A stretch of 64,000 nt of DNA, taken from the NCBI RefSeq assembly GCF_019083995.1, contig NZ_JAHRCU010000012.1, forward strand, positions 1 to 64,000, in the 5' to 3' direction. The translations under genes were made by a program, and so were the position numbers. This DNA comes from Roseococcus sp. SDR (GTDB lineage: Bacteria; Pseudomonadota; Alphaproteobacteria; Acetobacterales; Acetobacteraceae). Below, piece by piece: positions 1 through 64,000 of the stretch; position 1 is the stretch's first letter, and every line of letters starts with the position of its first letter. The notes below the pieces were generated by a model, which was not told the origin of the DNA, ran no database searches, and saw nothing but the letters and a program-made list of their open reading frames with translations.

Positions 1-1
1 G

Positions 2-535
2 CCGCCGACGCCGCCCGCGCCGCCACAGCGCCAGCCGCAACAGCAGCAGCAGGCACAGCGCGCCCAGCCGGCCCAGCCCAACCTGCCCGGCATCTGGGTG
101 CCCGGCGGCGTGCAGCTTGGCCGGCCCGCGGCCCCGCCGGCCGGCCGGCCCCAGGCGCGCGGCACGGACACGACGGTGGATCCGCGCTTCCTGGAAGGCC
201 GCCCACGGACCGACCCCTCGGTGCGCGTCACCGGCGCGCAGGTGGGCGCGGATTGGCGCGCGGCCTTCCGCCGCTGGCTGGACCAGAACCTGAGCTATCC
301 CGAGCGCGCGGTGGCGCTGGGCGAGGATGGCGTGGTGCGGGTGGTGGTGACGGCCGCCCCGGACGGGACCGTGCGGAATGTCCGGCTGGTGGGCCCCTCC
401 ACCTCGCCCTCGCTGAATTTCGGGACGACCTTCCCCTTCCAGGGGGCCCGCCTGCCGGCTTTTCCGCCCGGGGCGGACCCCAATGGGGTGACGATCGAGC
501 TCACGGTGAATTATGTGCTGATCCGCGGGCGCTGA
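2..535 (+). CDS. TonB-family energy transducer, C-terminal part (5' end outside window)
   Basis: The reading frame is open from the first bases, so the gene starts upstream of the window. The visible part opens with a proline- and glutamine-rich stretch typical of the periplasm-spanning TonB linker. It ends in a TonB C-terminal fold of about 95 residues, beginning DWRAAFRRWLDQNLSYPERA and finishing ELTVNYVLIRGR. TonB proteins pass proton-motive energy from ExbB/ExbD in the inner membrane to outer-membrane receptors. The N-terminal membrane anchor is not visible, so a TolA-like protein cannot be fully excluded, but the YP motif and the final beta strand favour TonB. A GTG at 98 lies inside the linker and is not the real start. 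Confidence 0.8.
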   Translation, partial: PPTPPAPPQRQPQQQQQAQRAQPAQPNLPGIWVPGGVQLGRPAAPPAGRPQARGTDTTVDPRFLEGRPRTDPSVRVTGAQVGADWRAAFRRWLDQNLSYPERAVALGEDGVVRVVVTAAPDGTVRNVRLVGPSTSPSLNFGTTFPFQGARLPAFPPGADPNGVTIELTVNYVLIRGR

Positions 536-612
536 TTCGAGGGACTCACAACCCTCTGTTTCTGAATCCGAAAGTCAGGCGCCAAGGCTTTTCCACAAGT
601 TTCTGGCGAATC
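534..612. promoter_or_regulatory. Cluster of four GANTC (CcrM-type) sites upstream of gcrA
   Basis: GATTC at 534-538, GACTC at 543-547, GAATC at 564-568 and GAATC at 608-612 fall within 79 bp of the 153-bp gap before gcrA. The first overlaps the stop codon of the tonB-like gene. GANTC is the CcrM methylation site in alphaproteobacteria, and GcrA acts at promoters carrying methylated GANTC. The gap is AT-rich relative to its surroundings and should hold the gcrA promoter. The sites are seen; their regulatory role is inferred. Confidence 0.5.
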
Positions 613-688
613 GAAATTATCCAGCGCTTGTGTGTCAATCCTCCATTTTGCTACTCTATGTAGTATCAGGGACGGGGGATTGCATTCC

Positions 689-1177
689 ATGGACTGGACG
701 AACGAAGCCATTGACCGCCTGCGCGCCCTCTGGGCCGAGGGGCATTCAACCGCCGAGATCGGTCGCCGGATGGGCATTTCGAAAAATGCCGTGGTGGGCA
801 AGGCCCATCGCCTGGACCTGCCGGCCCGCCCGAGCCCGATCCGCCGTGACCCGGCCACGCCGCGGCCCGTCGCGACCGGCCGCCGGCCCACCCTGCCGCC
901 GCTGCGCGCCGCCATGCCCATGGCGGCCACCCCGCGGCGCGAGGAGCCGAAGCCGGTGGCGCCCACCATCCTGGCCCTGCCGCCCAAGCCGGCGGCGAGC
1001 GTGGTGCGCGCCTTCCCGCGCGTCAGCAGCAAGGCCTGCTGCTGGCCGATCGGCGAGCCCGGCACCAAGGGCTTCCGCTTCTGCTCGGAGCCCGCGATGA
1101 GCGGCAAGCCGTACTGCGCCGAGCACGCGGCGCTGGCCTATGTCCGCGTGAAGGACCGCCGCGAGGACGCGGCCTGA
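689..1177 (+). CDS. gcrA: GcrA-family cell cycle regulator
   Basis: The 162-residue protein starts MDWTNEAIDRLRALWAEGHS and continues with TAEIGRRMGISKNAVVGKAH, the diagnostic N-terminal DNA-binding region of GcrA. A proline- and arginine-rich linker follows (about residues 50-115). The C-terminus is cysteine-rich (CCWPIGEPGTKGFRFC, then YCAEHAALAY), the usual sigma70-binding end. GcrA recruits RNA polymerase to promoters with CcrM-methylated GANTC sites and times cell-cycle genes. I chose ATG 689 because the family N-terminus begins exactly there; an in-frame start at 632 would add residues without homology. The length is normal for the family. Confidence 0.95.
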   Translation: MDWTNEAIDRLRALWAEGHSTAEIGRRMGISKNAVVGKAHRLDLPARPSPIRRDPATPRPVATGRRPTLPPLRAAMPMAATPRREEPKPVAPTILALPPKPAASVVRAFPRVSSKACCWPIGEPGTKGFRFCSEPAMSGKPYCAEHAALAYVRVKDRREDAA

Positions 1178-1231
1178 AGCCAGGCTTCGGACCCAACCGC
1201 ATCGGGGGCGTTCCGCGCACCCGGTGTCGCT

Positions 1232-1264
1232 TGGCATGTGCCGCCTGACGCCCGGCACATGCCA
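1232..1264. terminator. Perfect 12-bp inverted repeat between gcrA and the transporter gene
   Basis: TGGCATGTGCCG at 1232-1243 pairs perfectly with CGGCACATGCCA at 1253-1264 across a 9-nt loop. It lies 55 bp after the gcrA stop and 56 bp before the next gene. There is no T-run on either side, so it may be a Rho-independent-like 3' stabilising hairpin or a protein-binding dyad. Confidence 0.5.
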
Positions 1265-1320
1265 GAATCCCGCCGCCGCGCGGTATCGCCACACGGGGTG
1301 ACGCATTAGGCTCGCACCCC

Positions 1321-2211
1321 ATGGCCGGCGTCCTTCTGCAGCTCAGCGCCCTCATGATCTTCGTCGTGATGGACACGATGCTGAAGCTCATGACGGCGGA
1401 ATTCCCGGTGCTTCAGATCATCTGGGCGCGGTTCATCTTCTCCACCGTCACCGTGGCCATCGCGCTGCGCATCGCCATGGGCCGCTTCCCCTGGCGCTCC
1501 CGCGCGCCGGGCCTGCAGGCGCTGCGCTCGCTGCTGCTGGGGGCGTGCAGCCTGTTGTTCACAGCCTCGGTCGCGCGCATTCCGTTGGCCGACGCCACGG
1601 CGGTGGGCTTCGCCTCACCGCTGATCACCGTGGCGCTGGCGGCGCTGCTGCTGGGGGAATGGGTGAGCCTCCGGCGTTGGTTCGGCGTGGCGCTCGGCTT
1701 CATCGGCGTCCTCGTCGCGGTGCGGCCGCCCTTCCTGACCGGCGCGCCGCTGGACTGGGCCTATCTCCTGCCGCTCGGCACCGCCACCATGTTCGCCTTC
1801 TACCAGATCCTCACCCGGCGGCTGGCCGCGCTGGATGACAGCCGGGTCACGATCTTCCACACCGGCCTCGCCGCCGCGCTGGCCACCAGCCTGGCGCAGC
1901 CCTTCGTCTTCATCGCGCCCGGCGCGGTGGAATGGAGCGTGCTGATCGCCATCGGCATGCTGGGCGCGCTGAGCCATGGGCTGCTGGTGCTGGCCTATGC
2001 CCGGGCGCCGGCCAGCCTTCTGGCGCCTCTCTCCTACACGCAGCTCATCTGGGCGAGCTGCGCCGGCATCCTGGTCTTTGGCGATTGGCCGGACGGGATC
2101 ACCCTGCTGGGGGCCGTGATCATCGCGGCCGGCGGCGTGCTGACCGCCCTGCCCCAGCGCCCCCCTCAAGGCCCCGCCCGGCCGGAAACCCATACCGGGC
2201 ATGCAACATGA
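1321..2211 (+). CDS. DMT superfamily (EamA) inner-membrane transporter
   Basis: This 296-residue, very hydrophobic protein has about ten transmembrane segments arranged as two EamA repeats. It starts MAGVLLQLSALMIFVVMDTM, and a loop GRFPWRSRAPGLQALR follows the second segment. The small Ala/Gly-rich helices are typical of drug/metabolite exporters, but the substrate cannot be read from the sequence. The C-terminal tail is Pro-rich and cytosolic. Its last 11 bp overlap the upstream start codon of the methyltransferase gene, suggesting translational coupling. Confidence 0.88.
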   Translation: MAGVLLQLSALMIFVVMDTMLKLMTAEFPVLQIIWARFIFSTVTVAIALRIAMGRFPWRSRAPGLQALRSLLLGACSLLFTASVARIPLADATAVGFASPLITVALAALLLGEWVSLRRWFGVALGFIGVLVAVRPPFLTGAPLDWAYLLPLGTATMFAFYQILTRRLAALDDSRVTIFHTGLAAALATSLAQPFVFIAPGAVEWSVLIAIGMLGALSHGLLVLAYARAPASLLAPLSYTQLIWASCAGILVFGDWPDGITLLGAVIIAAGGVLTALPQRPPQGPARPETHTGHAT

Positions 2212-2959
2212 CCTCCACAATCCCGCTTGCACGCCCCCCATGGCCGCGCTAACCCCTGACCCCGATCGAACAGGGGATCGTCACATTCCAACCTTTGGGC
2301 TTTCCGAGGGCGAGCGCGCCCATCCCCGGGCCGCGCTGGACGCCGCCTCCGTCCGTGACGCCTATCGGCGCTGGGCGGGCGTTTATGACCTGGTCTTCGG
2401 CGGTGTCTCGGCCTTCGGCCGGCGCGCGGCCGTCAGCGCCGTCAACCGCATCTCGCAGACCGCGGGCCGCCGCATCCTGGAAGTGGGGGTCGGCACCGGC
2501 CTCGCCCTGCCGCATTACCGGCCGGATCTGGACGTGGTGGGCATCGACCTCTCGCGCGACATGCTGCTGAAGGCGCAGGAGCGCGTGGCGGCCGAGCGCA
2601 TCACCGCCTGCCACGGCCTGCTCGAGATGGATGCCGAGAACACGGCCTTCGCCGATGACAGCTTCGACATCGCGGTGGCGATGTTCACCGCCTCCGTGGT
2701 GCCGGATGCGCGCAAGCTCTACGCCGAGATGTCGCGCGTGGTGCGGCCGGGCGGGCACCTGCTCTTCGTGAACCATTTTGCCGCCGACCATGGCTTCCGC
2801 TGGTGGCTGGAGCGCTCGACGGCACCGCTGGCGCGCATCCTGGGCTGGCACCCGGACTTCAAGCTCAGCGACCTGCTGGGCGAGGGCGAAGCCGAGATCG
2901 AGCGCATGGAAGCCTGCCCGCCGCTCGCGCTCTTCACGCTCGTCGAAGTGAAGAACTAA
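2201..2959 (+). CDS. Class I SAM-dependent methyltransferase, PmtA-like (phospholipid N-methyltransferase)
   Basis: The 252-residue protein carries a canonical SAM-binding motif I, RILEVGVGTGLALPHY, then DVVGIDLSRDML (motif Post-I) and SFDIAVAMFTASVVPD (motif II). The segment VRDAYRRWAGVYDLVFGGVS before motif I and MSRVVRPGGHLLFVNHF after it resemble the Rhodobacter-type PmtA, which methylates phosphatidylethanolamine towards phosphatidylcholine. Another UbiE/PmtA-like substrate is possible. The start at ATG 2201 overlaps the preceding gene by 11 bp. ATG 2240 (MAALTPDPDRTG) is a reasonable alternative, because the first 13 residues carry no recognisable fold. Confidence 0.75.
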   Translation: MQHDLHNPACTPPMAALTPDPDRTGDRHIPTFGLSEGERAHPRAALDAASVRDAYRRWAGVYDLVFGGVSAFGRRAAVSAVNRISQTAGRRILEVGVGTGLALPHYRPDLDVVGIDLSRDMLLKAQERVAAERITACHGLLEMDAENTAFADDSFDIAVAMFTASVVPDARKLYAEMSRVVRPGGHLLFVNHFAADHGFRWWLERSTAPLARILGWHPDFKLSDLLGEGEAEIERMEACPPLALFTLVEVKN

Positions 2960-2999
2960 CCCTGACAACCGGGTGAAGTTGGGCCAAATGGGGGGGGTG

Positions 3000-3743
3000 A
3001 TGACCCCTTCAGAGAAACGCCCGGTCCCTTGGCAACGCCTGATCCTGCCGAGCTTCCTGGCCCTGCCGGTGCTGGCCCTGCTGCTCGGCCTCGGCACCTG
3101 GCAGTTGCAGCGGCTGTCCTGGAAGAACGGGCTGCTGGCCGAGCTCGCCGCCGCCCAGGCGCGCGGGCCGGTCGAGGCCACGGGCAACCCACCCCCCTTC
3201 GCGCATATCACCGCAACCGGCCGCTTCCGCCCGGGGGCCGAGGCCATGCTGGGGCTGGAGGTGCGCGGGCCGGTGCTGGGCGGCAGCCTCGTCACCGTGC
3301 TGGACCGGCCGGGCCAGCCGCCCTTGCTGGTGGAGCGCGGCTGGGCGCCGCTCACGGGGGGTGACCAGATCCAGCGGCCGGAGGGCGAGGTGACGGTCAG
3401 CGGCTATGCCCGCTATGGCGACCGGCGCGGGCTGTTCGCCGCGAAGGATGACCCCGCGGGGCGCCGCTTCTACAGCTTCGATCCGCGCGCGATCGCCGAG
3501 GCGCTGGGCGCGCCGGATGCGGCGCCCTATGCGCTGACGGTGGTGGTGCCCGGGGCTGCGCCCCTGCCGTCCGGCCTCGGCTCCACGCCGCCGCCGCAGC
3601 GCGGGCCGGTGCCCGATGCCGCGCATGGCTTCCCTTCGCCCAACAACCCGCATCTGGGCTATGCGGTGACATGGTTCGGCCTGGCCCTGGCCTGGACCGC
3701 GATCTTCCTTCTCTGGGCCCGACGACGGATCCGCGACGCATGA
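3000..3743 (+). CDS. SURF1-family cytochrome oxidase assembly protein
   Basis: The protein has the SURF1 layout: an N-terminal membrane helix followed by GLGTWQLQRLSWKNGLLAEL (the conserved GxWQxxRxxWK signature), a periplasmic domain of about 160 residues, and a second helix near the C-terminus after HLGYAVTWFGLALAWT (family motif HxxYAxxWF). SURF1/Shy1 proteins help insert heme a into the aa3-type oxidase subunit I. Starts at GTG 2973 and ATG 2988 are also in frame; I prefer ATG 3000 (MTPSEKRPVPWQR) by analogy with family N-termini. Its stop overlaps the next start codon (ATGA at 3740-3743). Confidence 0.9.
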   Translation: MTPSEKRPVPWQRLILPSFLALPVLALLLGLGTWQLQRLSWKNGLLAELAAAQARGPVEATGNPPPFAHITATGRFRPGAEAMLGLEVRGPVLGGSLVTVLDRPGQPPLLVERGWAPLTGGDQIQRPEGEVTVSGYARYGDRRGLFAAKDDPAGRRFYSFDPRAIAEALGAPDAAPYALTVVVPGAAPLPSGLGSTPPPQRGPVPDAAHGFPSPNNPHLGYAVTWFGLALAWTAIFLLWARRRIRDA

Positions 3744-5230
3744 GCCACCCCGCCTATCTCCGCCTGACGCAGCGCGCCGCCCGGCTGGGCGCCCTGGGGG
3801 AGGCCGCCGCCATCCTGCATTGGGATGCCAGCACCATGATGCCGCGGGGTGGCGGGGCCGCGCGGGGCGAGCAGCTGGCGACGCTGGCCGGCCTCGCGCA
3901 TGACATGATGACCGCGCCCGAGGTGGCCGAGGACCTGCGCGCCGCCGAGGCGACGGGCGAATGGGAGGCGGCGAACCTCGCCCTGATGCGCCGCGCCCAT
4001 GCGCGTGCGACGGCCCTGCCGACGTCGCTGGTGGAAGCCACCGCGCGCGCCAATTCCGCCTGCGAGAAGATCTGGCGCGAGGCCAAGGCGAAGTCGGACT
4101 TCGCCATGGTCCGCCCCGCGCTGGAGGAGGTGCTGCGCCTGCAGCGGGAGACGGCCCAGGCGCTGTCCGCCGCCACCGGCCTCGCCCCCTATGACGCGCT
4201 GATGGAGGGCTATCAGCGCGGTGTCACGGCGGCCGAGGTGGAGCCGGTCTTCAACGCCTATGAGGCCTGGCTGCGCGAGGCCCTGCCCCGCGCCGAGGAG
4301 ATCCAGGCCCGGCGCGGCGCGCCCCTGCCGCTCCCCGGCCCCTTCCCGGTGGAGAAGCAGCGCGAGCTCTGCCGCCGGCTGTCGCTGCGGCTCGGGCTCG
4401 AGGCGGATCATTCGCGGCTGGATGAGAGCGTGCATCCCTTCTGTGGCGGCACGCCCAGCGATGTGCGCATCACCACCTTCTACAGCGAGACGGACCCGGC
4501 CAAGGCGCTGCTCGGCGTGCTGCATGAGACGGGGCATGCGCTGTATGAGCGCGGGCTGCCCGGGGATTACGCGCGGCAGCCCGTGGGGGAATCCGCCGGC
4601 ATGGCGGCGCATGAATCGCAGAGCCTGATCATCGAGATGCAGGCCTGCCGGAGCGATGCCTTCCTGCGCTTCCTGGGGCCCGAATTGCACAGGCTCTATG
4701 GCGGGGATGCCGCGCCCTATGCGCCGGCGAACCTGGCGAAGCTCTGGCGGCGCGTCTCGCGCGGCTTCATCCGCGTGGATGCGGATGAGCTGACCTATCC
4801 GGCGCATGTCATCCTGCGCTTCCGGCTGGAGCGCGCGATGATCGAAGGCAGGCTCGCCATCGCCGATCTGCCGGGCGCCTGGGCGGAGGGGCTGCGCGGG
4901 CTGCTCGGCATCACGCCGCCGGATGATGCGCGGGGCTGCCTGCAGGACATCCATTGGCATGATGGCGGCTTCGGCTATTTCCCCAGCTACACGCTGGGTG
5001 CCATGGCCGCCGCGCAGCTCATGAAGGCGGCGCGGGCGGCGACGCCCGGGCTGGATGCGGCGCTGGCCGAGGGGGATCTCGCGCCGCTGGTCGGCTGGCT
5101 GCGCGTGAATGTGCATGCGCATGGCGCGAGCCTCGGCTTCCAGGACCTGCTGCGGGCGGCGACGGGCAAGCCGCTCGATCCCATGGATTTCCAGGCGCAT
5201 CTGGCATCGAGATACCTCGATGCCGCATGA
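3740..5230 (+). CDS. M32-family metallocarboxypeptidase (Taq carboxypeptidase type)
   Basis: The 496-residue length matches the M32 family (about 490-510). The zinc site HETGH is at residues 262-266 and the downstream ESQS motif at 292-295, with Glu292 the expected third ligand. ILHWDASTMMPRGG near residue 25 and VRITTFYSETDP before the zinc site are also family hallmarks. These cytosolic enzymes remove C-terminal amino acids from peptides. ATG 3740 overlaps the SURF1 stop as ATGA, so the two are probably co-translated; a longer in-frame start would lie inside surf1. The 3' end overlaps the antiporter gene by 11 bp. Confidence 0.93.
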   Translation: MSHPAYLRLTQRAARLGALGEAAAILHWDASTMMPRGGGAARGEQLATLAGLAHDMMTAPEVAEDLRAAEATGEWEAANLALMRRAHARATALPTSLVEATARANSACEKIWREAKAKSDFAMVRPALEEVLRLQRETAQALSAATGLAPYDALMEGYQRGVTAAEVEPVFNAYEAWLREALPRAEEIQARRGAPLPLPGPFPVEKQRELCRRLSLRLGLEADHSRLDESVHPFCGGTPSDVRITTFYSETDPAKALLGVLHETGHALYERGLPGDYARQPVGESAGMAAHESQSLIIEMQACRSDAFLRFLGPELHRLYGGDAAPYAPANLAKLWRRVSRGFIRVDADELTYPAHVILRFRLERAMIEGRLAIADLPGAWAEGLRGLLGITPPDDARGCLQDIHWHDGGFGYFPSYTLGAMAAAQLMKAARAATPGLDAALAEGDLAPLVGWLRVNVHAHGASLGFQDLLRAATGKPLDPMDFQAHLASRYLDAA

Positions 5231-6446
5231 GACGGGCCTCATCGCCACCATCGCGCTGGGCCTGACCTTCGCGCTCTTCCTGGGCCTCGCGGCCCGCGCG
5301 GTGCGGCTGCCGACCATTGTGGGCTATCTCGCCGCCGGCATCGTCATCGGACCCGCCACGCCGGGCTTCGTGGCGGATCTGGATGCGGCGCAGCAGCTGG
5401 CCGAGATCGGCGTCATCCTGCTCATGTTCGGCGTGGGGCTGCATTTCTCGCCGCGCGAGCTGGCGGATGCGCGGGGTGTGGCCGTGCCCGGCGCGCTGCT
5501 GCAGATGGGCTGCGCCACGCTGCTGGGCTGGGGCCTGGCGCGGCTGCTCGGCTGGGGCGACGCGGCGGGGATCATCTTCGGCTTCTGCCTCTCCGTCGCC
5601 TCCACCGTCGTGCTGCTGCGCGCACTGACCGAGCGCGGGGAGCTTGCGACCACCCAGGGCCACACCGCCGTCGGCTGGCTGGTGGTGGAGGACATGGCGA
5701 TGGTCGTCGCCCTGGTGCTGGTGCCGGTGCTGGCCGCGGTGACGCAGGACCGGCCGGCGGCGGGCCTGATGATCGGGCTGGGCGGCGCGGAGGGTGTCGC
5801 GCTCATGCTGCTCATCACGCTGGGCAAGGTCGCGATCTTCGTGGCGCTGATGCTGGTGGTCGGCGCGCGCGTTCTGCCCTGGGCGCTGTCCTGGGTCGGC
5901 CGGCTGCGCTCGCGCGAGCTGTTCTCGCTGGCGGCGCTGGTGACGGCGCTGGGCATCGCCTACCTGGCCTATGTGCTGTTCGGCGTCTCCTTCGCGCTGG
6001 GCGCCTTCCTGGCGGGGCTGGTGCTGGGGCAATCGGCGCTGTCGCAGAAGGCGGCCGAGCAGACGCTGCCGCTGCGCGACGCCTTCGCCGTGCTGTTCTT
6101 CGTCGCCGTCGGCATGCTGTTCGACCCGGGGATCGTGCTGCGGCAACCCTTGGCGCTGATCGGCACGGTGCTGGTGGTGCTGATCGGCAAGACGGTCGCG
6201 GCCTATGCCATCGCGCGGCTGCGCGGGCTGGAGACCAAGGCGGCCCTCTCCATCGCCGCCGCGCTGGCGCAGGTGGGGGAGTTCAGCTTCATCCTGGCCG
6301 GCCTCGCCGTGACCGAGGGCGTGCTGCCGGAAGCGGGGCGGGACCTGATCCTGGCGGCCGCGATCATCTCGATCGCGGTCAATCCCTTCATGTTCCGGCT
6401 GGCGGATTGGGTCGGGCGGCGCGCCCCCACCTCACCTCCGGCGTGA
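5220..6446 (+). CDS. CPA2-family cation:proton antiporter (KefB/YbaL type, membrane domain only)
   Basis: The 408-residue protein is almost wholly membrane-embedded, with about 12 helices. It includes RLPTIVGYLAAGIVIGPATP, ILLMFGVGLHFSPRELAD and SVASTVVLLRALTERGEL, all typical of the Na_H_Exchanger core of the CPA2 group. The short length shows it lacks the cytosolic TrkA-N/RCK nucleotide-binding domain of KefB/KefC (about 600 residues), so regulation by glutathione adducts is unlikely. ATG 5220 overlaps the M32 stop by 11 bp. The exact ion is not readable from the sequence. Confidence 0.88.
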   Translation: MPHETGLIATIALGLTFALFLGLAARAVRLPTIVGYLAAGIVIGPATPGFVADLDAAQQLAEIGVILLMFGVGLHFSPRELADARGVAVPGALLQMGCATLLGWGLARLLGWGDAAGIIFGFCLSVASTVVLLRALTERGELATTQGHTAVGWLVVEDMAMVVALVLVPVLAAVTQDRPAAGLMIGLGGAEGVALMLLITLGKVAIFVALMLVVGARVLPWALSWVGRLRSRELFSLAALVTALGIAYLAYVLFGVSFALGAFLAGLVLGQSALSQKAAEQTLPLRDAFAVLFFVAVGMLFDPGIVLRQPLALIGTVLVVLIGKTVAAYAIARLRGLETKAALSIAAALAQVGEFSFILAGLAVTEGVLPEAGRDLILAAAIISIAVNPFMFRLADWVGRRAPTSPPA

Positions 6447-6464
6447 TCCGGCGGGCGGCCGCGC

Positions 6465-7691
6465 TCAGTAGGCGCGGCCCGCCGCCATTTCCGGGGCCGC
6501 GCCTTCGCGCGCCTCGGCCACCGCCGCATGGAGGTCGTCCAGGTATTCCTCCGCCACCTCGGCATGCAGCGGGTTGAGGTGCAGGTGGATGCCGTCCGGC
6601 TCCTGCTGGCGGCTGACCAGCCAGCCGCGCGCATCCAGCGCCGTGGCCACGCGGCCGATGGGCAGCGCCGCATCCGTGCTGCGATAGACCAGGATGGCGT
6701 GGTTGCCGGGCAGGACCTCCATGCCCGGGATCGCCGCGATGCCCGCCGCGATGGTGGCGCGGGCCTGCATGATTCGCCGCGCGCAATCGAGGTAACCGGC
6801 CTGGCCGAGGTGGTTCATCACCGCCCAGGCGGCGGCCACCGCACCCCCCGGCCGCGTGCCCTGCGCGGTGTGGGCGGCGTACATGCCGCGCGCCCAGGCC
6901 TTGCTCTCGAAGCGGTGATGCGCCTTGAGCGCCGCGTCGCGCAGCAGCAGCAGCGAGGCGCCCTTCGGCGCCATGCCGTGCTTGTGGATGTCGGCGCTGA
7001 TGGAGGTGACGCCGGGGACGCTGAAATCCCAGGCGGGCAGGGCCACGCCGAGGCGTGACAGGAAGGGCGAGAGGAAGCCGCCCACGCAGGCATCCACATG
7101 CAGCCAGACGCCGCGCGCTTCAGCCAGCGCGCCGAGTTCCGCGATGCGGTCGATGCCGCCGAAGGGGTAGTTGGGCGCGGAGCCGATGAGCGCCACGGTG
7201 TTCGCATCCATCGCGGCCGCCATGGCCGCCACGTCGCTCAGGCGTGCCGCATCCACCGGCACGCGGCGCGCCTCCATGCCCAGGTACCAGGCGGCGCGGT
7301 CGAAGGTGAGGTGTGCCGTGTCGGGCAGGACGATGTTGGGTTTCGCCACGCCGGCCTTTTCGCGCGCCGCCAGCATGGCGAGAAAAATGCTCTCGCTGCC
7401 GCCGGAGGTGAAGGTGCCGGCCGCCCCCTCGGGCGCCTGCATCAGCGAGAGGCCCATCTGCACCACCTCGCCCTCCAGCCTGGCCAGCGAGGGAAAGGCG
7501 CGCTGGCCGAGATTGTTCTCGGTCCAGAAGGTTTGATAGGCCTCCTGCTGGATGCGCTCCAGCGCCTCGTCCAGGTAGTAGAAGAAGACCGCCATGCGGC
7601 CGCGCTTCCAGGAATAGTCGCGCGCCTTGGCCTCCAGCAGGGCCTGCTTGAGGGCGGGCCAATCCTGGCCTTGTTCGGGAATTGCGATCAT
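6465..7691 (-). CDS. PLP-dependent lyase of the sphingosine-1-phosphate lyase / group II decarboxylase family
   Basis: The 408-residue protein has TFTSGGSESIFLAMLAARE (PLP phosphate site), then WLHVDACVGGFLSPFL with the cofactor aspartate. TSISADIHKHGMAPKGASLL contains the Schiff-base lysine. SISADxHKxGxAPKG and the later TRPGG motif are those of eukaryotic and bacterial sphingosine-1-phosphate lyases, which cleave phosphorylated sphingoid bases; amino-acid decarboxylases such as MfnA are more distant. ATG 7691 is the natural start; upstream frame extension runs antisense through other genes. It converges on the antiporter gene and diverges from gnd. Substrate is inferred from family only, but a sphingolipid-like cluster lies 7 kb away. 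Confidence 0.75.
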   Translation of the reverse strand: MIAIPEQGQDWPALKQALLEAKARDYSWKRGRMAVFFYYLDEALERIQQEAYQTFWTENNLGQRAFPSLARLEGEVVQMGLSLMQAPEGAAGTFTSGGSESIFLAMLAAREKAGVAKPNIVLPDTAHLTFDRAAWYLGMEARRVPVDAARLSDVAAMAAAMDANTVALIGSAPNYPFGGIDRIAELGALAEARGVWLHVDACVGGFLSPFLSRLGVALPAWDFSVPGVTSISADIHKHGMAPKGASLLLLRDAALKAHHRFESKAWARGMYAAHTAQGTRPGGAVAAAWAVMNHLGQAGYLDCARRIMQARATIAAGIAAIPGMEVLPGNHAILVYRSTDAALPIGRVATALDARGWLVSRQQEPDGIHLHLNPLHAEVAEEYLDDLHAAVAEAREGAAPEMAAGRAY

Positions 7692-7751
7692 GATTTTCCT
7701 CGGACGGCGTTTGAGGCATCTGAACACGCCGTAAGAAAAGGGGGAAGCGAG

Positions 7752-8708
7752 ATGCAGCTCGGCATGGTCGGCCTCGGCCGGATGGGCGGGAACATCCTGC
7801 GCCGCGTGATGCAGGCGGGGCATGAGGGCGTCGCCTTCGACCGCGATGATGCGGCGGTGGCCACGCTCGTCGCCGAGGGGGCTGTGGGCGCGACGAGCCT
7901 GCGGGAGCTGGTGAGCCTGCTGCGCGCGCCGCGCACCGTCTGGGTGATGCTGCCGGCCGGCGAGATCACGGAAGCCGCGCTGGCGGAGCTGCACGGGCTG
8001 CTGAGCCCGGGCGACACCATCATCGAGGGCGGCAATTCCTTCTGGAAGGATTCCGCGCGGCGCGGGGCGGAGGCGGAAGCGCGCGGGCTGCACTACCTCG
8101 ACATCGGCACCTCGGGCGGCGTCTGGGGGCTGAAGCGCGGCTATTGCCTGATGATCGGCGGGCCGGCGGAGGTGGTGCGGCGGCTGGACCCGATCCTCGC
8201 CGCACTCGTGCCGGGCGCGGGCACGGCGCTGCCGACCGAGGGGCGCGAGGCGCGGGATGCGCGCCCCGCCCAGGGCTATGTGCATTGCGGGCCGAATGGC
8301 GCGGGGCACTACGCCAAGATGGTCCATAACGGGATCGAATACGGCATGATGCAGGCCATGGCCGAGGGGCTGGACCTGATGCGCGCCGCGCCCTTCGCGC
8401 TCGACCTGCCCGACATCACCGAGGCCTGGCGGCGCGGCTCCGTCGTCTCCTCCTGGCTGCTGGATCTGACCGCCCAGGCGCTGGCCTATGACCCGGACCT
8501 CGCGGAATACAGCGGCCATGTGAGCGACAGCGGCGAGGGGCGCTGGACGGTGGATACGGCCGTCGAGCAGGCGGTGCCGGTGCCGGTGCTGGCGGCGGCG
8601 CTCTTCGCCCGCTTCCGTTCGCGCCAGGAGGCGAGCTTCGCGGACAAGGCGCTGAGCGCGATGCGCAAAGGCTTCGGCGGGCATCTTGAGCCGAAGGTGA
8701 AAATTTGA
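7752..8708 (+). CDS. gnd: 6-phosphogluconate dehydrogenase, decarboxylating (short GndA/YqeC type)
   Basis: The 318-residue protein starts MQLGMVGLGRMGGNILRRVM, an N-terminal NAD(P)-binding GxGxMG motif. IIEGGNSFWKDSARR and YLDIGTSGGVWGLKRGYCLM are substrate-binding motifs, and YVHCGPNGAGHYAKMVHNGI holds the catalytic lysine. About 300 residues marks the short, often NAD-preferring class rather than the 470-residue E. coli enzyme. It oxidatively decarboxylates 6-phosphogluconate to ribulose 5-phosphate. A gluconokinase gene follows, so the pair converts gluconate into pentose phosphate. The two are separated by an intergenic repeat. ATG 7752 follows an AGCGAG-type ribosome site. Confidence 0.92.
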   Translation: MQLGMVGLGRMGGNILRRVMQAGHEGVAFDRDDAAVATLVAEGAVGATSLRELVSLLRAPRTVWVMLPAGEITEAALAELHGLLSPGDTIIEGGNSFWKDSARRGAEAEARGLHYLDIGTSGGVWGLKRGYCLMIGGPAEVVRRLDPILAALVPGAGTALPTEGREARDARPAQGYVHCGPNGAGHYAKMVHNGIEYGMMQAMAEGLDLMRAAPFALDLPDITEAWRRGSVVSSWLLDLTAQALAYDPDLAEYSGHVSDSGEGRWTVDTAVEQAVPVPVLAAALFARFRSRQEASFADKALSAMRKGFGGHLEPKVKI

Positions 8709-8817
8709 TGCCCTCAAGCGCCGGGCGCGGCCTCCGGCCGCTTGGCTTCGCGCCGCGGCGGGTGCACCGGCGGCCAATGCGGTCTGGGCGCGGCGCGCGC
8801 TTTGCGCGCGCATCCTC
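8708..8817. repeat. Intergenic dispersed repeat, copy A (inverted relative to copy B)
   Basis: The segment is nearly identical, as reverse complement, to 42941-43051. Two blocks of about 40 and 50 bp match almost base for base; only a central stretch of about 13 bp differs. It contains two self-complementary parts: GCGCGC-AAA-GCGCGC (as read on the minus strand) and GCGGCC-GGA-GGCCGC. It sits between gnd and gntK, beginning at the gnd stop codon. The structure resembles REP-like elements; no coding content is convincing. Confidence 0.8.
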
Positions 8818-8850
8818 GGAGAGCGGCGCTCATTCTTTTGCGGCTTGCAC

Positions 8851-9354
8851 ATGACCCTCCATCTCCTCGTCATGGGCGTCTCCGGCTCGGGCAAATCCAC
8901 CATCGGCGCGAAGCTCGCGCAGGCGCTGGCGCTGCCCTTCGGTGATGCGGATGCGTTTCACCCCGCCAGCAACGTGGCCAAGATGTCGGCCGGGATTCCG
9001 CTGACGGATGAGGATCGCTGGCCCTGGCTGGATGCGCTGGGCGCCTGGCTCGCGGCGCAGACAGGCGGTGGCGTGATCGCCTGCTCGGCGCTGAAGCGCG
9101 CCTATCGGGACCGGCTGCGCGGCGCCGTGCCGGGGCTTCGCATCCTGCATCTCTCGGGCCAACCGGGCATGATCACGGCACGGCAAGCGGCGCGGGAGGG
9201 GCATTTCATGCCGCCCTCGCTCATGGCCAGCCAATTCGCCACACTGGAACCGCCCGCGCCGGATGAAGCGGCGCTGGTGCTCGACATCACCGCCCCGCCG
9301 GAGGTGCTCATCCTCCAGGCCACGGCGCAATTGCGGAGGATCGCATCATGCTGA
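8851..9354 (+). CDS. gntK: Gluconokinase
   Basis: The 167-residue protein has the P-loop GVSGSGKST at residues 9-17. [20 protein letters not shown] and [17 protein letters not shown], then [16 protein letters not shown], complete the family motifs. These are the signature motifs of GntK/IdnK, which phosphorylate D-gluconate with ATP to 6-phosphogluconate. The length is normal. The product is the substrate of the enzyme encoded upstream. TTG 8845 is in frame, but ATG 8851 gives the usual N-terminus. The gene overlaps the acyl-CoA ligase gene by 7 bp. Confidence 0.93.
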
Positions 9355-10994
9355 GCTACGTCCATGGCGCCTCGTCCACGCCACTGCTGGGCGAGACGAT
9401 CGGCACCAATTTCCGCAACACGGTCGCGCGCGTGCCCGACCGGCTGGCGCTCATCGCGCGGCAGCAATCCGTGCGCTGGACCTACACGGAGATGCTGGCG
9501 CATGCCGAGAACGTCGCGGCCAATCTGCTCGCCGCCGGGCTGGAGCCGGGCGAGCGCGTGGGCATCTGGTCCCCCAACAATGCCGAATGGGCGCTGACGC
9601 AGTATGCCACCGCGCTGGCGGGCCTGGTGCTGGTGAACATCAACCCCTCCTACCGCCTGTCCGAGCTGGAATACGCGGTGAACAAGGTGGGCTGTGCCGC
9701 CATCGTCACCGCCACGCGCTTCAAGACCAGCGAATATGTGACGATGCTGGACATCCTCGGCGCGGAGAAGCTGCCCACGCTGCGCCACCGCTTCCAGATC
9801 GGCCCCGAGACGCAGAAGGGCTATCGCAACTTCGCCGAGCTGATGCAGCCCGCGCCGGCCGAGGCGCGTGCGAAGCTGCACGCCATCGAGGCACGGCTGC
9901 AGATGGATGACCCGATCAACATCCAGTTCACCTCCGGCACCACCGGCGCGCCGAAGGGGGCGACGCTGACGCACCACAACATCCTCAACAACGGCTACTT
10001 CGTGGCCGAGGCGCAGCGCATCACGCAGGAGGATCGCATCTGCATCCCCGTGCCGCTCTATCACTGCTTCGGGATGGTGATGGGCAATCTGGGCTGCACC
10101 ACGCATGGCGCGACCATGGTCTATCCGGGCGAGGGTTTTGATCCGCTGGCCACGCTGGAGGCGGTGGCGGCGGAGCGCTGCACCTCGCTCTATGGCGTGC
10201 CCACCATGTTCATCGCGCAGCTGAACCACGCCGACTTCGCGAAGTTCGATCTCAGCAGCCTGCGCACCGGCATCATGGCGGGCTCGCCCTGCCCGATCGA
10301 GGTGATGCGCCGCTGCATCGCCGACATGAACATGGCGGAAGTCACCATCGCCTATGGGATGACGGAGACGAGCCCCGTCAGCTTCCAGTCCTCCACCACG
10401 GATTCCGTCGAGCGCCGCGTCTCCACCGTGGGCCGCGTGCAGCCGCATATCGAGGTGAAGATCGTGGATGCCGAAGGGCGCGTCGTGCCGCGCGGCCAGC
10501 CCGGCGAACTCTGCACGCGCGGCTATTCCGTCATGCTCGGCTATTGGGGCGATGAGGCGCGCACCAAGGAGGCGATTGATCCCGCCGGCTGGATGCACAC
10601 GGGCGACCTCGCGGTGATTGACGAGGAAGGCTTCTGCAACATCGTCGGCCGCATCAAGGATCTTGTGATCCGAGGCGGCGAGAATGTGTACCCGCGCGAG
10701 GTGGAGGAATTCCTGTTTCGCCATCCGAAGGTGGCGGAGGTGCAGGTGATCGGCGTGCCCGATCCGCGCTTCGTGGAGGAGATCTGCGCCTGGATCCGCC
10801 TCAAGCCCGGCGAGAGTGCCACGCCCGAGGAGATCCGCGATTTCTGCCAGGGGCAGATCGCGCATTACAAGATTCCGCGCCACATCCGCTTCGTCGAGGA
10901 ATTCCCGATGACCGTCACCGGCAAGGTGCAGAAATACCTGATGCGCGAGGCGATGATCGCGGAGCTCGGCCTCGCCGAGCAGAAGACGGCGTGA
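9348..10994 (+). CDS. AMP-forming acyl-CoA synthetase (medium-chain FadD/AlkK-like)
   Basis: The 548-residue adenylate-forming enzyme carries the ATP/AMP motif [10 protein letters not shown] at residues 195-204. [12 protein letters not shown] is the A5 motif, and [17 protein letters not shown] with [20 protein letters not shown] are the A7/A8 hinge motifs. The C-terminal lysine motif is [12 protein letters not shown]. It activates a carboxylic acid as acyl-AMP, then forms the CoA thioester. The sequence style matches the medium-chain fatty acyl-CoA ligase group. It overlaps gntK at its 5' end and the CoA-transferase gene at its 3' end (GTGA at 10991), so it is likely part of an acyl-CoA operon. 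Confidence 0.9.
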
Positions 10995-12331
10995 CGATGA
11001 TCAACCGCAGCGGCGGCCGCGCGTGCCGCGAGATCACGCCCGAGGCGGCGGCGGCCCTGGTGAAGCCGGGCGACTGGCTGGATTACGGCGCCACCTTCAA
11101 CCAGCCCGATGCCTTCGACCGCGCCCTGGCCGCGCGCAAGACGGAGCTGCACGATGTCAGCATCCGCAACTGCCTGAGCATGCGCCCGCGCGCGACGCTG
11201 GAAGCCGACCCCGAGCGGCGCCACTTCGCGTTCTACAACTGGCATTTCTCCGGCTATGACCGGAAGAAGCATGATGCGGGGCTGACGCACTACATCCCCT
11301 GCCATCTGGGCGAGATCCCGGACTACTACCGGCGCTTCATCGATCGGCTGGACATCGCCATCCTCAAGGCCTCGCCCATGGATGCGGAGGGGTATTTCAA
11401 CCTCGGCCCCGTCAGCATCTGGCACCCGGCCGTGGTGGAGCGCGCGACGACGCTGATCCTGGAAATCACGCCCGACATGCCGCCCGTGGTGGGCACGCAT
11501 GTGCGCGTGCATCGTGACCAGGTGGACTACATCATCCAGGGCGATGACACGCCGATGCCCGAGCTGCCGAACGCCGAGGCGAGCGAGGTGGACCGCGCCG
11601 TCGCGCGCCTCATCGCCACCGAGATCGAGGATGGCGCCTGCCTGCAGGTGGGCATCGGCGGCATGCCCAATGCGGTGACGACGCTGCTGCTGGAATCCGG
11701 CGTGCGCGACCTCGGCATCCATACCGAGATGCTCAATGACGGGCTGGTCGAGCTCTACCGCGCCGGGCGCGTCAGCGGGCTGCGCAAGAGCTTCGACCAG
11801 GGCCTGGTCACCTACAGCTTCTGCCTGGGCAGCCGCGCCAGCTACGACACGCTCAGGCACAATGACGACTTCCTCTGCCGCCCGGTGGAGGAGACGAACA
11901 TGCCCGACATCATCGCCCGCAATGACCGCGTGGTGGCGATCAACAACACGACGCAGCTCGATCTGCAGGGCCAGGCGGCCTCGGAATCCGATGGGCATCG
12001 CCACATCAGCGGCACGGGCGGGCAGTCGCAATTCGTGCGCGGGGCCTATGCGTCGAAGGGCGGCAAGTCCTTCATCTGCCTGGCCTCCACCTATGAGCGG
12101 CGGGGCGAGCGGCGCAGCCGCATCGTGCTGGACCTGACGCCGGGCAATGTGGTCACCACGCCGCGCTCGGACCAGATGTTCGTCGTCACCGAGTACGGGA
12201 TGGTGAATTTGAAGGGGCGTTCCGTGCCGGAGCGCGCGAAGGCGATCATCGGGCTGGCGCACCCCGACTACCGCGAGGAACTGAGCCGGGAGGCCCGGGC
12301 GCGGCGGATCGTGCCCCCTCACTTTCTTTAG
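10991..12331 (+). CDS. Acetyl-CoA hydrolase/transferase family protein (butyryl-CoA:acetate CoA-transferase-like)
   Basis: The 446-residue protein has both halves of the Cat1-type family I CoA-transferases. The N-terminal part ends near [20 protein letters not shown]. The C-terminal part contains [12 protein letters not shown] and [12 protein letters not shown], where the glutamate near residue 245 is the expected CoA-thioester nucleophile. The closest described activities are 4-hydroxybutyrate or butyrate CoA transfer and acetyl-CoA hydrolysis. GTG 10991 overlaps the ligase stop; ATG 10997 is an alternative two codons on. The neighbouring ligase suggests interchange of short- or medium-chain CoA esters. 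Confidence 0.87.
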
Positions 12332-12410
12332 GGCCATTTCCCATGACCCGCCCCGATTGACGCTGGCCCCGCCCGGGCGGAAAAGCGCCGCATCGTTCAG
12401 GAGAACCCCC

Positions 12411-13127
12411 ATGGCGCTTTCCGCCGAGACCAAGGCCAAGCTCGAGAAGATCACCACCGCGACGCTGACGACGGTGCTGCTGAAGAAGGGGCTGCGCAAT
12501 GTCTGGATGCGCAAGGCCGCGCCCTTCACGCCGGCCGCGCAGAATGTGCGCCTGGTGGGTGAGGCCTTCACGCTGCGCTTCGTCCCCGCCCGCGAGGATC
12601 TGGCCACCCCCGCCTCCTGGTCCAGCCCGATCAGCACGCGCGCGGCGATCGAGGCGATGCCCGAGGGCGTGATCGCGGTCGCCGACGCCATGGGCGTGAC
12701 CGATGCCGGCATCTTCGGCGATATCCTCTGCGCGCGGCTGGCCAAGCGCGGCGTGACCGCCCTGGTGACGGATGGCGCGGTGCGTGACGTGGCGGGCGTG
12801 AACGGCACGGGCCTGCCCGTGTGGTGCGCCGGCGGTGCGGCGCCGCCCTCCGTCGCCGGCCTCACCTTCGTCTCCTGGCAGGAGCCGATCGGCTGCGGCG
12901 GCGTGGCCGTCTTCCCGGGCGATGTCGTGGTCTGCGATGCCGATGGCTGCGTGCTCATCCCGAAGGACATGGTCGAGGCCGTGACCGAGGAAAGCGTGGA
13001 GCAGGAGCGCCTGGAAGGCTGGATCATGAAGCAGGTGGATGCCGGCATGGCGCTGCCCGGCCTCTATCCCGCCAATGCCGAGAACAAGGCGCGCTACGAG
13101 GCCGACAAGGCTGCCGGGCGCGCATGA
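12411..13127 (+). CDS. RraA-like protein (4-hydroxy-4-methyl-2-oxoglutarate aldolase / RraA family)
   Basis: The 238-residue protein contains FGDILCARLAKRGVTALVTD followed by GAVRD, the RraA/HMG-aldolase core with the conserved Arg-Asp that binds substrate and metal. PGDVVVCDADGCVLIPKDM is the family C-terminal motif. Relatives are divalent-metal class II pyruvate aldolases or inhibitors of RNase E; the extended C-terminus here (about 60 residues beyond RraA) fits the aldolase-like branch. AGGAG at 12399-12403 supports ATG 12411. The ATG of the next gene overlaps this stop (ATGA at 13124). Confidence 0.85.
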   Translation: MALSAETKAKLEKITTATLTTVLLKKGLRNVWMRKAAPFTPAAQNVRLVGEAFTLRFVPAREDLATPASWSSPISTRAAIEAMPEGVIAVADAMGVTDAGIFGDILCARLAKRGVTALVTDGAVRDVAGVNGTGLPVWCAGGAAPPSVAGLTFVSWQEPIGCGGVAVFPGDVVVCDADGCVLIPKDMVEAVTEESVEQERLEGWIMKQVDAGMALPGLYPANAENKARYEADKAAGRA

Positions 13128-13510
13128 GCGCGCGGCTCGCGGCGGCACTGCTCGTCAGCGCCCTCACCTTGGGCGCCTGCGCCACCGAGCCGCCCGAGCC
13201 GCGCCCGGCCACCACGGCGGCCGCCCCGCGCGGCCCGGCCTGCGAGGGCACGCTGCGCGTCACCAACAATTCGGCGCGCATCGTCTCCCGCCTGCATCTG
13301 CGCGACGCGGCGCTGACGAATTGGGGGCCGGACATGCTGGGGCGCGATGTGATGGCGCCTGGGCAGAGCAAGACGCTCCGCGCGCCAGGGCCCGGTGTCT
13401 ATGACATGCGGCTGCTCTGGGCCGACGGCCAGGCGACGGAGCGGCGGCGCGTCACCATCTGCACGGAGACGCCGGTCAGCGTCGGGGATTTCGGGATCAC
13501 CGCCCGCTGA
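13124..13510 (+). CDS. Small lipoprotein, tandem paralogue 1 of an unrecognised envelope family
   Basis: I do not recognise a named family. The 128-residue product begins with a lipoprotein signal whose lipobox is LGAC, so the mature protein is lipid-anchored at Cys20. The mature part has two further cysteines bracketing a domain that reads C-E-G-T-L-R-V-T-N-N-S, then NWGPDMLGRDVMAPGQS and YDMRLLWADGQ. The next two genes encode the same pattern. It overlaps the RraA-like stop codon by 4 bp. Confidence 0.8.
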   Translation: MSARLAAALLVSALTLGACATEPPEPRPATTAAAPRGPACEGTLRVTNNSARIVSRLHLRDAALTNWGPDMLGRDVMAPGQSKTLRAPGPGVYDMRLLWADGQATERRRVTICTETPVSVGDFGITAR

Positions 13511-13584
13511 AGGCGGGGTCGTCTTGCGGCCCCCCGGCCCTTAGTTACACTCGCATCACAACACCGTCATGATCGGAGCTTGTG

Positions 13585-13956
13585 ATGCGCCTTCTCTTCG
13601 TCCCTGGGCTTCTCGCCACCGGCCTGCTGCTCGGCGCCTGCACGCCGGATGCGCGGCAGCCCGTCGTGACTTCGGGGCCGGCCGTATGCGACACGAGCAT
13701 GCGCTTCGTGAACAACTCGTCCAACACGGTGCTCAGCCTCTACTACAGCCACTCCTCCCTGAGCGGCTGGGGACCGGACCGGCTGGGTTCGGCCGTGATG
13801 CGGCCGGGGCAGAGCTCCGCGGTGCGGCTCGCCAATGCGGGCAATTATGATTTCCGTGTGGTCTGGGACAATGGCCGCTCGGCCGAGGTCCGGCAGGTGA
13901 ATGTGTGCCGCGCGTCGCAGATCACGGTCACCAATGCCGGACTGCGGGTGAGCTGA
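13585..13956 (+). CDS. Small lipoprotein, tandem paralogue 2 of the same family
   Basis: The 123-residue product has a lipobox LLGAC and a mature domain aligned with its neighbours: CDTSMRFVNNSSNTVLSLYY, then SGWGPDRLGSAVMRPGQSSA, YDFRVVWDNGRSAEVRQVNV and a second cysteine. The fold is probably a small beta-sandwich closed by a disulfide; that is inference. GTG 13582 directly precedes ATG 13585, which I take as start. A 74-bp gap separates it from paralogue 1. No function is known to me. Confidence 0.8.
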   Translation: MRLLFVPGLLATGLLLGACTPDARQPVVTSGPAVCDTSMRFVNNSSNTVLSLYYSHSSLSGWGPDRLGSAVMRPGQSSAVRLANAGNYDFRVVWDNGRSAEVRQVNVCRASQITVTNAGLRVS

Positions 13957-14026
13957 CCTCGCCGCAGGGCTTGCCGGCCGGGCGTGCATCCTCTCAGATG
14001 CGGGTGTGCAAAAAATAGGAAACGCC

Positions 14027-14368
14027 ATGCTGTCCCGCGCGTCGCTGCTCGCCGTCACCCTGTTGGCGGCGCTGTCCACCGCCGCGCAGGCGCAGCGCTG
14101 CGACACCAACATCCGCGTCACTAACGAATCCTCCAGCATCGTGACCGGCATCTACTACAACCCGACCGGCGTCCGGAGCTGGGGCACCAACCGGCTCGGC
14201 ACCGCCGAGGTCTATCCGCGGCGGAGCGTGCGCTTCCGCCTGGCCAATGAAGTGCCGTATGATTTTCGCATCGTCTGGATCACCACGGCGACGGACGAGC
14301 TGCGCAACGTGGATATCTGCCGCATCAGTGAGGTGGTCATCACGGATCGGGGCATGCGTGTCCGCTGA
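14027..14368 (+). CDS. Small secreted protein, tandem paralogue 3 of the same family
   Basis: The 113-residue product has a Sec signal peptide ending AQA before QRCDTN, not a lipobox, so this copy should be soluble in the periplasm or outside the cell. The mature domain repeats the family pattern: CDTNIRVTNESSSIVTGIYY, SWGTNRLGTAEVYPRRSVRF, YDFRIVWITTATDELRNVDI and a closing cysteine. ATAGGA at 14015-14020 supports ATG 14027. The C-terminus overlaps the thioesterase start by 11 bp. Confidence 0.8.
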   Translation: MLSRASLLAVTLLAALSTAAQAQRCDTNIRVTNESSSIVTGIYYNPTGVRSWGTNRLGTAEVYPRRSVRFRLANEVPYDFRIVWITTATDELRNVDICRISEVVITDRGMRVR

Positions 14369-14759
14369 ATTTCCCTTCTGGACGGAGGAGAAGCTCCGCA
14401 TCCAGGACACCGACCTGAATGGCCATGTGAACAACGCCTCCATCGCGGCGCTCTGCGAGGCCGGGCGCGGCGAGATCATCAGCGCCGTCGCCGGCATCCC
14501 GCGCGAACGGCCGCTCGCCTCGGCGCTGCGCCGTGTCACGATCGAATATCTCGCGGAGGCGCATTACCCGGGGCTGGTGCGCATCGGCAGCCGGATCGCG
14601 AAGGTGGGGAACAGCTCCATCACCATCGCGCAGTCGCTCTTCGTGGAGGGGCGCTGCTTCGCGACCGCCGAGAGCGTGATCGTCTTCACCGATCGCGTCA
14701 CCCGCCGCCCCGCGCCGATGCCGGACGCTTGGCGCGAGGGCTACGCGAAGCTCGCGTGA
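14358..14759 (+). CDS. Hotdog-fold acyl-CoA thioesterase (4HBT type)
   Basis: The 133-residue protein carries RIQDTDLNGHVNNASIAALC, the N-terminal hotdog signature with the catalytic Asp (usually D-x-D/N-x-x-G-H-V-N-N). It then has a central RVTIEYLAEAHYPGLVRIGS strand pair and ends EGYAKLA. It probably hydrolyses a short or medium acyl-CoA. There is no ATG; GTG 14358 is the only start that preserves the whole domain, and it overlaps paralogue 3 by 11 bp. The gene converges on the asparaginase-like gene 7 bp away. Confidence 0.85.
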   Translation: MSAEFPFWTEEKLRIQDTDLNGHVNNASIAALCEAGRGEIISAVAGIPRERPLASALRRVTIEYLAEAHYPGLVRIGSRIAKVGNSSITIAQSLFVEGRCFATAESVIVFTDRVTRRPAPMPDAWREGYAKLA

Positions 14760-14766
14760 GGGGCGC

Positions 14767-15765
14767 TCAGTATTCCGCGAAGATGCGGTTCAGCTCGGCC
14801 GTGTCCTTCGTCACCGTCAGGCCGAGCATGAGCAGGATGCGCGCCTTCTGCGGATTGAGGTTGTCGGCGTTCAGGAAGCCCGCCTCCCGCATCCGCGTCG
14901 TGTAGAACATGCGTCCCGAGCCCGCGCGCGTGCTGGCGGCGATGGGCGTGCCAGCGGCCATCGCGGCGGTCATCGCCTCGCCCAGCGCAGGCGTGACGAA
15001 GCTGGGCGCGAAGCCGGCGGAAACCAGGCCCTGCGCGCCGGCGGCGATGAAGGCGTCCACCGCCGCGCCATCGGCGCCGGCATAGCAATAGACGATGTCC
15101 ACGCGCGGCAGGGTGGCGAGGCCACGCACGTCGAACTCCGTCTCGCGGCCCAGCTTGCGCAGCGGCCGGCGATACCAGGCGATGGCGTCGGCGTCGGCAT
15201 GGGCGAGGCAGCCGAAATCCGGGCTGCGGAAGGTCTGCAGGCGGGAGGTGCTGGTCTTGGTCACCTCGCGCGCCGCATGCACCTCGTCATTCAGCAGCAC
15301 CAGGGCGCCGAGGCCGCGCGCGCGCTTGTCGCCCGCCACGCGGCAGGCATTGGCGAGGTTCATGCCGGCATCCGACGAGAGGCCCGAGGAAGGCCGCTGC
15401 GCGCCGACAAGGACGACCGGCACCTCCACCTTCACGGTGAGCGAGAGGAAATACGCCGTCTCCTCCAGCGTCGCCGTGCCATGCGTGATGACGATGCCGT
15501 CCAGGCCGGGAATGTCGGCCACCACCTGGTCGCAGAGGCGGACGAGTTCCAGCCACTCCTTGGGGCCAAGCGCGGTGGAGGGCACGGCCGCGTATTTCAC
15601 CGCGACCACCTCGGCCACCTCATGCACCTGCGGCCAATAGGCAAGGAGCTGCTCGGCATCCATCACCTTGCCCAGCGTCGCGTAGTCCGCGATGTCGAAA
15701 GGCCCGCGGCCGAGCGAGCCGATGGTGCCGCCGGTGCCGATCAGCGCGATTTTGGGCTTGCTCAC
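14767..15765 (-). CDS. Asparaginase-family amidohydrolase (type II-like) with altered THGTAT motif
   Basis: The 332-residue protein shows the first catalytic motif TGGTI (Thr14) and DEVHAAREVTKTSTSRLQTF with the conserved Lys170. The second signature reads VITHGTATLEETAYFL, with Ala98 where E. coli AnsB has the substrate-binding aspartate (THGTDT). The fold is thus asparaginase/glutaminase, but specificity may differ. No signal peptide is visible, so it is cytosolic. It is the last gene of a minus-strand run with 4-bp overlaps (thioesterase, CDP-alcohol transferase, oxoamine synthase). Whether it serves that pathway is unknown. Confidence 0.85.
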   Translation of the reverse strand: MSKPKIALIGTGGTIGSLGRGPFDIADYATLGKVMDAEQLLAYWPQVHEVAEVVAVKYAAVPSTALGPKEWLELVRLCDQVVADIPGLDGIVITHGTATLEETAYFLSLTVKVEVPVVLVGAQRPSSGLSSDAGMNLANACRVAGDKRARGLGALVLLNDEVHAAREVTKTSTSRLQTFRSPDFGCLAHADADAIAWYRRPLRKLGRETEFDVRGLATLPRVDIVYCYAGADGAAVDAFIAAGAQGLVSAGFAPSFVTPALGEAMTAAMAAGTPIAASTRAGSGRMFYTTRMREAGFLNADNLNPQKARILLMLGLTVTKDTAELNRIFAEY

Positions 15766-16196
15766 TTGCTGGGCTTCCTCTCGATGATGGAGGTGGTGAG
15801 GCGCGAGACGCAGAAGAGTTCACCATCCTCGCGCCGCAGCTCGATGTTCCAGACATGCACGCTGCGGCCGATGCGGACCGGCGTGCAGAGGCCGAAGGCG
15901 CGACCACCCTTGGGCAGCGGGCGCAGATGGTTCGCGTTGATCTCGAGACCGACGGCCATGAAGCCCGGCTCGCAGGCCATCATGGAGGCGACGCTGCCCA
16001 GCGTCTCGGCCAGCACGACGGAGACGCCGCCATGGATGATGCCGAAGGGCTGCACGTGACGTTCATCCACCGGCATCTCGCCGCGCAGGAAATCGGGGCC
16101 GATCTCGGTGATGCGGATGTCGAGCAGGCCGTTGACCGAGCCATGGGCGCGGCTGTGGATTTCCTCCGGGGTGGTGTGCTGGCGCCAGATGCTCAC
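15762..16196 (-). CDS. PaaI/YdiI-like hotdog thioesterase
   Basis: The 144-residue protein contains the PaaI-family motif HVQPFGIIHGGVSVVLAETL, where G-I-I-H-G-G and the later Glu form the active site. VGLEINANHLRPLPKGG precedes the closing strands. Relatives hydrolyse aromatic or acyl-CoA thioesters, e.g. 1,4-dihydroxy-2-naphthoyl-CoA. Its ATG overlaps the end of the CDP-alcohol transferase gene and its stop overlaps the asparaginase-like start, both by 4 bp. In this context it might release acyl-thioester intermediates or clean up stalled chains; that is inference. Confidence 0.87.
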   Translation of the reverse strand: MSIWRQHTTPEEIHSRAHGSVNGLLDIRITEIGPDFLRGEMPVDERHVQPFGIIHGGVSVVLAETLGSVASMMACEPGFMAVGLEINANHLRPLPKGGRAFGLCTPVRIGRSVHVWNIELRREDGELFCVSRLTTSIIERKPSK

Positions 16197-16894
16197 GCGT
16201 CGTTCTCCTCGGCCCGGGCATCGGCCCGCGCCTGCCGTTGGTCGGCGAGGCCCGCCGCACGGATGTCACGGCGCAGGACGAAGCCGAAATTCACCAGCAT
16301 GATGCCGGCCCACAGCAGGGAGAGTCCATCCAGCACCGAGAGGCCGAGCCCAGGCACCATCGCGAGGAACACGCCGGGCAGCAGATAGAGCAGCGTCGCG
16401 AGGAGCATGAAGCAGACGCGCAGCTCCGTCGTGCCGACCGTGTCGATCGCGAGGTTGTGCACGCCGGTGATGAGCATCCGCGCCAAAGCGAGATTGCTCA
16501 GCAGCATGTACAGCGCAAGCAGGAGGAAGGGGATGGGCAGGGAAACGAGGCCCGAGGCTGCGAAGCCCACCGTCACCAGCGTGTAGGAGATCAGGTCCAC
16601 GCCATTGTCCAGCACGAAGCCCTGGACCTTGCGCTCGATGCGGCGGTGGCGGGCCACCTTGCCGTCCAGCGAATCCCCCAGCCAGTTCAGCCCGAAGCCC
16701 AGGAAGACCAGGAGGAGCGAGAAGAGGCTCGAAACGCCGAGCGCGAAGCCCGCGGCACCAAGCGCCGCGCCGAAGATGCCGATCCCGGTGAGCGTATCGG
16801 GGCCGATACGGGCCGGCACATGATGCACCATGGCATCGAGCAGCCGCGCCTCAGGCTTGGCCAGCCAACCCCCATTCACGCGTCGCGGGATCAC
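16193..16894 (-). CDS. CDP-alcohol phosphatidyltransferase family protein
   Basis: The 233-residue membrane protein has about six helices and an intact CDP-OH-P motif: Asp74, Asp77-Gly78, Ala81-Arg82, Gly92, Asp96 and Asp100 (D-x2-D-G-x2-A-R-x9-G-x3-D-x3-D). Such enzymes move a phospho-alcohol or phosphatidyl group from a CDP-activated donor to an alcohol, as in phosphatidylglycerol or ceramide-phosphoinositol synthesis. It lies directly behind the oxoamine synthase (4-bp overlap), so it may attach the polar head group to the lipid made by this cluster. No assigned acceptor is visible. Confidence 0.9.
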   Translation of the reverse strand: MIPRRVNGGWLAKPEARLLDAMVHHVPARIGPDTLTGIGIFGAALGAAGFALGVSSLFSLLLVFLGFGLNWLGDSLDGKVARHRRIERKVQGFVLDNGVDLISYTLVTVGFAASGLVSLPIPFLLLALYMLLSNLALARMLITGVHNLAIDTVGTTELRVCFMLLATLLYLLPGVFLAMVPGLGLSVLDGLSLLWAGIMLVNFGFVLRRDIRAAGLADQRQARADARAEENDA

Positions 16895-18240
16895 GACCGA
16901 TCGAGGATCGTCGCCACGGCGTCGAGAGCGGTGTCGATCTGGGCGCGCTCATGCGCCGCCGAGAGGAAGAAGCGCAGACGCGAGGTGCCCTTGGGTACGC
17001 CCGGGGAGCTGACGGGGAAGCTGTAGATCCCCATCCGCTCGAGCTCCTGGGCCATGGCGAAGGTGCGGATGTCGGTGCCGAGGATGACGGGTGTCACGCC
17101 GAAGCCCCAGCTCGACCCCACATCGAGGCCGCGGGCGCGGGCGCCGGCGAGGAAATGCGCGCCATTGGCCTGGAGCGCCGCCACGCGCTCCGGCTCGCGG
17201 CGCATGATCTCGAGCGCCTTGAGCGAGGCGGCGGCGACGGGCGCGGGCATGCCCACGCTGTAGACCAGGCCGGGCGCGCGGGCCTTCAGGATGTCGATCA
17301 GCACCTGGCTGCCGCAGACATAGCCGCCGCAGCCGACCAGCGTCTTGGAGAGCGTGCCGAACCAGATGTCCACGCGGTTCGGGTCGATGCCGCAATGCTC
17401 GGCGATGCCACGGCCCGTGGCGCCGATCACGCCGAGCGAATGGGCTTCATCCACCATCAGCCAGGCCTGGAAACGCTCCTTGATCTCGAGGAGGCGGAAC
17501 ATGTCCGGCCCGTCGCCATCCATGGAGAACAGGCCCTCGGTGACGATCAGCACGCGCTCGAAGAGATGGCGCGTCAGCGTCAGGTAGTTCTCGAGGTCGT
17601 CCAGATCATTGTGGCGGAAGGATTTGCGCTGGCAGCGCGCACCCTGCGCGCCGACCACGACGCAATTGTGGATCAGCGAGTCATGGATGATCAGGTCCTT
17701 GGGACCCAGGATCGTCTCGATGACGGAGGCCGCGGTGGCATGGCCACTGACGAAGAGGGCACCGGCCTCGGCCTCGTAGATTTCGGCCAGCGCGGCTTCG
17801 AGCGCGCGATGCACTGGCCGCTCGCCGGAAGTGATGCGGCTGGCGGAGACGCTGGTGCCATAGCGCCGGCCGGCCTCCTCATGGGCGGCGAGGACTTCCG
17901 GATGCCCGTTCAGCGCGAGGTAGTCGTAGCTGGAGAAGTTCAGAAGCTCCCGCCCCTCGATGGAGGTGCGGGTGGCGGCGCGGCCGTCATGGACGCGATA
18001 ATAGGGATTGGTGAAGCCGAGCGCGGGGCCGACCTGACGCTCCAGCAGGATCTCGCGATAGGCCGGCAGGCTCTCAAAGGAGAGATCGTGCTTCGGCACA
18101 TCCTGGCGCAGGGCACGGGTGCGAGGCTGACGCCGGTCGGTGACATGCGCCGAGGGAAGCCCGGCCGCAGGCGCAGGCGCGGCCACCTCGCGACCGAGGC
18201 CCGTCACATCCAGCTCCGTCGGGGGCAGCCTCAGGTTCAT
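16891..18240 (-). CDS. Alpha-oxoamine synthase (serine palmitoyltransferase/KBL/BioF family)
   Basis: The 449-residue PLP enzyme has an N-terminal extension of about 60 residues, then the fold-type I core. HDSLIHNC holds the cofactor-stacking His, TEGLFSMDGD follows, DEAHS at 264-268 contains the Asp/His pair, and GTLSKTLVGCGG carries the Schiff-base Lys299. These enzymes condense an amino acid with an acyl thioester, losing CO2 and releasing the chain as an alpha-amino ketone. Positioned next to a PKS that lacks a thioesterase, this one probably off-loads the polyketide from the ACP. It heads a four-gene operon; ATG 18240. Confidence 0.92.
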   Translation of the reverse strand: MNLRLPPTELDVTGLGREVAAPAPAAGLPSAHVTDRRQPRTRALRQDVPKHDLSFESLPAYREILLERQVGPALGFTNPYYRVHDGRAATRTSIEGRELLNFSSYDYLALNGHPEVLAAHEEAGRRYGTSVSASRITSGERPVHRALEAALAEIYEAEAGALFVSGHATAASVIETILGPKDLIIHDSLIHNCVVVGAQGARCQRKSFRHNDLDDLENYLTLTRHLFERVLIVTEGLFSMDGDGPDMFRLLEIKERFQAWLMVDEAHSLGVIGATGRGIAEHCGIDPNRVDIWFGTLSKTLVGCGGYVCGSQVLIDILKARAPGLVYSVGMPAPVAAASLKALEIMRREPERVAALQANGAHFLAGARARGLDVGSSWGFGVTPVILGTDIRTFAMAQELERMGIYSFPVSSPGVPKGTSRLRFFLSAAHERAQIDTALDAVATILDRS

Positions 18241-18263
18241 CAGCGCATGGTCTCACTTACAAT

Positions 18264-18302
18264 GTTACATATAACGCGGCAGTTCTGAACCGAAAGTGAA
18301 CC
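18264..18302. promoter_or_regulatory. Candidate control region of the oxoamine synthase operon
   Basis: Just upstream of the minus-strand ATG at 18240 lie a near-palindrome GTTACATATAAC (18264-18275) and two direct copies of TGAACC (18286-18291 and 18297-18302) spaced 11 bp, about one helical turn. The region is AT-rich for this genome. The repeats are seen; that a regulator binds them, and that a promoter lies here, is inference. Confidence 0.35.
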
Positions 18303-18474
18303 GTGGGGGGCATGGATTCAAGCGAAAGATCAACCGCTTGTAGATGCTAATGCATGTTCGGAAGAAATTCGAGACTCCAAGAGGCTATTGAGGAGACGTC
18401 CCTACGGGTGGGCGGACGCATCAGCCTGGCGATCACGCAGCGCAGCATAAAGCTTGGGCATGCGCCTGAATTGA

Positions 18475-18511
18475 GAGGCCCTCTTCAAATCGGGCCTCGA
18501 CTTCGTTTTTT
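18475..18511 (+). terminator. Hairpin with T-run, plus-strand orientation, between PKS and oxoamine synthase genes
   Basis: GAGGCCC (18475-18481) pairs with GGGCCTC (18492-18498) across a 10-nt loop. TTTTTT at 18506-18511 follows on the plus strand. Both flanking genes are on the minus strand, so a plus-strand terminator here would end an antisense or small RNA starting in the 295-bp gap. As a minus-strand structure it would sit 38 bp after the PKS stop without a T-run. The rest of the gap (18303-18474) shows nothing I can name apart from GANTC sites at 18315 and 18373. Confidence 0.4.
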
Positions 18512-18535
18512 GGCTGGCGGCTGCTCCGGTCCCGA

Positions 18536-21500
18536 TCATTGGGATCTTTGCGCCGAAAGGGTGCCCACGATCCGGCCGACAAGGTCACGGATCGAGCGGT
18601 TGCCCCCCATCGTCGTCAGCGGCAGTTCCACGCCCGTCCGCTTCTCCACGCCCAGGCGCAGCTCCAGCGCCATGAGGCTGTCGAGGCCGATGTCGATCAG
18701 CGGCCGGTCGGGTTCCACCGCCTCCGGCGGCAGGCGCAGGATGCGGGCCACCTCCTCCCGCATCAGGCCGAGCAGCGCCTCGGTGGCCGCCTCGGGCGAG
18801 AGGGCGGAGAGGTCCAGCACCTCATCACCGCCCTTGGGGCCGCCCCCGGCGCCGGCCAGGCCCTGCTCGGCGAAGACATCCGCGAAATAGGGCGAGCGCA
18901 GCACGGCGAGCTTGTTCGCAGCGGGCGACCAGCGGATCACGGAATAGGCGCTGACCGGGGGTGCCGCGGCCGGGTCGGCCAGCAGGGTGCCCAGGTGGTG
19001 CAGCGCCTCGGCCGAGGTGACGCCGGAGACGCCGGTGGCCGCGCGCAGGCGTTCGGCCAGGCCGCGCGTGCGGGCGATGACGCCGACATCGGAGATGGCG
19101 CCCCAGCAGACCGCCAGCGCCGGCACGCCCCGCGCGCGCAGCCCCAGCATCGCGCCCTCGAGGAAGGCATTGCCCACCACATAGGAGGATTGGCCGGGAC
19201 TGCCCACGAAGGTGGTCGAGGAGGAATAGGCGACGAGGTATTGCAGCGCGTCGCCCGCGATGGCGGCTTCCAGCGCGCGCATGCCGGTCACCTTGGGGCC
19301 GAGCACGCGGGCGATCTTCTCGGGCGTGAGGCCGAGGATCATCCCGTCCTCCAGCACCATGGCGCAGTGGATCACGCCGGCGATGGGGCCGAGTTCGGTG
19401 CGCCAGCGGGCGAAGGCGGCGGCGACGGCAGCCGCGTCGGTGATGTCCAGCGCCTCGACGCGCAGGTCGGTGCCAGCGGCCCGCGCACGCGCGACGCGCG
19501 GGGCCATCGCCTCCTCCACCGCACCGCGGCGGGAGACGGCGACGACCGTGCCCGCGCCCTGCGCCGCGAGCCAGAGCGCGGTCTCGAGCCCGAAGCCGCC
19601 GGTGCCGCCCAGCACCACATGCACGCCCGGCGCCGGCCGGAAGGGGGCGGCCTCGGGGGTGGGCGGCAGGGCGACGGAAGCCGGCCGCACCAGGATCTTG
19701 CCCAGGTGGCCGGAGGCCTGCATCAGCCGGAAGGCATCCCCCACGCGGCCGCCCTCGAAGGCGAGGTAGGGGATGGGCCTCAGGCGCCCCGTCTCGAACA
19801 TCACCATGATGACGCTGACCATGCGGCGCACCGCCGCCGGGTCATGCGCCAGGAGCTGGTCGATATCGGCGCCGATATAGGTGATGTTCCTGACGAAGGG
19901 ACGCAGTCCGAGGCGCGTGTTGTCGTAGAAGTCGCGCTTGCCGAGTTCGACGAAGCGGCCGAAGGGTTTCACGAGGCGCAGCGCGGCCCGCATGGCGTCG
20001 CCCGCCACCGAATTCAGCACCACATCCACGCCGCCCACCGCGGCGCGGATCCGGTCCTCGACATCGGTCGCGCGGGAATCCACCACGTGGTCGGCGCCCA
20101 GGTGGCGCAGCAGGGCGCGCTTCTCGGCCGTGCCCGCCGCGGCCACGACGATTGCGCCATGCGCCTTCGCGATCTGCACCGCCGCCATGCCGACGCCGCC
20201 GGCGGCCCCCTCGATGAGCACCGTCTCACCGCGCTTCAGCCCCGCGCGCTCGATCAGCCCGAACCAGGCGGTGACGAAGGCCACGGGCACCGCAGCCGCC
20301 GCTTCCTCCGCCAGCACCTGGCCCAGAGGGAACAGGCGGTCGGCCGGCAGGGTGAGGTGCGAGGCGAAGGCCTGCGCGCCAAAGCCCATCACGGGGTCGC
20401 CCGGCTCCAGCCCCTCGACGCCTTCGCCCGCACGCAGCACATGGCCGGCGAATTCGAAGCCGAGCGAGCCGCTGGTCAGCCCCTCGCCCAGGATCTCGGA
20501 ATCCAGCACGCCCAGGCCCAGCATCACGTCACGGAAATTGAGGCCGGTCGCGGTGACGGCGACCTCGACCTCGCCCGGCGCGGGGGCCAGGCGCGGCCCG
20601 GCGGCCCAGGCGAAATCATCCAGGCCCCGCGGACCGATGCCGAGCAGGCTGCGCTCGCCCTCCGCCAACGCACGGGCGCGCGCCTCCATCCGGCGCGTGG
20701 CGCGCGGCACCAGGACGCCCCCCGCGGTCAGGCGGAGCTCACGCTCCAGCAGCGGCTCGGCGATGTGGCGTTGGAGCGCGGCCCTCACCGCCTCGGGTGC
20801 GGCATCGGGCGTCCAGGCCAGCAGGCAGGTCTCGACGGCGGGAAACTCGTTCATCAGGCAGCGCGCATAGCCGGCCATGGCCTGCGACATGGGCGTGGGC
20901 AGGCCGTCCGCGCCCTGCTCCAGCGCCACGTAAAGCCGCGCCGTCGCCTCGCCCTCGCTGAGCGCGATGGCCAGCTCACGCAGGCGCAGCATGCGGGCCG
21001 AGAGTGCCGCCGCTTCATCCGGAGCGGTGGCGGGGCCGGTTTCGATCAGCACGGCAGGGCCTTCGGCGGCCGGCACGGCGGCCACCCAGGCGGCGGCCTC
21101 GGCCGCGGTGACGATCGGCTGGAGGGCGAAGCCCGGCAGGTGGTCGGCGAAGCCCGTCTCCTCGCCGAGCAGGGCAAGGGTGCGGTGCAGGGGGGGTTCG
21201 GCCTCCGTCGGCCGGTGGGGCGGCTGCGCGAAAACCAGCCGCTCGGCGGAGCCCGGAAAGCTCGCCTGGAGCAGCGGGACGAAGCCGTGCTGCGTGAGCG
21301 CCTCATCCACCTCGGAGGGATAGGGCCAGACGCCGACGGGCTGCTCGGGCGAGGGCGAGAAGCGGAACCAGCCGGGTGTGGCGGCGTGCAGCACGTCGAT
21401 GGCCGGGTGGTGCGGCGGGATGGCGACCAGCAGCGGCGGCGCGGCATCGCCGAGGCCGGTCAGCAGGTCGAGCGGGCTGGGCTGCCCGCCATCCAGCGGC

Positions 21501-24500
21501 ATGACGGCGGCGCAGAGGGCGAGGTCGAACACCGCGCCGCCGGGCGGCGTTTCCGGGCCCAGCACGGGCACGGCGCGGGCGGCGCCGGCACGGGCCAGGA
21601 GGCGCTCGGCCGCCTCCACATCGGCGGCGAGGATGGCGAGTGAGATCTCGCCCGCACGGAGGCGCGGCAGGAGGCGCGGCAGAAGCCCGGCGAGGCCCGG
21701 TTCCAGCAGGAGCAGGCGCAGCCGGCCGCCCTCGCCGGGCGCGGCGAGGCGACCCACCACCGTGGCCAGCGCGTCCAGGCTGGGGGCGGCGAAGACCGAG
21801 GCACTCTCTGCCGCGTCCAGCAGGTCGGCATTGGGAGGTGCGTCCTGGCCGGTGGCGAGGATGGCGGGCAGCGCCTCCAGCGCGTGCAGGGCGAGGCGGA
21901 GATCGGCGCTCGCCCCCGGGTGGCGCGCCGCGAAGCCGGCCAGCGCCGCACCCAGGGGGGAGACCAGGGGAGACGCCGGAGCGGCCGGCTGACCGGCAAG
22001 GCGGCCTGGGAGCACGGGCGCGGCATCGCCGCCGGCCATCTGCTCGGCCTCCTGCCGGGCCTCGGTCAGGGCGCGCCAGATGACACGCGCCGGCGGCGCG
22101 ATGGGGCCCATGAGGTCGGGGCTGCGCTCGGAGGTGCGGCCCTCCTCGACCCGGCTCACCACATGCCCGGCGATCTCGAGCGCGAGGCCGATCAGGGCCG
22201 CGCGGGCGCTGGTGTCGGGCATCGGGATCGGCTGGTCGAGCGCCTCGGCCATGGCGGCGCAAAGCTCGACCGGGCCGGCGCGCCAGGGCTGCAGGCGTTG
22301 TTCGATGATACGGTCGGCCTCGCGCCAGGCGGCGAAGGTGACGCGGCGCATCACCACGCCCTCACCCCGGCCGACGAGCCGGCCCTCGGCCGAGAGGAGC
22401 TCGATGTCGAAGACACGCGCATCGGCGGCCTGGCGGACCAGGCGCGCGACGGAGCGCGTCACCGGCTCGCCCGGCGTGAAGAGCGAGAGGCGGCCGATCC
22501 GCACCGGCAATTCGCCCAGCACCTGCCCGGGCTTCTGCGGGATGCCCAGGAAGATGCCATGGAAGGCGGCGTCATAGCTGCCGGGCTCGAACACCAGCGT
22601 GTCCGCGAAGAAGCCGAGGTCGGGCGCCACACCCGCGATCTCTGTGATGACGGTCTGCTCCGCCACGCGGGCGCCGGTCGCCACCTGGAAGGCGCCGCCA
22701 TAGCCCAGGCGGCAGGCGGCGGTGGCGGCGTAGATCGCCGTCGCGTCGTGCGTGGCGCCACCCCCCGAAGCCAGCACGGGCGGCAGCGGGCGCGGATGCG
22801 GCTGGGCGGCGGTCTCGGGGAGGACGGTGCCGCGGGCGTGCAGGGTGAAGCCTGCGCCGGCATCCAGCCGGGGCCGGGCGCGGATCTCCACCACGCGCTC
22901 CGCCTCGTGCCACAGGATGCTGACCTCCTGCGGCTGGTCCAGGCTGAGGGCGCGCAGGATGTCGAGGTCGAGGATGCGCAGGCGGCTGGTGCCATGCACC
23001 TCGCGCCCCACCGCCACCATCATCTCCATATAGGCGGTGGCGGGGAGGATCACCTGCCCGTCCACCCGGTGCCCCGCGAGGAAGGGCTGCGTCGGCACGC
23101 TCAGGATCTGGCGCCACTCGGCCCCGATGGGCGCGACGCGCACGCCGATCAGCGGGTGCAGCGGGCCGCCGCCATGGCTCGGGCCGTAGATGCCATAGGC
23201 CTCGGGCGTCGCGGAGATCACGTATTCCTGGCGATCCCAGCGCATCAGCGGCAGGTCGCGCACGCCCGGCGCGGGGGAGGCGGCCGCCGAGGGGGTGGAC
23301 TGGGGGGTGGACTGGGGGGCGGGCTCGGGGGTGGCAAGCGGCGCGCCCCGCACCACCGCCTCCAGCAGGATGCGGGCGATGGGGTCTGCCTCTTCGGGGC
23401 CGCGCGCCTGGGTGAGCGTCGCCATCGCGGCGGCGCGCATCCCGGCATGGCGTGCGACATCGGCCACCAGCGCGCCCAGGATCGGCCGGGGCCCGATCTC
23501 GATGAACAGCTCAGCGCGCTCCAGCGCCGTCGTCACCGCATCCTGGAACAGCACGGGGGCGCGGATGTTGGACCACCAATAGGCGCCGTCCAGCGCCGTG
23601 CCCGCCACCTCGCTGCCGGTGACGGCGGAGATCATCGGCACGCGCGTCGGCCCGGGGGTGAGGCCCGCCAGCGCCGCGACCGTCTCCTCGCGCCCCGGGT
23701 CGAGGATGCGGCTGTGGAAGGGGTAGGCGACGTCGAGCGTGACGGAGGCGATGCGCGCACGGCGGGCGGTGCGCAGCACCTCGGCCAGGCCCCGGCCGGT
23801 GCCGGAGAGGGTGGTGGAGCCAGGCGCGTTGCGCGCCGCGATCTCGACCTCGCCGGTCCCGGCCTCGGCCCCGGCCTCGGCGATGATCTCGGCGGCGCGG
23901 GCGGCGTCGCAGGCCAGGACGGCCATGCCGCCCAGGCCCTGCACCGCCTCCTGCCCGGCGCTGCGAACGACGATGAGGCGGGCGGCATCCTCCGGCGTCA
24001 GCGCACCGGAGGCGGCGGCGGCGGCCACCTCGCCCACCGAATGGCCGAGCACCACATCGGGCCGCAGCCCCTCGGCGGCCAGCGCGGCGCAGAGCGAGAG
24101 CTGGATGGCCATGAGCAGGGGCTGCATGGCGCTGGTGGCGGCGATGCGCTGGGCCACATCCTCGGCCAGCATGGTCTCGAGCGGGCAGATGCCGCCGGCG
24201 GCGCGGATGCGCGCGGCCCATTCGTCGAAGGCGGCGCGGAAGTGGGCATTGCCGGCATAGGCGGCGCGGCCCATGCCGGGCCATTGCGTGCCGTTGCCCG
24301 AAAAGACGAAGGCGACGCGCGCCTGCCGGGCGATGGCCTCACCCAGCGCGACATCGGGGCGCGGCGTCTCGGGCTCCATCAGCGCCGGCGCGACGGCGCC
24401 GCCCTGCGCGAGGTCCAGCACGAGGCGATGCGGCAGCCGGTCCCGCCCCACCTGGGCGGCGGCGGCGACGGCGGCGGCGCCGAGCTGCTCCACCGGCTCG

Positions 24501-25945
24501 ACATAGGCGGCGGCCAGCTCCCGCAGGGCGGCCTTGCTGTGCGCGGAGATGACGAGGTAGCGCGCGGCGGCGGCGGCGGCGGCGGCGGGCGCGGGCGTGG
24601 CGGCGGGCGCGGTGCCGATCACCGCATGGGCGTTGGTGCCGCCGAAGCCGTAATTGCACAGGCCCGCCAGCAGCGGCCCCTCGGCCGCCAGTTCCACCAT
24701 CCCGGCGGCCGGGGCCAGGCCCAGGCCCGCCACGTCGATGTCCGGGTTCAGCTCCTCCAGATAGAGGGTCTTGGGGTAGCGCCGGTGCTTCAGCGAGAGG
24801 ACGAGTTTGGCCAGGCCCGCCATGCCGGAGGCCGATTCCAGATGGCCGATATTGGACTTCACCGAGCCCACGGGCAGTGGCGCGCTGCGGTGTCGGCCCA
24901 GCGCCTCGCCGATGGCGCGCGCCTCGATCGGATCGCCCACGCGGGTGCCCGTCCCATGGGCTTCGACGAAGGCCAGCGCGTCGGGCGAGATGCCGGCCTG
25001 GCGGTAGATCGCCTCCAGCAGATCCCGCTGGCCGGCGACGGACGGCAGCGAGATGCCGTTGGTGCGGCCGTCGGAATTCACGCCGATCGCGTGCAGCGTG
25101 GCGCGGGGGGCGGCGGCGCCCCAGGCGGAACCCAGGCCGGAACGGGGCCGGGCCAGCACCAGGGCCACCGCGCCTTCGGCCCGGACATAGCCGTCACCCT
25201 TCGCGGAAAAGGGCCGGCATCGGCCGGTGGGGGAGAGCATGCCGGCGCGGGAGAAGCCGATGAAGGGCGCCGGCGAGGAGAGCATGTTCACGCCGCCGAC
25301 GATGGCGAGCTCGATGCGCCCGGCCTCCAGCGCCGCCGCCGCCTGGGCGAGTGCCACCACGGAGGAGGAGCAGGCGGTGTCGAGGGTGAGGCTCGGCCCC
25401 TTCAGGTCATAGGCGTAGGAAATCCGGTTGGAGACCAGGGCCAGGCTGTTGCCCGTCATGAAATGCGCGTCGAGCGCGCAGACGTCGAGCAGCGGCACGT
25501 CGGCATAGTCGGTGGCCGAGGCGCCGAGGAAGACGCCAACCTGCTTTCCGGCGAGGCTGGAGGGGGCGATGCCGGCATCCTCCAGCGCCTCCCACGTCAC
25601 CTCGAGCATGACGCGCTGCTGCGGGTCCATCTGCTCCGCCTCACGGCGGGACATGCCGAAGGCCGCGGCGTCGAAGAAGAGACCATCCTCCAGATAGCCG
25701 CCGGCGAAGGTATAGGCGGTGCCGCGCGCCGTGGTGTCCGGGCTCAGGAAGCGCTCCGGCCGCCAGCGATCGGCGGGCGAAATGTCCCGCACGGCGGAGC
25801 CCCCGGCCTCCAGCAGCGACCAGAGGGCGCGGAGATCGCCAGCCCCCGGGAGCCGGACGGCGAGGCCGAGAATGTCGAGCGGAACGGGAAAGTTCAGGAT
25901 CAACGCAGTGTCCAGGAGGCTAGGGGTGGCGAGGATGGGCCCCAT
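18536..25945 (-). CDS. Single-module highly reducing type I polyketide synthase (KS-AT-DH-pseudoMT-ER-KR-ACP)
   Basis: The 2469-residue protein has a KS at about 20-445 (Cys192 in DTACSSS, His330 in HGTGT, His368 in NIGHLE) and an AT at 545-870 (GHSVGE Ser636; YPFHS at 741-745, malonyl-like). The DH spans 925-1200 (His959 in HRVDGQVILP, Asp1125 in DAAFH). About 400 residues at 1210-1600 sit where a C-methyltransferase would be but lack a SAM motif. The ER is at 1780-2085 (NFRDVMLGLG, GAAGGVGMAA), the KR at 2105-2290 (GGTGGFG, Tyr2255) and the ACP at 2385-2455 (Ser2423 in GLDSL). There is no thioesterase. All catalytic residues are present, so it should work iteratively to give a saturated chain, probably released by the neighbouring oxoamine synthase. 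Confidence 0.95.
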   Translation of the reverse strand: MGPILATPSLLDTALILNFPVPLDILGLAVRLPGAGDLRALWSLLEAGGSAVRDISPADRWRPERFLSPDTTARGTAYTFAGGYLEDGLFFDAAAFGMSRREAEQMDPQQRVMLEVTWEALEDAGIAPSSLAGKQVGVFLGASATDYADVPLLDVCALDAHFMTGNSLALVSNRISYAYDLKGPSLTLDTACSSSVVALAQAAAALEAGRIELAIVGGVNMLSSPAPFIGFSRAGMLSPTGRCRPFSAKGDGYVRAEGAVALVLARPRSGLGSAWGAAAPRATLHAIGVNSDGRTNGISLPSVAGQRDLLEAIYRQAGISPDALAFVEAHGTGTRVGDPIEARAIGEALGRHRSAPLPVGSVKSNIGHLESASGMAGLAKLVLSLKHRRYPKTLYLEELNPDIDVAGLGLAPAAGMVELAAEGPLLAGLCNYGFGGTNAHAVIGTAPAATPAPAAAAAAAARYLVISAHSKAALRELAAAYVEPVEQLGAAAVAAAAQVGRDRLPHRLVLDLAQGGAVAPALMEPETPRPDVALGEAIARQARVAFVFSGNGTQWPGMGRAAYAGNAHFRAAFDEWAARIRAAGGICPLETMLAEDVAQRIAATSAMQPLLMAIQLSLCAALAAEGLRPDVVLGHSVGEVAAAAASGALTPEDAARLIVVRSAGQEAVQGLGGMAVLACDAARAAEIIAEAGAEAGTGEVEIAARNAPGSTTLSGTGRGLAEVLRTARRARIASVTLDVAYPFHSRILDPGREETVAALAGLTPGPTRVPMISAVTGSEVAGTALDGAYWWSNIRAPVLFQDAVTTALERAELFIEIGPRPILGALVADVARHAGMRAAAMATLTQARGPEEADPIARILLEAVVRGAPLATPEPAPQSTPQSTPSAAASPAPGVRDLPLMRWDRQEYVISATPEAYGIYGPSHGGGPLHPLIGVRVAPIGAEWRQILSVPTQPFLAGHRVDGQVILPATAYMEMMVAVGREVHGTSRLRILDLDILRALSLDQPQEVSILWHEAERVVEIRARPRLDAGAGFTLHARGTVLPETAAQPHPRPLPPVLASGGGATHDATAIYAATAACRLGYGGAFQVATGARVAEQTVITEIAGVAPDLGFFADTLVFEPGSYDAAFHGIFLGIPQKPGQVLGELPVRIGRLSLFTPGEPVTRSVARLVRQAADARVFDIELLSAEGRLVGRGEGVVMRRVTFAAWREADRIIEQRLQPWRAGPVELCAAMAEALDQPIPMPDTSARAALIGLALEIAGHVVSRVEEGRTSERSPDLMGPIAPPARVIWRALTEARQEAEQMAGGDAAPVLPGRLAGQPAAPASPLVSPLGAALAGFAARHPGASADLRLALHALEALPAILATGQDAPPNADLLDAAESASVFAAPSLDALATVVGRLAAPGEGGRLRLLLLEPGLAGLLPRLLPRLRAGEISLAILAADVEAAERLLARAGAARAVPVLGPETPPGGAVFDLALCAAVMPLDGGQPSPLDLLTGLGDAAPPLLVAIPPHHPAIDVLHAATPGWFRFSPSPEQPVGVWPYPSEVDEALTQHGFVPLLQASFPGSAERLVFAQPPHRPTEAEPPLHRTLALLGEETGFADHLPGFALQPIVTAAEAAAWVAAVPAAEGPAVLIETGPATAPDEAAALSARMLRLRELAIALSEGEATARLYVALEQGADGLPTPMSQAMAGYARCLMNEFPAVETCLLAWTPDAAPEAVRAALQRHIAEPLLERELRLTAGGVLVPRATRRMEARARALAEGERSLLGIGPRGLDDFAWAAGPRLAPAPGEVEVAVTATGLNFRDVMLGLGVLDSEILGEGLTSGSLGFEFAGHVLRAGEGVEGLEPGDPVMGFGAQAFASHLTLPADRLFPLGQVLAEEAAAAVPVAFVTAWFGLIERAGLKRGETVLIEGAAGGVGMAAVQIAKAHGAIVVAAAGTAEKRALLRHLGADHVVDSRATDVEDRIRAAVGGVDVVLNSVAGDAMRAALRLVKPFGRFVELGKRDFYDNTRLGLRPFVRNITYIGADIDQLLAHDPAAVRRMVSVIMVMFETGRLRPIPYLAFEGGRVGDAFRLMQASGHLGKILVRPASVALPPTPEAAPFRPAPGVHVVLGGTGGFGLETALWLAAQGAGTVVAVSRRGAVEEAMAPRVARARAAGTDLRVEALDITDAAAVAAAFARWRTELGPIAGVIHCAMVLEDGMILGLTPEKIARVLGPKVTGMRALEAAIAGDALQYLVAYSSSTTFVGSPGQSSYVVGNAFLEGAMLGLRARGVPALAVCWGAISDVGVIARTRGLAERLRAATGVSGVTSAEALHHLGTLLADPAAAPPVSAYSVIRWSPAANKLAVLRSPYFADVFAEQGLAGAGGGPKGGDEVLDLSALSPEAATEALLGLMREEVARILRLPPEAVEPDRPLIDIGLDSLMALELRLGVEKRTGVELPLTTMGGNRSIRDLVGRIVGTLSAQRSQ

Positions 25946-26092
25946 GCGGGTGCCTGCAAAGGGTGGTCTGGTGCGGTGGGTTCAGTCCGGGTGCATCATC
26001 CCCTGAACGCGCTGGGGCCGGCCCCGCGGCCCGCCCGGTGTTTTCCTTTCCCACTGGTCCACGCCGGGGTTCCGGCATGCCTCTTCGGCCTT

Positions 26093-26168
26093 TGCAAAAG
26101 ACCGTGCAAAAGGCTGTACGCGCGCGAAAGGACATGAAGATTGCCTTCCGCTTACAATCGGATACGCT
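26093..26168. promoter_or_regulatory. Divergent promoter region between PKS and reductase operons
   Basis: The 286-bp gap separates minus-strand PKS from the plus-strand operon and is less GC-rich than its flanks. It contains a direct repeat TGCAAAAG at 26093-26100 and 26105-26112, spaced 12 bp. A possible sigma70-like pair follows for the plus strand: TTGCCT at 26141-26146 and TACGCT at 26163-26168 with a 16-bp spacer, 64 bp before ATG 26232. The repeats could be operator half-sites controlling both directions; that is inference. Confidence 0.35.
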
Positions 26169-26231
26169 ATTTCCGTTGGCGGATTCAAGTTTCTCCGACC
26201 CCCCCTTCCTCCCAAGGGGCCGCCCGCGGGC

Positions 26232-27116
26232 ATGTCCCGGGGAGGCACCCAGCCTGGAGCCCGGACCGTGACCGAGGCGCCACCTGCCCTCCCCGAACAT
26301 GCGCATGCCCTGCAGGCCAGCCAGCCGGGCTGGGCGCTCGTCACCGGCGGCTCGAGCGGCATCGGTGAGGCCCTGGCGGCCGGGTTGCTGGCGCGCGGCT
26401 GTCACCTCGTCCTCGTCGCGCGGGATGCCGGCCGGCTGGAGGCCGCCCGGGCGCGCCTCGGGACGCGGCGCACCGAGGCCCTGGCGCTCGATGTGGGCGA
26501 TGGTCCGGCGGTGGCCGCCGCCATGGCCGGGTTGCTGGCGCGCCTCGGTCCGCCCGCCTGGGTCGTGACCAGCGCCGGCATCGCCTGGCCCGGCCGCTTC
26601 CTGGACCAGCCGCTGGCCGAACATGAGGCGCAGCTGCGGACCAACGCCCTCGGCACCGTGAACGTGCTGCATGCCCTGGCCCCGGCCATGGCGCAGGCCG
26701 GGCGGGGGCAGGTCGTGCTGGTCGCCTCGGCCGCGGCACTCGGCGGCTTTGCCGGCTATGCCGCCTATGCGCCCTCGAAATGGGCGGTCCGCGGCCTGGG
26801 GGAGGTGCTGGAGCTGGAGCTTGGCGCCCATGGGGTGCGGGTCCTGACCGCCTTCCCGCCCGATACCGAGACGCCGCAGCTGGCGGAGGAGCGCGCGCGG
26901 CGCCCGGCCTTCACCGCGCGCTTCGCTGCCGGGCACAAGGCGCTCAGCCCCGGCTTCGTGGCCGAACGCATCCTGGCCGCCGCCGACCGCGGCGCGCGCC
27001 GCGTGGCGCCAGGCTTCGGCGCCGGCCTGCTGCTCTGGGCCGGGCGACCCTGGGCGCGCTATCTGGAGGCCGTGCAGCGCCGGCTGCTGCGCCGGCACCC
27101 CGAGGATTCCCGCTGA
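26232..27116 (+). CDS. Short-chain dehydrogenase/reductase, 3-ketosphinganine-reductase-like
   Basis: The 294-residue protein starts with about 30 unstructured residues, then ALVTGGSSGIGEALAAGLLA (NADPH Rossmann motif at 38-45). Ser166 and Tyr179-x3-Lys183 (YAAYAPSKWAVRG) form the active site. FPPDTETPQLAEE at 208-220 matches the YPPDTDTP motif of eukaryotic 3-ketodihydrosphingosine reductases (KDSR/Tsc10). The C-terminus is hydrophobic, suggesting membrane association. In a cluster with an oxoamine synthase, the natural role is reducing the alpha-amino ketone to an amino alcohol. GTG 26268 is an alternative start. The P450 gene begins 1 bp after its stop. Confidence 0.88.
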   Translation: MSRGGTQPGARTVTEAPPALPEHAHALQASQPGWALVTGGSSGIGEALAAGLLARGCHLVLVARDAGRLEAARARLGTRRTEALALDVGDGPAVAAAMAGLLARLGPPAWVVTSAGIAWPGRFLDQPLAEHEAQLRTNALGTVNVLHALAPAMAQAGRGQVVLVASAAALGGFAGYAAYAPSKWAVRGLGEVLELELGAHGVRVLTAFPPDTETPQLAEERARRPAFTARFAAGHKALSPGFVAERILAAADRGARRVAPGFGAGLLLWAGRPWARYLEAVQRRLLRRHPEDSR

Positions 27117-27117
27117 C

Positions 27118-28515
27118 GTGACGCGCCTTTCGCTGCAGCCGCCGATCATCGAGGAGGCCGGCCCGGGCTGGCTCATCCCCGCGCATCCCGCGCCGCTGGA
27201 GAGCGAGCCGGGGAGCCTGCGCCTGGCGCTGATGGCGCGGCACAGCCTGATCGGCGTCTGGACGCGCGAGACCTATGCCGCGCGCGACTTCGCCATGCGG
27301 CTGCTGCGGCGGCAGATCTGCGTCTTCAACGACCCGGCCTCGATCAAGGCGGTCTTCGTCAGCGGCGCCGATGTCTTCGAGCGCAAGGGCCCCATGATGC
27401 GCCGCGCCCTGGCGCCGCTGCTGGGCGACGGGCTGTTCATCTCCGACGGCGAGACCTGGCGGCGGCGGCGGCCGCTGGTGGCGGACATCGCGCACAAGAC
27501 GCAGGTGCCCTTCTACGCGCCCATGATGACCGGCGCGGTGACGGACATGCTGGCCGGCTGGCGCGGTGGCGAGGTGATCAGCCTGCTGCCCGCCATGGCG
27601 GGGCTGACGGCGCAGATCATCGCGCGCTCCATCTTCGGGACGAGGCTGGGGGCGGAGGCGCTGGAGGGCATCGTCCAGGGGTTCGGTCGCTACCAGGCGG
27701 GGATCGACAGCTTCAACCTCCCCTTCTTCCTCGGTGCGGCGGAGGGCTGGCCGGTCGGCCGCGGCCAGGCCATGCGCGCCGCCATCGCCCGCGTGCATGG
27801 TGTGGTCGAGCATGTGATCACCGAGCATGTCGCCGGGCGGGGCGAGCATGGCTCCATGGTGGACATGCTGGTGCGGCGCATGCAGCGCAGCCCGGAGCTG
27901 GGGCTCGACGTGCAGGCGCTGCGCAACGAGGCGGCGACGATCTTCATGGCCGGGCACGAGACGACGGCGGCGACGCTGAGCTGGGCCTTCTATCTGCTGG
28001 CCAAGGCGCCCTGGGCCGAGGCCGCCTTGCATGCCGAGCTGGATGCGGTGCTGGGCGATCGCGAGCCCATGGCCGAGGACGTGCCCCGCCTGCCCTACGC
28101 GCGTGCCGTGATCGAGGAGGCGTTGCGCCTCTATCCACCCGTCCCCATCCTCCCGCGCCAGGCGAGGGAGGCGACCAAGGTGGGCGGGATCGCGGTGGAG
28201 AAGGATGCGCTGGTGCTGGTGGTGCCCTGGCTCCTGCACCGCTCGCCCGATCTCTGGGAGCAGCCGATGCATTTCCGGCCCGAGCGCTTCCTCGAAGGCC
28301 CGGCGCCGGTGCCCTACAGCTACATCCCCTTCTCGGCCGGGCCGCGCATTTGCGCCGGGCTGAATTTCGGCCTGACCGAGGCGATCCTCTGCCTCGCCAT
28401 GGTGGCGCGCGCCTTCCGGCTGCGCCTGGCCCCCGGCTTCGTGGCAGAGCCGGTCTGCCGCCTTTCGCTCAGGCCGCATGCGCCCATCATGGTCCGGCTC
28501 GAGGACCGCGCATGA
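27118..28515 (+). CDS. Cytochrome P450 monooxygenase
   Basis: The 465-residue protein has AGHETTA in the I-helix at about 278-284, EEALRLYPP (ExxR) and the heme-binding FSAGPRICAGLNFG, with the thiolate Cys near residue 412. There is no N-terminal membrane anchor, as usual for bacterial P450s; the PERF motif (FRPERFLEG) is intact. It probably hydroxylates the lipid or polyketide chain; no redox partner gene is nearby. GTG 27118 is the start, one base after the reductase stop, and the end overlaps the acyltransferase ATG (ATGA), so the genes are co-transcribed. Confidence 0.94.
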   Translation: MTRLSLQPPIIEEAGPGWLIPAHPAPLESEPGSLRLALMARHSLIGVWTRETYAARDFAMRLLRRQICVFNDPASIKAVFVSGADVFERKGPMMRRALAPLLGDGLFISDGETWRRRRPLVADIAHKTQVPFYAPMMTGAVTDMLAGWRGGEVISLLPAMAGLTAQIIARSIFGTRLGAEALEGIVQGFGRYQAGIDSFNLPFFLGAAEGWPVGRGQAMRAAIARVHGVVEHVITEHVAGRGEHGSMVDMLVRRMQRSPELGLDVQALRNEAATIFMAGHETTAATLSWAFYLLAKAPWAEAALHAELDAVLGDREPMAEDVPRLPYARAVIEEALRLYPPVPILPRQAREATKVGGIAVEKDALVLVVPWLLHRSPDLWEQPMHFRPERFLEGPAPVPYSYIPFSAGPRICAGLNFGLTEAILCLAMVARAFRLRLAPGFVAEPVCRLSLRPHAPIMVRLEDRA

Positions 28516-29429
28516 GGGAGGAGACGGACCCCGCCGCCACCTTGGCCGCCATCCTGGCCGACCGGCGCGCGCCCACGCTGCGCAACTGGCTGCTGGATGC
28601 CTGGGAGATCGGGCAATACCTGGTCTTCCGCCACATGCCGATCGACCTCGGCCCGCGCCTCGCCGCCCCCGGCATCATCGCCTATATCCGGCGCGAGCGG
28701 CCCTGGGTGCTGGAGCGGGCGCGCGCCAACCTCCGGCGCCACCGCCCCTGGGCCAGTGACGACCAGATCGAGGCCTGGGTGGAGGCCTTCCTGCAGAATA
28801 TCGGCGCCTATATCGGCGAGACGCCGACCATCGGCCGCTACATGGCCGCCGGCCGCCTCGAGATCCAGGTCGCCGATGGCGCGCGAGAGGCCTTCCGGCG
28901 CGGCGGCGTCATCGCGCTGTGCCTGCATACCGCCAATTGGGAGGTGATGCTGGAAGCGCTGAAGGCGCTCGGCCTCAGCGCCGCCTGCGCGCCCATCGAG
29001 TGGGAGACGCGCGGCCAGACCTGGGTGATCAACGACCTGCGGCGCCGCAACGGCATGCGCTACCTCACGCGGGACCATGCGGGCGTGCGCGCCGCTTACA
29101 AGGAGGTGAAGGAGGGCGGATTGCTGGCCATCTTCGTGGATGAGGCGCGCCACGGGCGGCTCATGGCGCCGCTCTTCGGCCGGCCGCCGCATGCCAATGG
29201 CAACCTCGCCATCGCGGCCAAGCTCGCGCGGCACACCGGCGCGGCGATGGTGCTCTGGCACACCACCCGCCTGCCGGGACGGCGCTTCCGCGTGACGATC
29301 AGCGACGTGATCGAGCTGCCCCAGGAACCGAAGGGCCTGCTGGACGACGTCGCCTTCCTGAACGGCGTGATCGAACCGGTGGTGCTGGAGCATCTGGAGC
29401 AGTGGTTCTGGCTCGATGACAGCTTCTGA
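28512..29429 (+). CDS. LpxL/HtrB-family lysophospholipid acyltransferase
   Basis: The 305-residue protein carries LCLHTANWEV, the H-x4-E catalytic motif of the LpxL family, at His139/Glu144. IFVDEARHGRLMAPLFGRPP and AIAAKLARHTGAAMVLWHTT are the later conserved blocks. It lacks the clear N-terminal membrane helix of lipid A acyltransferases. These enzymes transfer acyl chains to a lipid hydroxyl or amine at the inner membrane. Its place between a P450 and a GNAT gene, away from lipid A genes, suggests acylation of the cluster's amino-alcohol product. ATG 28512 overlaps the P450 stop. Confidence 0.85.
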   Translation: MREETDPAATLAAILADRRAPTLRNWLLDAWEIGQYLVFRHMPIDLGPRLAAPGIIAYIRRERPWVLERARANLRRHRPWASDDQIEAWVEAFLQNIGAYIGETPTIGRYMAAGRLEIQVADGAREAFRRGGVIALCLHTANWEVMLEALKALGLSAACAPIEWETRGQTWVINDLRRRNGMRYLTRDHAGVRAAYKEVKEGGLLAIFVDEARHGRLMAPLFGRPPHANGNLAIAAKLARHTGAAMVLWHTTRLPGRRFRVTISDVIELPQEPKGLLDDVAFLNGVIEPVVLEHLEQWFWLDDSF

Positions 29430-30045
29430 CGCACCCCTGGTGGTCGGCCCGCTGATCCCCGGGCCGGTGGGCGAGCAGGTGCTGGAACTGGCGGCCACCG
29501 GGCGCGCCGGCCTCGCTGCGCTGCTGGGCGACGACGCGGCACGCCACGCGCTGTTCCGGCCGGGAATGCGGGCGGACCGCTTCCTGGTGGCGACGGTGGG
29601 CGGCGAACTCGCCGGCTATCTCAGCCTGAAATACGCAGGAAAGGGGCCCTTCGCGCCGCGCCTGGCCGATTTCATCCGCGGCCAGGGCTGGCGGCGCGGG
29701 CTGCACGCCTGGGCGGTGTTCTCCTGGATCGAGGCGCGCACCCGGCCCCGGCCCGGCGGCGCCTATATCTACGGGCTCGACGTGCTGAAGGCCTGGCGCG
29801 GGCACAAGCGCGGCCGCGACGTGGGGGGCGCGCTGATGGCGGCCGCGGTCGCGGAGGCGACGCGCCTCGGCTACCGGAGCCTGGACATGGAGATCCGGCG
29901 CCCCGCCATCCGCGCGCTGGTGCGGCGCGCCGGCGCCGTCCCGGTGGTGGCCCCGCGCCTCTCGCTCGCGCGGCTGCTGATGGCGACGGCGGGCGATTAT
30001 GAGCGCATGACCATCGCCCTGACGCCGCCCGGCGCCGGTCCATGA
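29416..30045 (+). CDS. GNAT-family N-acyltransferase
   Basis: The 209-residue protein shows a GNAT core: YIYGLDVLKAWRGHKRGRDV then GGALMAAAVAEATRLGYRSL, where the R/K-x-x-G-x-G/A loop binds the acyl-CoA pyrophosphate. The beta-strand LDMEI and a C-terminal ERMTIAL strand complete it. It overlaps the acyltransferase gene by 14 bp and the glycosyltransferase by 4 bp. In Caulobacter a GNAT-like protein has been reported as the bacterial ceramide synthase, so N-acylation of a sphingoid-like base is possible here; that link is inference. Confidence 0.8.
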   Translation: MTASDAPLVVGPLIPGPVGEQVLELAATGRAGLAALLGDDAARHALFRPGMRADRFLVATVGGELAGYLSLKYAGKGPFAPRLADFIRGQGWRRGLHAWAVFSWIEARTRPRPGGAYIYGLDVLKAWRGHKRGRDVGGALMAAAVAEATRLGYRSLDMEIRRPAIRALVRRAGAVPVVAPRLSLARLLMATAGDYERMTIALTPPGAGP

Positions 30046-31301
30046 CGCCGCTGGCGCTCGATGTTTCGCGCCTGCTGTGGCGCGCGGTGCGCCCGGCGCC
30101 GGGCGGCATCGACCGGGTGGAGCTGGCCATGGCGCGCCATCTGCTGCGGGAGGAGCCGCAATCCCGCTTCGTCTTCACCGATGGCGGCGTGATCCGCAGC
30201 CTCACCCCCGCCACGGTGCGGCGCCTGACGGAAGAGGCCGCGGCGCGCTGGCGCGGCAGCGTCGATGACGAGGGCTCGCGGCGTGTCGTGGCCTATCTGG
30301 CCAGCGAGGCGCGCGTGTTTCCTCCGGCGCGCCCCCGCCTGACGGACCGGCACGTGCCGCTGGTGGATGCCGGGCGCAATCTCCGGGCACAGCTCAGCTA
30401 CCAGCGCCGGGGCATGCTGCTGGAGGCGCCGGAGGCGCTGCAGGGCGCGATCTATGTGAACCTCTCACAGCGCAACCTGGATGAGCCGCGCCTGCTGGAG
30501 GCGCTGCCGCCGGGCGGGCGGATGCTCGCCTGCCTCTATGACGCCATCCCCTTGCGTGATTCCGCCCTGGCCGCGCCGGGCAGCGATGCGCGCATGCTGC
30601 GGATGCTGCGGCATCTCGCCGCACGACAGGCGCGGCTGGTGACGATCTCCGAGGCTTCGCGCACGCAGATCACGGAGGCGGCCGCGCGCCTTGGCCTGGG
30701 GCTCCCTGCCATCGCGGTGGTGCCGCCGCCCCTGGCCGAGCCCTTTCTCGAACGGGACAGCCCGCCTGGCACGGCCCAGCGCTTCTTCCTGGTGCCGGGG
30801 CTGCTGACACGCCGCAAGAATCTGGGCCTGCTGGCCGAGGCCTGCCGCCGCCTGCCACGAGGCGCCGGCTTCGACATCCTGCTGGCGGGCGCGCCGGGGC
30901 TGGATGCCGCCCCGGTGCTGGCCGGGCTGGGCGAGACGCCCGCCGGCATCCGGCTGCTGCGCGCCGAAGGGCTCAGCGACCTGGCCATGGCGCGGCTGAT
31001 GCGCGGCGCGATCGCCGTGCTGGCGCCCTCGCTCGAGGAAGGCTTCGATTATCCGGTGCATGAAGCGCTGGCCCTGGGCGTGCCGGTCATCGCCTCCGAC
31101 ATTCCGGCGCATCGCGAATATGTGGCAGGGGTGGCGGAATTGCTCGATCCGCAGGACGCGGATGCCTGGGCCGCCGCGCTGGCGGATTTCGCCACGGCCG
31201 GGCCGCGCCATGCGGCGGCTTGCGCGGCGGCCCAGGGCTTCCTTCCCGCCAGCCCCGGCAAACTCCTGAAAAAACTGATCGATCTGGCGCGCATGGCTTG
31301 A
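30042..31301 (+). CDS. GT-B glycosyltransferase (family 4-like)
   Basis: The 419-residue protein has an N-terminal region starting MTPLALDVSRLLWRAVRPAP, with GGIDRVELAMARHLL. In the C-terminal donor domain, FFLVPGLLTRRKNLGLLAEA precedes PSLEEGFDYPVHEALALGVP, the E-x7-E motif that binds the nucleotide sugar. VIASDIPAHREYVAG follows, as in GT4 enzymes. It is the last gene of the plus-strand cluster (4-bp overlap with the GNAT gene), so it may glycosylate the lipid product, but the acceptor is unknown. No membrane helix is visible. Confidence 0.88.
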   Translation: MTPLALDVSRLLWRAVRPAPGGIDRVELAMARHLLREEPQSRFVFTDGGVIRSLTPATVRRLTEEAAARWRGSVDDEGSRRVVAYLASEARVFPPARPRLTDRHVPLVDAGRNLRAQLSYQRRGMLLEAPEALQGAIYVNLSQRNLDEPRLLEALPPGGRMLACLYDAIPLRDSALAAPGSDARMLRMLRHLAARQARLVTISEASRTQITEAAARLGLGLPAIAVVPPPLAEPFLERDSPPGTAQRFFLVPGLLTRRKNLGLLAEACRRLPRGAGFDILLAGAPGLDAAPVLAGLGETPAGIRLLRAEGLSDLAMARLMRGAIAVLAPSLEEGFDYPVHEALALGVPVIASDIPAHREYVAGVAELLDPQDADAWAAALADFATAGPRHAAACAAAQGFLPASPGKLLKKLIDLARMA

Positions 31302-31334
31302 GTAGCGGCCTCAGATGGGCGACGCTTGACGCGC

Positions 31335-31351
31335 GATAGGCGACGCCTATC
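31335..31351. other. 7-bp stem-loop upstream of a small secreted protein gene
   Basis: GATAGGC (31335-31341) and GCCTATC (31345-31351) form a perfect dyad around a 3-nt centre, followed by AAAAACC. It lies 34 bp after the glycosyltransferase stop and about 100 bp before the next start. Without a T-run it could be an operator or a weak terminator. Confidence 0.35.
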
Positions 31352-31454
31352 AAAAACCAAGATCATACGGATTGGTGCCGATGGATCACCCTCGGTAGCG
31401 TCCCAATATCAGGACGGAATGAACCGGGCCTGACAGATGACGAGGAGATTTCTG

Positions 31455-31841
31455 ATGTCCAAGCGCTTCACGCTCGCTGCCCTGGCCGCCCTGCCCATCG
31501 CCTTCGCCTCGATGGGCGCCCAGGCGCAGATGGCCCGCTACTGCGATGGCCGAATCGTCGCCAACGCCTTCTACAGCAATGTGCAGAGCAACGGCTCCCG
31601 TTCGACGGTGCCCTATTACGTGCAGCTCCAGAATCAGTCGGGCGAGACGATCCGCTACACCGTGCGCTTCACCGCGCCGCACATCATGGGTGCGCAGAAC
31701 GGGAGCACCATCGCCCATCTGGCCAGCTACCAGCAGGTGACCGTGTTGCTGGGCAGCCAGAGCTTCACCAACCCCTCGGGCACGGGCCAGCTCAGCCAGG
31801 CCGACATGATGCGCTACACCCAGGTCACCTGCCCGCGCTGA
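31455..31841 (+). CDS. Small secreted protein, dispersed two-cysteine family, member 1
   Basis: I do not recognise a named family. The 128-residue product has a Sec signal peptide (MSKRFTLAALAALPIAFASM) cut after AQA. The mature part has one cysteine near its start (YCDGR) and one at the very end (VTCPR). Its core reads YYVQLQNQSGETIRYTVRFT. Three other genes in this window (34649, 57015, 58711) have the same layout. GAGGAG at 31442-31447 supports ATG 31455. A strong terminator follows, so it is a single-gene unit or the end of the cluster transcript. Confidence 0.85.
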   Translation: MSKRFTLAALAALPIAFASMGAQAQMARYCDGRIVANAFYSNVQSNGSRSTVPYYVQLQNQSGETIRYTVRFTAPHIMGAQNGSTIAHLASYQQVTVLLGSQSFTNPSGTGQLSQADMMRYTQVTCPR

Positions 31842-31865
31842 GCATCACGGCGCGCTTCGCAACAG

Positions 31866-31895
31866 CCCAGCCCCTGCCCCGGGGCTGGGTTTTTT
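31866..31895 (+). terminator. Rho-independent terminator after the small secreted protein gene
   Basis: CCCAGCCCC (31866-31874) pairs perfectly with GGGGCTGGG (31881-31889) across a 6-nt loop, and six T residues (31890-31895) follow on the plus strand. This is the clearest intrinsic terminator in the window. The convergent MFS gene ends four bases further on. Confidence 0.92.
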
Positions 31896-31898
31896 GCG

Positions 31899-33074
31899 TC
31901 ACGGCCTTTGCCAGCGGATGAACAGCGCCGAGCCCAGCACCAGCGCCACGGCGAAGGTGAGCAGGGCGGCGGCCACGCCGCCGAAGGAAGCGGCCAGGCC
32001 GCTCAGCCCCTGCAGCACGGCGGCACCCCCGAAGAAGAAGATGTTCTGCGCCGAGAGCGCGCGCCCCGCTTCCTCCGGCCGGACCAGGCTGCGCAGCAGG
32101 GCGAAGCAGAGGATCTGGAAGGTGATGCTGGCGCCGAAGAGCACCAGCAGCGCCCCATCCGCCCAGGCCGGGAAGGCCAGCGGGCCGCCCAGAACCAGCA
32201 GCGTGATGAAGCCCGCGGCGGCGAGATGGCCGCCCAGCAGCATGCCGCGCAGATGCCCGAACCGGCCCACCAGCCAGCCCGCGACCGCCGGCCCCGCCAC
32301 GAGCGTGAAGGTGCAGAGGAGCAGCAGGTGGCCGGCCTCGATCCGGCCCATGCCCTTGATCTCCATGAGCCAGGGGCCACCCCAAAGCCCGCGCACGCCC
32401 AGCACCGCGCCGAAGGAAACGAAGGCGATGGCCATCAGCCCGCGCAGCCGCGGCGAGGTGGCGAATTGCATCACCTCCCGCGCATTCTGCCAGATGCTGA
32501 CGCGCGCGGCCTCGGCCGGGCGCTCATGCTTCACCGTGAAGAAGACGGCGAGCAGGGCGAAGAGCGCCAGCGCACCGCAGGCCCAGAAGCCCGCGCGCCA
32601 GCCCGAGACCTCGACCAGCCAGGCGAGCGGCGAGGCGGAGAGGATCATCCCCGAATTGCCGAAGCCCTGCACGAGGCCGGCCCAGAGGCCGAATTCCGCC
32701 TGGGAGACGCCGCGCGCGGCATAGGTCATCGGGCACATCATCATGCCCGAACAGGCGATGCCGAGGACGATCTGCGCCAGCAGCAGCGTGGCGGCCGAGG
32801 GCGCGATGGCGGCCAGGGCCGAGCCCAGCACCGCGATGGCGAGCAGTGTCAGCGCCACCGGCTTCACGCCGTAACGATCGAGCCCGACACCGACAGGGAT
32901 CATCGCGGCGGCGAAGGCGGCGGGGAAGGCACTGGTGATGGCGGCCAGCGTCTCGGCGCTGATCGCGAGGTCGCGCGTCAGCACATCGGTGGCGACGGCG
33001 GGCAGGGTGCGGACGGCGTTGGAAAACACATGGCCCAGCGTCAGGGCCAGCAAGGGAACGGCGATGGGGTTCAA
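31899..33074 (-). CDS. MFS transporter
   Basis: The 391-residue protein has about 12 transmembrane helices in the two-lobe MFS layout. The N-lobe loop reads GVGLDRYGVKPVALTLLAIA (variant of motif A) and the mid-loop KHERPAEAARVSIWQNAREV. No ATG or GTG is available before the first helix; TTG 33074, overlapping the oxidase stop as TTGA, fits best. The oxidase upstream acts on a hydroxy acid, so this may be its carrier, e.g. for lactate or glycolate; that is inference. Confidence 0.85.
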   Translation of the reverse strand: MNPIAVPLLALTLGHVFSNAVRTLPAVATDVLTRDLAISAETLAAITSAFPAAFAAAMIPVGVGLDRYGVKPVALTLLAIAVLGSALAAIAPSAATLLLAQIVLGIACSGMMMCPMTYAARGVSQAEFGLWAGLVQGFGNSGMILSASPLAWLVEVSGWRAGFWACGALALFALLAVFFTVKHERPAEAARVSIWQNAREVMQFATSPRLRGLMAIAFVSFGAVLGVRGLWGGPWLMEIKGMGRIEAGHLLLLCTFTLVAGPAVAGWLVGRFGHLRGMLLGGHLAAAGFITLLVLGGPLAFPAWADGALLVLFGASITFQILCFALLRSLVRPEEAGRALSAQNIFFFGGAAVLQGLSGLAASFGGVAAALLTFAVALVLGSALFIRWQRP

Positions 33075-34477
33075 TTGCGGAACATCTTGCCCGGATTGAG
33101 GATGCCCTTGGGGTCGAGCGTGGCCTTCAGGCTGCGCATCACGGCAATGGCCTCCATCCCGTGCTCCGCCTCCATGAACTCGCGCTTGCCGAGGCCGATG
33201 CCATGCTCGCCCGAGCAGGTGCCGCCGAGGTCGAGCGCACGTTGCACGATCTGCCGGTCGAGCGCCCAGGCGCGCTCCATCTCCGCGGCATTGCCCTCCT
33301 CGACGAGGATGATGGTGTGGAAATTGCCGTCGCCGACATGGCCGACGATCGGCGCCTCGAAGCCGCTCGCCTCGATATCGGCCTTGGCACCGAGCAAGGC
33401 TTCCGCGAGGCGGGAGATGGGGACGCAGACATCGGTGGTGATGCCGCGCTTGCCCGGGCGATAGGCGATGCCGGCCCAATAGGCGTCATGCCGCGCCTTC
33501 CAGAGCTTGTTGCGCGTCTCGGCCTCGCGCGCCCAGGCGAAGCCGGAACCGTTGTGGTCGGCCGTGATGGCCTCGACCGCGTTGGCCTGCTCGGCGACGC
33601 CGGCCTCGGTGCCGTGGAACTCCAGGAAGAGGGTGGGGACCGGCGCATAGCCCTCCAGCTTCGAATAGGCGATGCAGGCGGCCATCTGCACCTCGTCCAG
33701 CAGCTCGATCCGCGCCACGGGAATGCCGAGCTGCATGACGGTGATGACGCTGTTCACCGCATCGGCCAGCGTCGGGAACTGGCAGACGGCGGCACTGGTC
33801 GCTTCCGGGATGCCGTGCAGGCGCAGACGGATCTTCGTGATGACGCCGAGCGTGCCCTCGCTGCCGATGAAGAGGCGCGTCAGGTCATAGCCATTGGCGC
33901 CTTTGCGCGTGCGGCCGCCGGTGTGGATCACGCGGCCATCGGCCAGCACGACTTCCAGGCCCAGCACGTTCTCGCGGATGGTGCCATAGCGCACGGCATT
34001 GGTGCCGGAGGCGCGCGTGGCGCACATGCCGCCGATGGTGCAGACCGAGCCCGGGTCCACCGGGAAGAAGAGGCCCTGGTCGCGCAGGAATTCGTTGAGC
34101 TGCTGGCGCGTCACGCCGGGTTCGATGCTGCAATCCATGTCCTCGGCGTTCACTTCGAGGATGGCGGTCATCTGGCTGAGGTCGAGCGTGATGCCGGCGC
34201 GGACCGGGTTCACATGGCCCTCCAGCGAGGTGCCGGCGCCGAAAGGTGTCACCGGTACATTGTGCTGGTGGCAGAGCTTCAGGATCTCGCTCACCTCGGC
34301 CGTCGTGCTCGCGAAGGCGACGGCGTCGGGCAGCGTCGGCGCCGTCGTATCCTCGCCGCGGCTGTGCTGCTGGCGGATGGCGTCGTTCGTGCTCAGGCGG
34401 TCGCCCAGCAGGGCGCGCAAGGCGGCGATGACGGCATCCACGGGGCCCAAGGGGAGCGCACTCGCGAGGGTGTTCAT
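33071..34477 (-). CDS. FAD-binding oxidase of the D-lactate dehydrogenase (cytochrome)/glycolate oxidase GlcD family
   Basis: The 468-residue protein has the FAD_binding_4 motifs VTPFGAGTSLEGHVNPVRAG and GSVCTIGGMCATRASGTNAV, then GANGYDLTRLFIGSEGTLGV. The FAD-oxidase C-terminal domain includes VGHVGDGNFHTIILV (His ligand) and LGGTCSGEHGIGLGKREFM. Members oxidise D-2-hydroxy acids, passing electrons to cytochrome c or quinone. ATG 34477 matches the family N-terminus; earlier frame is not conserved. The downstream MFS transporter is translationally coupled. Confidence 0.92.
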   Translation of the reverse strand: MNTLASALPLGPVDAVIAALRALLGDRLSTNDAIRQQHSRGEDTTAPTLPDAVAFASTTAEVSEILKLCHQHNVPVTPFGAGTSLEGHVNPVRAGITLDLSQMTAILEVNAEDMDCSIEPGVTRQQLNEFLRDQGLFFPVDPGSVCTIGGMCATRASGTNAVRYGTIRENVLGLEVVLADGRVIHTGGRTRKGANGYDLTRLFIGSEGTLGVITKIRLRLHGIPEATSAAVCQFPTLADAVNSVITVMQLGIPVARIELLDEVQMAACIAYSKLEGYAPVPTLFLEFHGTEAGVAEQANAVEAITADHNGSGFAWAREAETRNKLWKARHDAYWAGIAYRPGKRGITTDVCVPISRLAEALLGAKADIEASGFEAPIVGHVGDGNFHTIILVEEGNAAEMERAWALDRQIVQRALDLGGTCSGEHGIGLGKREFMEAEHGMEAIAVMRSLKATLDPKGILNPGKMFRN

Positions 34478-34558
34478 GGCGTGTCCTTCCGGTAGCGCGC
34501 CATCATGCCGCGTTCCGCGGTGTTGGGCGATGGCGGGGGCGGGAGGGCTGGGTTGCAT

Positions 34559-34575
34559 CATCGGCCGGGCCGATG
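34559..34575. other. Palindrome in the leader of a small secreted protein gene
   Basis: CATCGGCC and GGCCGATG flank a single central G, giving a 17-bp odd palindrome 74 bp before the ATG at 34649, in the 171-bp gap between two divergent genes. A second longer-range pairing (CCGATGGGC with GCCCATCGG) is possible downstream. It may be an operator serving both directions. Confidence 0.35.
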
Positions 34576-34648
34576 GGCGCGATGGGGCGCGTGGCGTTGC
34601 CCATCGGCGGGGCGGCCTCCATGCTCCGGGCATCCAGAGGAGACCGCC

Positions 34649-35017
34649 ATGTTCCGTCCCATTCTTCCGCTGCTGGCCCTGGGCCTCGCCGTTTCGGCGG
34701 CGCCGGCCCAGGCGCAGCTCGCGCAGTTCTGCGGTGGGCGGGTGAGCCTGACCAATGTCACGCTCGATCCGCGCTCGGTCAGCGATGCGCGGCGGCCCTG
34801 GCTCTATTCGGGCAGCCTGATGAACCACACGGCGGGGCCGGTGAGCGTGGTCATCACCTATACCGGGCCGTCCGGCGTGATGAGCCTGGCGACGGCGCGC
34901 GGCATGACGCTCTACGCGACGCAGGAGACGCAGGTCCCGCTGGTGCAATGGCCGAAGAGCATGGGGCAGCCGAGCCTTGGCACCGTCGCCGGTGGCCTGC
35001 GCGTGGAGTGCCCCTGA
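34649..35017 (+). CDS. Small secreted protein, dispersed two-cysteine family, member 2
   Basis: The 122-residue product has a signal peptide (MFRPILPLLALGLAVSAAPA) cut after AQA. The mature domain begins QLAQFCGGRVSL, where FCGGR corresponds to YCDGR in member 1, and ends GGLRVECP, again with a final cysteine. The core is YSGSLMNHTAGPVSVVITYT. AGAGGAGA at 34635-34642 supports ATG 34649. Neighbours (FAD oxidase, aldolase) offer no functional hint. Function is unknown. Confidence 0.82.
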   Translation: MFRPILPLLALGLAVSAAPAQAQLAQFCGGRVSLTNVTLDPRSVSDARRPWLYSGSLMNHTAGPVSVVITYTGPSGVMSLATARGMTLYATQETQVPLVQWPKSMGQPSLGTVAGGLRVECP

Positions 35018-35083
35018 AGGTCTTACCAGCCGGCCGCTTCCGTCCTAGCCTCCCATTCTCGCATGCAACGCAGGAGGAAAGCG

Positions 35084-35848
35084 ATGGCGAACAAGGTCAA
35101 GGAAGCCTGGAAGGCCGGCAAGGCCGTGGTGAACGGGTGGCTCGCCATCCCCAACGCGTTCAGCGCCGAGATGTACAGCCAGTGCGGCTGGGATTCCGTC
35201 ACGGTGGACATGCAGCACGGCGTGCAGGACTACCTCTCCTGCGTGTCCTGCTTCCAGGGCATCGCGGCCTCGGGCTCGGGCGCGACGCCCATGGTCCGCG
35301 TGCCGTGGAACGAGCCGGGGATCATCGGCAAGGTGCTGGATGCCGGCGCCTATGGCGTGATCTGCCCCATGGTGAACACGCCGCAGGAAGCGGCCAATCT
35401 GGTGCAGTACAGCAAGTATCCGCCGGGGGGCACGCGCTCCAACGGGCCGATCCGCGCCGGCGCCTATGGCTCCTCGGGCAATTACCAGGCGACGGCGAAT
35501 GACGAGATCCTCGTCATTCCGATGATCGAGACCAAGCAGGCGATCGAGAACATCCAGGCCATCCTCGACGTGCCCGGCATCGACGGCATCTATATCGGCC
35601 CGTCCGACCTCTCCTTCAGCTATGGCCTGACGCCGAAGCTGGATGTGGAGGACCCCTTCATCCTCAACATCTACGAGATGCTGCTGAAGGAGACGTCCAA
35701 GCGCGGGATCTCGGCTGGCCTGCACAATGGCACGCCGGAATACGCGAACCGGATGATCAAGATGGGCTTCAAGCTCGTCACCATCGCCAATGAGGTCGGC
35801 CTGATGGTGGGCGCGGCCAAGGCGGCCGTGAAGGTGGCCAAGGGCTGA
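35084..35848 (+). CDS. HpcH/HpaI-family aldolase (2-keto-3-deoxy acid class II aldolase)
   Basis: The 254-residue protein has GWDSVTVDMQHGVQDY and ATPMVRVPWNEPGIIGKVLD, with VIPMIETKQAIENIQAI and IDGIYIGPSDLSFSYG. These carry the metal-binding Glu/Asp and substrate Arg residues of the HpcH/HpaI family. Enzymes of this group cleave 4-hydroxy-2-oxo acids to pyruvate or glyoxylate plus an aldehyde. AGGAGG at 35072-35077 sets ATG 35084. The stop (TGA 35846-35848) overlaps the CTG that starts the epimerase gene. Confidence 0.9.
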   Translation: MANKVKEAWKAGKAVVNGWLAIPNAFSAEMYSQCGWDSVTVDMQHGVQDYLSCVSCFQGIAASGSGATPMVRVPWNEPGIIGKVLDAGAYGVICPMVNTPQEAANLVQYSKYPPGGTRSNGPIRAGAYGSSGNYQATANDEILVIPMIETKQAIENIQAILDVPGIDGIYIGPSDLSFSYGLTPKLDVEDPFILNIYEMLLKETSKRGISAGLHNGTPEYANRMIKMGFKLVTIANEVGLMVGAAKAAVKVAKG

Positions 35849-36975
35849 ACAGCGCAAGGCACATCCTCTGCGTCCTCGGGACGCGGCCGGAGGCGGTGAA
35901 GATGGCGCCCGTCATCACCGCGCTCCGGGCGCGCCCCTGGGCGCAGGTGAGCGTGCTGAGCACCGGCCAGCATCGGGACATGATCGGCCCGATGCTGGCG
36001 ATCTTCGGCATCACGCCCGATCTGACGCTGGACGTGATGCGGCCGGGGCAGTCTCTCTCCGAATTGACCGCGCGGCTGCTGCAAGGGCTCGATCCGCTGC
36101 TGGCGCGCGAAGCGCCCGCGCTGGTGCTGGCGCAGGGCGATACGACCACGGTGCTGGCCACCGCGATGGCGAGCTTCCATCGCCAGATTCCCTTCGGCCA
36201 TGTGGAGGCCGGGCTGCGCACCGGCGACATGGCCTACCCTTTCCCGGAGGAATTCAACCGCGTGGCGGCGGCGCGCATCGCGGCGCTGCATTTCGCGCCC
36301 AGCGCGGGCGCGCGGGAGAACCTGCTGCGCGAGGGCATCGCGGCCGAGAGCGTGCATGTCACCGGCAATACGGTGATGGATGCGCTGCTGGAGGTGGCCG
36401 CGCGGCCTGATCTGCCCCCCGGCCATCCGGTCGCGCCGGGCGCGCGGATGGTGCTGCTGACCATTCATCGGCGCGAGAACACCGGGCCTGCGCTGGAGGG
36501 CATCTGCCGTGCCGTCGTGGCACTGCATGAGCGCTTCCCGGATGTGGAATTCGTCTATCCGATGCACCCGAACCCGGAGTTGCGCGCCGTGGTGCGGCCG
36601 CTCTTGGGCGGGCTGCCGCGCGTGCATCTGATCGAGGCGGTGGACTACCTCCACATGGCCGCACTCCTGAAGCAATGCGCGCTGGTGCTGACCGACAGCG
36701 GGGGCTTGCAGGAGGAGGCGCCAGCGCTGGGCAAGCCGGTCTTCGTGCTGCGCGCCGAGACAGAGCGGCCGGAGCTGGTGGAGGCAGGCTTCGCGCGGCT
36801 GGTGGGGCATGAGGCAGAGGTGATCGAGACGGCAGTGGCTGCTTTCCTGCAGGATCCGCGCCCCGGCGGCGGCTTCGCGCGCGGGGTCTCACCCTATGGG
36901 GATGGCCGGGCGGCGGTGCGGATCGCGGCGCTTTGCGGGGCGTTCCTTGGCATGGAAGCGGGCGCGGGGGCATGA
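35845..36975 (+). CDS. wecB: UDP-N-acetylglucosamine 2-epimerase (non-hydrolysing), probable CTG start
   Basis: The 376-residue protein includes ILCVLGTRPEAVKMAPVI, the N-terminal UDP-binding motif of the family. FGHVEAGLRTGDMAYPFPEE follows, then TGNTVMDALLEVA and LTIHRRENTG and, near the end, LTDSGGLQEEAPALGKPVFV. It converts UDP-GlcNAc to UDP-ManNAc for surface polysaccharides. No ATG, GTG or TTG lies between the frame's upstream stop at 35791 and GTG 35896, which would cut off GTRPE. CTG 35845, overlapping the aldolase stop as CTGA and preceded by AAGGTGG, is therefore the likely start. Confidence 0.85.
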   Translation: MNSARHILCVLGTRPEAVKMAPVITALRARPWAQVSVLSTGQHRDMIGPMLAIFGITPDLTLDVMRPGQSLSELTARLLQGLDPLLAREAPALVLAQGDTTTVLATAMASFHRQIPFGHVEAGLRTGDMAYPFPEEFNRVAAARIAALHFAPSAGARENLLREGIAAESVHVTGNTVMDALLEVAARPDLPPGHPVAPGARMVLLTIHRRENTGPALEGICRAVVALHERFPDVEFVYPMHPNPELRAVVRPLLGGLPRVHLIEAVDYLHMAALLKQCALVLTDSGGLQEEAPALGKPVFVLRAETERPELVEAGFARLVGHEAEVIETAVAAFLQDPRPGGGFARGVSPYGDGRAAVRIAALCGAFLGMEAGAGA

Positions 36976-37006
36976 TCGGGGCTTCCACGCTTCGCAGGTT
37001 GCCCGC

Positions 37007-38185
37007 ATGACCGTCTCGCCACTTTCCGCCCTCAAGGTCGTTGAATTCACCCACATGGTGATGGGGCCGACGGCGGGCATGGTGCTGGCCGATCTCGGCG
37101 CCGATGTGGTGAAGGTGGAACCGGCGCCGAAGGGGGATTCGACCCGCGCGCTGACGGGCTCGGGCACCGGCTTCTATGCGAGCTTCCAGCGCAACCGCCG
37201 CTCGCTCTGCGTGGACATGAAGACGCCCGAGGGCCTCGCGCTGGTGAAGAAGCTCGTCGCCTCGAGCGATGTGCTGATCGAGAATTTCCGGCCGGGTGCC
37301 ATGGAGAAGCTCGGCCTCGGCTATGCCGCGCTGAGTGCGGAGAATCCGCGGCTGATCTATTGCTCCTGCAAGGGCTTCCTGAACGGCCCCTACCAGCACC
37401 GCACCGCGCTGGATGAGGTGGTGCAGATGATGGGCGGCCTCGCCTACATGACGGGACCGGAGGGGCAGCCGCTCAGGGCCGGTGCTTCGGTGATCGACAT
37501 CATGGGCGGGCTTTCGGCGGCGATCGCCATTCTCTCCGTGGTCACGGAACGCGCGCAGACGGGGCGCGGGCGTTACGTGGAGGCGGCGCTGTTCGAGACG
37601 GTGGCGCTGCTGATGGCGCAGCACATGGCGCAGACGGCCATCACCGGCACCGCGCCGCCGCCGATGAGCAAGCGCACGCCGGCCTGGCCCGTCTATGACG
37701 TGTTCGATACGGCGGATGGCGGGCAGGTCTTTGTCGGCGTCGTCACCGACACGGCCTGGCCGGCCTTTTGCGAGGCCTTCGGGCTGACGGAACTCGGCGC
37801 CGATCCATCGCTCGCCACCAAGCAGCAGCGCGTGGCGCAGCGGGCGCGGACCATTCCCGTCATCGCCGCGGCGCTGCGGCATTACACCAAGCCGGCGCTG
37901 ATGGAGAAATGCGAGGCGCTGGGCCTGCCCTATGCGCCGATCGGCAAGCCGGCGGATCTGTTCGACGACCCGCATCTCAATGCGAGCGGCGGGCTCGTGC
38001 CGCTGACACTGCCCGATGGGCGCCAGGTGAAGCTGCCCGCGCTGCCGATTACGCTGGATGGCGAGCGCCCCGGCCTGCGGCATGATCTGGCGCCGCCTGG
38101 AGCGCAGAATGACGAACTCTGCGCGGAGCTGGGCTATTCGGAAGCGGAGGTGGCGCGGCTGCGGGAGGCTGGGGTGATTGTTTGA
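37007..38185 (+). CDS. CaiB/BaiF-family (class III) CoA-transferase
   Basis: The 392-residue protein begins with LKVVEFTHMVMGPTAGMVLA and LADLGADVVKVEPAPKGDST, followed by SFQRNRRSLCVDMKTPEG, the family N-terminal blocks. The catalytic Asp is in RTALDEVVQMMGGLAYMTG. These enzymes move CoA between carboxylic acids through an aspartyl-CoA intermediate; the acid pair cannot be told here. ATG 37007 agrees with family starts. The gene lies 31 bp after wecB and is followed by a hairpin array. Confidence 0.9.
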   Translation: MTVSPLSALKVVEFTHMVMGPTAGMVLADLGADVVKVEPAPKGDSTRALTGSGTGFYASFQRNRRSLCVDMKTPEGLALVKKLVASSDVLIENFRPGAMEKLGLGYAALSAENPRLIYCSCKGFLNGPYQHRTALDEVVQMMGGLAYMTGPEGQPLRAGASVIDIMGGLSAAIAILSVVTERAQTGRGRYVEAALFETVALLMAQHMAQTAITGTAPPPMSKRTPAWPVYDVFDTADGGQVFVGVVTDTAWPAFCEAFGLTELGADPSLATKQQRVAQRARTIPVIAAALRHYTKPALMEKCEALGLPYAPIGKPADLFDDPHLNASGGLVPLTLPDGRQVKLPALPITLDGERPGLRHDLAPPGAQNDELCAELGYSEAEVARLREAGVIV

Positions 38186-38187
38186 GC

Positions 38188-38304
38188 GAGGGGCTCTGCC
38201 CCTCGACCCCGGCAGGGAACGAGTTCCCTGCACCCATATCAGTTGGAAGATCCAAGAAACTCAGTTTCTTGGTGGGAGAGCACGAGAGGGCAAAGCCCTC
38301 TCGT
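38188..38304. repeat. Array of four consecutive perfect stem-loops between convergent genes
   Basis: Stem 1: GAGGGGC/GCCCCTC (38188-38204). Stem 2: CAGGGAAC/GTTCCCTG (38213-38230). Stem 3: CCAAGAAAC/GTTTCTTGG (38252-38272). Stem 4: ACGAGAGGGC/GCCCTCTCGT (38282-38304). Loops are 2-3 nt and all stems are perfect. The array fills the gap between the CoA-transferase and maf genes, which converge. It looks like a REP-type or bidirectional terminator element; degenerate traces of stem 4 occur at about 43060-43078. Confidence 0.8.
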
Positions 38305-38308
38305 CTAT

Positions 38309-38902
38309 TCACCCCTTCACCACCCCCGCATCGCGCAGATAGGCCAGCAGCGGCAGCAGCGGCAGGCCCAGAATCGCCGTGTGTTCGCCACGGATGTCCC
38401 GCATGAGCTGGATGCCCATGCCCTCCAGCCGATAGGCACCGACGCTGGAGGTGACGAAGCCGCCTTCGCGCGCCAGGTACTCGTCCAGGAAGGCGTCGGA
38501 GAAATCGCGCATGGCGAGGCGCGGTGTGGCCAAATGGTGCCAGGCGCGCTGGCCGTTGCGCCAGACGACGACGGCCGTCATCAGCTCATGCGCGCGGTTG
38601 CGGAGCTTGAGCAGATGGCCGCGGGCGGCGGCGAGATCGGCCGGCTTGTCGAACCATTCGCCATCGCAGACCAGGAGCTGGTCGGCACCGATGATGGTCG
38701 CCTCCGGGTGGCGGCGGGCGATGCGGGCAGCCTTGGCATCGGCGAGGAGGATGGCGGTGTCGGCCGCGCTGACGCCTTCGGCCTTGGCACTTTCCTTGAT
38801 GGCGCTCTCGTCCACGGCGGCGGGCATGGCCTCGAAATCGAGGCCCGCGCCCTCCAGCAGCGCGCGGCGGGAGAGGCTTTGGGAGGCGAGGATCAGCCTC
38901 AT
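38309..38902 (-). CDS. maf: Maf-family nucleoside triphosphate pyrophosphatase
   Basis: The 197-residue protein starts [20 protein letters not shown], the Maf N-terminal signature SxSxxR. It continues with [15 protein letters not shown] and, later, [19 protein letters not shown], carrying the catalytic Asp. Maf proteins hydrolyse non-canonical nucleoside triphosphates and limit septum formation when overproduced. It overlaps the ppsR 3' end by 4 bp. The maf-ppsR-hemE neighbourhood is conserved in many alphaproteobacteria. Confidence 0.93.
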
Positions 38903-39789
38903 GAAGGGGTGCCCAGAACGGGGGCGGCGGGGTCCTCGGGTGCGGGCGCGGCCTGGCTGCCGCGGCGCTGGTGCCAGAGCTCCACCTGCTGCATCACGGT
39001 GGCCGCGGTTTCCTCGATGCTGCGGCGGGTGACGTCGATCACCGGCCAGCCATGCGCGGCGCAGAGGCGGCGGGCGGCGAGGATTTCCTGCTTCACCGCA
39101 TCGGGGTCCACATACTCATTCTCGCCCACGCGCACGCCGCTGGCACCGATCAGCTTCAGGCGGTGCCGGCGGATATCGATGAGGGAGACAGGGTCGATGG
39201 TGAGGCCCACCACCGGGCAGGGTGGGTTTTCCAGCTCGGGCGGCAGCGGCGCGCCGGGAACGAGGGGGACGTTGGCCGCCTTCACGCCGCGATTGGCGAG
39301 ATAGAAGCAGGTGGGCGTCTTGGAGGAGCGCGAGACGCCGACAAGCACGACATCGGCATTCATGATGCCGGCGGTGCCCTGCCCGTCATCATGGCTCAGC
39401 ACGTAGTGCATCGCGTCGATGCGGCGGAAGTAATCGGCGTCCATCACGTGCTGGGCGGCGCGCTTTTCCGTGGCGCGGGCGCCGATCTCGGCCTGGAGGA
39501 GGTCCATCACGGAATCGAGGACGGAGAGGCAGGGCACGCCGAGGCGGCCGCAGGTTTCTTCCAGCGCGTGGCGCAGGCTGCGGTCCACCAGGGTGAAGAT
39601 GACGGGGCCGGGCTCCTGCTCAATGCCTTCCAGCACGCGGTCCAGATTCATGCGGCTGCGCACCAGGAACCAGCGATGCTGGATGACGCCGGCATTGTCG
39701 AAGCGGGCGATGGCGGCGCGGGCGATGCTGTTCAGCGTCTCGCCCGTGCTGTCGGAAACCAGATGCAGGTTGGTGTTGCGGCTGGGCAT
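38899..39789 (-). CDS. ppsR: Pyruvate, water dikinase regulatory protein (PPSR, DUF299)
   Basis: The 296-residue protein begins [20 protein letters not shown] and has the DUF299 core: [26 protein letters not shown] and the P-loop-like [38 protein letters not shown] follows. These bifunctional proteins use ADP to phosphorylate and phosphate to dephosphorylate a dikinase (PEP synthase or PPDK). ATG 39789 matches family N-termini. It runs divergently from hemE across 305 bp, the position of the replication origin in Caulobacter. Confidence 0.93.
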
Positions 39790-40094
39790 AGGGCTGGGGA
39801 TCAATCCGTGCGGGGCTGGGGAAAACGGGGATGAAATGGCCGTGAGCAGGATAGGCCGACTGGCAGCGGGGACAAACGGGACATTTTCTCCAGCCTGGGA
39901 TGAATCGCGGCGGTGGGTGCGCCGCTTCGGGACAAGCATCGGCGAAGCGAGGCCCGGCTTGGCTTCGCGGCGGATCGGCCCCGCCGGATAAGCCTGTGGA
40001 TGTTTCCGGGACAAGCTGCGTCCCCGTGATTCACACCCCCTACAAACCACCACCACTCTTCTTCTTTTCCTTTTTTCCTGGGATGGTCCTGGGC
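39790..40094. other. oriC: Intergenic region ppsR-hemE, candidate chromosomal replication origin
   Basis: This 305-bp gap holds no gene. Between hemE and the DUF299 gene is where the Caulobacter origin (Cori) lies. On the plus strand TGATTCACA (40027-40035) differs from the DnaA consensus TTATNCACA only at base 2. TGTGGATGT (39995-40003) is a weaker reverse-strand match (7 of 9). GANTC sites occur at 39902 and 40028. A polypyrimidine tract with T-runs (about 40050-40078) abuts hemE. It also must carry both divergent promoters. The synteny and boxes are seen; origin activity is inferred. Confidence 0.4.
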
Positions 40095-41132
40095 ATGACA
40101 GACAAGCCCCTTCTCCGAGTGCTCTCCGGCGAGAGCGTCTGGCCCCCTCCGGTCTGGCTCATGCGCCAGGCGGGGCGGCATTTGCCCGAATACCGGGCGA
40201 TGCGCGGCGAGGCCGGAAGCTTCATGGATCTCTGCCTCAATCCGGAACTCGCGGCCGAAGTCACGATCCAGCCGGTGCGGCGCTATGGCATGGATGGGGC
40301 CATCCTCTTCTCGGATATCCTGATCGTGCCCTGGGCGATGGGCCAGGGGCTGACCTTCGCCGAAGGGGAAGGCCCGCGCCTGCCGCCGATCACGGATCAA
40401 GGGGGCGTGGACAGGCTGGATGTGGCTGGCGCGGCGGCAAAGGCCGAGCCGATCATGGAGACGGTGCGCCGGGTGAAGGCGGGGCTGGCCAAGGACCATC
40501 CGAACACCACGCTGATCGGTTTCTCGGGCTCGCCCTGGACGGTCGCCTGCTACATGGTCGAGGGCAAGGGCGGCGGTGAGTTCAAGCATGCCCGCCGCAT
40601 GATCCATGACAATCCGGCCCTGTTCGGCGCGCTGGTGGAAAAGCTGGAGGCGGCGACGCTCGCCTATCTGATCGCGCAGGTGGATGCGGGGGCGGAGGCG
40701 CTGATGCTGTTCGACAGCTGGGCGGGGCAGCTGGCACCCAATGCCTTCCGCAAATGGGTGATCGAGCCGAACAAGCGCCTGCGGGCCGCCATCAAGGCTG
40801 CGCGGCCGAGCATTCCGGTCATCGGCTTCCCACGCCTGGCCGGCCCCATGCTGGCGGAATATGCCGCCGAGACGGGGGTGCAGGCCTGCGGCATGGATAC
40901 GGCGATGAACCCGGCCTGGGCCGCGGCCAATGTGCCGAAGACCGTGGCGCTCCAGGGCAACCTCGATCCGGAGGTGCTGATCGCGGGCGGCCCCGCGTTG
41001 CGGCGGGAGGCGGAGAGCATCCTGGCGGCCATGAAGGGGCGGCCCTTCATCTTCAATCTCGGGCATGGCGTGGAGATCACAACGCCCCCGGAACATGTCG
41101 TGGAATTGCTGCAAATCATCCGCGCCGCTTGA
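40095..41132 (+). CDS. hemE: Uroporphyrinogen decarboxylase
   Basis: The 345-residue protein has the two HemE signatures: [20 protein letters not shown] near residue 20 and [20 protein letters not shown] in the middle. The substrate-binding [20 protein letters not shown] is near the end. It removes four acetate carboxyls from uroporphyrinogen III in heme biosynthesis. ATG 40083 is in frame four codons upstream; I prefer 40095 ([14 protein letters not shown]). hemH follows 51 bp later, so the two late heme genes are probably co-transcribed. Confidence 0.96.
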
Positions 41133-41183
41133 AACCCTGCCCGGAGAGGGTATGTGCGGGGTTGAATCCGGGGGTTTGGCTGA

Positions 41184-42293
41184 ATGGCGCGGCGCGTTGC
41201 GGTGGTCTTGTTCAATCTGGGGGGGCCTGACGCGCCGGAAAGCGTGCGGCCCTTCCTGGTCAATCTGTTCAGCGACCCTGCCATTTTGCGGGTGCCGGGC
41301 TTCGTCCGGCCCTGGCTCGCCAAGCTGATCGCCTGGCGGCGCACCAAGCCCGCACAGGAGAACTACGCCGTGCTGGGCGGGAAATCCCCGCTCCGGGAGC
41401 TGACCGAGGAGCAGGGCCGCAACCTCGAGACCATGCTGCGCGCGCGGGAGCCGGGGGTGGAATGGCGCAGCTTCGTCGCCATGCGCTACTGGCACCCGAT
41501 GAGCGATGAGGCGGTGAGCGCCGTGCAGTCCTGGGGCGCCGACGAGGTGCTGCTGGTGCCGCTCTATCCGCAGTTTTCGACGACGACGACGGGTTCCTCC
41601 ATCACCGCCTGGAATGAGTCCTGCCAGAAGGCCGGGCTGCGCGTGCCGACGACGGCGCTGTGCTGCTTCCATTCGGATGAAGGCTATGCGCGCTCCACCG
41701 CGCGGATGGTGCAGGAGGCCTATGAAAAGGCGCGGGCCGAACTGCCGGCGGATGTTCCGCTGCGCATCCTGTTCTCGGCGCATGGGCTGCCGGAGAGCAT
41801 CGTGAAGGCGGGCGACCCCTATCAGTGGCAGGTGGAAAGCACCGTGGCCGCCGTGATCGAGCACCTGACCATCCCCGAGCTGGATCACGTGGTCTGCTAC
41901 CAGTCCCGCGTCACGCCGCAGAAATGGATCGGGCCCTCCACCGAGGATGAGATCGAGCGCGCGGCGAAGGAGAAGGTGGCGATCCTGATCAGCCCCATCG
42001 CCTTCGTTTCCGAGCATTCCGAGACGCTGGTGGAGCTGGATGTGGAATACCGGGAGGAGGCCGAGCATCTGGGCATCCCCGGCTATTTCCGCGTGCCGGC
42101 GCAGAACAGCGATGCGGGCTTCATCGAGGCGCTGGGCGAGCTGGTGCTGCGGACGCGCGGTTCGGGGCGGGCGCTGTGCAGCTTCGCCGGCGCGCGGCAA
42201 TGCCCGAAGCAGCATGGGGATTGCCCGCATGCGCGCATGAAATCCTCCCTTGGGGCCGAGCCGCAGGACGCAAAGCTGGCGAAGGCGGCGTGA
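41184..42293 (+). CDS. hemH: Ferrochelatase
   Basis: The 369-residue protein starts MARRVAVVLFNLGGPDAPES and shows VPLYPQFSTTTTGSSITAW with the active-site LRILFSAHGLPESIVKAGDP. YQSRVTPQKWIGPSTEDEIE and ISPIAFVSEHSETLVELD (catalytic Glu) follow. It inserts ferrous iron into protoporphyrin IX. The C-terminal segment has three cysteines (about 332, 340 and 347 in CSFAGARQC...GDC), consistent with the iron-sulfur cluster reported for some bacterial ferrochelatases. Its stop overlaps the HAD gene start (GTGA at 42290). Confidence 0.96.
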   Translation: MARRVAVVLFNLGGPDAPESVRPFLVNLFSDPAILRVPGFVRPWLAKLIAWRRTKPAQENYAVLGGKSPLRELTEEQGRNLETMLRAREPGVEWRSFVAMRYWHPMSDEAVSAVQSWGADEVLLVPLYPQFSTTTTGSSITAWNESCQKAGLRVPTTALCCFHSDEGYARSTARMVQEAYEKARAELPADVPLRILFSAHGLPESIVKAGDPYQWQVESTVAAVIEHLTIPELDHVVCYQSRVTPQKWIGPSTEDEIERAAKEKVAILISPIAFVSEHSETLVELDVEYREEAEHLGIPGYFRVPAQNSDAGFIEALGELVLRTRGSGRALCSFAGARQCPKQHGDCPHARMKSSLGAEPQDAKLAKAA

Positions 42294-42919
42294 TCCTCAA
42301 CAAGGTGATTGGGGCGGTTCTCTTCGACTGCGACGGCGTGCTGGCGGATAGCGAGACGCTGTCCAACCGCATCGTGGCCGAGGAGATCACCGCGCTCGGC
42401 TGGGTGCTGGACGGGCACGCGGCGCAGCGCGAGTTCCTGGGGCTTTCCTTGCCGGACATGCTGCCGATCATCGAGGGGCGCGTGGGGCCTGTGCCGGAGG
42501 GATGGGGCCTGGCGCTGAGCCACCGGATCGCGCGGGAGATGGAGATCGGCGTCACGGCCATGCCGGGTGCGCGGGCCGCGCTGGAGGCGGTGGCGGCGGC
42601 GGGCTTGCCGATGGCGGTGTGTTCCAATTCCGCCCGCGCTGAATTGGGCATGAAGATGCGCGTGCTGGGCTTCGAGGGGTTTTTCGAGGGCCGCGTGTTC
42701 AGCTTCCAGGATGTGGCGCGGCCCAAGCCGGCGCCGGATCTCTATCTGGCGGCGGCCCAGGCCTGTGGCGTGGCGCCGGCGGAGTGCCTGGTGGTGGAGG
42801 ACAGCGCCACGGGCGTTGCGGCCGGTCTGGCCGCGGGCTGCCAGGTGGTGAGCCTGGTGCCCGATCTGGGCGTTCCGCATCTGGAGGATATGGCTCGCTT
42901 GGCGGCCAGGCTGCGCTGA
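42290..42919 (+). CDS. HAD-superfamily phosphatase (beta-phosphoglucomutase/GPH-like)
   Basis: The 209-residue protein has HAD motif I FDCDGVLADSE with both aspartates, motif II VCSNS, motif III Lys in DVARPKPAPDLYL and motif IV VEDSATGVAAG. The helical cap after motif I marks subclass IA (phosphoglycolate phosphatase, beta-phosphoglucomutase and relatives). The substrate is not identifiable. GTG 42290 overlaps the hemH stop codon by 4 bp. It converges on the TIGR02302 gene across a repeat element. Confidence 0.88.
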   Translation: MILNKVIGAVLFDCDGVLADSETLSNRIVAEEITALGWVLDGHAAQREFLGLSLPDMLPIIEGRVGPVPEGWGLALSHRIAREMEIGVTAMPGARAALEAVAAAGLPMAVCSNSARAELGMKMRVLGFEGFFEGRVFSFQDVARPKPAPDLYLAAAQACGVAPAECLVVEDSATGVAAGLAAGCQVVSLVPDLGVPHLEDMARLAARLR

Positions 42920-42940
42920 AGCGGGTCAGGACGGCCCAAC

Positions 42941-43051
42941 GAGGATGCGCGCGCAAAGCGCGCGCCGCGCCCAGACCGCCTTGGCCGCTCGCACAGCCCG
43001 TCGCGGCGCGAAGCCAAGCGGCCGGAGGCCGCGCCCGGCGCTTGAGGGCAT
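42941..43051. repeat. Intergenic dispersed repeat, copy B
   Basis: Reverse-complement counterpart of 8708-8817. It starts GAGGATGCGCGCGCAAAGCG and ends GGCGCTTGAGGGCAT; both ends match copy A, and only about 13 bp in the middle differ. Two hairpins are built in (GCGCGC-AAA-GCGCGC and GCGGCC-GGA-GGCCGC). It occupies the gap between the convergent HAD and TIGR02302 genes, followed by an A-run. Confidence 0.8.
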
Positions 43052-43080
43052 AAAAAACTCTCTCGCAAAGCCCTCTCGGA

Positions 43081-45639
43081 TCAGAACCGCCTCAAGAGCC
43101 GATCGATGTAATCCAGCTCTTCCGCCGGCCGCTCACGTTCGGCGCCGCGCCGCCGCAACTCGTCCTGTAGGCGCCGCGTGCGGAGCTGTTCCGCCTCATC
43201 CGGCACGCGGGTGTCGCTGCCATTATCGGCATTGCCCGTGTTCTCGCGGGCGCGACGGCCGAGGGGGTCGCGGCCTTCGCCGAGCTGCTGCTCGCCATCC
43301 TGGCCCTCGCCGCCCATCTCCGTCTCGCCCATCCCTTCCTCTTCGCCCTCGCCTTCGCCTTGGCCCTGGCCGAATTGGCGCTGCATCTGCTGGGCCATCT
43401 GGCGGCCGCCTTCCTGCAGGCGGCGCATGGCCTCCTGCTGGGCGGGGCGGGCGTCGCGGCCATCCTGGAGCGCTTCCATGGCCTCGCGCATGGCCTGGTC
43501 GGCCTGGCCGAGCGCTTCGGGGACTTCGCCCGTCAGGTCGCCCTGCTGCTGCATGAGTTCGCCGAGCGCGCGGCGCAGGGCGCGCTGGCGGCGGGCCTCG
43601 GCCTGAAGCTGGCGCTGCTGTTCCTGCTCGGCCTGCTGCTGCTGCTCGGGCGTGGTCTGGCCCGGCTGGCCGGGGCGCTGGTTCCAGGGCTGGGCCTGGC
43701 GGCGCTGCTGGGCGGCGCGCTGCTCCTGCTGCTCGGCGCGGCGGGAGCCCTGGTCCACCATCTCGCCCTGGCGGCGGACCATGTCCTGCACGGCGCCCAT
43801 CTGCTGCTGGCCGCGCTCGCGCTGGCGCTGCCGCTCGGGGGATTCGGAGCGGGCGACGCGGCCTTCCTGCAGGGCGCGGAGCATTTCCTCGAGCTCGGCC
43901 AGTTCGCGCTGGGCATCCTCCATGCGGTTCTGGCGGGTCGCTTCCTCCATGCGACGGGTGCGGCGGTCCATGTCGCGCTGGTCGAGCATGCGCTGCTGCG
44001 GGTCATAGGGCAGCGCTTCGGCGTTTTCGCGCTGCAGGCGCTCGGCCATGGCTTCCAGATGGCGGCGGATCGCCTCGCGCAGCTGCTCGATGCGGCGCTC
44101 GACTTCGCTGCGCTGCTGTTCGTTCTCGGCCTGGGGGGTGCGCTCGGCCTCGTTCATCGCCTCGCGGAGCTGGCGCTGCGCTTCGGCCAGCGCCCGGGCG
44201 GTGCGGGTGTCGCGCCCTTCCTCGAGGGCGAGGGCCGCTTCCCAGAGAAGCTCCTGCACCTCGCCGATGGTCTCGGCGCGGCGGTCGCGCTGGAGCTGGC
44301 CGCGGGCGGTGCGGAGTGCCAGGAGCGTGCCGGGGTCATGCTCGAAGGCCTCGGGCGCCTGGGTGATGCGGTCCATTTCGCGCATCGCGTCGGGGCGGGC
44401 GGTGGGGTTCAGCGAGAGGCCCTTGCGGATCTCGATGATGGCGCGGGCGACCGGGTGGTTGAAGCTGCGCTCGGGCAGGATGAGGGTGACCTCCTCCGAG
44501 CGGCCTTCCTGCTCGGCGCCGTCCCGGGCGATGAGGCGGAGCTGCACGGGCAGACCGGCCCAGGGGTGCGCCGAGAGATCGGGCTGGGCCAGGCCGCGCG
44601 CCTGCTTCGGCGCGGCGGAAGGGAGCGTCATCTCCAGCGTGATGGGCGCCGCCTCAGGCCGGGCGGCGAGGTGGAATTCGGCGCGGAGCGCGACCACGCC
44701 CCAGTCATCCTCGGTGCGCCAGGGCAGGCGCAGCGCGAGGCCGCGGGGCGAGCGGCCGGGCGCCTCGGTGAAGGCGGCGATGGGGGGTGCATCGGCCTGG
44801 ACGGCGAGGTTCCAGGTGGCGATCTCGGTGCCGTCGCGGCGGATGGTGATGCGGGCACCGGCCAGCATGCTGGCCTGGGCGGTGTGGCTGCCGCCGCCCA
44901 GCGCCTCGAAGGCGAGGCCGGGCAGGCCGCTGATCTCGGGCAGGGCAGAGCCGAGGCCGCCGGAGAGGGCGATCTGCAGGCGGCTGCCGGCCGGGATGGT
45001 GGCGCTGCCGCCCTGGGCGGGCAGGAAGATGGGTGGCGCGCCGGTATAGGCGGGGGGCGTGACCCAGGCCTCGACGCGAAGGGCGGCGGGCGGCGGCGCG
45101 CTGCCGAAATGCGGAACCAGGCCGCGGGCGAGCAGGGCGGGCGCATCGCCGCCGGCGGCGAAGAGGGCGGCGCAGAAGGCGACGAGGATGCCGGCGCGGA
45201 AGGCGCGCGGGTCCCGGGCGGCGAGGCCGGGGCGCGGCGTGCCCACGCGCAGCCGCGCGATGAGGCGCCGCATGCGGGACTGATGCGCGGCCCAGAGGGC
45301 CAGGCCGTCCGGGTCCTGCGTCGCGGGCTGGTCCTGCAGGGCGGCGAGCGGGCGGTGCTTCAGGCCGGTGGCGCGCTCCAGGCGGCGGTCCACGGCGGCG
45401 GCGTCGGGCGCGCGGAAGCCGGCGAAGCCGTGACGGAGGGCGAGGATCAGGGCGGCGAGGAACGCGGCCAGGATCAGCACATGCGCCCAACCGGGCAGCA
45501 GCGCCGGGATGCCGGCGAATGCGAAGACGCCGAAGAGGCCGAGCGTGCCAAGCGCCGGCCAGAGCGCCGGCCAGGTGGCCTCCCACCACAGCGCGCCCCG
45601 GGCGAGGAGGCGCTTGCGGGCGAGGCCGGCGGGCGTCAC
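43081..45639 (-). CDS. TIGR02302 family protein (DUF4175), large membrane-anchored coiled-coil protein
   Basis: The 852-residue protein has two or three N-terminal membrane helices (ATWPALWPALGTLGLFGVFA and after), then a periplasm-like beta domain to about residue 400. After that comes a very long charged, glutamine- and arginine-rich helical region (residues 480-760) such as RRAEQQEQRAAQQRRQAQPW. A low-complexity Gly/Glu tail precedes RPAEELDYIDRLLRRF. This architecture is that of the alphaproteobacterial TIGR02302/DUF4175 proteins of unknown function, which commonly sit next to lysA as here. ATG 45639 overlaps the lysA stop by 4 bp. Confidence 0.88.
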   Translation of the reverse strand: MTPAGLARKRLLARGALWWEATWPALWPALGTLGLFGVFAFAGIPALLPGWAHVLILAAFLAALILALRHGFAGFRAPDAAAVDRRLERATGLKHRPLAALQDQPATQDPDGLALWAAHQSRMRRLIARLRVGTPRPGLAARDPRAFRAGILVAFCAALFAAGGDAPALLARGLVPHFGSAPPPAALRVEAWVTPPAYTGAPPIFLPAQGGSATIPAGSRLQIALSGGLGSALPEISGLPGLAFEALGGGSHTAQASMLAGARITIRRDGTEIATWNLAVQADAPPIAAFTEAPGRSPRGLALRLPWRTEDDWGVVALRAEFHLAARPEAAPITLEMTLPSAAPKQARGLAQPDLSAHPWAGLPVQLRLIARDGAEQEGRSEEVTLILPERSFNHPVARAIIEIRKGLSLNPTARPDAMREMDRITQAPEAFEHDPGTLLALRTARGQLQRDRRAETIGEVQELLWEAALALEEGRDTRTARALAEAQRQLREAMNEAERTPQAENEQQRSEVERRIEQLREAIRRHLEAMAERLQRENAEALPYDPQQRMLDQRDMDRRTRRMEEATRQNRMEDAQRELAELEEMLRALQEGRVARSESPERQRQRERGQQQMGAVQDMVRRQGEMVDQGSRRAEQQEQRAAQQRRQAQPWNQRPGQPGQTTPEQQQQAEQEQQRQLQAEARRQRALRRALGELMQQQGDLTGEVPEALGQADQAMREAMEALQDGRDARPAQQEAMRRLQEGGRQMAQQMQRQFGQGQGEGEGEEEGMGETEMGGEGQDGEQQLGEGRDPLGRRARENTGNADNGSDTRVPDEAEQLRTRRLQDELRRRGAERERPAEELDYIDRLLRRF

Positions 45640-46985
45640 GTGGCCCAGCCGGAGCGGTCGCCCGGCAGGCGCTGGCCGGCCAGCAGCGCCTCATGCGACT
45701 GGCGGTCACGGATGATGGCGAAGCGGTTGCCTTCCACCATCACCTCGGCCGCGAGCGGACGCGCATTGTAGGTGCTGCTCATGGAGGCACCGTAGGCGCC
45801 GGCATCGAGGAAAGTCACCAGCGAATTGGGGGGCAGGGCCGGCAGGTCGCGCCCCTTGGTGAAGGTGTCGCTGCTTTCGCAGACAGGTCCGACCACATCT
45901 GCCGGCGAAAGCGGCGCATGGAAGGCCGCGGCCGAGACGGGCAGGATGCCGTGCCAGGCCTCGTACATGGCCGGGCGCAGCAGGTCATTCATCGCGGCAT
46001 CCACGATCACGAAGCGGCGGGTGGTGGCCTGCTTCTCGACGATGACGCGGGCCAGCAGCACGCCGGCCGGGCCGCAGATCCAGCGGCCGGGCTCCAGCAT
46101 GATCTTCACGCCGAGATCGCCGAGGCCCGCCTTGATGGCGCCGGCCAGCGCGGCGGGCGTGCCCGGCGTCTCATCGCGATAGGGGATGCCGAGGCCGCCG
46201 CCGCAATCCACGCGCAGCACCGGGTGGCCGGCGGCGCGCAGCTCGCGGACGAGCAGGCCGAGGCGCTGATAGGCGGCGCGGTAGGAGGCCACACCCTGGG
46301 CGATCTGGCTGCCGATATGCACGGTGAGCCCCACGGGATCGAGGCCGGGCAGCGCGCACATCTTCGCATAGAGCGCGGGCGCCATGGCGATGGGCACGCC
46401 GAACTTGTTCTCGGTCAGCCCGGTCGTGATCTTGGCGTGGGTCTTGGCGTCCACATCCGGGTTCACGCGCAGCGCACAGCGGGCGCGCTTGCCCATCGAC
46501 GCCGCGACGGCGCTCAGCATCTCCGCTTCTTCCGCGGATTCGATGTTGAGCTGGAGGATGTCCTCCGCCAGGGCGAGCCGCATCTCGCGCTCGGTCTTGC
46601 CGACGCCGGAAAAAACGATGCCATCCGCCGGCACGCCGGCGGCGCGGGCGGCGCGCAGCTCGCCCTCGCTCACCACATCGGCGCCGAGGCCCTCCTGGTG
46701 CAGCAGGTTCACGACGGCCAGCGCCGGGTTGGACTTGGTCGCGAAATGGATGGAGGCGTCGAGCCCGGCCTCGGCCAGGGCATCCTTCAGCGCACGGGCG
46801 CGGCGGCGCAGCGTGGTGGCGGAATAGACCCAGGTGGGCGTGCCGACCACATCGGCGATGCGGGCGAGGGAGACCTCCTCCACCATCAGCCCGGCGATGG
46901 GGTCCATGGCCAGCGCGGGGCGCGCGGCGAGGAGGTCGGCGAAGGAAGGATCGGGGCTGTCGAAGACAGGAGCGGGAGCGGCCAT
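45636..46985 (-). CDS. lysA: Diaminopimelate decarboxylase
   Basis: The 449-residue fold III PLP enzyme has IHFATKSNPALAVVNLL with the Schiff-base lysine, GLTVHIGSQI, the glycine loop VDCGGGLGIPY and EPGRWICGPAG. VGPVCESSDTFTKGRDLP contains the catalytic Cys-Glu of the second subunit face. It decarboxylates meso-diaminopimelate to lysine. Length is slightly above the usual 415-430 because of a 25-residue N-terminal leader. It is probably co-transcribed with the TIGR02302 gene downstream. Confidence 0.95.
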   Translation of the reverse strand: MAAPAPVFDSPDPSFADLLAARPALAMDPIAGLMVEEVSLARIADVVGTPTWVYSATTLRRRARALKDALAEAGLDASIHFATKSNPALAVVNLLHQEGLGADVVSEGELRAARAAGVPADGIVFSGVGKTEREMRLALAEDILQLNIESAEEAEMLSAVAASMGKRARCALRVNPDVDAKTHAKITTGLTENKFGVPIAMAPALYAKMCALPGLDPVGLTVHIGSQIAQGVASYRAAYQRLGLLVRELRAAGHPVLRVDCGGGLGIPYRDETPGTPAALAGAIKAGLGDLGVKIMLEPGRWICGPAGVLLARVIVEKQATTRRFVIVDAAMNDLLRPAMYEAWHGILPVSAAAFHAPLSPADVVGPVCESSDTFTKGRDLPALPPNSLVTFLDAGAYGASMSSTYNARPLAAEVMVEGNRFAIIRDRQSHEALLAGQRLPGDRSGWAT

Positions 46986-47023
46986 CGCGGTAGATAAGGG
47001 GTGGCGGGGGCCGCCGCCAAGGG

Positions 47024-47980
47024 TCAGCGGCCAGCGGCGCCGCCCAGGCCCCGCTCGATCAGGCTTCGGAAGGGGCGCGAGGCCTTGGCGATCCGCGCCT
47101 CCCAGGCGGGATCCGGCTGCTGGCCGGCGCTGAGGCGGAAGAAGGCCTGCAGCAGGCAGGCCACCTGGAAGGGCTCGATCAACGCCGCCTTCACCGACCA
47201 GGCGAAGACCAGCGCGAAGGCCAGCCCCCCGGCCGACCAGGCGCCCGGGATCGCATAGGTCAAACCCGCGGCCGGGGTGAGCAGGAGGAGGAAGATCAGC
47301 AGGCTCAGGACCCAGCCGATCAGCAGCAGGAAGGCCGAGTTGCGGAACATGCCGCCGGCATTCTGCGCGTAAAGGACGAGGGCCTCGCGCGCGGCGTTCC
47401 AGGGGTTGGTGGCCTGGGTGCGGAGCGCGTGGCCGAGGATCACCTCATCCGCCACGCCGGCCAGCAGGCGCATGATGGCATGCAGCAGCGACAGGAGCTG
47501 CCCCACCACGCCCGTGGGAATGAGGATGCGCGAGAGGCCGTGCATCAGCGCGAAGATCGTCTCCAGCACGCCGCGCACCAGCTGGTCGAGCGCGAAGAGG
47601 AGGCTCGCCTCGATGAAGCGTTCGCGCACCAGGGCGATGGCGTGGCGGATCTGCGCGCGGCCGCTGGGCGGGCCACGCCCCTCCATCAGCTCGATCATCA
47701 CCGCGATATGCCCGGCCTTGAGCAGATAGAGCATGTATTCGCGCAGCAGATAGACGATGCCGAAGGTGGTGCCGAAGCCGATGGCGCCGCCCAGGAGGGT
47801 CGCCAATTCGCGGAAATCCTGCGAGCCGAGCGCGCCGATCAGCCAGCCGATGCCCGCGCCGCCGGCGGTGAGCGCCACATAGGCGAAGGAGATGGCGCCA
47901 TAGGTCAGCAGCCGCAGCAGCAGGAAGGGCCAGGTGCGGGCCAGGAGGCCGAGGGCGTGGAAGGGCGAGAAATCGAGCAT
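47024..47980 (-). CDS. Multi-pass membrane protein of unknown function
   Basis: I do not recognise the family. The 318-residue product has about six hydrophobic segments, including FLLLRLLTYGAISFAYVALT, LSRILIPTGVVGQLLSLLHA and LLLIGWVLSLLIFLLLLTPA, with a cytosolic C-terminal tail (AGQQPDPAWEARIAKASRPF). The ATG overlaps the stop of the upstream MFS gene (TGATG), so the two are translationally coupled. This suggests a transport- or envelope-related job, but nothing more specific. Confidence 0.72.
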   Translation of the reverse strand: MLDFSPFHALGLLARTWPFLLLRLLTYGAISFAYVALTAGGAGIGWLIGALGSQDFRELATLLGGAIGFGTTFGIVYLLREYMLYLLKAGHIAVMIELMEGRGPPSGRAQIRHAIALVRERFIEASLLFALDQLVRGVLETIFALMHGLSRILIPTGVVGQLLSLLHAIMRLLAGVADEVILGHALRTQATNPWNAAREALVLYAQNAGGMFRNSAFLLLIGWVLSLLIFLLLLTPAAGLTYAIPGAWSAGGLAFALVFAWSVKAALIEPFQVACLLQAFFRLSAGQQPDPAWEARIAKASRPFRSLIERGLGGAAGR

Positions 47981-49185
47981 CAGCGCCGGAAGAGGATGAG
48001 CGTTGAACAGGCCTGGAGCAAGGCCGCCGCGACGAGCACGGCCGCACCCGATCCGGTGAGGTCCCGCAGCAGGCCGAAGCCGCCGGGGGTCAGCGCATAG
48101 GTCGCCTGGTTCACGGCGGTGACGAGGGCGACGACGCGGCCGACATCGGCGCGGGTGAATTCCGCCTGCGCGATCATCGGCGGCAGCGAGAGCATGTTGC
48201 CCACGGTGAGGCCGACGACGACGCAGCCCAGCAGCAGCAGCGGCGCCGAGACATCGAGCGCCGCGAGCAGGATGAGCGTGCCGATGGTCTGCAGCGCGAA
48301 GTTCCAGGCGCCGGCGCGGCGGCGATCCGCGCCGACCGGCAGCGCCCAGCCGAGCAGCGTGCGGCCGGCCACGGCGCAGAGGGTGATGAGGCTGAGCGCC
48401 AGGCCCGCCCCGAAGATGCCGAGCGTGGGGGAGATCAGCGAAAACAGGTGGGCCAGGAGCCCGACCAGCGCGGCCGCCCCCAGGCTGAAGCCGGCGCAGA
48501 GGCGCAGGAAGCTCGGCACGCGCCAGATGGCGCGGCCGGGGGGCAGGCTGGGCGCCTCGGCGGTGGCGCGAGGTGCCGGCAGGTCGGGCGGGATGCCCAT
48601 GCTTTGCGGCGTGTGGCGAAGGAAGAGCAGGGCGAGCGTCACCATGACGGCGAAGGTCGCGGCGGCGACGGCGGCGCCGGCTGCCGGAAAGCCCCATTGC
48701 GTGATGAGCAGCGCCCAGAGCGGCGCGAAGACCACGCCGCCCATGCTGGCGCCGTTGAAGGCGAGCGCCAGCGCGGCCGGGCGGCGGGCGTCGAACCAGG
48801 GGGTGATCATGGCGTTGATGGAGGCGCCGCTGGTCAGCGCCCAGCCCGCGCCGCTGAAGATCGCGGCCAGGAAGATGTGCCAGGGGGATGTGGCGGAGGA
48901 CCAGCCGAGCAACCCGGCCGCGGTCAGTGCCGCACCCAGCAGCACCAGGCGCGTGATGCCGAGGCGCGCCTCGACGGCCGGGAAGCGCGCGACGAGCAGC
49001 GCGCCCAGCAGGAAATGCGTGGTGATGGCGGCGGAGATGAGGGAGACGGACCAGCCATGCCGGTCGTGCAGCGCCTCGAGGAAGATGCCGGGGCCGTAGA
49101 AGCCGATGCCCCAGGCGAAGATGGCGATGGTGAAGGCGGCCCAGACGACGCGCCAGCCGAAATAGGGTGTTCCAATCCTAGCCAT
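47980..49185 (-). CDS. MFS transporter (monocarboxylate-like)
   Basis: The protein of about 400 residues has 12 predicted helices. It begins MARIGTPYFGWRVVWAAFTI, with SVSLISAAITTHFLLGALLV and the central loop PPDLPAPRATAEAPSLPPGR. The N-terminal FGWRVVWAAF and GASINAMITPWFDARRPAAL blocks are seen in OFA/monocarboxylate-type MFS carriers. ATG 49194 (MGAMAR) and ATG 49185 (MARIG) are both possible; both lie inside a 14-bp stem-loop that could hide the ribosome site. It is downstream of a lyase operon and upstream of a coupled membrane protein. Confidence 0.87.
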   Translation of the reverse strand: MARIGTPYFGWRVVWAAFTIAIFAWGIGFYGPGIFLEALHDRHGWSVSLISAAITTHFLLGALLVARFPAVEARLGITRLVLLGAALTAAGLLGWSSATSPWHIFLAAIFSGAGWALTSGASINAMITPWFDARRPAALALAFNGASMGGVVFAPLWALLITQWGFPAAGAAVAAATFAVMVTLALLFLRHTPQSMGIPPDLPAPRATAEAPSLPPGRAIWRVPSFLRLCAGFSLGAAALVGLLAHLFSLISPTLGIFGAGLALSLITLCAVAGRTLLGWALPVGADRRRAGAWNFALQTIGTLILLAALDVSAPLLLLGCVVVGLTVGNMLSLPPMIAQAEFTRADVGRVVALVTAVNQATYALTPGGFGLLRDLTGSGAAVLVAAALLQACSTLILFRR

Positions 49186-49215
49186 CGCCCCCATCCATTC
49201 GGGATGGGGGCGATG
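49183..49215. terminator. 14-bp perfect inverted repeat covering the MFS start codon
   Basis: CATCGCCCCCATCC (49183-49196) and GGATGGGGGCGATG (49202-49215) pair perfectly around a 5-nt loop. On the minus strand it begins 9 bases after the lyase stop and includes both possible MFS start codons. It could end transcription of the lyase operon, or control MFS translation by masking its start. Confidence 0.65.
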
Positions 49216-49223
49216 GTGCCGGA

Positions 49224-50399
49224 TCAGGCGCTTTCGTAAAGGCGCGTGAGCGAGAATTCGCGATGGCCGAGCAGTTCGGCCGCCGTGAGTTCGCCGTCCG
49301 CGGTGCGGATCATGCAGTCGAGCAGCGCCTCGCCCGCGTCATCCATGTTCATCCGCTTCTGCAGCAGGCCGGTCACGTCCACATCGATGTGTTCGCTCAT
49401 GGTGCGCTGCGTGCGCGGATTGGCGGTCAGCTTGATCACCGGCAGGATCGGGTTGCCGATGACATTGCCCTGGCCCGTCGGGAAGAAGTGCACGGCATAG
49501 CCCGAGGCCGCGCAGAGCGTGACCATCTCGGCCGCGGCGGAGGAGCTGTCCATGAACCACAGGCCGGGGCCGGTCGGCACCTCGGCCTTGTCCAGCACGC
49601 CATCCACCAGGCACTTCTTGCCGATCTTCTGGATGTTGCCGAGCGCCTTTTCCTCGATGGTGGTCAGGCCACCCTCGATATTGCCCTTGGTGGGCTGGCT
49701 GTCCGAGAGATCGCTCGTCTTGTTCGCCTCGATGACGCCCTGGTAGCGGTCGAACATCGCCATGAACTTCTCGCGGATCTCGGGCGTCTTGCAGCGCGCG
49801 GCCACCAGATGCTCGCCACCGGTGAGTTCGGTGGTTTCACCGAAGACCAGCGTGTGGCCGGCTTCCCAGAGCTTGTCGAAGGCATTGCCGACGGTGGGGC
49901 AGGAGGCGAGGCCGGAGGTCGTGTCGCTCTCGCCGCACTTGGTCGAGACCCAGAGCTCCTGCAGGGGCGCCTTCACCTTCCGCAGCTTGGAGGCGTGCTT
50001 CACCATCTTATAGGCGGCGCGCGAGGCGTTCATGATGGTGTTGAGGTCGCCATTCTGCTCGATGGCGAAGCCTTCCACCGGCTTGCCGCTGGCGGCGATG
50101 CCCTCGACGATCTTGCCGGTCCAGCCGGGCTCGATGCCGATGACGATGACGGCGGCGACATTGGGGTTGCAGCCGGTGCCGATCAGCGTGCGGAAATGCA
50201 GCTCGAGGTCGGCGCCGAATTGCAGGCGGCCATAGGCGTGCGGGATCGCCATGGCACCCTTGATGTTGTTCGCGACGGCCTCGGCGGCGGCGTTGGACAG
50301 ATCGTCCACCGGCAGGATGATGACGTGGTTGCGCACGCCCATGCGGCCGTTTTCGCGGCGCCAGCCCTCGAAGGAGGAGCCCTTCAGATTGATTGCCAT
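49224..50399 (-). CDS. UxaA-family lyase large subunit (SuyB/altronate dehydratase C-terminal type)
   Basis: The 391-residue protein contains [20 protein letters not shown] and [40 protein letters not shown] is the cysteine-bearing iron-binding motif, and [20 protein letters not shown] and [20 protein letters not shown] follow. Such two-subunit enzymes include (2R)-sulfolactate sulfo-lyase (SuyAB) and split altronate/galactarate dehydratases. The separate SAF subunit and the sequence style recall SuyB. The substrate is therefore a sulfonated or sugar acid; I cannot choose firmly. ATG 50399, 13 bp after the small subunit. Confidence 0.85.
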
Positions 50400-50412
50400 G
50401 TGGCCTTCCCCC

Positions 50413-50697
50413 TTACCAGCGCTTGGTCTTGACGTTGTGGACGTGCAGATGCTCGCCCGGCGCGATGTCGGCGATCGCACGGCCGATGTCGATGCCGTAC
50501 TTGATGATCGTGTCGCCCTTCTTGATGGGCTTGATCGCCAGCTTGTGGCCGATCGGGATGTCCGACTTCGCGTCGAACTCGATCATCTTGTCCTGGTCCA
50601 TGATCCAGCCGTTGATGCGGTTGCTGGCGCTCAGGCCCTCGACCACCACGACCCCCACGGAATCGCCCTCGTCATGCACGACGAAATGGATCGTCAT
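50413..50697 (-). CDS. UxaA-family lyase small subunit, SAF domain (SuyA-like)
   Basis: The 94-residue protein begins [20 protein letters not shown], has [20 protein letters not shown] and the [20 protein letters not shown] stretch of a SAF domain, and ends VKTKRW. It corresponds to the N-terminal domain of altronate/galactarate dehydratases and to SuyA of sulfolactate sulfo-lyase, encoded separately from the catalytic subunit just downstream. It is the first gene of the operon; the divergent GntR gene and a dyad lie upstream. Confidence 0.88.
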
Positions 50698-50749
50698 CGC
50701 GTGTCCTCCTGTTCAATGACGGGGACGCTAGGCCCCTCTTGAACCCAAG

Positions 50750-50775
50750 TCAACTATATGACCTAGATGAGTTGA
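50750..50775. promoter_or_regulatory. Dyad operator candidate between GntR gene and lyase operon
   Basis: TCAACT (50750-50755) and AGTTGA (50770-50775) are perfect inverted half-sites separated by 14 bp. They end at the base before the GntR start codon (50776), within the 78-bp divergent gap. GntR/HutC regulators often bind such dyads to control themselves and the divergent catabolic genes. Binding is inferred. Confidence 0.5.
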
Positions 50776-51489
50776 ATGAATATCGAGACACCCCTTTGGC
50801 GCCAGGTGCGCGCGGCGATCGTGGCCGAGATCGCGGCCGGCGAGTTTCCGCCCGGCACGCCGCTGCCGGCCGAGAAGCTGCTGGCCGAGCGGTTTTCCTG
50901 CGCGATCGGCACGATCCGCCGCGCGACGGATGGGCTGGTGGCCGAGGGCGTGCTGAGCCGCCAGCAGGGGCGCGGCACCTTCGTGGCCGAACATACGCCC
51001 GAGCGGCTCTTCCGCTTCTTCCACCTACGCCGGCCGGATGGCGCGCCCGAATTGCCGCGCACGGAATTCCTGGATTTCGCGGAGCGCCGGGCGGATCGCG
51101 CGCAGGCGGCCGCGCTGGGTGTGGAACGCGAAGCGCCGCTGCTGCGCGCGCGGCATCTGCAGCATCTGGGCGGGCGGCCCGCGATGCTGGAGACGCTGTT
51201 CCTGCCGGCGGCGCTGTTTCCGGGGCTGGATGGCGCGCGCTTCAGCGGGCGGCCGGGCACGGTCTATGACCTGTATCAGCGCGAATTCGGCATCAGCGTG
51301 ACCCGCATTGATGAGCAGCTCCGCGCCGCCATGCCCGTGCCCCGCGTCGCCGCGCGGCTCGGTCTGCGCGCGAAGGAGCCAGCCCTGTTCATCCAGCGCA
51401 TCGCCTATGCGGTGGACGGGAAACCCGTGGAATTGCGCCTCGCCTGGGCCGATACGCGGGAATTGGCCTACTTCAACAGCCGGGCCTGA
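50776..51489 (+). CDS. GntR-family transcriptional regulator, HutC/UTRA subfamily
   Basis: The 237-residue protein has a winged helix N-terminus (LWRQVRAAIVAEIAAGEFPP, LPAEKLLAERFSCAIGTIRR, LVAEGVLSRQQGRGTFVAEH). A UTRA ligand domain runs from about residue 85 to the end (HLQHLGGRPAMLETLFLPAA, GISVTRIDEQLRAA). Regulators of this group sense a small metabolite, usually a sugar acid or amino-acid derivative. It is divergent from the SuyAB-like lyase genes with a dyad in between, so it probably regulates them. The downstream aminotransferase gene begins 34 bp later. Confidence 0.92.
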   Translation: MNIETPLWRQVRAAIVAEIAAGEFPPGTPLPAEKLLAERFSCAIGTIRRATDGLVAEGVLSRQQGRGTFVAEHTPERLFRFFHLRRPDGAPELPRTEFLDFAERRADRAQAAALGVEREAPLLRARHLQHLGGRPAMLETLFLPAALFPGLDGARFSGRPGTVYDLYQREFGISVTRIDEQLRAAMPVPRVAARLGLRAKEPALFIQRIAYAVDGKPVELRLAWADTRELAYFNSRA

Positions 51490-51523
51490 CGTGGCAAAAT
51501 CGGCATTGCAGCATGGAGTGCGG

Positions 51524-52402
51524 ATGATGGCCGGCGTGTATTGGTACAAGGGCGAATGGACGACCGAGGAGCCCAAGATCATCGGGCCCATGGACCATTG
51601 CTTCTGGCTGGGCTCGGTCATCTTCGACGGCGCGCGTTCCATCACCGGCTGGGCGCCGGACCTGGATCGCCATTGCGCCCGCGCGCTGCGCTCGGCCGAG
51701 GTGATGGGCATGAAGCCCATGATGACGGCGGCGCAGATCCAGGCGCTCTGCGAGGAGGGCATCCGCCGCATGGGCCCGGAAGCGACGCTCTACATCCGGC
51801 CGATGTTCTTCATCCGCCAGGGGCTGGGCGCGGCGCGGCCGGATCCGAACAGCACGGATTTCATCCTTTCGCTCTATGACACGCCGCTGCCCGCCTGGGC
51901 CGGCTTCTCGGCGATGCTGACGCCCTTCCGCAAGCCGGCCACCGACATGGCGCCGACCGATGCGAAGGCCGCCTGCCTCTATCCGAACGGCGCGCGCGCC
52001 ACGGCCTGGGCGAATGAGCGCGGGCACGACATGGCGGTGATGAGCGACGTGGCCGGCAATATCGCCGAATTCGCCAGCTCCAACCTCTGGTTCGCCAAGG
52101 ATGGCGTGGTGGTCACGCCCGCGGTGAACCACACCTTCCTCAACGGCATCACGCGCCAGCGCGTCCTCGCCCTCTTCCGCGAGGCGGGCGTGCCGGTGGA
52201 AGAGCGCGCGGTGCGCCCGGAGGAGCTGGAGACGGCGGATGAGATCTTCTCGACCGGCAACTACGCCAAGGTGCAGCCCGTCATCCGCTACAATGGCCGC
52301 GACCTGCCGATCGGCCCCTTCGCCGCCAAGGCGCGGGAGCTGTATTTCGCCTGGATGAAAAGCCAGCCGCGCGTGGTGAGCGAGGCGGCCGCGGCGGAGT
52401 AG
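51524..52402 (+). CDS. Class IV aminotransferase (branched-chain amino acid aminotransferase-like)
   Basis: The protein of about 292 residues has the fold IV order: VIFDGARSITGWAPDLDRHC, then ATLYIRPMFF, the Schiff-base lysine in PTDAKAACLYPNG, GNIAEFASSNLWFAKDGVVV (class IV signature) and NHTFLNGITRQRVLALFREA. It resembles IlvE, but KAACLY replaces the usual KxxGNY, so the donor or acceptor may differ (D-amino acid or aromatic types are possible). GTG 51491 is in frame; GGAG before ATG 51524 makes the shorter start more likely. Confidence 0.88.
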   Translation: MMAGVYWYKGEWTTEEPKIIGPMDHCFWLGSVIFDGARSITGWAPDLDRHCARALRSAEVMGMKPMMTAAQIQALCEEGIRRMGPEATLYIRPMFFIRQGLGAARPDPNSTDFILSLYDTPLPAWAGFSAMLTPFRKPATDMAPTDAKAACLYPNGARATAWANERGHDMAVMSDVAGNIAEFASSNLWFAKDGVVVTPAVNHTFLNGITRQRVLALFREAGVPVEERAVRPEELETADEIFSTGNYAKVQPVIRYNGRDLPIGPFAAKARELYFAWMKSQPRVVSEAAAAE

Positions 52403-52405
52403 CCC

Positions 52406-53035
52406 TTACGGCTTCGGGAAGCGCGCCCCGGGCAGCAGGTCATAGGGCGCCTTCCAGCCCGGCATCGCGCGGAAGCGCGCGATCCAGCCGCTGATATTGG
52501 GAAAGGCCGCCATGTCGAGCGGCCATTCCTCCTGCGGGAAGTGCAGGTAGCCCTGCATCGAGATGTCGGCGATGCAGGGCGCGTCGCCCAGCAGGAAGGC
52601 CCGGCCTTCGAGCTGCGCCTCCACCACGCGGAAGGCGGTCTCGGCCCGCGCCCGGAAGGCGGCGGCCACGGCGGGGTCCGCGTTCGCGGTGAAGCTGTGC
52701 AGCCAGCGCCAGGTGGCGAGGTAGCTGGTGAATTTGTGGTTGTCGAAGAAGAGCCAGCGCAGCTGCTCCTCCTCATCCGCCGCGGCGAAGCGGCCGAGGG
52801 TGCGGCTGAGATAGGTGAGGATCACGCCCGATTGCGTGCGGCTTCGGCCGGCATGCTCCAGCACCGGCACCTCGCCCATCACGCTGACGCGCGCGCGCCA
52901 TTCGGGCGTGCGGGTCTCCCCGTGGTAGTAGTCCACCGGGATGCCCTCCCACTCCGCGCCACACAGCGCGAGCATGAGGGCGACCTTGTAGCAGCCACCG
53001 GATTCGGGGAAGCAGTGAAGCCGAAACGCCGCCAT
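52406..53035 (-). CDS. Glutathione S-transferase family protein
   Basis: The 209-residue protein begins MAAFRLHCFPESGGCYKVAL, a thioredoxin-like GST N-domain. It continues with VSVMGEVPVLEHAGRSRTQS (cis-Pro VP and the glutathione Ser/Gln region). The all-helical C-domain has EGRAFLLGDAPCIADISMQG, the N-capping motif. Substrate is unknown. The ATG at 53035 faces the pseudouridine synthase gene, whose only good start (GTG 53015) lies inside this gene, giving a 21-bp head-to-head overlap. Confidence 0.9.
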   Translation of the reverse strand: MAAFRLHCFPESGGCYKVALMLALCGAEWEGIPVDYYHGETRTPEWRARVSVMGEVPVLEHAGRSRTQSGVILTYLSRTLGRFAAADEEEQLRWLFFDNHKFTSYLATWRWLHSFTANADPAVAAAFRARAETAFRVVEAQLEGRAFLLGDAPCIADISMQGYLHFPQEEWPLDMAAFPNISGWIARFRAMPGWKAPYDLLPGARFPKP

Positions 53036-53707
53036 GCGGAACCTCCTTCTGCGCCGCTGAGCCAAGCGATCGCCGCGCGCATCCTGCACCAGGATACGGA
53101 GGTGCTGGTGCTGGACAAGCCGGCGGGGCTCTCCGTGCATCGCGGCCCGCGCGGCGGCGCCTCGCTGGAGGATTGGCTGCCGGCCCTGCGCCAGGGCAAG
53201 CGGCACCTGCCGCAGCCGGCGCATCGGCTGGATGCGGATACGGCGGGCTGCCTGGCGCTGGGCCGCACCAAGCCGGCCATCGCCGCACTCAACGCGCTCT
53301 TCGCCGAGGGGTTGGCGCAAAAGACCTATTGGGCCGTGCTGGCCGGCGCGCCGCCGGGTGAGAGCGGCGTCTGCGAGGCGCCGCTGCTGAAGGTCAGCAG
53401 CCAGGCGGAGGGCTGGCGCATGGTGGTGGATGCGGCGGGCCAGGCGGCGCGCACGGAATGGCGGGTGCTGGGGCGCGGTGCTGCGCTGACGGCGGTGGAA
53501 CTCACGCCGCGCACCGGGCGCACGCATCAGCTTCGCGCGCATATGGCGCATCTGGGCTGCCCCATCCTGGGCGATGCGCGCTATGGCGGCGGCGCGGGGG
53601 CGATGCACCTGCTGGCGCGCGCCCTGGTGCTGCCGGGCATCGCGCGCGTCGAGGCGCCGATCCCCGGCCACATGCGGGAGGCGCTGGCGCGATGCGGAAT
53701 CTCCTGA
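53015..53707 (+). CDS. RluA-family RNA pseudouridine synthase
   Basis: The 230-residue protein has EVLVLDKPAGLSVHRGP (motif I) and PQPAHRLDADTAGCLALGRT, with the catalytic Asp in HRLD. The C-terminal motifs are LTPRTGRTHQLRAHMAHLGC and ILGDARYGG. It isomerises specific uridines in rRNA or tRNA; the target is not clear and the S4 domain is missing, as in RluA/TruC-type members. The start is uncertain: GTG 53015 is the only conventional codon upstream of the conserved core. Its stop overlaps the next gene by 16 bp. Confidence 0.88.
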   Translation: MKPKRRHAEPPSAPLSQAIAARILHQDTEVLVLDKPAGLSVHRGPRGGASLEDWLPALRQGKRHLPQPAHRLDADTAGCLALGRTKPAIAALNALFAEGLAQKTYWAVLAGAPPGESGVCEAPLLKVSSQAEGWRMVVDAAGQAARTEWRVLGRGAALTAVELTPRTGRTHQLRAHMAHLGCPILGDARYGGGAGAMHLLARALVLPGIARVEAPIPGHMREALARCGIS

Positions 53708-54063
53708 TCCTCCTGGCGACGTCGCCGTTGCTCATGGCGCAAGGCCTGCCCCGCCCCTATTGCGCCTATGGCGAGGGGCTGGCCGCGCTGCGCGCGGTGG
53801 CGCGGGAGGCGGCGCTGCCGGTGCCCGGCATTATGGAGGGCCGCGCGCGGGGCGAGACGGTGCTGCGGGCGCTGTCGGGCGCCGCCGCCACCTTCACCGG
53901 CTGCGGCTGCCCGCGCCTGGCGGAATTGACGCGCGAGGCCGAGCGCGCGGCGCAAGGCGCGCCGTCGGAAGCGAGCCTGGCGCGGCTTTCGGCCATTTTC
54001 GGGCAGGTCGCGTTCCGCACGCAGATGGCGCGGGAGGAAGCGGAGCGCACGGGCTGCCGATAG
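53692..54063 (+). CDS. Small secreted cysteine-containing protein of unknown function
   Basis: The 123-residue product has a short signal sequence (MRNLLILLATSPLLMAQ). The mature part has cysteines in PYCAYGE, the cluster TGCGCPR and the C-terminal TGCR, separated by helical, alanine-rich segments. I do not recognise the family. It overlaps the pseudouridine synthase end by 16 bp and converges on two small cysteine-rich minus-strand genes. Confidence 0.65.
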   Translation: MRNLLILLATSPLLMAQGLPRPYCAYGEGLAALRAVAREAALPVPGIMEGRARGETVLRALSGAAATFTGCGCPRLAELTREAERAAQGAPSEASLARLSAIFGQVAFRTQMAREEAERTGCR

Positions 54064-54072
54064 GCGCCGCGC

Positions 54073-54327
54073 TCAGCGCCAGCCCGCGATCTCGCGGCAT
54101 TGGCGGCGGGCGTCGGGGAGGATCTGCTCGAGAGCTTCGATCGTCGCGGCGCCGGCGTCATTCGCCTGGCTGACGAGGCAGGTGCAATAGGTCATGCGCA
54201 CCAGCGGCGCGGCGGCCTGGTTCGCGCTGTCCTCCATGCAGCGGCGGATCCAGCCGGCCGCGTCGGGCAGCTGCGCGACGGCGGGCGCGGCCAGAAGGAG
54301 CAGGGCGGCGAGGGCGGGGAAGCGCAT
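54073..54327 (-). CDS. Small periplasmic CxC protein, paralogue 1
   Basis: The 84-residue product has a signal peptide (MRFPALAALLLLAAPAVA) cut before QLPDAAGW. The mature part reads WIRRCMEDSANQAA, MTYCTCLVSQAND, then DARRQCREIAGWR, so the cysteine pattern is C-x17-C-x-C-x29-C. The next gene encodes the same pattern. CAAGGAG upstream of ATG 54327 is a good ribosome site. Function unknown; the four cysteines suggest disulfides. Confidence 0.75.
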   Translation of the reverse strand: MRFPALAALLLLAAPAVAQLPDAAGWIRRCMEDSANQAAAPLVRMTYCTCLVSQANDAGAATIEALEQILPDARRQCREIAGWR

Positions 54328-54344
54328 GGGGAATCTCCTTGGTG

Positions 54345-54605
54345 TCATGTCCAGCCGGCCTCGCGCGAGCATTCGCGGCGGGCCCGGGGATTCGCGCGCT
54401 CCCATTGCGTGACGGAGCGCGTCTCGTTGTTGCTCATCCGGTTCACCATGCAGGTGCAATAGGCGGTGACGACGCGGCGGGAGGCGCCCTCATCGGCATT
54501 GTCGCGGACGCATTGGGTGATCCAGCGCCGGTCATCGGCGGTGCTGCCGCTGGTGGTGACGCAACCGGCGAGGGCGAGGAGCAGCAGCGGGATGAGGGGC
54601 TTCAT
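54345..54605 (-). CDS. Small CxC lipoprotein, paralogue 2
   Basis: The 86-residue product is a lipoprotein (MKPLIPLLLLALAGC, lipobox LAGC). The mature part has WITQCVRDNADEG, TAYCTCMVNRMSNNE, then ARRECSREAGWT, matching paralogue 1 in cysteine spacing and flanking residues, including the final AGW. The ATG overlaps the upstream membrane protein stop by 4 bp. Confidence 0.75.
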   Translation of the reverse strand: MKPLIPLLLLALAGCVTTSGSTADDRRWITQCVRDNADEGASRRVVTAYCTCMVNRMSNNETRSVTQWERANPRARRECSREAGWT

Positions 54606-54991
54606 GGCGTTCGGACCCAGCGCGGGATGAGGGCGAAGACGAGATAGCCCAGCAGCGTGACGAGGCCCGGCGGCGTCGTGAACTGCGCCAGCCAGGCGCG
54701 CAGATCCCAGCCGCGCAGCGCGACGCCGGCGAAGAACTCGAGCGCCAGCAGCAGCAGGAGCGCGGTGAAGCCCATCCGCAACCGCGCGCGGCCGGGCGGC
54801 ACGCGGCAGCGGCGCAGGAGGCGCGGGGCGATCCAGGCGCAGAAGCCGAGCATGAGCGGCAGTTCGAGCAGCAGCGCCGCGACGCGGCCGATGCGCGGCG
54901 CCAGCACGAATTCCCGCAGCGGCCCGAGCAGGAAGCCGAGGCCGAAGGCGGCCAGCACATAGAGGCTCGCGCCGCGCAGCTCCGCGCTCAT
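54602..54991 (-). CDS. Small inner-membrane protein of unknown function
   Basis: The 129-residue product has four hydrophobic segments (LYVLAAFGLGFLLGPLREFV, LLLELPLMLGFCAWIAPRLL, MGFTALLLLLALEFFAGVAL, LVTLLGYLVFALIPRWV) linked by arginine-rich loops. I do not recognise the family. It overlaps the pbpC end by 4 bp and the lipoprotein start by 4 bp, placing it in a pbpC operon of envelope genes. Confidence 0.75.
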   Translation of the reverse strand: MSAELRGASLYVLAAFGLGFLLGPLREFVLAPRIGRVAALLLELPLMLGFCAWIAPRLLRRCRVPPGRARLRMGFTALLLLLALEFFAGVALRGWDLRAWLAQFTTPPGLVTLLGYLVFALIPRWVRTP

Positions 54992-56859
54992 CGCACGCGC
55001 AGCTCGGTCCGGGCCGCCGCCCCTTCGGCGTCGAGCACGGTGATCCGATAGAAGCCGGGGCCGGGCGGCACCCAGCTCGCTTCGCGGCGCGCGGGGTCCG
55101 TCGTGAGCGGCGCGCCATCCACCAGGAAGGTCAGCGGGCGTTGGCCGCCGGCGGCGCGCAGCACCACGCGCCCGGCTTCGGGCAGCGTTGCGCGGGGCGG
55201 CGGGAAGAGCAGGCGCAGCGCATCGGTGGTGGGCGCGAGGCCCGCGGATAGCGGGCGTGGCGTGAAGCCCTGGCGCGGCGCGGGGGGCAGGCGCTCGAAG
55301 ACCTGGCCGAGCAGGGGCAAGGCGAGGCGCGCGCCGGTGGCGTTGGGCATGGGTGTGCCATCGGGCCGTCCGACCCAGATGCCCACCACATGGCGCTGGT
55401 CCATGCCGATGGCCCAGGCATCGCGGCCGCCCCAGCTCGTGCCGGTCTTCCAGGCGATGCCGGCGGGGCCGCCGCCGGGGATGGGCTGCACGAGGATGGC
55501 GCTGGCGAGGTTGGCGGCGCGCGGTTCGATCAGCCCCGCGCCGCCATCGCCCAGGCGCGCATAGAGGCCCACCAGCTCGCGCAGGGTTAGGCCGACGCCG
55601 CCGAGCGCCAGCGGCAGCGAGGGCTCGGCCCCGGGCGGCAGGCGCGGCACGGCGCCGCCCGATTTCATGACGCTGGCGAGCCGCAGCGGGCCCACCTCGT
55701 TCAGCAGCGCCACGGCGGGCTGGTTCAGGCTCTGGCGCAGCGCATCCGCGATGCGCAGGCGGCCTTGGAAGGCGCGGTCGAAATTCTCGGGCGCGTAGTC
55801 GCCGAAGCGGCGGGGCAGGTCCTCCATCAGCGTCTCGGGCGTCACCACGCCCGCTTCGAAGGCCAGCGCGTAGATCAGCGGCTTGAGCGTGGAGCCGGGC
55901 GAGCGCACGGCGCGCGTGAGGTCCAGCGCGCCGGCGCGGGCCGGGTTCATCCAGTCGCCGCCGACCAGCGCGCGGGTCTCGCGGGTGCGGAGATCACTCA
56001 CGACGATGGCGAGGGAGACGCGCTCGGGCAGGCGCGTCAGCGCCTCGCGCGCGATGGCCTCGGTGGCGCGCTGCAGGTCGAGATCCAGAGTGGTGCTGCC
56101 ATCCCGCGCGAAGTGCGGCGCGTGGCGGGGCATCGGCAGGCGGCGCGTGGGGACCTCGCCGGCGAGGGTGATTTCGGCGGGGCTCGCGATGTCGGGCGCG
56201 CGGGCGAGCAGCACGGCGTCGCGCGCGCGGCGGGCGGCGTCGGGGTGGCGGTCGGGTCGCAGCGCTTCGGGCCGGCGGGCGAGGGCGACGAGCAACGCGG
56301 CCTCGCCGGCATCGAGCGACTGGACCGGGCGGCCGAACCAGGCGAGGGAGCCGGCGCGCAGCCCTTCGAGATTGCCGCCCTGGGGGGCGAGGGTCAGCCA
56401 GATCTCGAGCACGCCCCGCTTGCCGTGGCGCCATTCGAGCTGGAGCGCGCGCGCGATCTCGATGAGCTTGCTGCGCAGGTTGCGCGGGCGGGGCTCCAGC
56501 AGCCGCGCCGCCTGCATGGACAGGGTGGAGCCGCCGGAGACGACGCGTCCCGCGCGCACCCATTGCGCGGCGGCGCGCGCCAGGGTCAGCGGGTCCACGC
56601 CGGGATGTGCGTAAAAGCGGCGATCCTCGGCGGCGATCAGCAGGGCGAGGAGATGCGGCGGCACATCCTCAGGCCGCGTGCGCAGGCGCCAGACGCCGCC
56701 CGCCGCGGGCCAGACGGAGAGGGTGCGGCCATCGCGCGCGGTGACGATGCGCGCCGCGTTCTCGAAGCGCGCCATGGGGGGCGGCAAGGCGCGGTCGAGC
56801 AGCCAGGCCCCGGCCAGGAGCGCCGCCAGCAGCACCAGGGAGATCCGCGCCCATCGCAT
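54988..56859 (-). CDS. pbpC: Penicillin-binding protein 1C (bifunctional transglycosylase/transpeptidase)
   Basis: The 623-residue protein has one N-terminal membrane helix, then the GT51 transglycosylase with IAAEDRRFYAHPGVDPLTLA and GGSTLSMQAARLL. The transpeptidase contains SPGSTLKPLIYALAFEAG (SxxK), SLN and KTGTSWGGRDAW. A BiPBP-C tail (LTFLVDGAPL, GFYRITVLDAEGAAART) ends the protein. It makes and crosslinks peptidoglycan in the periplasm. At 623 residues it is shorter than E. coli PBP1C (about 770), mostly by compact loops. ATG 56859 faces a small secreted protein gene. Confidence 0.94.
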   Translation of the reverse strand: MRWARISLVLLAALLAGAWLLDRALPPPMARFENAARIVTARDGRTLSVWPAAGGVWRLRTRPEDVPPHLLALLIAAEDRRFYAHPGVDPLTLARAAAQWVRAGRVVSGGSTLSMQAARLLEPRPRNLRSKLIEIARALQLEWRHGKRGVLEIWLTLAPQGGNLEGLRAGSLAWFGRPVQSLDAGEAALLVALARRPEALRPDRHPDAARRARDAVLLARAPDIASPAEITLAGEVPTRRLPMPRHAPHFARDGSTTLDLDLQRATEAIAREALTRLPERVSLAIVVSDLRTRETRALVGGDWMNPARAGALDLTRAVRSPGSTLKPLIYALAFEAGVVTPETLMEDLPRRFGDYAPENFDRAFQGRLRIADALRQSLNQPAVALLNEVGPLRLASVMKSGGAVPRLPPGAEPSLPLALGGVGLTLRELVGLYARLGDGGAGLIEPRAANLASAILVQPIPGGGPAGIAWKTGTSWGGRDAWAIGMDQRHVVGIWVGRPDGTPMPNATGARLALPLLGQVFERLPPAPRQGFTPRPLSAGLAPTTDALRLLFPPPRATLPEAGRVVLRAAGGQRPLTFLVDGAPLTTDPARREASWVPPGPGFYRITVLDAEGAAARTELRVR

Positions 56860-57014
56860 TCGGGGATGATGCCAGGGCGGCGCCAGGCTGTCGCCGGGGA
56901 TCGGCGGGCCGATCGCGTCGAAAGGAATTGCCGATCTGGCAATACCCGGGGCTTGGCCAGGCTGCCCGGCACGGACGGAGCCATCCTGGTGCGCCGCCGC
57001 CCGGAGAAACGCCC

Positions 57015-57407
57015 TTGTCCCGGAGCATGATTGCCGCGGCCCTGATGGCCAGCGCCCTCGCCTTCCCCGCGCAGCAGGCGCGCGCGCAGGCGCCCACCGC
57101 CTGCAACGGCCGCGTGTTCATCGACGCGGTCTATCAGCAGGCCAATGGCAGCGCCTTCGACGATTTCATCTTCCTGCGGAACGCGACGCATGCGGCGGTC
57201 GCCGCGGAGGTGCAGTTCACCAGCTTCCCCAGCCATGTGACCCTGACGGGCGGCCCGACGCAGCCGGTCCAGCTTGGCGCGCAGGGCGTCATCTCGAATC
57301 TGCGGTTCGGGACGGGCAGCAACAGCCAGCTCAATGTGACGACCGTGGCGCGCGCCCATGACGCGGCCCCTGGCAATGGCCCCACGGTGCGCCTCGTGAA
57401 TTGCCGC
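57015..57407 (+). CDS. Small secreted protein, dispersed two-cysteine family, member 3 (expected stop missing)
   Basis: The product starts at TTG 57015 after GGAGA. It has a signal peptide (SRSMIAAALMASALAFPAQQ) and a mature domain beginning TACNGRVFIDAVYQ, with core FIFLRNATHAAVAAEVQFTS and ending TVRLVNCR, as the other members end in a cysteine. No stop follows. The frame runs on through the hairpin at 57427-57456 and antisense through the cyclase gene to 58442. The end given here is the last residue consistent with the family, not a stop codon. A lost stop, a frameshift or a sequencing error are all possible. Confidence 0.5.
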
Positions 57408-57426
57408 GTCGTCTGCCGGCGTGGGG

Positions 57427-57456
57427 TCCTGCCCGGGGTGGTCCCCCCGGGCAGGA
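57427..57456. terminator. 12-bp perfect stem-loop between convergent genes
   Basis: TCCTGCCCGGGG (57427-57438) pairs with CCCCGGGCAGGA (57445-57456) around a 6-nt loop, between a plus-strand small secreted protein gene and the minus-strand cyclase gene. There is no T-run on either strand; it is probably a bidirectional termination or RNA-stabilising structure. Confidence 0.6.
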
Positions 57457-57464
57457 TGGCCGCC

Positions 57465-58469
57465 TCAGAACAGCGCGGCGGGCGAGACGGTGCTGCCGGT
57501 GAAGCCCTGGGCGCGCAGCGGCTGCATCATGAAGCAGAACTCGTTGCGGCCGGAGGCGACGATCTCCGCCAGGTTCATGTTCTCCAGCAGATGCACGCCA
57601 TTCACCACCAGCGCGATCTGGTGCACGGGCAGCGAGGCGCTGGGCATGGTCTTCGATGGCGCCACCTCCACCGGCCAATTGTCGGCGCCCAGCAGCATGG
57701 GGTTCTTCGCGATCAGCCATTCGGCCGCCGCCACGCCGATGCCCGGGCAGCCGGCCACGTAGCGCGCATTCTCGCGGCCATAGAGATGGCCCCAGCCGGT
57801 GTTGATGATCATCGCGTCGCCCTCGCGAAGCTCCACGCGCTGGCGGTTCAGCGCCTGTTCGAGGTCGGCCACCGTGATCTCATAGGTGTCGGGCAGGGTC
57901 TGCACGCCCTTGAGGCCGGCGACGTCGATCAGCACGCCGCGCGTCATGATGGTGCCGACCGTCTCGATCCCCATCTGGGTGAAGCCGGTGCGGGACATGA
58001 TGGAGGGCAGGTCCACGCAGTTATAGACCTCGTTGCCGATGGTCTGGTGCGGAAAGCCGTCGAACTGCGTGCCGACCTGGCCGATCTCGCTGATCACCAG
58101 CTCCTCGTTCGAGCCGCGATTGTTCGCCTGCGGGTTCCAGAAGGTCTGCTTCTGGTGGATGTCGAAGCGGCGCGTGCCGAAGAAGGGCATGTTGGTGCTG
58201 AGCACATGGCCCATCTCGATCTTGCGCCCCTCGCGGATCATGGAAGCGGCGTTGCGGATGCGATCGGGCGTCAGCAGGTTCATCGAGCCGCGGCGATCAT
58301 TGGGCCCCCAGCGGGAGGGGCAGCGCTGCGCGGCGGGCGGGGGCGACCAGCTCTGCCCGGCCCCCTGCGCGGAGACCGGATTGGCCTGCAGGCCCAGATG
58401 GGCGGAACCACAGGCGAAGCACGCGAAAAGCGCGCGACGTGACAGCAAGCCACGTGACTGGGCCTTCAT
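57465..58469 (-). CDS. Secreted cyclase-family protein (kynurenine formamidase-like)
   Basis: The 334-residue protein has a twin-arginine-like or Sec leader (SRRALFACFACGSAHLG) and then the cyclase (PF04199) fold: EIGQVGTQFDGFPHQTIGNE, which is the metal-binding GTxxDxxxH motif, followed by TRGVLIDVAGLKG and REGDAMIINTGWGHLYGREN. Family members are Mn/Zn hydrolases of formylkynurenine, isatin and related cyclic amides. The first motif His is Gln here (VGTQ), as in a subgroup of the family. ATG 58469; a dyad and a 241-bp gap lie upstream. Confidence 0.85.
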   Translation of the reverse strand: MKAQSRGLLSRRALFACFACGSAHLGLQANPVSAQGAGQSWSPPPAAQRCPSRWGPNDRRGSMNLLTPDRIRNAASMIREGRKIEMGHVLSTNMPFFGTRRFDIHQKQTFWNPQANNRGSNEELVISEIGQVGTQFDGFPHQTIGNEVYNCVDLPSIMSRTGFTQMGIETVGTIMTRGVLIDVAGLKGVQTLPDTYEITVADLEQALNRQRVELREGDAMIINTGWGHLYGRENARYVAGCPGIGVAAAEWLIAKNPMLLGADNWPVEVAPSKTMPSASLPVHQIALVVNGVHLLENMNLAEIVASGRNEFCFMMQPLRAQGFTGSTVSPAALF

Positions 58470-58503
58470 GGGCCGTTTCCTCCGTGATGTTATATCGTCC
58501 TTA

Positions 58504-58519
58504 GGCGATTGAAATCGCC
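58504..58519. promoter_or_regulatory. Palindrome upstream of the cyclase gene
   Basis: GGCGATT and AATCGCC flank a 2-nt centre, 35 bp upstream of the minus-strand ATG at 58469 in the 241-bp divergent gap to the next small secreted gene. It may be an operator. The rest of the gap (58520-58710) shows nothing else I can name. Confidence 0.35.
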
Positions 58520-58710
58520 GGAGAAACGGTAGCACTGCCCGGGTGGGCTGCCGCCATGTGAAACACATGACATGACGAGGGTTTCATCTCCTCCCTGGGG
58601 CGGCGCCGATGTCGGGCATTGGCCGAAACGATTGGTGTTGCGGGCGAAGGCGGCGCCTGCTGTCCTCGCCACCGCGGCGCAGTCCCGCGACCGGTGAAGG
58701 AAACGAGCCC

Positions 58711-59169
58711 ATGAAAACTTCAAGGATTGTCCTGGCCGCCCTGGCCCTGGCGGGGGTGGCGGGCGTGACCCTGCCGGCCGCCGCGCAGCAGCGCGAGATC
58801 TGTGTCGCCATGCTGCCCTTCCCGCCGGTGCCGCCGGCCACGGTGAGCCGGCTGGTGGTGTATCAGGCCTATGCGGTGCCGGATGTGAGGGCGGACCACA
58901 CCCTCGTCAGCTATCGCGCGCAGTTTCAGAACCAGTCCGCCGGCACCGTGCGGCTCACGGTGCGCCCGGTGCTGGGCGGCAATTTCCCGGTGGGTGCGCG
59001 CTGGGATCCACCTTCGCAGACCTTCACCATGACCTCCTATCAGCCTGTGGATGCGCTGATCGGCGTGCTGCGGGTGCCGGGCCAGATCAACCAGTTGAGC
59101 CGGCTGCCCGATGCCTGGAGCGTGGCGAACGCCTTCCTGCCCGATTGCCCGGGCCCCGCGCCGCGATAA
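58711..59169 (+). CDS. Small secreted protein, dispersed two-cysteine family, member 4
   Basis: The 152-residue product has a signal peptide (MKTSRIVLAALALAGVAGVT) ending before AAAQQREICVAMLP. The mature part has a cysteine near its start and another near the end (FLPDCPGPAPR). The core YRAQFQNQSAGTVRLTVRPV lines up with YYVQLQNQSGETIRYTVRFT of member 1. It is longer than the others because of an N-terminal insertion (VVYQAYAVPDVRADH). ATG 58711; no operon partner on this strand. Confidence 0.8.
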   Translation: MKTSRIVLAALALAGVAGVTLPAAAQQREICVAMLPFPPVPPATVSRLVVYQAYAVPDVRADHTLVSYRAQFQNQSAGTVRLTVRPVLGGNFPVGARWDPPSQTFTMTSYQPVDALIGVLRVPGQINQLSRLPDAWSVANAFLPDCPGPAPR

Positions 59170-59194
59170 GCACGGGCGGGTCCGGCGCCGGGGG

Positions 59195-59893
59195 TCACAC
59201 CCCGGCGAAGATGTAGTTGGGCATGGGTTGCGTCTCGTCCTTGACGCCCTTCACGCCCGGAATGGCCTCGGCCAGCACGCGCAGGCCGCGGCGCACGCCT
59301 TCGTCGCGCATGAAGCCGTGGAAGGTGACGACGCCGTCTTTCACATCCACCAGCGTGTAGAAGCTATCGGCCCAGGGCTGCTTGCGCATGGCGGCGATGA
59401 CGGCGCTGCGCAGGCGGCTGTCGCTGAACTCGCCCTCCTCCGGCATGGGCGCCACCAGGGCGCGCAGCAGGTCGGCGCGGCTGACGATGCCGCGCAGGCG
59501 GCCATCGGTGACGACGAGGACGCGGCGAATGTTCCGCTCCTCCATCAAATGGGCGATGTGCGCGGCGGTGTCGGCCTCCCCCACGGTCAGCGCCGTTTCG
59601 GTCATGATGTCCTGCGCGCGGACGCCATGCGTCCGGGCGTAGCGCTCGGCCTCGGCGGCGGGGTCCACGAAGAGGCTGGCGAACCAGCCGGGCTTCGGAT
59701 CCTCCTGGCCGGCCAGGCGGCGGATCAGGTCGGCTTCCGTCACCACGCCCAGCACCTCGCCATGGGCGCCCAGCACCGGCACGGCGCTGATGCCGCGCTC
59801 GGAGAGCAGGCGCGCCACGGCGAGGACGGGCGTCTCGGGCGGCACGGAGACGACGTCGGGGGTCATCAGGTCTCGGGCGGTCAATTGGGTCAC
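59195..59893 (-). CDS. CBS-pair and BON domain protein
   Basis: The 232-residue protein has a CBS motif ARDLMTPDVVSVPPETPVLA, then GEVLGVVTEADLIRRLAG. The second CBS is QDIMTETALTVGEADTAAHI with RGIVSRADLLRALV. A C-terminal BON domain follows (SRLRSAVIAAMRKQPW, VTFHGFMRDEGVRRGLRVL, VKDETQPMPN). CBS pairs bind adenosine nucleotides; BON may bind phospholipid. The combination is common in proteobacterial stress proteins. GTG 59893 follows an AGGAGG site; no ATG is available. It is divergent from the TAXI-TRAP genes. Confidence 0.9.
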   Translation of the reverse strand: MTQLTARDLMTPDVVSVPPETPVLAVARLLSERGISAVPVLGAHGEVLGVVTEADLIRRLAGQEDPKPGWFASLFVDPAAEAERYARTHGVRAQDIMTETALTVGEADTAAHIAHLMEERNIRRVLVVTDGRLRGIVSRADLLRALVAPMPEEGEFSDSRLRSAVIAAMRKQPWADSFYTLVDVKDGVVTFHGFMRDEGVRRGLRVLAEAIPGVKGVKDETQPMPNYIFAGV

Positions 59894-60026
59894 GTTGCGA
59901 TCCTCCTGATGCAAAGAATGCAGCGTGAGGGCCGCTTTCGCCTTGAGGCAGCGCAACCCCTTTGCGTTTGGACGCGGTTGCCCCTATTCGCGTGTCCAGA
60001 AAACAAACCCGCCGGAGGATGATTTC

Positions 60027-61016
60027 ATGACCCAGCTTTCCCGCCGCACCGCCCTGGGTGCCGGCCTTGGCCTTCTGGCCGCGCCGCAGCTCGCCCCCCA
60101 TCAGGCTCATGCCCAGGCGGCCCAGCAGATCGCCATCGCCACCGGCACCACGGGCGGCGTCTATTACCCGCTGGGCGGCGCGCTCGCGAACTACCTGACG
60201 CGCGGCATTCCGGGCGTTTCCGCCACGGCCGAGGTGACGGCCGGCTCCACCGCGAATTTCCAACTGCTCGGTGCCAACCGCGCGCAGCTGGTCTTCGGCC
60301 AGGTGGATGCGGCGGTGGACAGCGTGCGCGGCGCCGGCCCCTTCCGTGGCCGCGTGGTGCCCACGCGCGCCATCGCCGTGCTCTACACCAACCGCATGCA
60401 GGTGGTGACGACGGCGGACCGCAACATCCGCACCATGGCGGACCTGCGCGGCAAGCGGATTTCGACCGGCGCGCCCGCCTCGGCCACCGAGCTGTTCGCG
60501 CTGCGCCTGATCCAGGCCGCCGGCCTCGACATCAACCGCGATTTCCGCGGCCGTGAGCGCCTCTCCCCGGCCGAGAGCACCAATGCGATCCGCGACGGCA
60601 AGATCGACGCCTATTTCTTCGTCTCGGGCGTGCCGACCTCGGCCATCACCGACCTCGCGGCCACGCCGGGCACGCAGCTGGTGCTGATCGACCATGCCGA
60701 GTTCCTGGACCCGATCGTGCGCGAGCATGGCCCGGTCTATTTCGCCGAGACCATCGCGCCTGGCACCTATCCCGGCCAGAACGCGCCGAACAACCAGCTC
60801 TCGGTCGCGAACATCCTCGCCGTGCGCGAGGATGCGGCGCCGGCGCTGGTGACGCAGATGCTGACCATCCTCTGGCAGAACCGCGAGGACTGGGCGCGCG
60901 TGCATTCCGCCGCGCGCGACTTCACGCTCGCGCAGCAGAAGACGGCGGCGGCGGGCGTGCCCTGGCACCCGGCGGCCGAGGCCTTCTGGCGCAATGCCGG
61001 CGCCACGCTGGGCTGA
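60027..61016 (+). CDS. TAXI-family TRAP transporter solute-binding protein
   Basis: The 329-residue protein has a signal peptide with SRRTALGAGLGLLAAPQLAP (Tat-like) and AQA cleavage. The TAXI signature IAIATGTTGGVYYPLGGAL follows, then TAGSTANFQLLGANRAQLVF and DLRGKRISTGAPASATE. It binds the ligand in the periplasm and delivers it to the fused permease encoded downstream. Known ligands include glutamate or other carboxylates; specificity is not readable. GGAGG at 60014-60018 sets ATG 60027. Confidence 0.94.
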   Translation: MTQLSRRTALGAGLGLLAAPQLAPHQAHAQAAQQIAIATGTTGGVYYPLGGALANYLTRGIPGVSATAEVTAGSTANFQLLGANRAQLVFGQVDAAVDSVRGAGPFRGRVVPTRAIAVLYTNRMQVVTTADRNIRTMADLRGKRISTGAPASATELFALRLIQAAGLDINRDFRGRERLSPAESTNAIRDGKIDAYFFVSGVPTSAITDLAATPGTQLVLIDHAEFLDPIVREHGPVYFAETIAPGTYPGQNAPNNQLSVANILAVREDAAPALVTQMLTILWQNREDWARVHSAARDFTLAQQKTAAAGVPWHPAAEAFWRNAGATLG

Positions 61017-61039
61017 GCCCGGCAGACGGCTTCGCCTCA

Positions 61040-61091
61040 CGGCCGGGTGTCGCCACCCGGCCGTTTCTCTTGAGACCGCACAGCGGTCTCA
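61040..61091 (+). terminator. Two tandem stem-loops between TRAP binding-protein and permease genes
   Basis: CGGCCGGGTG/CACCCGGCCG (61040-61063) is followed by TTTCTCTT, an intrinsic terminator on the plus strand. TGAGACCGC/GCGGTCTCA (61071-61091) is a second perfect 9-bp stem with a 3-nt loop. The first probably terminates or attenuates transcription, making more binding protein than permease. Confidence 0.7.
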
Positions 61092-61168
61092 CCTTTGTTG
61101 AGAGGATGATTCAGCGTTTCGGCGATTCCGCCTCAACGCATCATGCTCTAGCCATCTGAGTATCCGCC

Positions 61169-63187
61169 ATGTCCCAGAGCTCCCTGCCGCCCGAGATCGA
61201 CCCGAACAGCATGGATGCGGCCACCGCCGCCCGCGTCGAGAAGCTGATCGAGTCCGAAGAGGGGGTGATGAACCGCTTTACCGGCGCGCTGGGCGTGGTG
61301 GCGGTGGGCCTGGCGCTCGCCATGTCGCTGTTCCACCTCTATGCGGCCTGGAGCATCGTTCCCACCACCACGCTGCGCTTCGCGCATGTGGGCTTCACCA
61401 TGGTGCTGGGCTTCTTCCTGTTCCCTGTCGCGCGCCGCTTCCGCGACCGCTTCCTGCCCTGGGACTGGGCGCTGGTGGCGGCCGGCATCTACGTCACCTG
61501 GTACCTGATCTCCGGCGGCGATGACCTGCAGGACCGCATCATCTTCCCCGAGCCGATGGACATCGTGGTGGGCTGGATGCTCATCGCGCTGGTGCTGGAA
61601 GTCACGCGGCGCTGCACGGGCTGGATCATGCCCGTCGTCGCCATCGCCTTCCTGCTCTACGCCTTCTACGGCAACCACCTCCCCGCCCCCTGGACGCATC
61701 GCGGCTATGACGAGGAGCGGCTGATCCCGCATATCTCCATCACGCTGGAGGGCATCTTCGGCACGGCGGTGGATGTCAGCGCCACGCTGATCATCCTCTT
61801 CACCATCTACGGCGCGATCCTGGGCGCGACGGGTGCGGGCAAGTATTTCGTGGATTTCTCCTTCGCGGCCACGGGCGGCAAGCCTTCCAGCGCGGGGCGC
61901 ACCGTCGTGCTCTCGGCCTTCCTGCTGGGTGGGCCGTCCGGTTCGGGCGTCGCCACCACCGTCACCATCGGCACCGTCGCCTGGCCGATGATGAAGCGCG
62001 TGGGCTATACGCCGCATGACGCGGGCGGGCTGCTGGCCGCCGGTGGCCTCGGCGCCATCATCTCGCCGCCCATCATGGGGGCGGCCGCCTTCCTGATCGC
62101 CGAGTATCTGAAGATCAGCTACCTCGACGTGCTGCTGATGGCGGTGATCCCGACCTGCCTCTTCTACGCCTCGCTGCTCTTCATGGTGGAGCTGGACCAG
62201 CGGCGCATCCGCGCGGCCGGCGGCGGCAAGGATGACGTGCCGATGCAGGTCGAAAAGGTCGGCGCGATGTTCAGGCGCGGCTGGTACCACTTCACCAGCC
62301 TGATCGCGATCATCGTCTTCATGGCGATGGGGTATTCGGCGACGCTCTCGGTGCTCTACGCCATGGGCCTCGCGGTCGCGCTCTCCTTCCTCTCGCGCGA
62401 GCATGCGCTCTATCCCATGAAGCTGATCCGCACGCTGGCGGCGGGCTCCGAGCAGGCGATCGGCATCGCCGCCACCTGCGCCTGTGCGGGCATCATCGTG
62501 GGCTGCATCACGCTGACCGGCCTCGGGCTGAAATTCTCCGACATCGCGATCCAGGCGGCGGGCGGTTCGCTCATCATCACGGCGATCTACACGGCGCTGA
62601 TCGTCTGGGTCGTCGGCCTCGCGGTGCCGGTGACGGCCAGCTACATCATCTGCGCCGTGGTGGCCGCGCCCGCGCTGATGAAGCTGGGCGTGCCGGATTA
62701 TGCCGCGCATATGTTCGTCTTCTACTATGCGGTGCTCTCCGAGGTTTCGCCGCCCACCGCGCTCTCTCCCTTCGCCGCGGCGGCGATCACCGGCGCCGGG
62801 CCCTACCGCACGACGCTGATGGCCTGGAAATACACCCTGCCCGCCTTCGTGCTGCCCTTCGTCTTCGTGACGGACCCGCAGGGTGTCGGCCTGCTGCTGA
62901 ACATGCTGCCGGGCATGGACTGGATGGATGTGGTGGAGCAGGTGTTCTTCGCGACCCTCGGCCTCGCCGCCCTCTCCTCGGCCTGCCAGGGCTACGCCAT
63001 CACCGCGATGAACGCGGTGGAGCGCTGGCTGATGGCGCTGGGCGGCCTGCTCATGGTCTTCCCCGCGATCATCGAGGTGGTGGTGGCGGACGCCATACCC
63101 GCCCCGCATTGGGTGGGCCTCGCCATCGGCGCCGTGCTGCTGGGCGTGCAATGGGCGCGGCGCGGGCGCTTGCAGGCCGCCGGCTAG
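61169..63187 (+). CDS. TRAP transporter fused permease (DctQM-like)
   Basis: The 672-residue protein has an N-terminal four-helix DctQ-like part (to about residue 170) and a DctM part of 12 or so helices. GKYFVDFSFAATGGKPSSAG, LGGPSGSGVATTVTIGTVAW and GGLLAAGGLGAIISPPIMGA are the conserved DctM loops, with VPVTASYIICAVVAAPALMK later. Fused QM permeases pair with TAXI-type binding proteins such as the one upstream. It imports an organic acid with sodium or protons. ATG 61169. Confidence 0.94.
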   Translation: MSQSSLPPEIDPNSMDAATAARVEKLIESEEGVMNRFTGALGVVAVGLALAMSLFHLYAAWSIVPTTTLRFAHVGFTMVLGFFLFPVARRFRDRFLPWDWALVAAGIYVTWYLISGGDDLQDRIIFPEPMDIVVGWMLIALVLEVTRRCTGWIMPVVAIAFLLYAFYGNHLPAPWTHRGYDEERLIPHISITLEGIFGTAVDVSATLIILFTIYGAILGATGAGKYFVDFSFAATGGKPSSAGRTVVLSAFLLGGPSGSGVATTVTIGTVAWPMMKRVGYTPHDAGGLLAAGGLGAIISPPIMGAAAFLIAEYLKISYLDVLLMAVIPTCLFYASLLFMVELDQRRIRAAGGGKDDVPMQVEKVGAMFRRGWYHFTSLIAIIVFMAMGYSATLSVLYAMGLAVALSFLSREHALYPMKLIRTLAAGSEQAIGIAATCACAGIIVGCITLTGLGLKFSDIAIQAAGGSLIITAIYTALIVWVVGLAVPVTASYIICAVVAAPALMKLGVPDYAAHMFVFYYAVLSEVSPPTALSPFAAAAITGAGPYRTTLMAWKYTLPAFVLPFVFVTDPQGVGLLLNMLPGMDWMDVVEQVFFATLGLAALSSACQGYAITAMNAVERWLMALGGLLMVFPAIIEVVVADAIPAPHWVGLAIGAVLLGVQWARRGRLQAAG

Positions 63188-63205
63188 GGCGCTTTCCTGG
63201 CGGGC

Positions 63206-64000
63206 ATGGATGCCGATGAAACGCCCGCCGCCGAAGCCCGCCCGCCGGGGCTGATCCGGCGCGGATGGAACCGCGCCGTCGCCTTTTGGGAGTTCGGCCA
63301 GAGGCTGCTGCTGGGCACGCTGCCGCTGGTTCTCGCGGTGCTGGCCGTGGTGATGGTGGTGCGCGAGGCGGCGCGCCAGCCCATCGAGATTTCCGAAATC
63401 GCCGTGCCCACGAGTCTCTCCGACAGCGGGCTTTCGGGCGCGGTCGCCGCACGGCGGCTGCTGGATGCGATCAACGCCACGGCGCATGCCGTCCGCACCG
63501 AGACGCTGCACCGGCCGAGCGCGGAGCTGGAGGGTTCCGAGCCCGATCTGAACATCCCTGCCGCCGGGCTTTCGCTGCGCGGGCTGGCGGCGCTGCTGCG
63601 CAACCTGCTGGGCTGGCCGGAGCGCAAGCTCTCGGGCGAGATCATCGTGGCGGGCGACAGGATGCGCCTGCGCCTGCGCCTCGCCGGGCATGGCGTGATC
63701 GCCGATGTGGAAGGGCCCGCGGCCGAGGGGGCGGACCCGCTGCTGCTGCGCGCCGCGCCCGAGGTTTGGCGCGTCGTCGCCCCTCGGCTCTATGCCTGGT
63801 ACATCGCCGAGACGGATGCGGAGGAGGAGGAGATCCGCGACCGTCTGCTGTTGCTGCGACGCCGCGTCGAGGATGCCGATGCGGTGGCGACGATCGACTT
63901 CCTCTTCGCGCGCTCGCTGGTGCGTTCGGGCCATGCCGCGCGCGCGCTGGAGTTGCTGGACCTGGTGATGGAGCAGGGGCCGCCGCGCGCCTCGGCGCAT
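63206..64000 (+). CDS. Membrane-anchored protein with helical repeats, truncated by window edge
   Basis: The frame is open for 265 codons to the end of the window. The product starts MDADETPAAEARPPGLIRRG and has one strong membrane helix (LLLGTLPLVLAVLAVVMVVR). The rest looks exported or peripheral, with IEISEIAVPTSLSDSGLSGA. The C-terminal stretch (FLFARSLVRSGHAARALELL) is TPR-like. I do not know the function. Its ATG follows the TRAP permease stop by 18 bp, so it may belong to the same transcript. Confidence 0.7.
   Translation, partial: MDADETPAAEARPPGLIRRGWNRAVAFWEFGQRLLLGTLPLVLAVLAVVMVVREAARQPIEISEIAVPTSLSDSGLSGAVAARRLLDAINATAHAVRTETLHRPSAELEGSEPDLNIPAAGLSLRGLAALLRNLLGWPERKLSGEIIVAGDRMRLRLRLAGHGVIADVEGPAAEGADPLLLRAAPEVWRVVAPRLYAWYIAETDAEEEEIRDRLLLLRRRVEDADAVATIDFLFARSLVRSGHAARALELLDLVMEQGPPRASAH

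Follow-up and report, generated by a model that had tools for sequence, protein, structure and literature searches.

A divergent gene cluster of Roseococcus sp. SDR very probably makes a polyketide-built sphingoid core. Beyond this core we lean, on the sequence evidence, towards a pathway in which the sphingoid base is converted into a phospho(glyco)lipid that probably anchors an ABC-exported polysaccharide; the anchor role, taken by itself, is proposed tentatively, as a nearly balanced question. The core idea of a PKS-built sphingolipid is already known; new here are its association with capsule genes and a variant that carries a CDP-alcohol transferase (CDPT). The capsule setting of many related clusters suggests that the lipid may anchor surface sugars on the cell.

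From the gene content, motifs, phylogeny and neighbourhoods that were observed, we infer every reaction, the tailoring substrates and the anchor role as follows: i) the PKS would iteratively assemble a long, largely reduced acyl chain on its own ACP and, since it has no thioesterase domain, the chain would be handed from this ACP to the alpha-oxoamine synthase (AOS); ii) the AOS would join the chain to an amino acid, probably L-serine, giving a 3-keto long-chain base; iii) the SDR would reduce the ketone, giving a sphinganine; iv) the CDPT would place a phospho-alcohol on the 1-hydroxyl or join the base to a lipid phosphate; v) the LpxL-like enzyme, perhaps with the GNAT protein, may acylate the amine or a hydroxyl; vi) the P450 may hydroxylate the chain; and vii) the glycosyltransferase (GT) may attach the first sugar. 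This phospho(glyco)sphingolipid would be the membrane anchor or acceptor of a surface polysaccharide exported by an ABC transporter, replacing the role of (lyso-)phosphatidylglycerol plus KpsS/KpsC, which serve as the anchor system of E. coli group 2 capsules.

Gene content and arrangement of the locus

The locus occupies positions 14767-31301 of the window, i.e., the whole 64,000-nucleotide stretch analysed (GCF_019083995.1, NZ_JAHRCU010000012.1 positions 1-64,000). PKS, AOS and CDPT lie on the minus strand, and a KDSR-like SDR, P450, LpxL-like, GNAT and GT genes on the divergent plus strand, with catalytic motifs intact (Table 1). Pfam/NCBIfam domains and a motif check located every gene named in the first-pass annotation where it had been placed; that list had omitted a thioesterase and an asparaginase within the same interval.

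Table 1. Features of the Roseococcus sp. SDR locus (window positions)
Feature	Position	Strand	Basis or remark
Type II L-asparaginase-like protein, probable bystander	14767..15765	-	PF00710/PF17763
Hotdog-fold thioesterase, co-directional, probable bystander	15762..16196	-	PF03061, TIGR00369
CDP-alcohol phosphotransferase (CDPT), head-group transfer predicted	16193..16894	-	PF01066, motif, structure model
PLP alpha-oxoamine synthase (AOS), RkpG-type clade	16891..18240	-	Domains, K299/D264/H267, tree, active-site alignment
Highly reducing type I PKS, KS-AT-DH-ER-KR-ACP, putatively iterative, SgaA/RkpA/WcbR-like	18536..25945	-	Pfam/NCBIfam, motifs; 2469 aa
Divergent PKS/SDR intergenic region	25946..26231	.	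May hold promoters
SDR, 3-ketosphinganine-reductase-like	26232..27116	+	FPPDTETP motif; homology
Cytochrome P450, predicted chain hydroxylase	27118..28515	+	PF00067; haem motif FSAGPRICAG
LpxL/HtrB-like acyltransferase, N- or O-acylation predicted	28512..29429	+	PF03279; HTANWE (HX4E); ATG at 28512
GNAT acyl/acetyltransferase	29416..30045	+	PF00583 weak; GNAT fold in model
GT4-type glycosyltransferase	30042..31301	+	PF13692/PF00534

Nearly all adjoining genes had been said to overlap or touch; PKS and AOS, 295 bp apart, do not. A hidden small ACP gene in this gap was rejected, as the gap was poorly conserved in an alignment of six sequences. The PKS/SDR intergenic region held one sigma-70-like match (26129-26158), where 0.5 were expected over the whole scanned region.

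The PKS-AOS-CDPT order with a divergent SDR was found again in related genomes, so the arrangement is not due to chance. Co-conservation was evident for AOS and CDPT, the latter following the former in the 13 best-scoring CDPT relatives (four of these loci also being represented in the query alignment), and was less full for the LpxL-like gene and the GT, each of which accompanied the cluster in 7/10 genomes (own genome included); GNAT, LpxL-like and GT genes were missing from some relatives. On the other hand, the thioesterase and the asparaginase are probably bystanders: the former was matched (E 1e-35) in 20/120 genomes, the latter was also present at 18 of these 20 thioesterase loci, and thioesterase and AOS lay on different contigs in four genomes (G049, G064, G006 and G052). 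On these grounds a thioesterase that off-loads the PKS and an asparaginase that supplies the amino acid were provisionally set aside.

The probable sphingoid core and its predicted tailoring genes

The complete reducing PKS module without thioesterase, as first annotated, was corroborated by domains and motifs (DTACSS, HGTGT, KSNIGH, GHSVGE, HRVDGQVILP, GGVGMAAVQ, GGTGGFG, SSSTTFVGSPGQSSY and GLDSL), with no thioesterase match in the Pfam/NCBIfam search. It was 33-39% identical to the PKSs of annotated rkp/capsule loci. Three findings align the locus with the Sga type: i) the PKS is mono-modular, lacks a thioesterase domain and has complete catalytic motifs; ii) it is adjoined by an AOS with the catalytic Lys/Asp/His (Lys299, Asp264 and His267, as previously annotated) from the same clade as the AOS of Pseudomonas sp. 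TMW 2.1634, which represented PfSgaB in the tree; and iii) the locus contains a KDSR-like SDR.

In the AOS tree, from which 19 of 91 AOS rows were excluded for size, the window AOS fell in a 56-row clade (SH-aLRT 98) with RkpG and AOSs of Pseudomonas, Burkholderiaceae and other PKS- or capsule-linked loci, while 12 SPT-like proteins, picked by score against an SPT model (one of the 12 above the model cut-off), formed a separate group (support 100). The window AOS also scored under the NCBIfam SPT cut-offs. Its own genome gave no SPT-model match at E 1e-120 and, with the window AOS as query, only one other match, an ALAS. Identity as BioF, KBL or ALAS was rejected, as the protein scored under the cut-offs of all 11 NCBIfam models that it matched; the ALAS is a separate gene on contig C5 (655.7 bits). 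Across the window's order, 104/299 genomes gave an AOS match at E 1e-60, the neighbouring PKS having been checked in part of them. The AOS is expected to join the PKS chain to an amino acid, putatively serine; the residues in the active-site alignment do not discriminate serine use.

The FPPDTETP motif of the SDR was verified and is identical in RkpH. The closest annotated kin of this SDR were a Shinella SDR (40%) and RkpH (39%), not the SDR of Pseudomonas TMW 2.1634; a PDB search returned no match at E 1e-20. Homology, including the Pseudomonas SgaAB precedent, supports the earlier proposal of a PKS-supplied chain that the AOS releases as an aminoketone and the SDR then reduces.

The CDPT motif D..DG..AR..G...D...D was complete, as claimed, and its Pfam score was barely over the cut-off (23.8 bits versus 22). 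The structure model (pLDDT 84.9) had choline/ethanolamine phosphotransferases as best PDB matches; profile and fold lean to these enzymes, with AF2299 and PIP synthases close behind. Among CDPT relatives without an AOS, 54/63 showed no capsule marker, so the family is not capsule-specific. Some sphingomonad relatives sit in ABC export loci whose stretch contains no AOS; the CDPT neighbours on plasmids of Novosphingobium and Sphingobium included nothing recognisable as a sphingolipid or capsule gene. The relative in S. koreensis is adjoined by a GT. Sphingomonads are generally known as ceramide producers.

P450, LpxL-like, GNAT and GT4 genes were present as first described (by domains and motifs, the GNAT by weak Pfam match and model), and would hydroxylate, acylate and glycosylate the lipid. 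An LpxL-like paralogue, 35% identical, is encoded on contig C32. For the GNAT protein, sequence search gave nothing useful; a modest-confidence structure model (pLDDT 68.5) showed the GNAT fold, and a homologue (36% identity, E 4e-22) occurs in the PKS/AOS/capsule locus of Pseudomonas sp. TMW 2.1634.

Capsule context and competing explanations

The first-pass reading of function is supported by homology on the core chemistry and overlooked the strongest functional clue, the capsule connection. Capsule markers were found beside 29/40 PKS+AOS loci without CDPT (the other 11 showed none), but beside 0/11 SPT-like loci and 0/20 arbitrary stretches (Fisher 6e-11, computed after removal of query sources and duplicates). 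Where the stretch contained an AOS but no PKS, 5/11 loci had a marker; of the distant AOS loci, 0/4 had one. Marker classes (KpsC/S, KpsE, KpsM, Poly_export, KpsF and LTA) were assigned by tblastn (E 1e-12, 60 bits) against the proteins encoded at six annotated plasmid loci; the classes were named after the products, and RkpJ was the one member of the KpsC/S set checked against Pfam. Six source loci, four duplicates, three short loci (L062, L064 and L065), short copies (L070-L097) and side stretches (L126-L143 and L224-L238) were removed before counting; with sources and duplicates retained, 34/45 loci without and 4/18 with CDPT carried a marker.

In Roseococcus pinisoli, which groups with the window's genus, Poly_export, KpsE-like and ABC-permease genes are interspersed among those of the cluster and a Stealth gene comes next, and in Falsiroseomonas algicola and Roseomonas ponticola KpsE/ABC homologues lie ~7 kb from the CDPT. 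The window's own genome carries, away from the cluster, a KpsM/T/E/D-type export set on contig C9 (consecutive genes for an ABC permease, an ATPase, a KpsE-like and a Poly_export protein), its KpsE-like ORF assigned by tblastn only and without a Pfam match. KpsC/KpsS (PF05159, RkpJ-type) was absent genome-wide from 10/10 genomes searched, including this one, with RkpJ as positive control (412 bits); any polymer is therefore not a standard Kdo-linked capsule, and a Kdo-linked group 2 capsule was rejected. An RkpI/LTA-synthase-like gene was found neither among the window ORFs scanned nor at any of 15 PKS+AOS+CDPT loci.

A free outer-membrane sphingolipid would call for identical genes, which counts against the anchor reading. 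Such a lipid, i.e., a stand-alone phospho- or glyco-sphingolipid with no polysaccharide, comparable to the ceramide phosphoglycerates of Caulobacter or the sphinganines of Pseudomonas, is in our judgement unlikely. It would fit the single GT, the want of any export or polymerase gene within the cluster and of export genes among 30 further ORFs around it, the two-chain, ceramide-like product that LpxL-like and GNAT acylation would yield, and the free sphinganines and proposed phosphoglycerol (PG) sphingolipids described for Pseudomonas fluorescens MYb115 (PMC12134224). Furthermore, only 3/15 PKS+AOS+CDPT loci had a capsule marker and 12/15 had none in the stretch read, mostly 10 kb on each flank of the CDPT. 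However, the AOS clade occurs in capsule/export loci far more often than controls, including a same-genus relative with the same type of cluster.

A secreted sphinganine analogue of the fumonisin/sphingofungin kind, a diffusible amino-polyol signal or inhibitor made by PKS, AOS, KDSR and P450, is improbable: fungal clusters bearing KDSR are described as making PKS-derived sphingolipid-like mycotoxins (PMC12134224, PMC7711896) and a P450 is present here, but CDPT, LpxL-like and GT genes indicate a membrane lipid, a Pfam scan of the ORFs recognised no exporter or regulator in the cluster, and the AOS belongs to a bacterial, capsule-linked clade. That PKS and AOS products are unrelated and their neighbourhood a syntenic accident, as it probably is for the thioesterase and asparaginase, would suit the poorly conserved spacing between the two genes but is most improbable, since their adjacency is repeated across many genomes and families and the Pseudomonas lipids need both proteins (PMC12134224).

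Relation to known systems

The first-pass annotation knew of no such full set of genes; for the core this no longer stands, as the route is published (SgaAB, PMC12134224) and rhizobial rkpA/G/H are homologous. In Pseudomonas, PKS and AOS (SgaAB, with a KDSR homologue) make sphinganines (Peters et al. 2025, PMC12134224): PfSgaB, to judge from its description an enzyme of the window AOS type, has demonstrated SPT activity with L-serine, forming 3-ketosphinganines, and sgaA and sgaB mutants lose sphinganines. SgaAB(C) of P. fluorescens MYb115 resembles the window cluster in combining a mono-modular PKS, an AOS and a KDSR homologue in one locus (PMC12134224). Unlike it, the window has a CDPT, P450, LpxL-like gene, its own GT and an RkpH-type SDR, with no LTA-synthase-like gene nearby, and the host of SgaAB(C) belongs to another bacterial class; this comparison was made with the Pseudomonas sp. 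TMW 2.1634 locus in place of the MYb115 sequence. The Caulobacter-type ceramide pathway shares the oxoamine synthase entry and later reduction and N-acylation (PMC11324152), but the window AOS lies outside the SPT-like group, its chain is predicted to come from a PKS, and the SDR is of KDSR type.

The wcbR-type capsule PKS of Burkholderia, compared via Paraburkholderia and Caballeronia plasmid loci, is of the rkp-1 kind treated below. Fungal fumonisin/sphingofungin clusters also have AOS and P450 genes, and are not known to carry a CDPT or an LpxL-like acyltransferase, or to lie in a capsule context. They are like the window in their PKS-derived sphingolipid-like product and KDSR homologue (PMC12134224).

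Homologues of RkpA, RkpG and RkpH occur together in the window cluster: against rkp-1 of Sinorhizobium meliloti (rkpA/G/H/I/J), PKS, AOS and SDR are 38%, 45% and 39% identical. Unlike rkp-1, the window genome lacks RkpJ and the cluster lacks an RkpI-like sulfatase/LTA-synthase gene, while adding CDPT, P450 and LpxL-like genes. The rkp-1 region has been credited with a lipid carrier or anchor for KPS, of a chemistry left unspecified there; for the poly-Kdo KPS of S. meliloti 1021, one reference title speaks of a "phospholipid anchor", which may be a glycerophospholipid. The strings rkp, wcb, capsul and polysaccharide do not occur in the main text of PMC12134224, and the open-licence literature, largely as titles and abstract starts, yielded no publication linking such a sphingolipid to a polysaccharide anchor, a weak negative.

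With considerable doubt, we propose that SgaABC, rkp-1, wcb and the window cluster are one pathway to a polyketide-built phospho-sphingoid anchor for ABC-exported polysaccharides, with two head-group branches. The first would use an LTA-synthase-like phosphoglycerol transferase with KpsS/KpsC, phosphoglycerol-sphinganine mimicking lyso-phosphatidylglycerol; the second, that of the window, would use CDP-alcohol transferase and LpxL-like acylation without KpsC/KpsS, and sphingomonads would feed it from ordinary ceramides. If rkp-1 and Sga are one pathway, the proposed PG-sphinganine is a direct candidate for the lipid that anchors capsules in rhizobia and further bacteria, and many bacteria at present regarded as lacking sphingolipids would have to be reconsidered as possible producers. 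The variant in the window points to a second route to such an anchor, one without KpsC/KpsS.

Layout and motifs of the cluster

The two gene runs of the cluster diverge from a shared 286-bp start region. On the minus strand the genes for the alpha-oxoamine synthase (AOS), CDP-alcohol transferase (CDPT), thioesterase and asparaginase-like protein overlap by a few bases, and on the plus strand adjoining genes touch or overlap. As the first-pass annotation had read them, the PKS is complete, with the full set of domains and catalytic motifs and no thioesterase (TE) domain, and the AOS carries the catalytic Lys299, Asp264 and His267, which are common to the aligned serine palmitoyltransferase (SPT)-like proteins. 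The AT domain of the PKS has a YPFH motif of the kind linked to malonyl-CoA, and the short-chain reductase (SDR) contains FPPDTETP, which, like the first-pass annotation, we take to be a KDSR motif.

Genes of the cluster in the window
Feature	Position or length	Strand
PKS	18536-25945	-
Gap between PKS and AOS	295 bp	
AOS	16891-18240	-
CDP-alcohol transferase	16193-16894	-
Hotdog thioesterase	15762-16196	-
Type II asparaginase-like gene	14767-15765	-
SDR, P450, LpxL-like acyltransferase, GNAT, GT4 (in this order)	26232-31301	+

A Pfam scan of 30 further window ORFs (chosen by composition between 1321 and 58568, GT4 among them) revealed no capsule-export gene; most appeared to belong to ordinary metabolism. 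The gene at 6465-8903 (minus strand) encodes 812 aa, with a PLP decarboxylase similar to MfnA/GAD as the C-terminal half and ~420 N-terminal residues that fall outside any assigned family. A UDP-GlcNAc 2-epimerase gene is found ~4.6 kb past GT4 (35896-36975, plus strand), and its homologues are also close to the cluster in two other genomes (G222 and G241).

PKS-AOS loci and capsule genes

Homologues of the PKS, AOS and SDR were found in annotated plasmid loci of Sinorhizobium meliloti (rkp-1), Shinella, Paraburkholderia, Caballeronia and a Pseudomonas. Identity between rkp-1 and the window was 38% for the PKS, 45% for the AOS and 39% for the SDR, and RkpH of S. meliloti shares the exact FPPDTETP motif. 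The Pseudomonas and Burkholderiaceae SDRs, unlike that of the window, lack it; therefore two kinds of SDR serve PKS-AOS loci. The GNAT protein of the Pseudomonas locus resembles that of the window (36% identity, E 4e-22). In a 72-row AOS tree (a quick search supported by SH-aLRT only, with some long branches flagged), the window AOS fell within a 56-row clade together with the plasmid-locus AOS proteins (SH-aLRT 98), the window's cluster type, with 13 rows, stayed together (100), and 12 SPT-like alphaproteobacterial proteins, the best matches to NCBIfam NF047603, formed a separate group (100). The NF047603 cut-off was passed in one of 142 genomes; in the window's genome, the sole other match to its AOS was ALAS.

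Capsule/export markers (KpsC/S, KpsE, KpsM, Poly_export or KpsF homologues at 60 bits) were counted after removal of query sources and duplicates, among loci that are non-independent, many being from Acetobacteraceae. They were present at 29 of 40 PKS-AOS loci without CDPT, 3 of 15 with CDPT (frequently read over 10 kb either side only) and 5 of 11 AOS loci whose stretch held no PKS, and at none of 11 SPT-like loci or 20 arbitrary 20-kb stretches. KpsC/S homologues occurred at 25/40 PKS-AOS loci without CDPT versus 0/15 with it (p 2.5e-5); for LTA-synthase homologues the difference (8/40 versus 0/15) was not significant (p 0.09).

Other arrangements were also observed: i) a second, commoner arrangement in Acetobacteraceae is GT-PKS-AOS-KpsS-like, often adjoined by a TE and asparaginase pair and, at locus L051, with a formyltransferase-like gene between the AOS and KpsS-like genes; ii) two Burkholderiaceae plasmid loci (L101 and L102) and L120 have an LpxC-like deacetylase gene between PKS and AOS; iii) one genome near the window's branch (G310) has two PKS-AOS loci (L106 and L107), of which one is accompanied by KpsE/ABC homologues, an RTX/DUF4214 protein and a GDP-mannose dehydratase, and the other by a GT and an LpxL-like match; iv) between rkpH and rkpJ on pSymB of S. 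meliloti Ak57 (16335-17863 of locus L098), an alkaline-phosphatase/sulfatase-family match spans two frames where the incomplete gene table lists no gene.

The CDPT-bearing variant across genomes

Among the best 80 of 323 CDPT relatives from a contig scan with seven CDPTs, an AOS lay inside the stretch in 17, and directly upstream of the CDPT in the top 13 by score (E 1e-37 or better), four of which (L147, L148, L153 and L155) were already in the query alignment. A capsule marker occurred at nine of the 63 AOS-less loci, therefore most AOS-less CDPT loci are without one; in Sphingomonas and Novosphingobium genomes, CDPT relatives sit inside ABC export loci with no AOS in the stretch. Bearers of the CDPT cluster include Rubritepida flocculans, Roseococcus pinisoli, Falsiroseomonas algicola, Roseomonas ponticola and several MAGs.

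By coordinates, LpxL-like and GT genes were at the cluster in seven of ten genomes searched, the window's own counted; the Opitutaceae MAG had none, and the matches in F. algicola and R. ponticola, of 34-36% only, are not counted among the seven. GNAT was found in the window and at L032, L034 and L035, and was absent on search from L036 and L037. The KpsC/KpsS (RkpJ) family PF05159 was found in none of ten genomes (seven with the CDPT cluster, three with PKS-AOS of the neighbouring branch), while E. coli and B. subtilis controls were positive and RkpJ scored 412 bits. The PKS-AOS-CDPT set of the Opitutaceae MAG was very close to those of R. ponticola and F. algicola (short AOS branches), reflecting either horizontal transfer or a mis-binned contig. 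At 13878-14408 of L034 (a Roseomonas MAG), matches were limited to the P450 start and LpxL-like end, which looks like loss or mis-assembly of the part between them.

Export genes were found both beside and apart from the cluster. R. pinisoli, which groups with the genus of the window, has a Poly_export gene between SDR and PKS, and its CDPT is followed by KpsE-like and ABC-permease genes and then a Stealth protein. Downstream in F. algicola are GT, sugar-dehydratase-type, methyltransferase and ABC/KpsE homologues, and on another contig of the window's genome (C9) an ABC permease, an ATPase, a KpsE-like and a Poly_export gene follow one another.

Proposed pathway and known systems

The window cluster likely builds a sphingoid-base core, a PKS-AOS product already known in kind; that the product serves as an anchor is plausible, at slightly less than even odds. 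The profile and predicted fold of the CDPT are nearest to choline/ethanolamine phosphotransferases. Their acceptor is a lipid alcohol, and this nearness weakly hints that the CDPT might act on one too. The LpxL-like protein could add a second chain; another copy of it, 35% identical, is encoded elsewhere in the window's genome.

According to Peters et al. 2025 (PMC12134224), the PKS SgaA and AOS SgaB of P. fluorescens MYb115 are needed for C24, C26 and C28 sphinganines, PfSgaB uses L-serine and acyl-CoAs in vitro, the KDSR homologue SgaC and phosphoglycerol sphingolipids are proposed, and 6,101 homologous clusters, Burkholderia dominant, are reported; the main text of the paper contains none of the strings rkp, wcb, capsul and polysaccharide. 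Counted in locus-tag steps, the MYb115 locus runs PKS-AOS-(four tags)-SDR, just as in Pseudomonas sp. TMW 2.1634, where the four intervening genes bear the annotations phytanoyl-CoA dioxygenase, capsular polysaccharide biosynthesis, GNAT and LTA-synthase family; going by tag numbers only, MYb115 would carry the same four. Two points may be new: that the PKS-AOS pathway to sphingolipids and the rkp/wcb pathway to a capsule lipid are one and the same, and that a CDPT-bearing variant lacks KpsC/S. No published statement of either was found in searches of the open-licence literature, which took in passages of the review PMC12220298.

In E. coli, (lyso-)phosphatidylglycerol is the lipid on which KpsS and KpsC assemble a Kdo linker, and the polymer is exported by KpsMT (PMC7694667 and PMC11041684). 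A phosphoglycerol sphinganine would be similar to lyso-phosphatidylglycerol, and in the window's variant the head-group step would be taken over by the CDP-alcohol transferase; we infer this likeness, the head-group step and the second-chain step all from genes.
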